Assembly (NCBI GenBank): GCA_964017185.1
Contig: OZ024874.1
Location: forward strand, 51,860,856 to 51,924,855
Direction of reading: 5' to 3'
Source: Rugalucina vietnamica
Lineage: Eukaryota; Mollusca; Bivalvia; Lucinida; Lucinidae
DNA: 64,000 nucleotides
How positions within the stretch are numbered: position 1 is the first letter of the stretch; each line of letters begins with the position of its first letter. Of the stretch, positions 1 through 64,000 are shown one piece after another. The translations under genes were made by a program, and so were the position numbers. The notes below the pieces were generated by a model that was given only the letters and a program-made list of their open reading frames with translations, had not been told where the DNA came from and ran no database searches.

Positions 1-1468
1 TTTGGTAATGAGCTGTAAAAGTAAAAAACTTTATATGCTAGAAACGTAGATTTTCGTACGACCCATCGTCTTATATCCTTGTTCTTGTATATCATGGTTG
101 CTTGAGTTTGTATTGTCATTGTACATGTTGTATTGTCATTTATTATGTAACTTGTATATATGCATTTCATGTCTATGTGTTTATTGCCTATGTGTATTAC
201 ATGTATTATTGTCCATTGCCTATATGTCACATATAACTCTCCTGTCTATATAGGAAATAAAGCTTACTTTACTTTACTTTACTTTACTTTACTTTACTTT
301 ACTTTACTTTACTTTACTTTACTTGCCTTACCTTACCTTACCTTACCTTACCTTACCTCACCTCACCTCACCTCACCTTACCTTAGGAAAAAAATTAATT
401 TGATCAGAAAAATTTTGATATTTTTCTTAAATTTGCTCAAAACACAATCTATGTTTTGGATCCAAAGTGGGGAAAATATGCATACGCCTATAAACCCCAG
501 TTTTACTGTATAAAAGGTGGGTATAAGGGGTATCAATTACATGGACATGTTATCGTGAATAACAACAAATACAAATATCAGATACGATAGAAACAAATGA
601 TAGACCGAGGCAGCCAACTATATCCCAAAAGGTGGCTACTCAGCTACGAGGATTATCAGTTGAATAGAATTGTAACATTGTAATATTTACATTAATAATA
701 AACTACATCGTCAAAACTGACACCCGGGAACTGACATCAACACAAGAAACAAAACGAATGATAATAGAATTACCGCCTTGCCATATACGATCAGTATTTT
801 ATTACTGCACAGGGAGTTTTTGTCGTTTTTAGTCTATTCTAGGGTTATAAGCGCATTTTTATCTTTACGTGATTCAAGTTGTCCAAAACAGAAAGATGAC
901 AATACCGCCCACAAATCCGTGAGATAACCAAATTACTGCATACATAAATAGATGTTATATAATTTTTGCCTGGAAATTAAATGGCAAGAAACAAGAACTC
1001 CATTCTTTTTATTGGCTTACGTTATGTTTTCCGAAATTGCACGAAACCTCAAGTATGTTTGACGCCATTGATCGATGGCCACTACTCAGTCTCAGTCCAA
1101 ATAGGTGTTAGAATATCCGATCTGACCTGATACTAGTGATATTGTTTACGCGGACCCTGGGGACCCCTTCTTCAAGGTGAGCGAGTTCCCACAAAATTGT
1201 TCTATTTCAAACCATATGCTCAGATAATGCCTGGGACGGACTTCATGAAGTTGTCTGCATTAATGATAAATTTCGCTACAAAAGCTTTCATATGAAATTC
1301 ATATTTATTTTATATGATAATTATGTGTGGCGACCGTCGGGTTTAGAACAAAGCATATTTACCTGTAGCTGTTCGGCTTGTACTTTTTGAAGAATGCGTC
1401 TTATCTGATAAGAACAGTCTAGCCACTTAGGAATTCCACGTTCTATTTAGGACATTTAGACTGTCATA
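1..1468. other. 5' flank of the first esterase gene, no gene seen
   Basis: No exon of the esterase family or other convincing coding exon is visible. Bases 100-262 are T-rich and end in an AATAAA-like run just before a pentanucleotide array, which resembles the 3' tail of a retroelement (inference). About 390-560 is a degenerate half copy of a MITE whose better copy lies at 20446-20690; it shares the pattern 'CCCCAGTTTTACTGTATAAA' followed by a GGGGTAT run and 'ACATGGACATG'. A short stretch near 610-650 resembles the Penelope-like 3' tail in reverse but is too decayed to be sure. The rest, about 650-1468, shows nothing I recognise; it should contain the promoter of the gene starting at 1469. 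Confidence 0.5.
263..386. repeat. Pentanucleotide array (ACTTT)n grading to (ACCTT/ACCTC)n
   Basis: About a dozen ACTTT units are followed by CTTAC- and CTCAC-type variants without interruption. The unit changes by single transitions in blocks, as expected of replication slippage with spreading variants. Because the unit is 5 bp with no stop in this frame, it creates a spurious open frame of 117 codons (160-513), which is not a gene. Confidence 0.9.
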
Positions 1469-3302
1469 ATGGTTCTTCTAAGGATAGGACCACTGCTTTG
1501 TTTGGTAGTGTTATGCCAGGCGTGGGATAAACGCTTGTTCCTCTTCGGAAGCAGTGCGCCGTCGTTAGGTAAGATTTTTAATTCATTTTCAAATATAAAG
1601 ATTCAAAATTTATTCCATATTCAATCCAAAACAAACATGATTACATTACACAAATCCAAACACACACAGCTTGTTTTATTTTCGATTTTCCCTGTCAAAC
1701 CTATGGCACAAACATATGTCACTTTAACTCTGGCTTTGGCGTGAAATCACTAAACTAGTTGTTGTGTGGTCCTTAACCATGTTTTTGAGTGGTCATTAAC
1801 CCATTTTTGACCAATGGACTTTGCCATCTTTATCATTTGGAAGAGTCCACTTTAAGTTTTAGGGGCGTTATGAGTAATTTTGATTTTTTTTGTTTCATTT
1901 TTCGATGAAAATTCGCAAACTGAATTCTGCGGGGTCACATCTGGTGTTATGCTGTATGGCAGACTTATATGATGAGTTAACCTAAAACTTCTTGATACTG
2001 AATGTCGTGTCTGTCGATAAGATTGCATCAGGCCAGAAGAATTATTCATCAGGATAACTTTTCCGTGTAATGTATATTCTCTTGCATCCCACTTCAACAA
2101 GCTATGGTGTGATTAAAATAACGACAGAAAATGAAAATTTAACTGTTGCAGCTCTAAGAAAATGCATGGGTGTGTTTAATGTGATCAAAAAATACGACTT
2201 GTCCCTATTTCACAATGGGAAGACACCATTGGTATGTTTCTGGGCCCATTTAATCTAAGTGTGTATTGAGTAGGATGGCATCCCGAATATACACGTGTTT
2301 GTTTTATGCTATTACCGTAGTCTTTTTCAGAGAAGTACAATGTGGACAAAACCCAAATTTCTATTTCTGGAATTTCTTCTGGTGCTGCCATGGCAACGCA
2401 GATGCACGTGATCTATTCCAGTCATTTTATGGGCGTTGGACTCATTGCAGGAGGTATATTAAATAGACATCACATTTCACCTATAAGTTGTTTTTAAGGT
2501 TTTGACAACTGCAAATACATTTTTTTAATATTGTTGTTGATGAAACATAAAGATATTTTAAGCAAAGAGAAGATGCATCCACTTTTTACCAGCAAAACAA
2601 AGATGTTCCTCTTAATATCAACGATTGCGACCAATTAAACAAGTGCTACAGTGCATGCCCAATTAGCGACTGTGTGTAATTACAAATTTATCTGATCTGC
2701 AGTACCATTCGCGTGCACAGAAGGATTCGGTATCGCCACCGCCGTGACCCAGTGCATGCAGGCCCCGTCTCTTGTCAGCTCCACAGTTCTACAAACCACA
2801 ACAGACGCAGGAGCCAAGTTACACAATATCGACGCCACTTCAAACATGCTAAATGATAAAATATACATCTTTGATGGAAAGGCGGATTCAACTGTCAATC
2901 CAGGTAATTCATTTGTTCACTCACGTCAGGCTTATTTATAGGTTTCGAAAGCATTGAATTAAATGTATGCACTGTGCTATCATTTTACCGATTCCGATAG
3001 CGTAATGGTTAGAGCGTCCGCTTCGGGAGCGGGAGGTCGTGGGTTCGATCCCGGGCCGGGTCATACCAAAGACTTTAAAAATGGTACCAGTGGCTACAGT
3101 GCTTGGCGCTCAGCATTATAAGGCAAGCACTGGCTTCTTTTCTCCCAAAACAAAATATAGCATCACTAACATCGCATGTCTAATATGAAAAAGTCCGAAT
3201 AATAACAAAAAAGTCCGAAAATAATGGTTCTCTGTGTTCACTAGAGAACCGTATGGAAGACTGGCAGTTGTGCTAAATACGTTATCCTCTATAAATATAG
3301 AG

Positions 3303-3342
<40 letters not shown>

Positions 3343-4577
3343 CAACGGATGAAAATTTAAAAAAAAATGGTAAGGAGTAAATTTACATGTACATGGCGAT
3401 TTCAGTCATGTCTTGCTGCTAAGAATGTGTATCACAAGTTGTTTCATTACGAAGACTTGCCCATGAGATATGAAGAGATTTTATTTTCAGCTGCAAAAAT
3501 TGAAATTTCATCGGAAGAATTTTGATATGTTTAACATATTCACTCAAAACATACATGTTTTGGATTTAAAAAAAGGTATACTCCTAATTGGGGTATGAGG
3601 GGGGTATATATTTTACGGACATGTTTTCCTGATTTACTGTTAATAAGCATTTCCTTTTTTCATAGCAAGTGGACGAAAGATCAAAGATTTCTACCGCTAC
3701 TATGTTGCGAATGAAAACCAGCAGATAAAAACGGTTTTCAACATTAATGCTGAGCATGGACAGGTATGTGTTTTGGGATTATGAATTTTATCATTTGTAA
3801 GTTTGACATTTATTGTATGTAGACAAGAGCCTTTCTGGGAATCCTGTCTAAATCTTGAGTGGTATACGCATTATTCTGGCAATACTTTCAGGTATACATG
3901 TATGCATCATTTGACAGACGGTGTTTCGAGTTTATATCGTTTATGTTGTGAATGTCTGAGGATTTTCTAACTTATCTAAGTGAAGGCAATATTAAGTTGT
4001 CTCATTAAATACCTAGTAAAGAAAGTAACAAAATATTCTGATATATAGACTTCTAATCTCTTTCAGATAATCAAAACAATGTGACGTTTTGTTATTTATT
4101 TAACCGAATCATTTCGAAGCGAGTATAAATGTTTACCAGTTAAACGCTATTGTAATGTTGTTACTTTTCAGATAACAAACAACTTTGGGGCCCCTTGTGA
4201 TCAACACAATTCTAAAAACTTCATGAATAACTGCAATTACTCTGCTGCCTTTGATCTACTCAACTTCATATATGGCGGCAATTTAAAGGCAAGTTGGTTT
4301 TCTGTACACTTCTTGTACAATCACCAAATGGATATACTAAATATTTCGATCGTTTCATCGAATAGATCAAAATAATTATCTATGCGACACGAGAGCGCAA
4401 CTAATTTGTTGTAGTATACTGGAGTTTATGCATGGGTGATTCAACGAGTTAGCGTTTTTTCTGTGGTTATGATAATCAGTTTCTAGGGAGTGACCAGCTT
4501 CATACCAAAATTTGTAAAGATAAGATTTTTTTCTCAAATGATTTGCATTTCCCTTTATCACTTTTAAATCTTGAAAC

Positions 4578-4625
<48 letters not shown>

Positions 4626-7159
4626 CCACAATCATTTCTGTTGTCGTACCAAAAAGGCAGTTAAGTTCATACTAACTAAAGGCAGAATGTCCTACATCTG
4701 GAAACCGATGTTGAAAGCTGGCTTATCAACCGTTGTTTCGATCACTAAACGGTTGAACCAAGCCAGAAGAAAATCACGAAGACTACAAAACATTGTAACT
4801 TTTGTCTCTAATGTAGATAAACTCAGTTTGACATTTTGATCTGATTCACACCTGAGAAATGTAAAGATGGGATTCATTTCACAGAATATAAAATATGAAG
4901 TGACAGTAAATTGAATTAAAATTCTTGACGTACTTTAAGGCAAATAGATTCAAATATCTAAAATAGCAATTTATCTTAGTGTGCTGCTTTAACATGGCAC
5001 TAAATCGTTTGCGCTTGTAATGGCAAACTACCTCTTGTGATTAAAATTTTGTCACATTTACTATTTTAGGAACCCGCACCTGATGCACAGCAAACAGGAA
5101 CGGTAAATAATTATGTTTATTGTTTGTTAGTGTTCGGTAATTATATAGAATATATATAAGATAAGAACTCGTTCCGAGCATCAATCTTGTTTGTTTAAAT
5201 ATTTCAGTCGTTGTTTAATATTAGGTAAATCTAAATGGCGACTATGATATCAAGATATATATGCTCTTGTTAGGCGAGGAACATACTCTTTCTGTTTTGT
5301 TTTCATTTTTAATTTTGAATGATTTTCCTTAAGTCCCAATTAAATATTTCAACCTTCTAATGCAAAATATCAAGAATTCTATATTCGTGTGATTTTACAG
5401 TTTAGCAATAGCTTTTATTTTTTCCATTCAGCTGACGAAATTTGACCAGACCGACTTTTTCTATATTTCAACACCATCAATGTACAGTATGGATGATGAA
5501 GGGTATATCTATGTACCAAAATCTTGTGCCTCTGGAACACACAGCACAAGAAGTAAGAAGAAATAATCTGTGTTTATCTTCGTTTGAAACAGTATGTTGT
5601 GTTGTGTTGTGTTGTGTTGTGCTGTGCTGTGCTGTGCTGTGCTATGCTATGCTATGCTATGCTATGCTATGCTATGGTATGTCACGTCACGTTACGTCAC
5701 GTCAGGTTACGCTTTGTTACGTTATATTATGCTATGTTATGTTATGTCACGTTACGTCAGGTCACGTTACGTTACGGTACGCTTTGTTATGTTATGTTAT
5801 GTTATGTTATGTTATGTTATGTTATGTTATGTTATGTTATGTTATGTTATGTTATGTTATGTTATGTTATGTTATGTTGTGTTGTGTTGTGTTGTGTTGT
5901 GTTGTGTTGTGTTGTGTTGTGTTGTGTTGTGTTGTGTTGTGTTGTGTTGTGTTGTGTTGTGTTGTGTTGTGTTGTACGCCGATTAAAATTTGTCATTGCG
6001 TTCATTGATGTGACGATCAGATAATAATTTCGGGCAGCTACGGCAAAGAAGTTTCTGAAGTTGTTCAAACGAATGTTGTCCTTCTAAAATGAAACAGCGA
6101 TCAATTAGTACCAAATATGATATTCGTTTTCAATATTTTGCTGTATTTACATGTACATCATAGACTTGCACGATGCTTTATCTGATTTCAGAATGTAAAC
6201 TTCACTTAGCTATGCATGGCTGTAAAATGGGACAGTAAGTATTCTAATATCCTGACTGATGCTACAAGCATGTGACCACATTATCTTTAAGATAGAAAGA
6301 TTTGATGCTTTTGAATATTAATGGGTTCCCATGGTAATCAGTAATCAAACTGAAAGAAAACAAACTTTTCAAGTCAACAAAAATCATGTACAATATTTGT
6401 ACATGTTTGTATTACTTTTGGATTCCTCCCATGACAGAGAAACACTGTTTAACTAGTTGTAATTTTGCTCTTCCAGAAAGTATATTGGTGACACGTACGT
6501 ACGACATGGGGGTTATAACGAGGTAGCTGATCTCAACGACATTATTATCCTCTACCCACAAGCCATTAAGTCACTGGTGCATGGCAACCCTAACGGATGC
6601 TGGGATTGGTGGGGATATACTGGCTTAACATTTGGTACGTTTATTTTTCTTTTAATCCGTTTGGTGTTTGTATTTTTTTGGTTCTTATGCCAAGTAAACA
6701 TACTGTAAGCCGAGTGAGCAGCTATTCCCCAATAGGCGGCCACTCAGTAACCTTCACTAGTAATGCCTTTTAAATGCATTACTGTTGAAATAACCTTAAC
6801 TCGTTTAAGACTAACTTTCTTTTTTGCGGGACATAGGCGAACAGAATAGCCCCAGTATGATGTGACGCCGCAAAACGCTGCGTTACTGTTTGCTTAGAAA
6901 AATCTAAAATCACACCTGATCTCCCCAAAAAATGAAAGTTGATTCACCCAAATGATAATGATGGAAAAGTCCATTCGTCATATTGTGTTAATCTGATATA
7001 CCTACATACGGTCCCCCATCTAACCATCTACACAGAAGTTCTTTCTTTCAGCTGCTACTGTTTTTGTATGTCGTCATGTGTTATTCTGTATTTACAGCCA
7101 CCAACTCCGGATTTCAGCCAATAGCCCTCAAAAGGATGGTTGACAAAGTAACTGGATGA
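1469..7159 (+). CDS. Secreted PHB-depolymerase-type esterase, gene 1 of 4
   Basis: Ten exons: 1469-1568, 2331-2453, 2703-2903, 3666-3763, 4172-4288, 5070-5102, 5432-5552, 6192-6234, 6477-6634, 7098-7159 (TGA). They join to 351 codons with no internal stop. Residues 1-18 are a hydrophobic signal peptide ending CQA, followed by WDKRLFLFGSS. The lipase box is GISSG (residues 47-51, Ser49), the candidate acid is Asp136 in KADSTV, and the candidate base is His172 in AEHGQ. The MHGC loop (Cys275) and GCWDWWGYTG (from Cys320) follow. In the Penicillium funiculosum enzyme the order Ser-Asp-His-Cys is the same and the Cys backbone helps form the oxyanion hole (family knowledge). The likely reaction is extracellular hydrolysis of poly-3-hydroxybutyrate or short polyesters; the substrate is inferred. 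Intron 5 starts with GC (4289). Intron 3 holds a SINE and intron 7 a large pentamer array. A likely polyadenylation signal ATTAAA is at 7190-7195. Confidence 0.93.
1796..1925 (-). mobile_element. Truncated TTAA-ended MITE
   Basis: Reverse-strand partial copy of the element that is full length at 34264-34491. It begins at a TTAA and reads, in reverse complement, the shared segment of cccTaaa-aTgaaagTGGACTC followed by CCAAATGATAA. It breaks off near 1925 inside intron 1 of esterase gene 1. Confidence 0.6.
2990..3341 (+). mobile_element. tRNA-derived SINE with (ATT)n tail
   Basis: Bases 2990-3063 look like a tRNA: an A-box-like TAGCGTAATGGTTAGAGCG, an anticodon arm CCGC-TTCGGGA-GCGG with anticodon CGG (proline), and a B-box-like GGGTTCGATCCC. 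The acceptor stem pairs poorly (GATTCCG against CCGGGTC). An unrelated body with the pattern TACAGTGCTTGGCGCTCAGC follows, and the copy ends in about 12 ATT units (3303-3341). This makes it a SINE, not a working tRNA gene. It sits in intron 3 of esterase gene 1. Confidence 0.85.
3445..3640 (+). mobile_element. Degenerate copy of the CATTACGAAAACTTGCCC MITE
   Basis: Shares the order of blocks seen in the intact copy at 20446-20690: ATTACGAAGACTTGCCCATG, a TTGAAATT run, CTCAAAACATA, then GGGGTATGAGGGGGTATA and ACGGACATGTTTTCCTGA. The central palindrome is nearly lost. It lies in intron 3 of esterase gene 1. Confidence 0.65.
4579..4620. repeat. Poly(T) run of about 42 bases
   Basis: An uninterrupted T run inside intron 5 of esterase gene 1. 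It could be the poly(A) tail of a reverse-strand retrocopy, but the sequence beside it (4621-4900) resembles no element I recognise. Confidence 0.85.
5593..5975. repeat. Evolving pentanucleotide satellite in intron 7 of gene 1
   Basis: About 75 pentamer units in ordered blocks: TGTGT/GTTGT, then GCTGT, then GCTAT, a mixed zone with GTCAC and GTTAC (5680-5785), then about 19 GTTAT units and about 20 GTTGT units. It begins about 40 bases after exon 7 (ends 5552). All three forward frames stay open through it, giving several false cysteine-rich ORFs. The real transcript splices from 5552 to 6192 over it. Confidence 0.92.
6680..6755 (-). mobile_element. Penelope-like 3' tail fragment
   Basis: The reverse complement matches the conserved 3' untranslated part of the elements at 9301 and 30696, with the pattern CTGAGTGGCCGCCTATTGGG and then GCTGCTCACTCGGCTTAC. 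Only this part is clear; the outer end toward 6645 is degenerate. It lies in intron 9 of esterase gene 1, shortly after exon 9. Confidence 0.65.
6796..6991 (+). mobile_element. TTAA-ended MITE with internal GC-rich hairpin
   Basis: Starts TTAACTCGTTTAAG and ends GTCATATTGTGTTAA. The internal segment TGTGACGCCGC-aaaa-CGCTGCG is a worn hairpin that is better preserved at 18200 and 34264. TTAA at both ends suggests a piggyBac-like target site (inference). It lies in intron 9 of gene 1. Confidence 0.7.
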
Positions 7160-7245
7160 TACATTTGGTGATATTCTACGAAACTGACAATTAAAACGTA
7201 AAAAAGAAGAAATCATTTGTCTTCATTTTTGTAGTTATGCAACTG

Positions 7246-8085
7246 CAGTCCAACCTGTCTTAAGCAAGCCCTGTATTAAGCAAGCACCTGTCTTAAGCAA
7301 GCGCTTTCATTTCCCCCCAATTGATTTTACATGTAAATGAACCTCTATTAAGCAAGCACCTGTCTTATGTGGCCAGAGGCCACTAGTTTCTGTCCCAATT
7401 TTGGCTTTAAGCAGCCACCTATTTCATCAATTACATAAAAAAGAAATATTTTGACATGGATATTCAAACTCTGCCAGGTGTCAAAATTGTCTTCACACCT
7501 TCCAGGTGCCATAATTCATTGTTTATTGTCTCAAAAGATAATCCTAGACAACTTGACTGGGAGTACTTAGTGACAATTACTGACAGAAAAATAAGAGAAG
7601 TAACACTCTGCACTCATGAATAACACCTTTTCATAAAGATTTTATCTTTACTGTGTCAGTTCCATCCCTTTATTTTTTACTTTTCAGCCAAAGCAAACAG
7701 TCTAAACCTGTTGATTTTAGTAGGATATAAATTTTCTTATTCAATAATATTTACTGAGGAAAAAACGATTTCTCAAAAAGGACAAATTATTCATGATTTG
7801 TAACTCTTGGAACATTTTTTACAATGCGCTACTACTTTTAATAGAGGAAAATCATACCAATAGCTAATCAAGATGATTGTGCTTCTTGGCTGTACTTGTT
7901 TGCATTTCCATATGCAGTTTTAATTTTGTAGACAGTACAGCACTATTAGTTGTATTTCTAGCTAACATGGTTTGGTTTGGACGCTTACCCTAGTGTCAAA
8001 ACATAACCTCTATTAAGCAAGCACCTTGCTTGAGCAAGCAATTTTAGTGTTTCCCTTGGCCGCTTGCTTAAGACAGGTTGGACTG
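7246..8085. mobile_element. 840-bp DNA transposon with perfect 24-bp terminal inverted repeats
   Basis: Left end 7246-7269 begins CAGTCCAACCTGTCTTAAGC and the right end 8062-8085 is its exact reverse complement over 24 bases. Subterminal copies of TTAAGCAAGCACCTGTC recur near 7270, 7290, 7345 and 8010. The right flank is TA while the left is TG, so the target duplication is unclear; the CAGT...AACCT ends resemble pogo/Tigger-like elements (inference). No transposase reading frame is visible, so it is non-autonomous. It fills most of the gap between esterase genes 1 and 2. Confidence 0.85.
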
Positions 8086-8488
8086 TATTTCAATTTCCAG
8101 CTGACAAAATTGTTTGTCAATTCATCATTTGGGAAGAAGTAAAGCAAAAGAGGCCTGAATTTATTCCCATGGATTGTGTTTTGCAGTTTACTAATATGCA
8201 TATCATTGGCCTTAAATAACCCGATTAAGTTTTGTTTGGGGCAAGGCAAAATTGTAATCAATGCGCATACAGCTTTAATCAGCTCGCAGTCACAAATATA
8301 GCATCAGTACATGATACACTCAATTCAGAAAATAATTATCTATCAACAACAGAGTACGAGTTATTGACCCAAAACATTTTTCACTGTATATACTACCCAA
8401 TATAAGAATAAATTTGATACCAAAATGTTATTTGATAACTTCCAATGTTTTTCTCATTTTACACACAATACATGTTCGCACTGCAAAA

Positions 8489-11400
8489 ATGAGCAAAATG
8501 TATCTCGCCGTATTCATTTGCTCTATGACGTTAACCCAGGTTAATAGTGAAAGATTACGGTTCGACAGTAGCAGCGTCCCTCCATTAGGTAAGTCCTTAA
8601 ACTATAACCATTGATTATTAAGACAATTTAACACTTTTAACTTCGGACTATCAAAATAATCAAGTACAGGCAATGTGATCACTTAACAGGTTTAAAGGTC
8701 ACTACTGAAGTGCCGCATTTAGCCCTTCACTCGAGGGATCACATATTGATTTTCCATTCATTAACATTCGCTAGGTCTGGAGGGGAGTGTTGCAAACCGA
8801 GGACACAATGTCATCCCAATGTTTTCAACACTACCGGGGGACCTTGCAAATGTTAATAGTAATTTTATTGTTCAAACTGACAAAGGAATTTGTACAATGG
8901 AAAACTAATTCACTTATAATATCAAAGAACCTTATCTGATCATATTTCTTCTTATTAAGAAAGGTTCCTTAGTGTGAACATAGCCACGTGATTATGAAAT
9001 TCGCATATTGTATATCATTAGTATATCACTAGTATTTTCACATATTTTTATTTCCTCAGAGAGATACAATGTGGACAAGACACAGATCTCAGTCTCTGGA
9101 ATATCTTCTGGTGCTGCCATGGCGACGCAAATGCACGTTATCTATTCCAGTCATTTAATGGGAGTTGGAATGATAGCCGGATGTAAGTATGAAATTTTAT
9201 ACCTAAATTTGTTTGCCCAATGAAGTACTTGCACCTGAACCTATTAGAACTGCTAATATCTTTCATTACTTAACGTTTTCTTTGAAAGAATAAGATTATT
9301 TCAGAATGTGTGCGACGCCTTATCCTATCTCCTTGATAATATTTATATTAGATTTGGAGACCAAGTTATACAGACAAATTGTTGGAATTCCGATGGGTAC
9401 AAATTGCGCACCTCTCGTAGCTGATTTATTTTTATACTGCTACGAAAGAGCTTTCATGGATTCTCTTAACCATGATAATCAAGCTGATGTTATCGAGGCT
9501 TTTAATTCCACATCTAGGTAACTCGATGACCTTTTGAACATTGACAACCCTTATTTTGAAGGTATGGTCAATCAAATTTATCCACCTGAACTTCAGTTGA
9601 ACAAAGCTAATATCTCAGATACAGAAGCCTCCTTTTTAGATCTACATCTTTCTGTTGCAAATGGATTTGTTTCTTCTAAAATTTATGATAAGCGCGATGA
9701 CTTTGATTTTGATATAGTAAATTTTCCTTTTTTGGATGGTGACGTTCCTCGTCGTGCTTCTTATGGTGTATACATTTCGCAACTTATTAGGTTTGCTAGA
9801 GTCTGCAATCATGTTACAGACTTCAACGCTCGAAATAAATTTTTAACGGCAAAACTTCTCCAACAGGGCTATCGGTATCATAAACTTCGAAAAACCTTTT
9901 CTAAATTTTATCGTAGACACTATGAATTGATTTCCAAATATAATGTTGGGTTGAAGACGCTTTTAAGTGAGGGCCTTTCGGAACCTGAATTTTATGGTGA
10001 CTTGGTTTACAAATCTAAGAAACTTAAAGGAATAAATGATTTTTCTTTTCAGTTCAGAAAAATCATAACACGTTACAGACGTATAGGTTATAACTTGAAT
10101 GTGATGCGACAGTCTGCATGCTTAGTTTTTAACCCAATCATGGTTGATAACTACGCTGCCTTCTTTAATTGCACGCCGGTGGGTCGGGCGTCAGACTCTA
10201 TGATGGCCCCGACTTAAAGCTATTCATTTTAGTTGGTTGGGGCCGGAGCTTCTTGTCTGTTGCTTGGCCCACCGGGATCCAACTGGTGTTTTTCTTTTGC
10301 TCCGGAGTTAGTAGGTTATTCGGCGCCCAGGGATCTCCATCGTCGGGCGGCTTACTCAATCTGTGAGTCCTGGTTTTTGATTCATCAGGATGTTTATCAT
10401 GATTTATTTGTTTGTTCTTGATGATTCATTGACTAGTTAGAGATTCACAACGAGGACCGAAGAACTAACTAAATGTTATGAACCACTGCAGAAGCTGAGG
10501 GTGAGGTTAGGTACCTGTAAAACCGGTTTAAGCCCGCCAGTAACTTTGTGTTACTGATCGTTCCAAGTCGATACTTCTGTGGTGGTTCATTTTGTTTTAT
10601 GTCTTGGTATTTAAAATTTTTTGTGCTGTTGGCGCCTTATGTATGTTTTCATATTTTTAGTTAAGGTAACTGAGTGGCCACCTATTGGGGAAATAGCTGC
10701 TGATTCGGCTTACGATATGTTTCATGGTATAAGTACCTGATTGTTAGTTTGGTTTTTTTTCCACCTCGGTTTTGGAGTGGGAATCTTTTTTCTGATTGCG
10801 CCTTTTCCTGATCTTTGCCTACTTGTACCTTTCAGATAGCCAACCATGTTAGCACCCTCTATCCACAATATTGCTTCGTTTGGGAATACCTCTCTTTCAT
10901 TTCCATCTTAATTAGAAATGACAAATGGCGAAACTGCTTCAAGCATATATGAATGTAGATTTTTTTTCAATATCATGCGTTTCTGCGGAAGATGTCGACA
11001 CATCGACAGCTATGATAATCTATCAACACGACCTTTCACTTGTATTTTCTTACGGATGCATAAGAAATGTACAGTACTTCCCTTTGAGTTTAAAGTTGAC
11101 AATTGGGCACAAAGCCTGGCTATTCTTTTTTTTTTTCAGTACCGTATGCTTGTGCTGAGGACGGCGGTGCCGTAACTGCTGTAACAATATGCCAACATGA
11201 TCCCTCTCTGGTACTTCCATCTGAGTTAGAACTGGCAACTGATGAAGCCGCTGAAGCTCTACAAATAGACCCCGTATCTAATATGAAGAATGATAAAGTA
11301 TACATATTCAACGGAAAGGCGGACACCATTGTGGACCCAGGTGATGTAACAAGTTGAATTAAATATAGAAGCCAAAAATTTCATTTTATGCACATTGAAA

Positions 11401-14400
11401 CAAAACTTGGGCTTTATTATATTGTGTTATTTATGAATTTTATTTTGTAGTTATCGTATATTTTATCTTTTGTAAAATATGTAGATATGGTAATGACAAT
11501 GTTGCTGCAAAAACAAACAGTACAATTAACGGTTGTAATTTGTTGCACTTTATTCAGCAAATGGTGTCTTTATTTTAGAAAGGGTAACTGTGGTTTTACA
11601 AACAAAGTCTTATCTTTTTAATTACATTTATAGATTCGAGACTTTATTCCAGGCGTTGGTCCTGTTATAAAAGAATATTACGGACATTATGTTGCACATC
11701 CAAAGAAACAAATAAAGACTGTTTTCAACTTCTCAGCGGAGCATGGTCATGTAAGTTTATTTTCTGGAATTATACATAAACTATTTCTTCTGGACACAGA
11801 CATATTAAGAAAACAAGTCGCAACAGCGTCGACTTCACGTCTTTCAAACAGAGCGGCAATGCTTCAAAGTTCATGTAACACGTTAGGTTGTTCACAAAAA
11901 TAGTACATGTACATGTGTACACAAATTTAAGTCATTACGAAGCCTTTTGAAAATAAAGTACCATTAAGGCATATTCCTACTTTTTTGAAAAAAAAAAAAA
12001 AAAAGATTCAAAACAACTATTTCTATATTATCTTAACGCCTGTTTGTTGTATACACTAACATCATATTTAGCCAACAAACAACTACGGAGCGCCCTGTAG
12101 CCAATTGAACAAGAAAGACTTTATCAACAACTGCAACTACTCTGCTGCCTTTGATCTTCTTAACTTCATTTATGGAGGAAATCTTACAGTAAGAAAAGTT
12201 TAAAATTACAGTAAGATCTTTTAGAAGCATGAGTCAAGGACAAGAAGAGTCTTTGTTTTATTTCTTGTATTGGAAAGCAAAATATGCCTATGTGTCTCTA
12301 AAAAGCGCAAGTGACGTAAAATATAATACCTACGAATCTGGGGACACCCCACCATCGGATTTGGTATACGTATGCTGATCGTATATATATATATCTATCT
12401 GACAGATTGTCGTCTGATGGTGTCGCGATGTCACTTAATTTACCGGAAATCATACATAAAAAGAAATTTCAGAAGAGTGATGGCCTCGAAAGCAATGTTT
12501 TCAGTTTAACCATAAATACTGCTTGAAATTAATTGTTGTAGACCTAAATTACAGAGTGTTATATCAGACTTTATGATTTAACTTTTTCAGAAGCCTACAT
12601 CTGATGCTAAGCAAGCAGGACAGGTACATACATGAAAAAGATGAAAATTTCTTCGTTAGAAAAATTTCAACCGCGAAGCATAACATACTTTTCTCGAGCC
12701 CTGATTTCGTCGCCGTACAACGTCAGCAATGGGTGAATTAAAATAAATGTTATAATAATTGATTCAATAATATTGATTCTTTTAAAAGCTATTACTTATA
12801 ATTTATATATATATAATCAAAGGGGAGTAACCCAATTAATTAATATATATTTCTTTTTATGTTTCTACAATTTATTATCTAGAACTTTGTAGAAGAATGT
12901 CATTGATTATTTTTATCACTGTTATATAATTTAGAAGTATAGAAAATTCTATGAGCACTTTGTGGATAATTCCAGATGAAAATGGAGTGAGTGTTTTTTT
13001 TTACCATAAGTTAAAAATATATTTAGGACTATGTATACTGAGATCTCGAAGGGTCTAGTGGACTCTCGTTTAGTCTTGATGGTCGTTGCGGCCTTGAATT
13101 CTCTCTGGAGAATTCTAAATTCTCTTTGGAGAATTTAAAAGAACTTTCGTTTAGTTCGTTTCTTTTCTAGAGAAAAGTTTATTATATCATTCTCTAGAAA
13201 CCTGGAGAATTTCCTTAGATGTATAAATATAGGTCCCAATTCAGTCGTAGGTATTCAGAAATTTTAAGTGGTTTAAAGTATATAATTTTGGTTGTTTCAC
13301 TAGTGTTTTGGATTAGAATAAAAGTGTGGATTAAAATATACATGTGCTCATATTCTGGTTACTGGATTGTGGACTTACATTTGAGGGACAAGGACTTATT
13401 TGACATTAACTTTGTAAGTTATTTATTTATTTATTTACTTATCTGTTTGTTTGTTTGTATGTATTTGCAGCATTTATTTGTTTGATTAAATATTGTTAAG
13501 TTTAAATTACTTGGTTGTTTTTCGCTGTACCTGTCTAGTTACGCTAGGTCGTAACAATAAAATTCACTTGTTTCATTCAGTAAATCTAAATAAATTTAAC
13601 GACATGGCATGATTCTACGATTTTTACTGTTATGTTTTTCACCTAGTGTTTAAACAATGCTTAATGCTCGAGCCATGACTAAATTCCTGTTCGAACCATT
13701 TCTGTTGTCGACGAAAACTTAACATGTGATAATTTTTTCTTTCTCCTTAACACAGATGCAGAAATTTGACCAGATGGAGTTCTTTGTTCCTACCCCGTCT
13801 GACTATGGTATCGACGACATGGGATTCATTTATGTTCCCGTGGCTTGCTTGAATGGAACAAAAAGTAAGAAATATTAACGTTACTCAGTTTGTCTGGACA
13901 ACCTCACGGTTTTGTAGCAGCAGAACGACATGCTTGTAAACTGCAGTTAGTGATCTCTTTTCCGGCTGAAGTATTTTAAATAATTTCTATAATTCTTATT
14001 ATTGTTAAACTAATATTCTGTTTTTCTTACGTCGCTCTTGCATTTATCAGAAACTTAGAAGAGTGTTTATGTTATCCTTTCCTTTTTAGAATGTAAGCTC
14101 CATATAGCTTTTCATGGCTGTGAAATGGGCAGGTAAGTCTACCACAACGTACCATCTTGTCTCTCAGAAGATTTATGATTGGCATTTGTGCTATATTCAT
14201 CCCGTTACTTCTTTGTATTACTTCTGTTTACATACTGAAACTGTGGATGTATTAAATGTTGTTGACAACGATTTTTCCAGATTCTTTTCATTATTTACCG
14301 TTCTCAAATTGTAGCATGCTACACACGTGTCTGTTTTGATATCTTTTTTCTTTTACTTCATTTTTAAACAGTCACATTGTTATTATCTTTAATTGCAGTT

Positions 14401-15034
14401 GACTTAAAAATAGGAATATGGAAGGCCCGGGGAAAGCCGCGACAATAAAAAAAACCGTAGCCCTGTTTACAACAGAACCTTTCCGCTTTATTTTTTTTAA
14501 TTATTATTTTTATTTATTTTATTTTATTTTTTTTTTTTTCAGAAAATATATCAACGATGACTACATTCGCCATGGAGGGTATAATGAAGTTGCCGACCTC
14601 AACGACATCATAATTCTATATCCACAAGCTATCAAAACCGAGGTCCCTGTGAACCCAGAAGGTTGCTGGGATTGGTGGGGCTACACTGGGGTGACATATG
14701 GCAAGTAAAATACTGCATACGCGTTTTTGCAAGTCAAACAAATGGCAGGGTTAGGGGATTTAAATATTAGAGAGGAATACCCCCAAAAAAAAGAATAAAT
14801 GAAGGCATGTATGGATTTTTTTACACTCGTAAATGGAAAATTCATACCGATTCACGTTTAGTATAATATATTAAATTGCATAAAATATTGGACAATGTTG
14901 AAGATATCGTTTGGTTAAAGGGTCCTTTATTTTGATTTGATGATTAAAGCATTTTGTATTTGACTATTTTAGCAATAAAGGAGGGATTTCAGCCAGCTGG
15001 TATTATGAGCATGATTGACAGAATCACTGGATAA
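8489..15034 (+). CDS. Secreted PHB-depolymerase-type esterase, gene 2 of 4
   Basis: Ten exons: 8489-8588, 9060-9182, 11140-11340, 11653-11750, 12072-12188, 12591-12623, 13756-13864, 14090-14132, 14543-14700, 14973-15034 (TAA), giving 347 codons. I chose ATG 8489 over the in-frame ATG at 8414 because it makes exon 1 exactly 100 nt, as in genes 1 and 3, and places a signal peptide (MSKMYLAVFICSM...) at the start. Active-site candidates are Ser49 in GISSG, Asp136 in KADTIV, His172 in AEHGH and the FHGC loop at Cys271, then GCWDWWGYTG. Exon 2 is almost identical in protein to that of gene 1, so these two appear to be the closest pair. Exon 7 is 12 nt shorter than in gene 1. Intron 9 begins with GC (14701). 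Intron 2 contains a broken Penelope-like element. AATAAA occurs at 15061-15066 and 15230-15235. Confidence 0.93.
8760..8856. mobile_element. Short inverted-repeat element (ATTAACATTCGC ends)
   Basis: Begins near TTCCATTCATTAACATTCGC and ends GGACCTTGCAAATGTTAAT, the near reverse complement. The same element lies at 29026-29096 in another esterase intron. No coding capacity. It lies in intron 1 of gene 2. Confidence 0.65.
9301..10833 (+). mobile_element. 5'-truncated Penelope-like retroelement, copy 1
   Basis: Homology to the longer copy at 30696-32924 starts abruptly at TCAGAATGTGTG, about half-way through the reverse transcriptase, and runs to the shared 3' end CCTACTTGTACCTTT. The coding part ends near 10217. 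The 3' part holds the conserved block GTAAAACCGGTTTAAGCCC and the CTGAGTGGCCACCTATTGGG segment also found alone elsewhere in this window. It sits in intron 2 of esterase gene 2 in the same direction as the gene. 5' truncation is what target-primed reverse transcription is expected to leave. Confidence 0.88.
9304..10217 (+). pseudogene. Reverse transcriptase remnant (Penelope-like)
   Basis: The 3' half of a reverse transcriptase. It retains motif B (GIPMGTNCAPLVADL) and the downstream thumb-like region with FLDLHLSVANG and RRHYELISKYNVGLKTL. Three lesions are visible: truncation at the 5' end, one extra base near 9357 (GGAGACC where copy 2 has GGGACC), and TAA at 9519-9521 exactly where the Tyr codon of the YLDD catalytic motif should be. 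It cannot make an active enzyme. Confidence 0.85.
13080..13220. repeat. Cluster of short GAGAATT inverted repeats
   Basis: Several alternating TTCTC and GAGAA blocks (TCTGGAGAATTC, TCTTTGGAGAATTT, TCTAGAGAAAAG, TCTCTAGAAACC) in intron 6 of gene 2. This could form small hairpins. No function can be assigned. The remaining intron sequence, 12624-13755, shows nothing else I recognise. Confidence 0.4.
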
Positions 15035-16019
15035 TTCAGACTACACACTGCTGTTAGACCAATAAACGGATTAGAACAGGACCTACACGATGATCATTGT
15101 CGTTGGTAGCAAGATATTACCAAACCAGAATTGTTTAAATTACAAAAGCAAAAACAGTCAGTTAAAATATAAGTAGTGAGGCTTTAACTGATGTTGTTAC
15201 TATGAGCTTTTGCTAGTTGATTTTACTTAAATAAATGACGTTAAGTTCAATTTAATTATCTTTTCATTGATTTGTCTATTTATTTATTTATCATCAAACA
15301 GCACCAGTATACCTTTAAATCAAATGATCGCTAAGGATCAGAAAACGCAATCAGCATATAAAAGTATTCATGCACGAGCGACAACTCACAGTCTTCCATC
15401 ACATAATGAGCAGTGCGATGATAAAAGAGGCAATGAATATAAAAAGAATAAAAATATCCATTATATGTTCGTTTAGTTTAGTATTTCATGTATAAACGGG
15501 TTAAATTGTGTAACACAGGGGTGAGATTCCTAGCACCGTCTTGAAAGAACACTTCCGAACACTTACAAATTCCAGATCGCTCCAAGGCGATACTTCTGTT
15601 GTGGTTCCATTTGTTTTATGTTTTGTAGTCGAATTTTTGTGCTGTTTGAACCTTAATATGTACGTTTTCATATTTTATACAAGTTCGGATAACTGAGTGG
15701 TCGCCTATTGGGAAATATCTGCTCACTCGGTTTATGTTTTCTAAGTATGGTTACCTTATTGTCAATTTAGTTTTTCCCACCTTGGTTTTTGGAATGGGAA
15801 TTTCTTTCTGATTGTGCCTTTTCCTGATCATTGCCTACTTGTACCTTTTTCTGAAATCACTAAGGTCAATGGCTGGCATATTTTCTAACCTCAAAACATT
15901 AGGTCTACATGACAAAGCAGGAAACAAGAAAATAGGTCGCTGTGATAAGGATGAAAGAGTTTTCAATTTAATCGCAGATAGGTATATTTTGCACATTCGT
16001 AGATATAAAATATTTGACA
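15035..16019. other. Spacer between esterase genes 2 and 3
   Basis: Contains two possible polyadenylation signals for gene 2 (15061 and 15230), about 300 bases of unremarkable AT-rich DNA, and a Penelope-like 3' tail at 15573-15850 that ends about 170 bases before the start codon of gene 3. The promoter of gene 3 must therefore lie in or right beside retroelement-derived DNA. Confidence 0.6.
15573..15850 (+). mobile_element. Penelope-like 3' tail, tail-only copy
   Basis: Begins at GATCGCTCCAAGGCGATACT and ends CCTACTTGTACCTTTTT, the same 3' end as the longer copies at 9301 and 30696. No coding part is present. It lies just upstream of esterase gene 3. Confidence 0.85.
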
Positions 16020-19000
16020 ATGTTTCGTTTCGTTGTATTTTGCGCATTACCTATCGTTTCTTGTGCTGGATTCTTACTAGACACGTTCTTTGGGAGTAGC
16101 TCCAACGTTAGCCACCTACGTAAGTCTTTAAATTTGTACATGTATTTTTGTTATTTCTAAGTCGTACTGTGTCTTTTACATAAAACGAAATCACATAGTG
16201 CTTGTGTGCAATAAGAGTATTGGCAGAGCTATACAAAGACCATTGTCAGTTATCATGAAAGGCTTTTAAAGCACCGCCATAATGGTTTACGTACATCTAT
16301 GTAGAAGCTTCTAGGTAAGAATGTCCCCTTCCCAAGTTCTTTCTGTCTTGCAGTGTCTAAATGAGGACGCCGATGTAAAACTTTAATACTTGTAAGTATT
16401 ACATAGTGACAATGCAATCAAACCAGGAATGTGCTAGACCTGAAAACACTGAAAACAACAACAACAACAACAACAACAAAAAAAAAAACAAAAAAACAAA
16501 AAAACAAAAAAAAAAACAAAAAACAAAAAAAAAACATGTTTTTGATCACGCATCGCTGCAAGTTTGGGCATGTCTGTGATCTTCAAGAAAAATCAGTCTT
16601 CGTGATAAAATAAGCGCATCGTACATTTTAGCAATTATTTTATATTCCCGTATATTTTACAGATCATTACAATGTTGATAAGAGCCAGATCTCAGTGTCG
16701 GGGGTATCCTCTGGTGCAGCCTTCGCCACACAGATACACGTGATCTACTCCAGCCACATCATGGGGGTCGGGATGATTGCAGGAAGTAAGATCGCTGTGA
16801 AATGGTTCATTACGAAAACTTGCCCATGCAATAAAATGGGGAAAAATGAAATTTTTATTTGAAAAGTTTTGACATTTTAGCATTTTTTCTCAAAACATTC
16901 ATTATGGGGAGGTGTTAGAAAACTATATTTTGAGTAAAAATAGAAATAAACAGTACACTCATGTAAACTCCAAATGACCTTTAAGATGTGGGGTATAAGG
17001 GGACATTCGTTGCATAGATATGTTTGCATGATGATGTTTCTCCTTTTTCTAGCTCACTGATTTTGCTTTCCTCCCAAGATAGGTTGGTGTATGAAATTTC
17101 AAATCAAAATCGGTGTGATCTATCTATTTCATATTTGGTTTGTTGAAAGTAGTTAACTTTCAGCGTCAACGTGTGAGAATCCACACACTGTAGAACATTA
17201 ACAAGTAAAGCGTTAGAATAGAGTCAAAACACATTTAGCCTTAGGCTAAAAAGGCTAGTTTTTAAAGTGCTTCCAAAAAAAATTGCTGTACCTCGGGTTT
17301 TCCAACAGAGGGTATAGTACCACAACCATGTTCAGAAATGATCTGTCAAATGAACAAAATGCAGCGAAAATGTTCCTGTATTTATTTAAAGTTCCATACG
17401 CATGTACTGGTGGGTTCAGCGTAGCTACTGCACTGACTTCATGCATGAAGATGCCCTCCCTGGTATCCACAACCTATCTAGAAACACTAACCAACAGCGC
17501 TGATGTCCTTGGCACCATTGACAATACGGCTCATCTTAGTAATGATCGCATCTGGATTTTCGACGGCATTAATGATACTAAAGTTAATCCAGGTAGTACT
17601 TTATCAATTTATTTCATTGGTTTTGAAAGTTCACTTTAAAAGCCAGTGTTGCGATGCATGAAAATGCATGCACCATTAAAACGGTAAGTAGTATAGGGAA
17701 GGTAAGTGAAAGTCAGGACCTAAATGTATACAATTCAAAAATAATAAACTAATCAAGGGACATTTATTATTAGATTTCGGCGTGGCTGTCTCTTTTTTGT
17801 TGGCTCTCAGCAGTAAAGCTGCAGTTTTACTTTATAATATTTCTTCTTTCACTGAGTGCACGTCATTGACATGCATGCCTTTATTGCAGGCATTGGCGCA
17901 AAAATCAAGGATTTCTATGCACACTACAATCACGACCCGACGACAAATATCAAGACGGTTTTCAACATCCCTGCTGAACACGGTGTGGTATGTATTGTCG
18001 GTTATTGCTGCAATTTTGAATTTAAAACAAAAACAAAAAAATAAGAGATGTCAATTTTTAAAGATAACTAAAATGCGCAGATTCCAACGCACGTTTATTT
18101 CATTCACAACTGGCAAAGTATTATGATTTGTAGTGTCAATGGCTCGTACATCCTATTTTGACTACAAATTATCTTCGTTTTAATGGCATCAAACAAACAT
18201 TAACTCGTTTAAGCCTGGCGTCATTTTTGTGTGGCATATGCAAACAGCATATCCCCGGATGTGACGCCGCATAACGCGGCGTCCCATCCGGGGATATTCT
18301 GTTTGCTTAAAGTAATTTCATCGAAAAATGGAATAAAAATTCAAGACCACTCCTGACGCCCCTAATAATAGCACTGGACTCGTCCAAATGATAACAATTG
18401 GAGAGTCCATTCGTCATAATTGGAATTACGGTCGTTTTACCATTCTAGCCCACTAACAACTACGGTGCTGCATGTGACAAATTTTCTCCAAGCACGGCTT
18501 ACCTGAACAACTGCAACTTTTCTGCTGCTTATCATCTCCTAAATCACATTTATGGTGGACAACTATTGGTAACCTTTCAGTTATGTTATAAAACAATTAA
18601 ATACGACATGCTTTAAATCGTGCTACAGTCAAATGATGCATCAAGGCGCGAGTGGTTTGTCAACGACTTGAATTTATATATGTGTATGACGTCTTGAATT
18701 CATATGACCCGGTTTCAGAAAATAGTCTATATGAATGGGATGTGAATTTCGACCACGATTATTTTGAGATTAAAGTCACTGTCTGAACAAGTCTTTAGCG
18801 AAAACTATAACCAGATCTATATCATGAATATCATTTTTTTTTTCAGGAGCCAAAGCCGAATGCAGTAGCTAAGGGACAGGTTAGAATGAGTTTATTCAAT
18901 TTTAGTTTGCATGTCTTTTTGAAGAATAAACAGGTTAACGGAGACATTTATGAAGCGTGATTACATATTGGTTACCAAAGACTCATATTCAGCAAAACAT

Positions 19001-21064
19001 AACCCAAAAAGCACACAAACTAAATGGCAGTTTACCGCCAGTAGTGACTGCTGAAGTAAAGAATCCGCGGAATGCGAGAGTAGCAACAAATACGTTTAAC
19101 AAGGTTTCTGGCTTTCGTTGCCAGTATTCAAAGGTCCCTGGCGAGGATTTATTACCCAAAATTGTACAATTTGACCCACCTTCTGTGAATGGCGTTGCTG
19201 CGTCCAAAGGATCTATTAATGTAATGTATGGGGAGTCGAAATGGCATTTTAGACTCAATTGTCATATCGTCAGTTTCAAGCTCTGACATTACTTATTCTT
19301 GTAGTTGCTTGAGTTCAAGCAAAGTGATGTATTCCACCTATCGACACCACATATGTTCAGCATGGACAACACTGGATATATATTTGTGCCCAGGGGTTGT
19401 GCGGATAAATCCAAGGGTAATGAAATGCATATGTAGCAGTTTTAAATAACTACATGTTACCATTTGCATTTGCGATTACATATAAAGAGACAAAAATCGA
19501 CAGAGGAATTTACTCGCAAATAACATACCCGTACAACAATATGCTTCATTGCAACCTAAATTTTGGATAGAAACTATTTATGCACGAATAACAGGTAGAT
19601 TTACAACTATAAATTTCACTGTCCATCACTTATGCAAATATGAGCTTAATTTTGAATACGTTTTGCAAAAGAAAGGAAAATACGACTATTAGTAAACAGA
19701 CACGCACAATTTAAATGGAAATAGTCAGACTATTCTTTTTCCTGAAACACGAAATAATCGTTCATTTTCAAAACTTGAATGTTTTCAGCGTATTTTGTAC
19801 ATCGCTACGTCGAGCTACAGTTACTTGCGTCAGTTGAATGAAATGCCTATTATCTTTATAGCATGCAAGTTACATGTGGCATTCCATGGCTGCAAGATGG
19901 GACGGTAAGATTACTTTACATGTTTTATTTTATCTTGAATTTAGGAATTAGATTAGATTTCATTTAGAATGCCCATTTACATTTTGATGTAAAGTTACAT
20001 TTGAGCTACACAATAAAATGTTTAAACCTTCTTTGTTACACTTAAGTTACACAGAGGTGTAATATTTTACGCGTCATGAAGGCCCGCAATAGAAAATAAG
20101 CACTTTCACATAAAATATTACGGATGCAATAAAATGCCAAAATAGTTTGATGTAACCCTAAAACCGCATTGGCTGTTAAGGCTGCGTTTTTAACGAGGCA
20201 AATGTTGTGTCTAAATTTTATAAGATCTGTGCAATAAGTTCTGTATTTAGAGATACAGTGGGAGATAAATTCGTTCGTCACGCTGGGTATAACGAGGTTG
20301 GTGGACTCAATGACATTATCATTCTCTACCCACAAGTTGACAGCCGACTGATGAGTGCAAACCCAGAGGGATGCTGGGACTGGTGGGGTTACACTGGTCT
20401 AACATTTGGTAATTCACCTATTAATTAATTCTTGCATGCTGAGCATTATGAAAACTTGCCCATGCAATAAACAGATATTTTTAGCTTTAAAAATTGAAAA
20501 TTTTCTGCTGAAAAATTTTGATATTTTTCATATTTTTGCTCAAAGCATAGATTGTGGGCACACGTTACCCACAATCTATGTTTTTGAGCAAAATAAGAAA
20601 AATAAATATATCCCTGCATACCCCAGTTTTGTTATATAAAAGTGGGGTTCAAGGGGTATAAATTACATGGACATACATTTTAATTATTATCCTGATGGAA
20701 TTTAAGTTATCCATTTGGTTAGATGCGTTGTTAACAACACAATGGCATTCCTCCTTACAGATAAAAAAAGAACATGGCGATGACAAAGAAAATGCAGCCA
20801 TGTTCCATGAATACAAGTATTCTCTTGGTACTATCTTGCTCTCTGCAAAGAAACTAAAATATGACACCAAATTCGGATGACTACCTACGAAAATATGCTA
20901 AATCTAGAAGCAAAGAGTGAACATCTTCTCATATACTCTCATTTACAGCTGTCATTCCTTACACAAAACAAACAATTTTCATCATCGTTTCATCTGTTTC
21001 AGCAACCAAGAACGGGTTCCAACCAACGGCTATCAAGAGAATGATCGACATTATAACTGGCTAG
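16020..21064 (+). CDS. Secreted PHB-depolymerase-type esterase, gene 3 of 4
   Basis: Ten exons: 16020-16119, 16663-16785, 17392-17592, 17890-17987, 18449-18568, 18847-18879, 19305-19416, 19862-19904, 20251-20408, 21003-21064 (TAG), giving 349 codons. Exon 1 is easy to miss because other frames are longer there. I accept it because it encodes MFRFVVFCALPIVSCAG, a signal-peptide-like start, is exactly 100 nt like those of genes 1 and 2, and ends in CCTAC|gtaagt in the right phase. Active-site candidates are Ser49 in GVSSG, Asp136 in INDTKV, His172 in AEHGV and the FHGC loop at Cys273, then GCWDWWGYTG. The third-exon acceptor is TTAAAG rather than CAG. Exon 5 is one codon longer than in the other genes. 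AATAAA lies at 21139-21144. Confidence 0.9.
16455..16535. repeat. A-rich simple repeat (CAA)n then AAAAAC-type
   Basis: About eight CAA units are followed by A runs split by single C bases, in intron 1 of gene 3. It makes a Lys/Thr-rich false ORF (16431-16613). Confidence 0.85.
16808..17030 (+). mobile_element. Degenerate CATTACGAAAACTTGCCC MITE
   Basis: Begins TTCATTACGAAAACTTGCCC and continues with the GAAATTTTTATTTG, CTCAAAACATTC and GGGGTATAAGGGGAC blocks of the family. The palindromic centre is shortened. It lies in intron 2 of gene 3. Confidence 0.65.
18200..18421 (+). mobile_element. TTAA-ended MITE with GACGCCGC hairpin
   Basis: Starts TTAACTCGTTTAAGCCTGGC. The hairpin CCCCGGATGTGACGCCGC / GCGGCGTCCCATCCGGGG is the best preserved in the window. 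The right end is less clear than in the copy at 34264-34491. It lies in intron 4 of gene 3. Confidence 0.75.
20446..20690 (+). mobile_element. CATTACGAAAACTTGCCC MITE, reference copy
   Basis: The least disturbed copy. The left end ATTATGAAAACTTGCCCATG and the reverse complement of the right end region (ATGTCCATGTAATTTATACC) are degenerate inverted repeats. In the middle GATTGTGGGCACACGTTACC runs straight into its reverse complement and then CTATGTTTTTGAGCAAAA. It lies in intron 9 of gene 3. Confidence 0.7.
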
Positions 21065-21493
21065 ATATTGGAGTACAGTGCAACGGACATGAAATATACA
21101 ATGATGTCCTTAGCTGGTATCAATTTGACTTGTGTCTTAATAAACTGTTTTCCAAAAATTGCGGCTTTCATTTACTACTGCCAGTGTTATTGTTATCTAA
21201 TCCTCTAGGCCCTTCCCTTACCAAAAGATCTAGGTTATGGTTAATTTCAGTTTCGGTCTTTGATAGTCCGTCACAATCCACTTTGATTTTGGCACTGACT
21301 GTACGTGGGACGACAGTATGTATGTACGATCTTTTTTTCTGTAAAGCAGGGAAAATGACTATTAAATACAATATTGTTTTAGTTTGAAAACCAGCGAAGG
21401 GTTGGTTTAAAATTAAGTAAGTGAAACCCAACCACGGTACATTGTATCATTGTATATGCCCATGCATTTAATGTATGCAGTTATGTTTCGTTA

Positions 21494-22660
21494 TGCAGCT
21501 TTCACACTTATCACGATTCGACCACGATTGGTATCGTGGTCTTCATCGTGGACCATGGACCAATCGGGACTATCGTATCCAATCTTATTAGATCGCATCA
21601 CATCTGGATGTCAATCGTGATAATCGGGCTAATCGTGGCCAATTTTTTGTCTGCCAAAAATTTTGCCACGATTACCACGATTGGCGGTACTATCGTGACC
21701 ATCGCATCAGATCGTATAACATCGTAACAAATCGCAACAAATCATGTTTCATCTTGTTCCAAAATCGCGGTGATCGGGATCGACCAAAACACCGCGATCT
21801 GTTGAGACGAGTTGCGATTTCCTACGAATTGTTAAGGTCTGTTACGATTCGAGAAAAATTGTCTCGCCCGATTAACTACGAGGCGATGCGAATGACTCCC
21901 GATAGGATACGATCTGATAGTTAATGCGATGAGACACGAAAAGCCACACTTTTGCCACGGATGCTTACGATCTGTTACGAATTATCAATACATTAAATAC
22001 ATCGGGTAAGATAAATGACTTTCATTCTTTGATCAACAATAGAGAAGTAAATATCTACTACGGTCATTTTCAGTATTAATTCGAAATCTGAAGGATGCCA
22101 GGAAATGGCAGCAGAGACAGGGGTAGAAAGGGGAAGGATAAGGCTTTATCATAAGCATGCAGTAATAATGCAAATGTCGCATTCTCGTCATTCTCAGCTC
22201 TTCCATAATTAAAAACGTAATGAGGTATATGTTTGTTTATGAAGTATATATACCAATCCTGGTCTTATCGTGACACAATCATGGCCACAATCACCAAAAA
22301 GTCAAGCCAACTATCGCAACACATCGTATCAGTTCTTGAGACTCGTACCAGAACGTATCTACGCGTATCAGTTCGCATCAAATCGCGGTCACGTATCGTG
22401 ATAATCGTGTCGGATCGCATTAGGATCGGGGGCTTAATCGTAATAGTCCTATCGGATCGCAACTAAACATATCTATCTGGGACCAATATCGTGTCACCAG
22501 ATTTTGACCGATCGCCGCCTTATCGTATCGGATCGCAACAGATCGTATCAAAACGCAATGGCTCGCAACAGAGCGTCAAACTTTGGCAAAATGTCCCGAT
22601 TCGCTACGATTTGTCAATCGTGGCATTTGTAACAGATCGTGCTCTAGTGTGAAAGCCGCA
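21494..22660. mobile_element. 1.17-kb inverted-repeat element built of ATCG-type motifs, TTA target duplication
   Basis: The left end TGCAGCTTTCACACT (21494) and the right end AGTGTGAAAGCCGCA (ends 22660) are inverted repeats with one mismatch. TTA flanks both sides (21491-21493 and 22661-22663), the target preference of PIF/Harbinger-type elements. The interior is unusual: mainly short words such as ATCGTG, GATCGCATC, ATCGTATC and CACGATT on both strands, with no transposase. It occupies most of the spacer between esterase genes 3 and 4. Confidence 0.82.
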
Positions 22661-22956
22661 TTACTGGGCTAATTTCTATTATCTATACACTATTTTATGT
22701 TATAAATAAATGTCATTCATGTTAGACAATCAAAACAACTGAAACTTCATTTAAAGAGAAACATACAATGCCAAAGTATAATAAAAGGTCAATTTGTAGT
22801 ATGTGGGAGAGAATGAAATGACAAAAATCTGCCTTTTTCTGATAAGTTGCTTATCATAAAGAACAATGCTTATATTGAGCCTCCGCGCTGCGGTTCGCTC
22901 AGTTTATTGTATGATAAGAAGGCTGTCAGACAGACAAAAACAGACACACAAGAATA

Positions 22957-25900
22957 ATGATAAAGCTTGGACTTCTTTGTTGCTTGTTGGTGTCATGTTT
23001 AGCGAAAGAGAAGCGGATACTTTTGTTTGGCGATAGTGGTTCTAGTAGTACCGGTTTGTCTGGTGGGTCCAGTAATGGACTGACGGGTGGTACCGGGCTT
23101 CTAGGGGGTAGCGGGCTCATGAGCAGCCTCCCAGGGCTAAGCAGCGGGAGTGGTGGTTTCTTCCTCGGGAGCTATACCAACTTGTTACAACAAACCACCA
23201 AGTACTGGACCGATTTGATGTCCAAGCTTCTACATGGTGGGAGTACACTGCCGGGAAGTCTCCCGGGACTGTCCGGACTACCCGGTCTTGGCGGGAGCGG
23301 GTCATCCAGCGGCTCTCTTCCAACACAGGCAACAGCTCTACGTAAGAAATATTCATTATCAATATTAATGATAATGATTATAAATTAAAACTGAGTTCCA
23401 TTAAGAGCAGCGAACATATTAATGAGAAAAGGGATGAGTCATTCCGCGGTTTCGGCTAGTTAAACCTTGTAAGTGACACTTTAGATTTGGCAATTTGGTG
23501 CCAAAGGGAATTGCTGTAATTCAACAACTTCCAACTGGATAGTCGATACAAAGACTAGTATTGTCCAAATGGGACCAAATACATTAAACGTTGGTTTGCA
23601 AATGAATCCAAACCTATAATAGGGACATAATAACATTTTTCATTTCTCAGAATATGAAAAGACTAAAAGAAAAATATAAGTTGACTATGAATGATGTACG
23701 GCGGGACTTTGTATTGACGTTTTTCTGACATTTTCAAATTTTATCATGCCATAGAGGACATTGTCATGAAGAAAAAGCTTATCAGACACTGTTGTACTTA
23801 ATCAGGTTATGTTGTTTTGCTGAAGTCAATAAGAAGTTGCTCATAAAAAAGAAGTATCATTTTAACAAATTAATTAATTCTCTGTGATTCTAAGTGCATC
23901 TACTTTTCAAAATGTAAAATTATATGTGACTATGTTCTTGAAAAAGGCCACTAGATGGCTGAAACGTTGAAAAACCTTGGAAAACAGCGGATTTTGTACT
24001 TAATCAGTACATGCACTCCGATTCTATAAGTGCGTACTACTTCTATCAGTGTCCGCGCACTGGTTTCTATCATCAAAGAGTACGAGAATACTACATATTT
24101 GGTGCGCACTGATTCTGTTATTAAAGAGGGAAAACTGTAAAACCGGTTTAAGCCCGCCAGTAACTGTGTTACTGATCGTTCAAAGGCGATACTTCTGTGG
24201 TGGTTCTTTTTGTTTTATGTCTTGGTGTTTAAAAATTTTTGTGCTGTTGGCTCCTTACGTATGTTTTCATATTTTTAGTTAAGTTTAGGTAACTGAGTGG
24301 CCACCTATTGGGAAAATAGCTGCTCATTCGGCTTACGATATGTTTTCATGGTATAAGTACCTGATTGTTAATTTAGTTTTTTCCCACCTCGGTTTTTGGA
24401 GTGGGAATCTTTTTCTGATTGCGCCTTTTCCTGATCTTTGCCTACTTGTACTTTTTTCAATCATAGTGCGGTGTATACTGAATATATTAAGCGCATGAGC
24501 ACTTGATTCTATTATAAAAGCGCCCGCGAGTACTGAATCTATCCTTAACTATATTGTGTGTACGCCGATTCAATTAGAATTATAACGTATGTGCACTGAT
24601 TCTAACATTATTTTTTATATTCTAGATAAGTATAACATCGACAAGTCCCAGATTTCTGTGTCTGGCTTGTCCGCGGGAGCGGCATTCGCCACCCAGTTCC
24701 ATGTCATCTACTCTAGTGACATCATGGGGGCAGGGATCATTGCCGGTTGTGAGTATTGGTTTATCAAAGTGCTTGAGACACCATCGTATTTGTTGACTTC
24801 TTCACCGAAATTCTTGTAAAACTCGTTTTAGTTCGCAGGCCAGGCTTATCTTTAATATGTAGATCTCTGTTCAAAAGAAATGCAACAGTGATTAAGCTTC
24901 AATCATACAAAGGTATTTCTGGATCACTTTGTAATCATCTACGCCTTGAATTATTTGTGATGCTGCATACAGACATGGACAGGTATTTCTGAGTGAAAAT
25001 TTGGTATCAGTTTAGATCTTGTTTGGTAACTTTGAACCTTCTTTTCAGTACCATTCTATTGCACAAATGGTGGTGGTGTGATGACAGCTTTGACAACATG
25101 TATGCAACAAGCAGGGGAAGACCTGAATAGTATTTTTAGCAAGACGGATCAAGGTGCTACAAGTGGCCAAATTGATCCCACGTCCAACTTGGCGAATGAC
25201 AAAGTTTACGTATTTGCTGGTACTGCAGACACAACGGTAGCACCAGGTATTAATTTAAATAATAATCACGATTTTAATTGAAACATAAGGACAACACGTC
25301 TGTGTCATGTATACTCTCTACCATAATAAAAGAGGTATACGTGGGTGTAGTTTTTCTTATTTTAGCTTCAAATCATAGATTGTGGATACTCATGTATAAA
25401 CAGTTGATGTTATGGATAAAAATAATACATGTACAAATGTCATTTTTTTACTACTTTTTAATTTCATTGTTACCAGTTTATTGCATACCTGTTCACAGTA
25501 GGAAATAGAATTGTTTATTTTAAAGGGTCAGAAAACAGAGGTTGTATTTAAATTATGTATAGGAGGGATTTGCAGTGGCTACAGGAGACATCACCAGTTG
25601 TAGCAAATATGTCTTTTAAACTGTTACGCGCCTTGTTGTTTTTCAATAAGCCAATGGTCCAAAGATTGTGAGTTTCTATCAGCACTATGGTGTAACCAGT
25701 ACCAAATCAGTCTTTAACATGGCAGCAGCACATGGACAGGTAAACGCAAAACAAATCATTAGATATATATCGGTAATTTTCAAAAAACATAACAAATTAT
25801 GTTCTAACTTGCAAATTATAAGCACCTGAAGTTCTGAACGCAACACTAATAAAACGGAAAATAGCTGCTCATTCGTCTTACGATATGTTTTCATGGTATA

Positions 25901-28900
25901 AGTACCTGATTGTTAATTTAATTTTTCCCCCTCGAATCTTTGTCTGATTGCGCCTCTTCCTGATCTTTGCCTACTTGTACCTTTTTATCATGAAAATGTA
26001 GAAATCCATTTTAAATAACACCATAAACTCGGACATTTTGTATGACAAAATTGACAAATATAAGAAGATATCTGATTTGGAATATATTCTATTACTTCAT
26101 CTCCGTTTACTCTTTAGCCCACTGACAACTTTGGTGGCCCTTGTGGGACAATGAATTCCCAAAACTACATCAACAACTGTGGTTACAATGCAGCTTATGA
26201 CTTGCTCAACCATATCTATGGTGGACATCTTCAAGTAAATCAGACTTAACACTGTTTTTGTTATTCTTATCTTTAGAATGTTTTGCATCTAGCATAATAT
26301 GCCACAGCAAAATCAATACTTTTATTTTGGAAAAAAAAAAAAAAGATTTGCTATAAACATGTAAATTAAAGTGTCTTGAGCGTGTATTTTATTGTGTTGA
26401 ATAATGGTATTAGTAGATGAATTCATGTATATATTTGTTCAAGCTGGTGAACAATTTATTTTTGTAATTTGTCATTTGGTATATGCTCTAGCCATTTATA
26501 CTTGTATTTTATTATGTGCAAAGCCATCTTTATTAGCTCACCTGAGCCGAAGGCTCACAAGGTGAGCTTATAGGATGGCCATGATCCGGCGTCCGTCCGT
26601 CCGTCCGTCGTCTGTCGTCCGTCGTCCGTCCGTCGTCCGTCGTCCACAATTTCAAAGATCTTCTTCTCTGAAACCGCTTGGCCGATCTAGTTGAAATTTT
26701 ATGTGGAGCCTCCTTGGGTAGTGGCATTTCAAGTTTGATCGCGAAATCCAGGTCACATGACCAACATGGCCGCCACGCCCATATACGGTAAAAACCACTC
26801 AAAAATCTTCTTCTCCAGAACCGGTGGGCCAATTTCCACGAAACTTGGTATGTAGCATCAAGGACCTCAGCCCATCATAGTTTGATAAAATGATGACCCT
26901 TGGATGACCTTGACCTATTTTACGGCAAGGTCAAATTTGGAAACATAGGCTTTTACATAGGAAAAAGTGAAAACTATGGATTTTTTGAAAACTATTGCAG
27001 CCTGAGGCCTGAAAAGTGGTAGATGCAAACAACTAATGGAGTAGATGAAGGTATGTGATTAATATAGGTCAAGGTCATCTCTTGACCTTGGCCAGTCTGT
27101 TGTCCATACACACTTTACAAAGATCTTCTTCTCTGAAACTGCGCGGCCAATCAAAGTAAAATTTTATGTGGAGCATCCTTGGGTAGGGGAGACGAAAGTT
27201 TGATCGCAAAATCCAGGTCACATGACCAAGATGGCCGCCACGCCCATATATGGTAAAAACCACTCAAAAATCTTCTTCTCCAGAACCGGTGGGCCGATTT
27301 CCACGAAACTTGGTATGTAGCATTTAGGACCTCAGCCCATCATAGTTTGATAAAATGATGACCCTTGGATGACCTTGACCTATTTTACGGCAAGGTCAAA
27401 TTTGGAAACATAGGCTTTTACATAGGAAAAAGTGAAAACTATGGATTTTTTGAAAACTATTGCAGCCTGAGGCCTGAAAAGTGGTAGATGCAAACAACTC
27501 ATGGAGTAGATGAAGGTATGTGATTAATATAGGTCAAGGTCATCTCTTGACCTTGGCCAGTCTGTTGTCCATACACACTTTACAAAGATCTTCTTCTCTG
27601 AAACTGCGCGGCCAATCAAAGTGAAATTTTATGTGGAGCATCCATGGGTAGGGGAGACGAAAGTTTGATCGCGAAATCCAGGTCACATGACCAAGATGGC
27701 CGCCACGCCCATATATGGTAAAAACCACTCAAAAATCTTCTTCTCCAGAACCCGCTGGCCGATTTCCACGAAACTTGGTATGTAGCATTTAGGACCTCAG
27801 CCCATCATAGTTTGATAAAATGATGACCCTTGGATGACCTTGACCTATTTTACGGCAAGGTCAAATTTGGAAACATAGTCTTTTACATAGGAAAAAGTGA
27901 AAACTATGGAATTTTTTGAAAACTGTTGCAGCCTGAGGCCTGAAATGTGGTAGATGCAAACAACTAATGGAGTAGATGAAGGTATGTGATTAATATAGGT
28001 CAAGGTCATCTCTTGACCTTGGCCAGTCTGTTGTCCATACACACTTTACAAAGATCTTCTTCTCTGAAACTGCTTGGCAAATCAAAGTGAAATTTTATGT
28101 GGAGCATCCATGGGTAGGGGAGACGAAAGTTTGATCGCGAAATCCAGGTCACATGACCAAGATGGCTGCCACGCCCATATATGATAAAAACCTTTCAAAA
28201 ATCTTCTTCTCCAGAACCGGCAGGCCAATTTTCATGAAACTTGGTATGTAGCATTTGGGACTCCAGCCCATCATAGTTGTTGAAATGATGACCCTATGAT
28301 GACCTTGACCTATTTTACGGCAAGGTCAATTTTGGAAACATAGGCTTTCACATGGGAAAAGGCGAAAACAAACTGTTGCAGCCTGAGACCTGAAAGTTGC
28401 TAGATGCAGACAACTAATGGTGTCAATGAAGGTAAGTAATTAATGAAGGCCAAGGTCATGTCTTGACCTTGGCCCAAGGTCATTTAAATATCAAAATTAA
28501 AATTATGGTTTTCTCAGAAATCACTGGGTTTGGAAACTATTGCAGCCTGAGACCTGAAACTTTGCAGATGCAGACAACTTATGAAGTCAATAAAGGTGTG
28601 AGAGTATTCAAGGTCAAGGTCATTTCATTATGACTTAATACTCCAAGATCAGGCTTCAGGTGAGCGTTCTCAGGACCAATGGTCCTCTGGTTTTAAACTT
28701 ATCTGAGTCTCCTATAATTCTGTAAAGAATGGGTCGATGTATTTTAAACTGCCTATATGTATGTCACAGTGTATGTATCTGTATATGATATGTCGACATG
28801 AGACTTTTAAATAAACGATTAACCTTATATACATGCGATAGACTATGTTTCTTGTTTACGACACTCTACATGCATCACAATTGTCTTATATAATTTCTAC

Positions 28901-29551
28901 GAGTTATAATACAATATATCTTTTACAGAAGCCAAGTTCTGGAGCCACTGCTACAGGGGAGGTAGGAACACACTTGATAGTTTTCACCAATGCCTTTCGT
29001 AGAGGGATCCAACATGATTTATCTTGCCATTAACATTCGCTAGGACCAGAGGTTTTCGACACTATCTGAGGGACCTTGCGAATGTTAATGAATGGCAAAA
29101 TTATGTTTGACAGCTATTGTTGCATAAGTGCTGCATAAGCAAAGAAATTACGACACACTTTATTTTATAGCCTCGTCACATTTTCATACACTAAAAATAT
29201 TCAGTTTTATATGCTCGTACCGGGCGGAGTTCGGATACACAAAATTATGGAATTTCTTTAATCTGAATATCTGACTACGAGTATTCAGTCCGCAAGTTTT
29301 AAATCTGCGACAATAAAATTACACTCAATTACAGATTATAGCATTTGACCAAAGTCAGTACATAGCCTCTCCAGCTTCCAATGGCATGGATGAACTTGGG
29401 TATCTATATGTACCAACAGCATGTAAAGATGGAACTACTCGTAAGTTTACACATTTTGATGTTTAATTGTCCTGTCTTCACTCTTGTATCTTATATCTTA
29501 CATTGCACAAAATTTGAAAAGACCTATCTTCCTTTCTCTTACACAGAGAGC

Positions 29552-29591
<40 letters not shown>

Positions 29592-30619
29592 GTTATAAAT
29601 TGTTAGCAGTCACTCATATCTTTACAAGTGATTATCTTTTTCAGAATGCAAACTCCACATAGCTTTCCATGGTTGCAAACAATATAGGTGAGGACTTTAT
29701 TCTATTCAAAAACTGATAAAAATTTGAGAGCAGTTAATGTTGATAAACACAGCGACTTTACCTCTTTCATTTGAATGAGTCAACCCGAACTATCTAAGTA
29801 AACAGAGATAATCTTCATTGTAGTTCTACCTAAGCTGTCCAATTTGCCTTTGAAACTGTTTGTAGTATGCAATGCCCCCTTCCCCAACCCCTATCCCCGA
29901 CATATAATCAGGTAAGTGTAATAAAATTACACTTCCCTGATAAAATGTGTAACATACAGGAAAGCAATCGGTGATGCCTACATCAAACACGCGGGATATA
30001 ACGAAGTTGCAGACCTGAACAACATCATTATATTGTACCCACAAACCCAACCAAGTATGATGAACGGAAACCCTAACGGCTGCTTTGACTGGTGGGGATA
30101 TGCAGGGAATAACTTTGGTAAGCTCCGCATTGGTTCCAAGTTGAATAATCGAACACGTGACAATTCACACACACTGTCTTGTTTCATCAGAAAAAGACTG
30201 AACATCTTGAATTTATAATTTCGGTATACTATATAAATTATATCACAATGGAAAGTATTTGCAAGTGTACGTAATAACAATTGCACTATTCCTGTCAACA
30301 ATTCCACAGCTTGATCCACAGTTTTATGTATACTTTTGGCTGAAGCAAGCGGAAATTTTCTGAAAATAAAAAAAAAAACAATCTACGTACTCCACATCAA
30401 GTAATCAACCTTAGTTCCATTTTTTTCATCGTGGTTGTTTTGTTTCCGGTTTCTGTAGGCTCTGGGGGATCGCTACTTTATAAAAAAAATCATTTTGTTC
30501 TTTAGGGAATCCGTCCATGTATTTTATGATCTTTTATAAGGTTTACTTTCATTGCAGCGACAAAACAAGGAATTCAGTCGGCTGGTGTGAAGAAGATGAT
30601 GGACACATTGACTGGCTAG
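22957..30619 (+). CDS. Secreted PHB-depolymerase-type esterase with Gly/Ser-rich N-terminal domain, gene 4 of 4
   Basis: Ten exons: 22957-23341, 24626-24748, 25049-25246, 25651-25739, 26118-26234, 28929-28961, 29335-29440, 29645-29687, 29960-30117, 30558-30619 (TAG), giving 437 codons. Exon 1 is 385 nt instead of 100. After the signal peptide ([16 protein letters not shown]) and [12 protein letters not shown] it encodes about 95 residues rich in Gly, Ser and Leu ([23 protein letters not shown]) around an amphipathic stretch near residues 68-88. Active-site candidates are Ser144 in GLSAG, Asp230 in TADTTV, His263 in AAHGQ and the FHGC loop at Cys361. The late aromatic motif is [10 protein letters not shown], with Phe for the first Trp. 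Exons 3 and 4 are 3 and 9 nt shorter than in the paralogues. Intron 5 carries a pearl/Helentron-like element. AATAAA is at 30647-30652. It is the most divergent of the four. Confidence 0.92.
24135..24457 (+). mobile_element. Penelope-like 3' tail, tail-only copy
   Basis: Begins CTGTAAAACCGGTTTAAGCC and ends CCTACTTGTACTTTTTT. It matches the non-coding end of the longer copies over about 320 bases with no reverse transcriptase part. It lies in intron 1 of esterase gene 4, same direction. Confidence 0.88.
25856..25986 (+). mobile_element. Penelope-like 3' tail, short copy
   Basis: Starts GGAAAATAGCTGCTCATTCG and ends CCTACTTGTACCTTTTT. About the last 130 bases of the element only. It lies in intron 4 of esterase gene 4. 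Confidence 0.82.
26534..28690 (+). mobile_element. Pearl/Helentron-like element, copy 1
   Basis: Starts with the hairpin TAGCTCACCTGAGCCGAAGG...AAGGTGAGCTTA, then a (CGTCCGTC)n stretch. Four tandem units of about 450-480 bases follow, each containing GGTCACATGACC, AAGATGGCCGCC and GATGACCTTGACCTATTTTA. It ends CAGGTGAGCG, the hairpin GGACCAATGGTCC and CTCTGG. A 3' hairpin followed by CTGG fits the CTRR rule of Helitron ends, and tandem cores are typical of bivalve pearl elements (family knowledge; assignment inferred). It lies in intron 5 of esterase gene 4. Confidence 0.75.
29026..29096. mobile_element. Short inverted-repeat element (ATTAACATTCGC ends)
   Basis: The left end TTGCCATTAACATTCGC and the right end GCGAATGTTAATGAATGGCAA are inverted repeats. 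Same family as 8760-8856. It lies in intron 6 of gene 4. Confidence 0.7.
29555..29586. repeat. (GA)n microsatellite
   Basis: About 16 GA units in intron 7 of gene 4, some 60 bases before the exon 8 acceptor. Confidence 0.9.
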
Positions 30620-30695
30620 CCTTTTATGACTTGTATGATTTAGTGTAATAAATTTACCTTTTATTTGATTTTATGTTCTTATTGCGCCATGACTG

Positions 30696-32924
30696 CAAAA
30701 AGGTACGAGTAGGCAAAGACCAGGAAAAGGCGCAATCAGAAAAAGATCCCCACTCCAAAAACCGAGGTGGGAAAAAACCAAACTAACAATCAGGTACTTA
30801 TACCATGAAACATATCGTAAGCCGAATGAGCAGCTATTTTCCCAATAGGTGGCCACTCAGTTACCTTAACTTAACTAAAAATATGAAAACATACATACGG
30901 CGCCAACAGCACAAAAAATTTTTAAACACCAAGACATAAAACAAAAAGTACCACCACAGAAGTATCGCCTTGGAACGATCAGTAACACCAAGTTACTGGC
31001 GGGCTTAAACCGGTTTTACAGGTACCTAACCTCACCCTCAGCTTCTGCAGTGGTTCATAACATTTAGTTAGTTCTTCGGTCCTCGTGGTGAATCTCTAAC
31101 TAGTCAATGAATCATCAAGAACAAACAAATAAATCATGATAAACATCCTGATGAATCAAAAACCAGGACTCACAGATTGAGTAAGCTGCCCAACGATGGA
31201 GATCCCTGGGCGCCGAATAACCTACTAACTCCGGAGCAAAAGAAAAACACCAGTTGGACCCCGGTGGGCCAAGCAACAGACAAGAAGCTCCGGCCCCAAC
31301 CAACTAAAATGAATAGCTTTAAGTCGGGGCCATCATAGAGTCTGACGCCCGACCCACCGGCGTGCAATTAAAGAAGGCAGCATAGTTATCAACCATGATT
31401 GGGTTAAAAACTAAGCATGCAGACTGTCGCATAACATTCAAGTTATAACCTATACGTCTGTAACGTGTTATGATTTTTCCGAACTGAAAAGAAAAATCAT
31501 TTCTTCCTATAAGTTTCTTAAATTTGTAAACCAAGTCGCCATAAAATTCAGGTTCCGAAAGGCCCTCACTTAAAAGCGTCTTTAACCCAACATTGTATTT
31601 GGAAATCAATTCATAGTGTCTACGATAAAATTTAGAAAAGGTTTTACGAAGTTTATGATACCGATAGCCCTGTTGGAGAAGTTTTGCCGTTAAACATTTA
31701 TTTCGAGCGTTGAAGTCTGTAACATGATTGTAGACTCTAGCAAACCTAATAAGTTGCGAAATGTATACACCATAAGAAGCACGACGAGGAACGTCACCAT
31801 CCAAAAAAGGAAAATTTACTATATCAAAATCAAAGTCATCGCGCTTATCATAAATTTTAGAAGAAACAAATCCATTTGCAACAGAAAGATGTAGATCTAA
31901 AAAGGGGGCTTCGGTATCTGAGATATTAGCTTTGTTCAACTGAAGTTCAGGTGGATAAATTTGATTGACCATACCTTCAAAATAAGGGTTGTCAATGTTC
32001 AAAAGGTCATCGAGGTACCTAGATCTGATGTGGAATTAAAATAACATCAGCTTGATTATCATGGTTAAGAGAATCCATGAAATCTCTTTCGTAGCAGTAT
32101 AAAAATAAATCAGCTACGAGAGGTGCGCAATTTGTACCCATCGGAATTCCAACAATTTGTCTGTATAACTTGGTCCCAAATCTAATATAAATAGTATCAA
32201 GGAGATAGGATAAGGCGTCGCACACATTCTGACATGACCAAAGTGTATACCGACTTTGGTCAGAGGAAGTGAAAAAAGCCTTTCTGTCATTACATGCCAA
32301 ATAAAGTGAACCATAGTTTTTTAATGCCCTTTTGAAGGTCCACTCTATCAAATCCAGAAGTTTTTCTTTAATTAGATTATGTGGTAATGTTGTATACAGA
32401 GTAGAAAAATCATATGTGGATAAGCTTGTCGCACGGAACCCTCTACACTTCAATTTACTGAGCACCTCACCAGAATTTTTTATTGACCAAAACCAATTTT
32501 TATTTGAAGTTTCATACACTGTCTCACAGTATCTTATAACATGAGATTTGATAGCAGTAAGACAGGAAGTTAATAATTTAGAAAGTTCAGTGGTAGTACA
32601 AGAGCTAGCATTTGCAATAAATCTAGCTTTGTATGGTCTTTTGTGAAGCTTAGGTAACCAATACATCGTAGGAAGTTTGTCTTGGCCTTCATTGACACAA
32701 ACAGAAAACTTAACAGGTAAATCGTTTAGGTGGGCATTTACTACAGACACCTCATCAGTATCTGTCTCCAGATAAGCCCTGGTACCATCAAGCTCCTGTT
32801 TTAAGGTGTTAACGTAGTGAAGCCTACAAACAACAACAACATTGTTTGCGGCTTTATCTGCCGGAACCAAGACATACTTTCTATGAAATTCTTGGATACC
32901 CTGCTTCAAATGCCAAATAATTTA
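30696..32924 (-). mobile_element. Penelope-like retroelement, copy 2 (inverted)
   Basis: Read on the - strand, it runs from about 32924 to the shared 3' end at 30696 (CTCGTACCTTTTTGC). It contains most of a reverse transcriptase and about 620 bases of 3' sequence. No GIY-YIG endonuclease domain is visible, and the sequence between the RT and the 3' end does not encode one. The 5' end is lost: a stop lies only five codons upstream of the first recognisable RT residues. It is highly similar to copy 1 and lies about 80 bases past the stop codon of esterase gene 4, in the opposite orientation. Confidence 0.88.
31319..32909 (-). pseudogene. Reverse transcriptase of Penelope-like element, frameshifted
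   Basis: Two reading frames, 32909-32019 and about 32029-31319, form one RT. In order: VPADKAANNVVVV, then WLPKLHKRPYKARFI (the LPKLHK block typical of Penelope-type RTs), YDFSTLYTTLP (motif A), GIPMGTNCAPLVADL (motif B) and YLDDLL (motif C; Tyr codon at 32015-32017). Relative to copy 1, small deletions and an insertion just before YLDD break the frame there, so motifs A/B and C lie in different frames. The C-terminal 227 codons are otherwise open. Confidence 0.87.
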
Positions 32925-33180
32925 TTATGACGTCTGTGGCTCTGTGATAAGAAAAACGGAACTGGAATTATTAGTAGAAATGCACAGGAGTCGACATTCT
33001 TATAACCAAAACTTCGCATATGATAAAAAAAGATATAACTTGACTGCATAGTTAACCAAGTAAACAAGTCTTTTCTAAACCTTAATGGCGACTCAGCGGC
33101 CATACCGAACTGCGAATATAGGCACACTGAGAGCAGGGAAAATATCCGCACTAACATCGACAACAAATATCAACACATAT

Positions 33181-33410
33181 GAGCCGCCTCATGGAAAAAC
33201 CAACAAGGTGGTTTCCGAACAGGTCCGACACAAACCGGGCTGTACAAACACAGAAGATGGCTAGAAGTTTGAAATTTCGGATTTAAGAAGAAGAGGAATT
33301 ATACTATCAGTGTAGCGAAAACAAAGGCGCTGATCAGCTGATTGCCGCGAAGCTGATCTGCGCCTTTGTTTTCGCCTATGCATATTGTTGGTTTTCCCAT
33401 GCGGTGGCTC
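33181..33410 (+). mobile_element. Palindrome-bearing GAGCCGCC MITE, copy A
   Basis: 230 bases with inverted ends GAGCCGCCTCATGGAAAAAC and GTTTTCCCATGCGGTGGCTC, flanked by ATAT (33177-33180 and 33411-33414). To the right of centre lies a long hairpin from GCGAAAACAAAGGCGCTGAT to its reverse complement ending at TTTTCGC. First of about a dozen copies, all right of 33 kb. Confidence 0.88.
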
Positions 33411-34263
33411 ATATATCTTTTTAAGCTGCAGTAAAAATGCCGTTTCGGCATGATATTCATATTCAGCAGTTAAAAAGATATAGTCGGTCTGTCGGCTAGA
33501 TGGTAGGCAAATGATCCCAATCACAAAAGCCCAATGACAAAGATGATGCCAAAACAATCAAACTAGTGCATTGATATTGCATTGATATACACTGAACTGA
33601 CAGTTTCCTTTTGTCGGGTAATGTTATTGGTCAATAGCACTGACTCATCTGACAACATTGGGTCATATCATAGAATCCAGATACTATACATAGCTAGTAT
33701 TTCACTGACATGCTATTCTGGTCGAAAGGATAAAACGTTTGGCATACAAAGTATTTGAAATGTAAAATATAGTGTGTGTTCAAATAGATAGATCGGACAT
33801 GCTCCTTATTTATTCACTTCTGGCCGCAGAACCTAACTTTAGACGAACAAGACTCAAACTGCAGAATTGAAGATAATACTACTAGTAATAAAATGAATAC
33901 GAAGTCATGAAATCAACATGCTTTCACAGGGCTATCTCAATATGTGGGCTTCCACAGCTGGCGATGTGCCATGTGGCGACCCTGAAAAAGTCTCTCCGTA
34001 CATCATCCATAGTGCAGCTTATATCTTTAGGTCCCTTGGGATCAGCGATGGTATTCTCGGATTCTGAGAAATCAGAAAATTATCGGTTTGGATTCATTTC
34101 CTAAACAACGTTTAATATATTTGGACCCATTTGGATTATACTAGTCTTTGTATCGACTACCCTGTTTAAATATGCGAAATTAACAGTAATTCCCTTTGGC
34201 TCCATGTTGCCAGATCTATAGGGTCACTAGCTGAAACCGCGGTATGGCCCATCCCCTTGCTCA

Positions 34264-34491
34264 TTAACTAATTTAAGCCTGGCGTCCCTTTTGTGGGACA
34301 TAGGCAAACAGTATAGCCCCAGATGTGACGCCGCAGAACGCGGCGTCCCATCTGTGGTTATTCTGTTTGTTTACAGGAATTCTATCGAAAAATGGAATAA
34401 AATTTTAAAATCACACCTGCGGTCCCTAAAATGAAAGTGGACTCGCCCAAATGATAATGATGGGAGAATCCATTCGTCAAATATGGGTTAA
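34264..34491 (+). mobile_element. TTAA-ended MITE, full-length copy
   Basis: TTAA at 34264-34267 and at 34488-34491. Contains the hairpin CAGATGTGACGCCGC-agaa-CGCGGCGTCCCATCTG. About 228 bases, no coding capacity. Confidence 0.78.
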
Positions 34492-34655
34492 TATGTTCAC
34501 TGCTCTTAAAGGATCTCGATTTTATTTTTATTCATATGATATTTTCTTTTACCATAAAAAGTAACCCCGGCAGTTCGTGTGTACTATTCAGAATGACCAG
34601 GAACGTCATGTCCGTAAAAGAGGAATTCTGTACAAATGGTTGGGCCGACTTACAT

Positions 34656-34806
34656 AAAAAAAGTGTACAAGCAGGCAATGATCAGGAAAAGGCGCAATCA
34701 GAAAGAAATTCCCACTCAAATTTTAGGTACTTATATTTAGAAAAAAATAAGTCGTAAGCAGAGTGAGTAGCTATTTCCCAATAGGCGGCCACTCAGTTAC
34801 CTGAAC
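34656..34806 (-). mobile_element. Penelope-like 3' tail, reverse
   Basis: The reverse complement runs from the AACTGAGTGGCCGCCTATTGGG-type block to GCCTGCTTGTACACTTTTT, matching the last about 150 bases of the element with divergence. Confidence 0.75.
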
Positions 34807-34925
34807 CGGACATGGTGAAATATACAAAATCGAAACTCAGTAATTTGCATTGCATCATCAGATCATGTGCTATGTAGATTGTCGCTATTGAAGACATGAA
34901 CGGAAAGGCAGTAGTGCAGTATTGC

Positions 34926-35806
34926 TTAGAATGTCCGCAAGGGCGTATGACAGTATACAGATAGATAGATAGCATTTTGTCCTGTGAGTAAAGATATATA
35001 TAGCATAATGATAAATGTGGTGGATAAACGCACGCAGCTCCTGGGATGTTGTTGTTGTTGTATCTGATGTCCAGCCTTGATAGACTCAATCCCTTCACGC
35101 CACAGGGCAAGGGGATAATTTGCTACACGGTGGACAGACACCCCGAGACCATCATGCGGTCAAAAAACTCCCAGAAACTCAGTAGAGGGATTGAATGTGA
35201 GTTTACAATTTACAAACCAAACGCTGGTCACGAAAGGTGTCGTGCCAGTGTAGCAGTCGGAGTATGTACTTAAATGCGGAAGAAGAGCCCGAGCGTCGGG
35301 AGGGAGAACCGCAGCAAGCTCGCTTGGTGTACAGACATAGAAATGCTTCGTGATTTTTAATCGAAATGCGTGTACTCGGTGTAGATGTACACTGATTTCC
35401 CTCCTGGCGCACCCCCTGGTGAAGTATTTTCAATTTGGCGTGTCACCAGTAAACCATTCAGATTCAGATGTACAACAGAATCTGCATCCATGCTTTAAGT
35501 AACACCACTCGTTTTCATCAGTTTGACCCGAATAGTTTACTGGTGACACGCCAAATGACATTTTTTCACTAGGGGTTCGGATGGGGGAGGAATTAGTCCA
35601 TAGAACGCACGAGTGAAGCGAACTTGGACACACAATCATCTGACATTTCGGCAGTGGAAACAGGTCATTCCAGTCCCTGATAGTCTGGGGAAAGAAACTA
35701 CAAAGAAATTACCATTCAGTATTAATCAGATTTTTTTTGTTCGGTATGAAATAAAGAGTTTCTATCTATCTCTATATACTGCCATACGCCCTCGCGGACA
35801 TTCTAG
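34926..35806. repeat. Inverted repeat pair around 35.3 kb
   Basis: 34926-34975 and 35762-35806 are inverted copies of a block that reads TATACTG(C/T)CATACGCCCT followed by GCGGACATTCTA, beside short GATA/TATC runs. The DNA between contains one arm of a second inverted repeat (35414-35475), so the two structures interlock. Confidence 0.6.
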
Positions 35807-36391
35807 GCAGGGTCACGAATGAAAAAAAAATGTTTCTTGTTGAGCGAAAAGAGCCACAGGTGTCTCGGTTCAGTAAGGATCCGATTTGTCTCTGGATCAA
35901 GAAATTTGGGCCGACTTGACCCGGGAGAAGGGGTTGGAATTTACACTTGACGTAACGCGCCAATCTGACGCATGGAAAGAAGAACCGAAATGAACCTTAA
36001 TTCAAGCATTGGAACGATGCAAACCACCTGCTGCCCTCGATGCAAAATTGCATTTATACTTAAAGGTCATTATTTGATTCGATTATGCCGAAAATCACTT
36101 GAAGAGAAAACCGGAAATGCTTCGTTATTTTTAGTCGAAATGCATGTATTCGGACGGACATAAGTTCGACGTCAATTAATTTTTCATTTAGCCTTCCAAT
36201 TTCCAGATCGAACAACTGGCGAGGCATGGCAGTGCAAGTTTGACATGTTTGATGTTTCACCTGATCAGTAGAGTCATTTCGGCCATTGTACATTCTCTGT
36301 ATTTAAAGCAAGTTAAGCTTTCCTAAAAGCCTGTGATCTGATTCTGAATGGTTTGCTGGTGATATGCCAGATTGACAATACTTCACCAGGG
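35414..36391. mobile_element. Possible DNA element with about 60-bp terminal inverted repeats
   Basis: 35414-35475 begins CCCTGGTGAAGTATTTTCAA and 36331-36391 is its imperfect reverse complement, including the ACCATTCAGA(A/T)TCAGAT part. A second internal inverted copy of the GGCGTGTCACCAGTAAAC segment lies at about 35538-35557. No transposase frame. Boundaries are approximate. Confidence 0.55.
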
Positions 36392-37299
36392 TAAAGTGAT
36401 AACTAGGGATGATATGGCTTTCAAAGTTTTCTCCGATTAAGATTTATATCGTGATAGATTCAATGTGATACAATTATTCTACCCATTCCGTATCAAGTTC
36501 ATGAAAATGGCTGCGCACGCGCATATGAATTATTTGAGTATTATCAATTTAGTATTATCTTGAAGCCAATTTAGTTCCTCATCAACTGTAATGGTTTTCA
36601 TTTTTGATCAAGCATGCGACTGTGACCACTGGAGCGTGAATGTCAATGCATAATTTAAGTCAAAGCGAATCAATTGGAGGTAATCCGAATCATGAGCTTT
36701 ATATCACCACCGATGGGCTTATTCTTCAAATTCTGTGCATGTAGCCATACAAGATACAATGAACCTTATGAAATATTCCGAGGACCAAAACCATACATGT
36801 GATACATTCTTAGGCCCAAATAGGGAGATTGGACATTTTTGGTAGGGAGATTTAGGTCTGAAATAGGGAGGTTTCTTCTCGACAAAATTATAGCCGGTTT
36901 TACCCCGGAAAATATTTTCAGCAGTCCAGCATTTTGTCAAATGTTTGCACTTTAATATGCATATACAACTGATTCTCACAAATCTATAGATGATTACTTA
37001 AAATTAGAATTGTATTATAATTATTGAAAGTAATTTAATTCTAGTTGTAAGACATACTTGCTATGTACCAAATGGATAATGATAGCTTCCTTCAACAGTA
37101 GTTCATTGATAAAATAAGTAATTGTGAAATTAGTAAATTATTAAGTTTGTATAGGTTTGAAAAGGAAATTACATGTAGATCTATTTGAAAAAAAAATAAT
37201 AATAAAAAAAATCTAAATTGTGCAGATAAGAAAAAGAGAAGTAAACTAATGCAAAAAAAGAGGTTTGAAGGTGAAAAGAGGATAAAAAATATCTTTTTT

Positions 37300-37300
<1 letters not shown>

Positions 37301-37333
<33 letters not shown>

Positions 37334-37404
37334 CTCCAGCGGAGATTCGAACTCACGACCTCCCGCGTGACAAGCCAACACCTTAACCACTGCACCACTT
37401 GGCC
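37301..37404 (-). mobile_element. tRNA-derived SINE head with poly(A), reverse strand
   Basis: The reverse complement gives GGCCAAGTGGTGCAGTGGTT (A-box), a B-box GAGTTCGAATCTC and then an A/T run (37301-37330). The short body means it is a fragment or a minimal tRNA retropseudogene, not a functional tRNA. Confidence 0.72.
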
Positions 37405-38194
37405 ATGATGACGTCATAGCACTCCAGCATTTGACCAGACGTAAAAAGCACATGGTTTATGTTTACACAATAAATAATTGCATATAAATGGAAAGCTGTG
37501 TAATGTCATTTGTTTACTTCGAGTCTTAGAACAAGTTATTGGAACATGTTGGAATAGTGTTTTGGAGTATTGTTATTGGGATTATTGCTTTTTTGAAGGT
37601 TGGTGTATTTTTTTTTTACCAAACTCAAGACAAACCCCGATGATCACCGATCAATCAACCATGTCCTTACGTAAGCTTACCTGACATCCTCAAATCAAGT
37701 ACGACAATTACCTAGCACCTAATAGCGTTAATCCAATTACCTGAGGCCAATTATCACACCTGTCACTTCACACTACGAAAATTCGTCGAGTAGGCGCTGT
37801 AAACATTCTGCTAAACGATCTTTTTGGGGAAAACTAAAAAAATGGTGGCTTGCGGAAAAACACCATAGGAATTTTTCTTCATCGGGTTTTAGGTTTTTAT
37901 ATCGTGAGAGCGTTTTTGGGACCAAAATATCGGGAGATTCACGATCAATCGTTAGATATCACATGTATGACCAAAACATGCCCTTTTTGGCGGAATTTTC
38001 CCAAAGCCATGTTTGCTCATCCCCACCCCTACCGAACACGTGATGTTCCATGGGTGATCTGAATAACGTCAGAATATTATGTGATGCTTATTAAAAACGC
38101 AGATTATTTCATTGTTTACACTTAAAATCATAAAACACCCAGAATTTTAAAAATATACCTTTTGTTCCAAACATCAAAAAATGACAGTATGCGG

Positions 38195-38560
38195 TTAAGG
38201 CCATCCTTAAATGATCCTTTGTTTGCTGTGCTCCTACCCATCAATTTTAGTGTGGGTAGGTAGGTAGGTCATTTTTTGGGGGGGTGGGACCAGAAAAATA
38301 TCTATTTGCTATATTAGTAGATGTATATGGTTCAAAATAGGATATATTGAAGTTAAAACAGTATAATAAAACATTGTCAGAATATAAAAAAGGTTTTGGA
38401 AAGAATAGTTTTGTGAAAATGAATCCTTGTTTTTAGATTTTTGAAAAAAAAATATATATATATTTTCCTCAAAATGACCATAAAATGTTTTGGGTAGGGC
38501 CAATTTTGGCGGGTAGGTAGGAGCACAGCAAACCAACAATTTTTTATGGTCGGCCTAAAC
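38195..38560. mobile_element. MITE with GTTTGCTGTGCTCCTACC inverted ends
   Basis: The left part GTTTGCTGTGCTCCTACCCA near 38220 and the right part GGTAGGAGCACAGCAAACC ending near 38534 are inverted. Outer TTAAGGCCATCC / GGTCGGCCTAAA also pair. The interior has GGTAGGTAGGTAGG and a G run. No coding capacity. Confidence 0.7.
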
Positions 38561-39929
38561 GTGATTCGTAGTAGCTACATGTACAATGACAATGTTTCAA
38601 AGTTTTTGATTAAATATGTCGTAATATTGATTTTAGGACGGAAACTTCGTCAAAATGACAGAAAATAGTTTTAAAAAATATTAGCAACCAATATTGAAAA
38701 ATAACTTAAATGGTACCTTTCTTTTTGGGAAATTCGGCGAACCGCCTTTGAAAACCATGTGTAAAATAAAGCTTTTTCCTTCGTGTTTCTGTATATGAGC
38801 CGGGAACCATTGATGTGAACAAGATGTTGACGTCATTATCCACGACCATCGAGCTATGAAATGAAACGTTTGAATCAAGAGTCAAGTGGCCAAGTTCGTT
38901 TTAAAAAACTCTTGTTTTATATTTCTGTAAAATTCTTTTGAAAATTATTTTGATCCGGATCATCTACAGATCCACTAAGGCTACAACAAGTGTATGAATA
39001 TATGATACGCATCATGATATATAGGCACATAGATACAGGTCCAGTACACGGCAGGTTTTAGGGTAGTGTAACTTAGTCGAGGTTTTTTACCTCTATTGAG
39101 GTTTGAAAATGTACATGAAGTTACTTATATTGTGGAAAACAATTTTAACCTCAGCAAAAGCATGTATGGAAATTTGCAGAAATAGTGGTAACATTAGGTA
39201 AAAGGGTGTTTTGTAAAAACATCCTTGGATGAATTATCAAAACAGTTGTATCAAAACCAAGATTTACAGATTTATCAAATCAAAACTATAAAGCAATTTT
39301 CAACTTTATACTTTTTTAAATTTTGCATCATTTAAATTTTGCATCCACTTTATACTTTTTTAAATTTTGCACATGTCTATCAGTGTTTCCCAAATTCACA
39401 GGACCATCTGACCAAGTCAGGTGAAAAGTCATTCGGTCTGGTAAAAATTTCTTCTGGTCCTTTTAAAAATTTTATTTTTTTTACTATAATTTATTATGCA
39501 CCAGTCGTTTGTTACGGGGAAGGGCAGGGATTATGACTTTTTAGCTTCAGTGCCCTGCTATAAGCCCACCCCCTGGGGACAAACTGGAGGTCAAAACTTT
39601 GCTCTTTGCCTCACCCTTTGCAACAGAACAACAGAAAAGGATCCTAATGTCAAAACCCAGTCATTTCCCCTGCACTGTGCACTTTAGCCCACCCTTCCCC
39701 ATAGGTTGTGGGGGGGGGGGGGGGTCTGTGGTTACAAATGACTGGTGCATTTACATTTATAAAAAAATCTCATTTGTCAGTCCTAATCATTTACCACTAC
39801 TGGTCTATGCATATTTAAAACCTCAATGGGGTTACAAACCTTGATTGAGGAATACTTTCTAAAACCTGACTTAACTAGACCTGAGATAAAGTAAACTTGC
39901 TTATGCAATATATATAGATTTTTTTTTTT

Positions 39930-40130
39930 TAGCTCGCCTGCACGAAGTGCACAGAGCTATTGTTGTCACCTCGGTCGTCCGCGTTTATGTGTACGTACGC
40001 GTCACACTTTTGGTTAAAGTTTTTAAAATTGTTATATCTTGATAGTCACTGACCAGAAATCATTCATATTTGGAACATTGCTGCATATGAGGGTCCTCTG
40101 ATTTAGTGTGAAGGGACCCGTGGCGTCGTG

Positions 40131-40161
<31 letters not shown>

Positions 40162-41610
40162 AGAGGTCAATATCTAGATTATAGATAACCTTTGTACAAT
40201 GCTCAGATGCTGTGTTAGTTTCTCATCAACTGTAAAGCCTAGAACTGTCAAACCTTACATAAGGCTTCTCCTCGATGTCCCGACTCAGCACCCACATTGA
40301 CCTACTAACCTTGACCTATATTTCATGCTCCAGTGACTTTGTCATTTTTGAAGCCAACCCTTAATATCTCATCAACTATAAAGCCTACAACCATCAAACC
40401 TTGCATATGGCTTCTCCTCGATGTCCGGACTCGGCACCCACATTGACCTACTGACCTTGACCTATATTTCATGCTCCAGTGACTTTGTCATTTTTAAGCC
40501 AACCCTTAATATCTCGTCAACTATAAAGCCTACAACCATCAAACCTTGCATATGGCTTCTCCTCGATGTCCCGACTTTGCACCCACATTGATCTAGTGAC
40601 CTTGACCTATATTTTGTGCTCCAGTGACTTTGTCATTTTAAAGCCAACTCTTAATATCTCATCAACTATAAAGCCTACAACCATCAAACCTTGCATATGA
40701 CTTCTCCTCGATGTCCCGACTCGGCACTTACATTCACCTAGTGACCTTGACCTATATTTCGTGCTCTAGTGACTTTGTCATTTTTGAAGCCAACCCTTAA
40801 TATCTCATCAACTATAAAGCCTACAACCATCAAACCTTGCATATGGCTTCTCCTTGATGTCCGGACTCGGCACCCACATTGACCTACTGACCTTGACCTA
40901 TATTTCATGCTCCAGTGACTTTGTCATTTTTTAAGCCAACCCTTAATATCTCATCAACTACAAAGCCTACAACCATCAAACCTTGCATATGGCTTCTCCT
41001 CGATGTCCCGACTTTGCACCCACATTGATCTAGTGACCTTGACCTATATTTCGTGCTCTAGTGACTTTTTCATTAAAGTTTTTAGAAGTCTATATCTCTT
41101 GAACATGTGGATGGATTAAGTTGATACTTTGCTTGTTGGTAGATATTGGTCTGAAGTTTTATGCAGTACCATCATGACCCACCCTTTATGACCTTGAGGT
41201 CAAGGTCACAGACTTAGAATTTTTTTGTTAAAGGTTTGGTTAAAGTTTTTAGAAGTCTATATCTCTTGAACATGTAGATGGATCAAGTTGATACTTTGCA
41301 TGTTGGTAGATATTGGTCTGAAGTTTTATGCTGTACCATTATGACCCACCCTGGGTGAATTTGAGGTCAAGGTCATGGCCTTAGAAATTTTTGGTTAAAG
41401 TTTTGGGTTAAAGATTTTTGAAGTCTATATATCTCTATGTTGATGGATCAAGTTGAAACTTTGCATGTTTGTGGATATTGGTCTGAAATTTTATGCTGTA
41501 CCATCACAACCCACCTGAGCGACCTTGAGGTCAAGGTCATGGGTCATAGATTTTGATAAGTTTAGTGGCAAAGCACAAGTCAGGCGAGCTACGCTGTCCT
41601 GCGAGAGCTC
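39930..41610 (+). mobile_element. Helentron-like element, different subfamily, with two tandem arrays
   Basis: Ends AGCTCGCCTGCACGAAGTGC and CAGGCGAGCT...GAGAGCTC echo the pearl-like ends (AGCTCACCTGAG / CAGGTGAGC) but with G/C changes. Inside are about six head-to-tail units of about 143 bases (40213-41070; start word ATATCTCATCAACTATAAAG) and then three of about 170 bases (41077-41560; start word AGAAGTCTATATCTCTTGAA). All carry TGACCTTGACCTATATTT or TTGAGGTCAAGGTCA. A run of about 29 G lies at 40132-40160. No coding frame. Confidence 0.72.
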
Positions 41611-42327
41611 TTTTTATTTTTTTTCAGAAGAAAAAAATTGAAAACTTCATTGGAAAGTTTTATATTTTTTTAATATTTTCGCTCAAAACATAGATTGTTG
41701 GTATATGTTAAGATTGTTGGTATATGTTAGGACCGCCTCAGCGTGGCTCGGGGAGATGTTGACAGGTTGGCAAATATTGAGATAAGACACGTAATTTGGT
41801 CTTTTGTAATTCCGGTGTCCCTTTAAAGTATCTCAGTATTGCCCAAAGCGTATCAGTATGTTTATTAGGCTATTAGCTAAGTCTGTACTGTTTTACATCT
41901 ACGTATCAACATATCATCCCAGTCCTAGCGATTACCAGATCTAAGAAACCCAAGAAACTTGACAGCTACTCGTATGGCTGTGATCGATACATGCTATAAA
42001 ACCAAATGTAATTTTGAAGAAAAAATTGTAATGGAAAAAATGCATATAGGTACATGTTGAAATCTGTAATTTTTCAACCAATCATGCAGCCATTTACTGA
42101 AGGCCAGAAGTTCCTTGGTTGGTGCATTTTCTGCGGAATGCTAGAATTAGTTCCTGGAATATATTTTTTTATAAATGGTTTAGGACATAAATATTTGAGG
42201 TATGAAGATAAAGCATAATGTGTGAAAATTTTAGTAAAGGCGATATTCAAAGCAGGGTAAAAAGAACATTTCTCTCTATGGCGTAGAATAATTAATTGAT
42301 CTTGGTCACCTTGGGGTATGATTTCAG

Positions 42328-62957
<20,630 letters not shown>

Positions 62958-62972
62958 GTAATTAACATAAAT

Positions 62973-63199
62973 GAGCCGCCTCGTGGGAAAACCAACAATG
63001 TGGTTTCCGAACAGGCCCGGCACAAACCGGCCTGTACATATACAGAAGCAGGCTAGAAGCTTGAAATTTTGGAGTTAAGTAGAGGAGGAATTGTACTATC
63101 CGAGTAGCGAAAACAAAGGCGCTGATCAGGTAACCGCGAAGCTGATCTGTGCCTTTGTCTTCACCTATGCAGATTGTTGGCTTTCCCATGGGGCGGCTC
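62973..63199 (+). mobile_element. GAGCCGCC MITE, copy L
   Basis: 227 bases flanked by AAAT (62969-62972 and 63200-63203). Starts 15 bases after the TRIM exon ending at 62957. The left hairpin arm has lost several bases. Confidence 0.9.
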
Positions 63200-63245
63200 A
63201 AATATGCAACTTTTTTAATCATTTTCAGAATTCTGTTTATTATAA

Positions 63246-63477
63246 GAGCCCCGTCATGAGAAAACCAACAATCTGCATATGCGAAACCAAAGGCGCAGAT
63301 CAGCTTCGCAGTAACTGCTAAGCTGATCAGTGCCTTTGTTTTCGCTATACGGAAAGTTCAATTCCTCTACTTTATAAATCCTAAATTTCCAGTCTCTAGC
63401 CTTCTTCCTTGCTTGCACAGCTTGGTTTGAGTAGGATCTGGTTTGCAACCACATTGTTGGTTCTTGTGTGATGGTTC
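63246..63477 (-). mobile_element. GAGCCGCC MITE, copy M
   Basis: Ends GAGCCCCGTCATGAGAAAAC and TTGTGTGATGGTTC. Hairpin GCGAAACCAAAGGCGCAGAT to GCCTTTGTTTTCGC. Flanks do not form an exact duplication. Confidence 0.8.
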
Positions 63478-63547
63478 ATTAGGTTTTCTAAAAACTGTCT
63501 TACGAATATGAAAGTTCGTAACTAAGAAATGATGCATAGTTTGAAAA

Positions 63548-63631
63548 AATCCCACATCCCTGATGGGACTAGAACCCCTATCGCCAGGGTAGAAATCCAA
63601 TGCTCTAACCACTGAGCCAAAAGAGCCGACT
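63548..63631 (-). mobile_element. tRNA-derived SINE head, reverse
   Basis: The reverse complement has A-box TTGGCTCAGTGGTTAGAGC and B-box GGGGTTCTAGTCCC. Downstream sequence to 63860 resembles a SINE tail (CATAAAACCTCAATACAAAC). Nothing recognisable in 63860-64000. Confidence 0.65.
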
Positions 63632-64000
63632 CCCTGACGCAGTATGTCAGAGATTGTACCTATATGATACATTGTATCGAATAGCTGTGCTATTTATAGG
63701 AGAGGGCCTGGGTTTTTTCTTCACTGATAGAGCCAAGTTGTGTCCTTGAGCAACTTATTAACATCCCATACTGTACTGGTTAAATCTCTTGAAGCTGTGG
63801 CTCTGACATGAATGAAAAATTGTTGACTTGGACATAAAACCTCAATACAAACAAACTGATAGAAACAACCTCTGATAGCGAAAAGGTGTGGGCTAGAAAA
63901 AAGTCCCTAGCTATTTGAAACTAACATAGGAACAATTAAGTAGGTAAATAAATTGTCAGAAAAAGCAATTTCACAGACAATGGTACTTGATTGTATGTAT

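What the first reader, a model, noticed from the sequence alone, without database searches (positions are those of the whole stretch)
1469..30619. Four-gene tandem array of animal PHB-depolymerase-type esterases
Four complete head-to-tail genes each encode a signal peptide plus a catalytic domain with GxSxG, (A/N)D(S/T)xV, A(E/A)HG, HGC and GC(W/F)DWWGY blocks. These are hallmarks of bacterial and fungal poly(3-hydroxybutyrate) depolymerases. Ten-exon structures with conserved phases show these are native animal genes, not bacterial contamination. PHB is a bacterial storage polymer, so an expanded secreted family suggests digestion of bacterial polyester in a gut or symbiotic tissue. I recall reports of PHA depolymerases in some marine animals but cannot verify them here.
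Basis: partly seen in the sequence, partly recalled or inferred. Interest (0 to 1): 0.88.

Follow-up and report, generated by a model that had tools for sequence, protein, structure and literature searches.

The report
Animal gene array for bioplastic-digesting enzymes
An animal genome carries a row of intron-bearing genes for secreted-type enzymes of the kind that bacteria and fungi use to digest the bacterial storage polyester PHB, which suggests, but does not prove, that the animal can feed on that polymer.

Summary
The array is real. Window 1469-30619 holds four intact head-to-tail genes (g1-g4) with nine coding exons each (not ten) and identical intron phases. A fifth intact gene (g0) and a lone incomplete exon lie just upstream of the window. 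Whole-genome searches found no other convincing copy.

All five proteins pass the curated cut-off of NCBIfam NF050059, extracellular type 2 short-chain PHA depolymerase (304-336 bits against 280). The best solved relative is the fungal PHB depolymerase 2d80 (E 1.8e-54). PF10503 matches only in part. The triad, the HGC oxyanion site and all eight aligned cysteines are kept in 5 of 5.

They are bare catalytic domains without a substrate-binding domain, and share a lost loop and a Trp-to-Val change seen in 0 of 80 sampled bacterial relatives. No close bacterial donor appeared (at most 47% identity).

Digestion of bacterial PHA is the best explanation; activity, tissue and substrate are untested. 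No PHA synthase was detected in the host. Ten paper searches listed no report of such animal genes.

The parts
1469..7159 (+). g1: nine-exon gene, 340 aa, type 2 scl-PHA depolymerase catalytic domain with leader peptide. Exons 1469-1568, 2331-2453, 2703-2903, 3666-3763, 4172-4288 (GC donor), 5432-5552, 6192-6234, 6477-6634, 7098-7159
   Evidence: NF050059 319.2 bits; 2d80 E 9.3e-40
8489..15034 (+). g2: nine-exon gene, 336 aa. Exons 8489-8588, 9060-9182, 11140-11340, 11653-11750, 12072-12188, 13756-13864, 14090-14132, 14543-14700 (GC donor), 14973-15034
   Evidence: NF050059 315.3 bits
16020..21064 (+). g3: nine-exon gene, 338 aa. Exons 16020-16119, 16663-16785, 17392-17592, 17890-17987, 18449-18568, 19305-19416, 19862-19904, 20251-20408, 21003-21064
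   Evidence: NF050059 311.6 bits. Exon 1 was picked from the candidates listed: the one with a hydrophobic leader and the same length (100 bases) and phase as exon 1 of g1 and g2
22957..30619 (+). g4: nine-exon gene, 426 aa, with about 100 extra Gly/Ser/Leu-rich residues in exon 1. Exons 22957-23341, 24626-24748, 25049-25246, 25651-25739, 26118-26234, 29335-29440, 29645-29687, 29960-30117, 30558-30619
   Evidence: NF050059 336.3 bits
2331..2453 (+). g1 exon 2: nucleophile elbow GISSG; serine 49 aligns with Ser39 of 2d80
2703..2903 (+). g1 exon 3: catalytic aspartate region (GKADSTV), Asp136 aligns with Asp121 of 2d80
3666..3763 (+). g1 exon 4: catalytic histidine region (AEHG), His172 aligns with His155 of 2d80
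6192..6234 (+). g1 exon 7: HGC oxyanion-hole block, C-terminal to the triad (type 2 order)

Best explanation
The array encodes secreted-type, single-domain serine hydrolases of the type 2 extracellular short-chain PHA depolymerase family, held in the chromosome of an animal (probably a bivalve mollusc, partly by recall) and expanded by tandem duplication. SHOWN: gene structures, family membership by profile, intact catalytic triad and oxyanion block, all eight cysteines of the fungal enzyme aligned, no separate substrate-binding domain, one cluster in the genome. INFERRED: the leader sends the enzyme into the gut lumen or a lysosome-like compartment; the serine attacks the 3-hydroxybutyrate ester bonds of PHB granules freed from digested or symbiotic bacteria; the (R)-3-hydroxybutyrate and short oligomers are taken up and burned through the host's ketone-body pathway. 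Without a binding domain the enzymes should favour amorphous native granules or soluble oligomers over crystalline film.
For: NF050059 passed by 5 of 5 proteins (g1 319.2, g2 315.3, g3 311.6, g4 336.3, g0 303.6 bits; cut-off 280). Fungal PHB depolymerase 2d80 is the best PDB match over nearly its whole chain; 2d81, which has Ala for Ser at the aligned nucleophile, is second. Triad, HGC C-terminal to the triad, and eight Cys in 5 of 5, GxSxG with a hydrophobic x1 residue (I in g0, g1, g2; V in g3; L in g4); these fit the type 2 description in PMC2666664 (passages read). Nine-exon structure with conserved phases. Young pair g0/g1 under purifying selection: dN/dS about 0.33 (YN00) or 0.24 (NG86). 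No PhaC_N match in the host genome at E up to 1 (the same search rang in 1 of 14 control genomes), so a long polymer would come from outside. Four collinear matches to the SCOT-alpha family on C5 suggest a route for acetoacetate (none reaches the family cut-off, as single exons hardly can).
Against: No activity, expression or localisation data. Animal proteins differ from the fungal enzyme by a deleted loop (2d80 196-204) and V for W270 in 5 of 5; the effect on substrate choice is unknown. They have no substrate-binding domain, although PMC2666664 calls the Paucimonas lemoignei native-granule enzyme the only validated extracellular scl depolymerase without one; against that, the 318-residue 2d80 chain aligns over residues 2-313 and leaves no room for such a domain either. 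Identity to 2d80 is only 35-38%. The exon-wise PhaC_N search can miss a gene split by many introns. Leader peptides were judged by hydropathy, not by a trained predictor, and g2's is weak. Animals can attack PHA copolymer by other enzymes: mouse and chicken duodenum and pancreas extracts hydrolyse P(3HB-co-4HB) film, which the authors ascribe to lipases (PMC5059232, passages read).
Confidence: 0.6

Rival explanations
1. The proteins keep the fold and triad but have shifted to another ester substrate (plant or algal cell-wall esters, lipids, cutin-like polyesters or other dietary esters), so they are digestive esterases rather than PHA depolymerases.
For: Animal-specific loop loss and W270V in an otherwise conserved motif; the next PDB matches are a feruloyl esterase (8iy8) and an esterase of the PHB depolymerase family (8daj); tandem paralogues 52-63% identical leave room for divergence.
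Against: Scores are far better for type 2 PHA depolymerases (304-336 bits) than for the type 1 or esterase_phb models (86-102 and 46-69 bits, 5 of 5 below their cut-offs). The type 2 motif order is kept in full, with a hydrophobic x1 residue that, PMC2666664 suggests, might tell PHA depolymerases from lipases and esterases.
Confidence: 0.25
2. The enzymes act in immunity or symbiont control: secreted in haemolymph or gill, they break down PHB granules of lysed or captured bacteria, and the released 3-hydroxybutyrate acts on microbes.
For: Secreted architecture and tandem expansion are common in immune gene sets (general knowledge). A chemosynthetic symbiont of a marine nematode regulates PHA synthesis and degradation genes (PMC8269255, passages read), so animal symbionts with PHA exist.
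Against: No expression data; nothing in the sequence points to immunity; the host's symbionts, if any, are unknown.
Confidence: 0.1
3. The sequences are bacterial contamination or a very recent bacterial transfer.
For: The family is best known from bacteria and fungi; 334 stretches in the prokaryote genome collection encode relatives.
Against: Eight introns per gene with conserved phases, a 72-Mb contig, repeats and retroelements in the introns, no identity above 47% to the best 80 of those 334, and animal proteins forming one clade with support 100/100.
Confidence: 0.01

Closest known systems
PHB depolymerase of Penicillium funiculosum (PDB 2d80, 2d81)
   Same: Collinear single catalytic domain; positions S39, D121, H155, C250 (numbers recalled) and all eight cysteines of the aligned segment shared by 5 of 5 animal proteins
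   Different: 35-38% identity; animals lack the 196-204 loop and have V for W270; their genes are split into nine coding exons and tandemly repeated
[quoted passage not shown] DED superfamily in PMC2666664)
   Same: Profile above cut-off in 5 of 5; leader, lipase box with hydrophobic x1, oxyanion block C-terminal to the triad
   Different: No linker or substrate-binding domain in the animal proteins; at most 47% identity to the best 80 bacterial rows; at most 38% in the 15 plasmid records listed of 35 that matched (with g2)
Type 1 dPHAscl depolymerases and PF10503/TIGR01840 esterases (for example feruloyl esterase 8iy8)
   Same: Same kind of Ser-Asp-His hydrolase; partial profile matches
   Different: Order of motifs differs; scores below the NF050058 and TIGR01840 cut-offs in 5 of 5
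Periplasmic PHA depolymerase of Rhodospirillum rubrum
   Same: Described as having a type 2-like catalytic domain (PMC2666664, passage read)
   Different: Not compared by sequence here
Vertebrate digestive activity on P(3HB-co-4HB) film (mouse, chicken; PMC5059232, passages read)
   Same: Animal extracts that hydrolyse a PHA copolymer
   Different: Ascribed by its authors to lipases; no gene of this family is named in the passages seen

Membership tests
Extracellular scl-PHA depolymerase, catalytic domain type 2 (NF050059) | Full-length profile match above the curated cut-off (280 bits) | tested here: met
   5 of 5: 319.2 (g1), 315.3 (g2), 311.6 (g3), 336.3 (g4), 303.6 (g0)
Extracellular scl-PHA depolymerase, catalytic domain type 2 (NF050059) | Ser-Asp-His triad with GxSxG and hydrophobic x1 | tested here: met
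   Triad in 5 of 5 animal and 80 of 80 sampled bacterial rows; x1 is I (g0, g1, g2), V (g3), L (g4); criterion from PMC2666664
Extracellular scl-PHA depolymerase, catalytic domain type 2 (NF050059) | Oxyanion-hole block C-terminal to the triad | tested here: met
   HGC in exon 7, after S (exon 2), D (exon 3) and H (exon 4), in the four window genes and in g0; aligned with C250 of 2d80
Extracellular scl-PHA depolymerase, catalytic domain type 2 (NF050059) | Signal peptide | tested here: inconclusive
   Hydrophobic N-termini by hydropathy; strong in g0, g1, g3, g4, weak in g2; no trained predictor was available
Extracellular scl-PHA depolymerase, catalytic domain type 2 (NF050059) | Hydrolysis of scl-PHA | not testable with these tools
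   Needs enzyme assay
Classical multi-domain dPHAscl depolymerase (catalytic domain + linker + substrate-binding domain) | Linker and substrate-binding domain beside the catalytic domain | tested here: not met
   The profile match ends 2-5 residues before the C-terminus in 5 of 5; no other Pfam family above its cut-off in g1, g2, g4 (g0 and g3 were not given to Pfam). Hence filed with the catalytic-domain family only, not with the multi-domain enzymes
Esterase_PHB (PF10503) | Pfam gathering score 23 bits | tested here: inconclusive
   g1 31.1 and g2 25.0 above, g4 21.7 below; best stretches of 46, 55 and 62 residues; g0 and g3 not run; exon-wise search of the own genome 0 matches at E 0.001
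[quoted passage not shown]
   86-102 bits in 5 of 5, motif order reversed

The most novel reading that the evidence does not exclude
An animal lineage took in a type 2 PHA depolymerase long ago and turned it into a dedicated digestive toolkit: at least five tandem enzymes without the bacterial binding domain, with a cleft reshaped by loop loss and W270V for amorphous native granules, and one paralogue (g4) that grew a new Gly/Ser/Leu-rich arm that could serve as an unrelated, home-made polymer-binding module.
Probability: 0.22. Interest if true: 0.75.

Novelty: new member of a known kind. Interest (0 to 1): 0.55.

Why it matters
PHB is a common bacterial carbon store and also a commercial bioplastic and an aquaculture feed additive (general knowledge). 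If animals make their own depolymerases, they could feed on this carbon directly rather than through gut microbes, which bears on symbiont digestion, sediment food webs, PHB feeding trials and the fate of PHA plastics in the sea. The array gives five genes on which that can be tested.

Tried and rejected
Rejected: bacterial contamination (introns, long contig). Rejected: PF10503 as the membership test; it covers only a fragment and gave 0 matches at E 0.001 in the own genome, while NF050059 found the cluster.

Tried without yield: viral-contig scan with g2 (2 candidate stretches, none confirmed). Ten paper searches for animal PHA depolymerases: none of the titles and abstract starts listed describes such an animal gene; three searches found nothing, and the listings showed only 20 of 1,568 and 15 of 1,519 matches. 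The nearest hit, PMC5059232, reports vertebrate extracts acting on a PHA copolymer, ascribed to lipases (passages). Papers opened: PMC2666664, PMC8269255 and PMC5059232, passages only.

Donor of the animal genes: the tree places the animals weakly (fork 81/89, drawn open) among gammaproteobacterial and Bdellovibrionota rows with long branches, so I claim no donor. In both trees the fungal enzyme sits elsewhere, with bacterial rows, but a joint animal-fungal clade is not rejected (AU p 0.434, quick tree of 86 rows). Only the best 80 of 334 relatives were kept by the tool, by likeness to the animal query, and I dropped 22 of the 86 rows, close relatives of kept ones chosen by eye, for the careful tree.

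dN/dS was tried for all ten pairs; only g0/g1 is usable, the others are saturated or failed. Species: the mitochondrial contig (30,680 bases, read with table 5; its last 680 bases were not held) and repeat ORFs that I recall from bivalve genomes suggest a bivalve; this rests largely on recall and no search here could confirm it.
Full report
WHAT IS THERE. The window is contig C6, 51860856-51924855, of a 1.09-Gb, 47-contig genome. Comparing plus-strand open frames of at least 18 residues from the first 33 kb with each other showed four repeats of the same series of exons. Reading the splice sites gave four complete genes: g1 1469-7159, g2 8489-15034, g3 16020-21064, g4 22957-30619, coding for 340, 336, 338 and 426 residues. 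Each has nine coding exons. Intron phases are 1,1,1,0,0,1,2,1 in all four, and 30 of 32 introns are GT-AG, the other two GC-AG. g1-g4 are 52-63% identical in protein.

THE ARRAY IS LARGER THAN THE WINDOW. A search of the whole genome with NF050059 (E up to 10) gave 25 matches, all on C6 between 51844528 and 51890974, the cluster and its upstream edge. A search with the g4 protein (E up to 10) gave 29 matches, 28 in the same cluster and one on C15 at E 0.975, which I take as noise. Upstream DNA (40 kb) holds a fifth gene, g0, with nine exons at -13011 to -1047 relative to window position 1, the same phases and eight GT-AG introns, 86% identical to g1. A lone, incomplete exon-2 copy lies near -16.3 kb; no partner exons of its own turned up in those 40 kb. 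The genome searches score exons one by one and only the best candidates, so very divergent copies could be missed.

WHAT FAMILY. All five proteins pass the curated cut-off of NF050059, extracellular catalytic domain type 2 scl-PHA depolymerase: 303.6, 319.2, 315.3, 311.6 and 336.3 bits for g0-g4 against 280. They fall below the cut-offs of the type 1 model and of TIGR01840 in 5 of 5. The best solved relative is the Penicillium funiculosum PHB depolymerase 2d80 (E 9.3e-40 with g1, 1.8e-54 with the profile of five). The residue numbers S39, D121, H155, C250 for 2d80 are recalled, but they fit: 2d81 shows Ala for Ser at exactly the aligned nucleophile. These positions, and all eight cysteines of the 2d80 segment, are the same in 5 of 5 animal proteins; the triad and C250 also in 80 of 80 sampled bacterial rows. 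The order lipase box, Asp, His, then HGC is the type 2 order as described in PMC2666664 (passages read).

WHAT IS DIFFERENT. The profile match ends 2-5 residues before the C-terminus, so there is no room there for the linker and substrate-binding domain of classical extracellular enzymes. Of the 80 bacterial rows, 28 run on for more than 400 residues from my estimated start of the domain and 38 stop within 350, so a short form is not unique to animals. All five animal proteins lack the loop that in 2d80 is residues 196-204: 0 of its 9 columns filled in each, against at least 7 of 9 in every one of the 80 bacterial rows. They have V where 79 of 80 bacterial rows and 2d80 have W270, the last having Y. 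Both counts depend on the alignment. g4 has about 100 extra residues, rich in Gly (26), Ser (23) and Leu (20). Its role is unknown.

ORIGIN. The best bacterial identity is 47% (g4 with L031). In a tree of 64 rows the animal proteins form one clade with support 100/100; its neighbours are gammaproteobacterial and Bdellovibrionota rows with long branches and weak support. The fungal row lies in a well-supported clade of mostly Oxalobacteraceae rows, away from the animals, yet an animal-fungal clade is not rejected (AU p 0.434). I infer that the gene is old in this lineage, since the paralogues are saturated at silent sites except for g0/g1. Its donor is unknown, and whether there was one gain or several is open. 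No annotated animal genomes could be searched here.

HOW IT MOST LIKELY WORKS. Shown: secreted-type, cysteine-rich catalytic domains with intact active-site residues, under purifying selection in the one young pair that can be measured (g0/g1 dN/dS about 0.24-0.33). Inferred: hydrolysis of PHB or its oligomers in the gut or a digestive vacuole, followed by use of 3-hydroxybutyrate through ketone-body enzymes. Two genome searches bear on this: no PhaC_N match, and four collinear matches to the SCOT-alpha family on C5. The lack of a binding domain suggests amorphous granules or oligomers rather than crystalline polymer; PMC2666664 notes that the extracellular enzyme it lists as lacking a binding domain degrades native granules. 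That is analogy, not proof, and the same sentence makes an active type 2 enzyme without that domain look unusual. Animal tissue can also attack PHA copolymer with other enzymes: duodenum and pancreas extracts of mouse and chicken do, ascribed to lipases (PMC5059232, passages read).

THE ANIMAL. C47 is a 30,680-base mitochondrial contig; its cox1 was found by PF00115. Read with table 5, the other protein genes that I recognised by eye (cox2, cox3, cob, atp6, nad1, nad2, nad4, nad4L, nad5) lie on the same strand; the remaining genes were not placed. Together with repeat ORFs that I recall from bivalve genomes this suggests a bivalve. The species was not identified.

VERDICT. My estimates: family membership about 0.97, activity on scl-PHA by at least one paralogue about 0.65, a digestive role about 0.5. 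The kind of enzyme is known; its place as an expanded animal array is unusual but untested. Ten searches of the held library listed no report of such animal genes; that library lacks most subscription papers.

Noticed in passing
L026, about 8931-9574 (window -1069 to -426), in the last exon of g0: A retroelement 3' end of about 645 bases, 97-98% identical to copies at window 10195-10832 and 31341-30697, sits inside the last coding exon of g0; the frame ends on the element's own stop, and sequence like the end of g1 resumes after it.
   Followed up: partly
window 9522-10217 (+), 31319-32921 (-): ORFs of one retroelement family, reverse-transcriptase-like by eye, without a Pfam match at E 0.01; one copy lies in intron 2 of g2. 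Penelope-like by recall only.
   Followed up: partly
window 26645-28474: Four copies of a 465-base tandem repeat fill much of g4's long intron 5.
   Followed up: no
window 5593-5973: A TGTTA-type short tandem repeat array in intron 6 of g1, just after exon 6.
   Followed up: no
window 52287-52592 (+): A B-box zinc finger ORF (PF00643, E 2.1e-13), probably an exon of a TRIM-like gene.
   Followed up: no
L111 3659-4948, L112 480-1564 and 6464-6883: The mitochondrial contig carries repeated, similar unassigned ORFs (a shared VKKVKDM..MPSG stretch) between standard genes.
   Followed up: no
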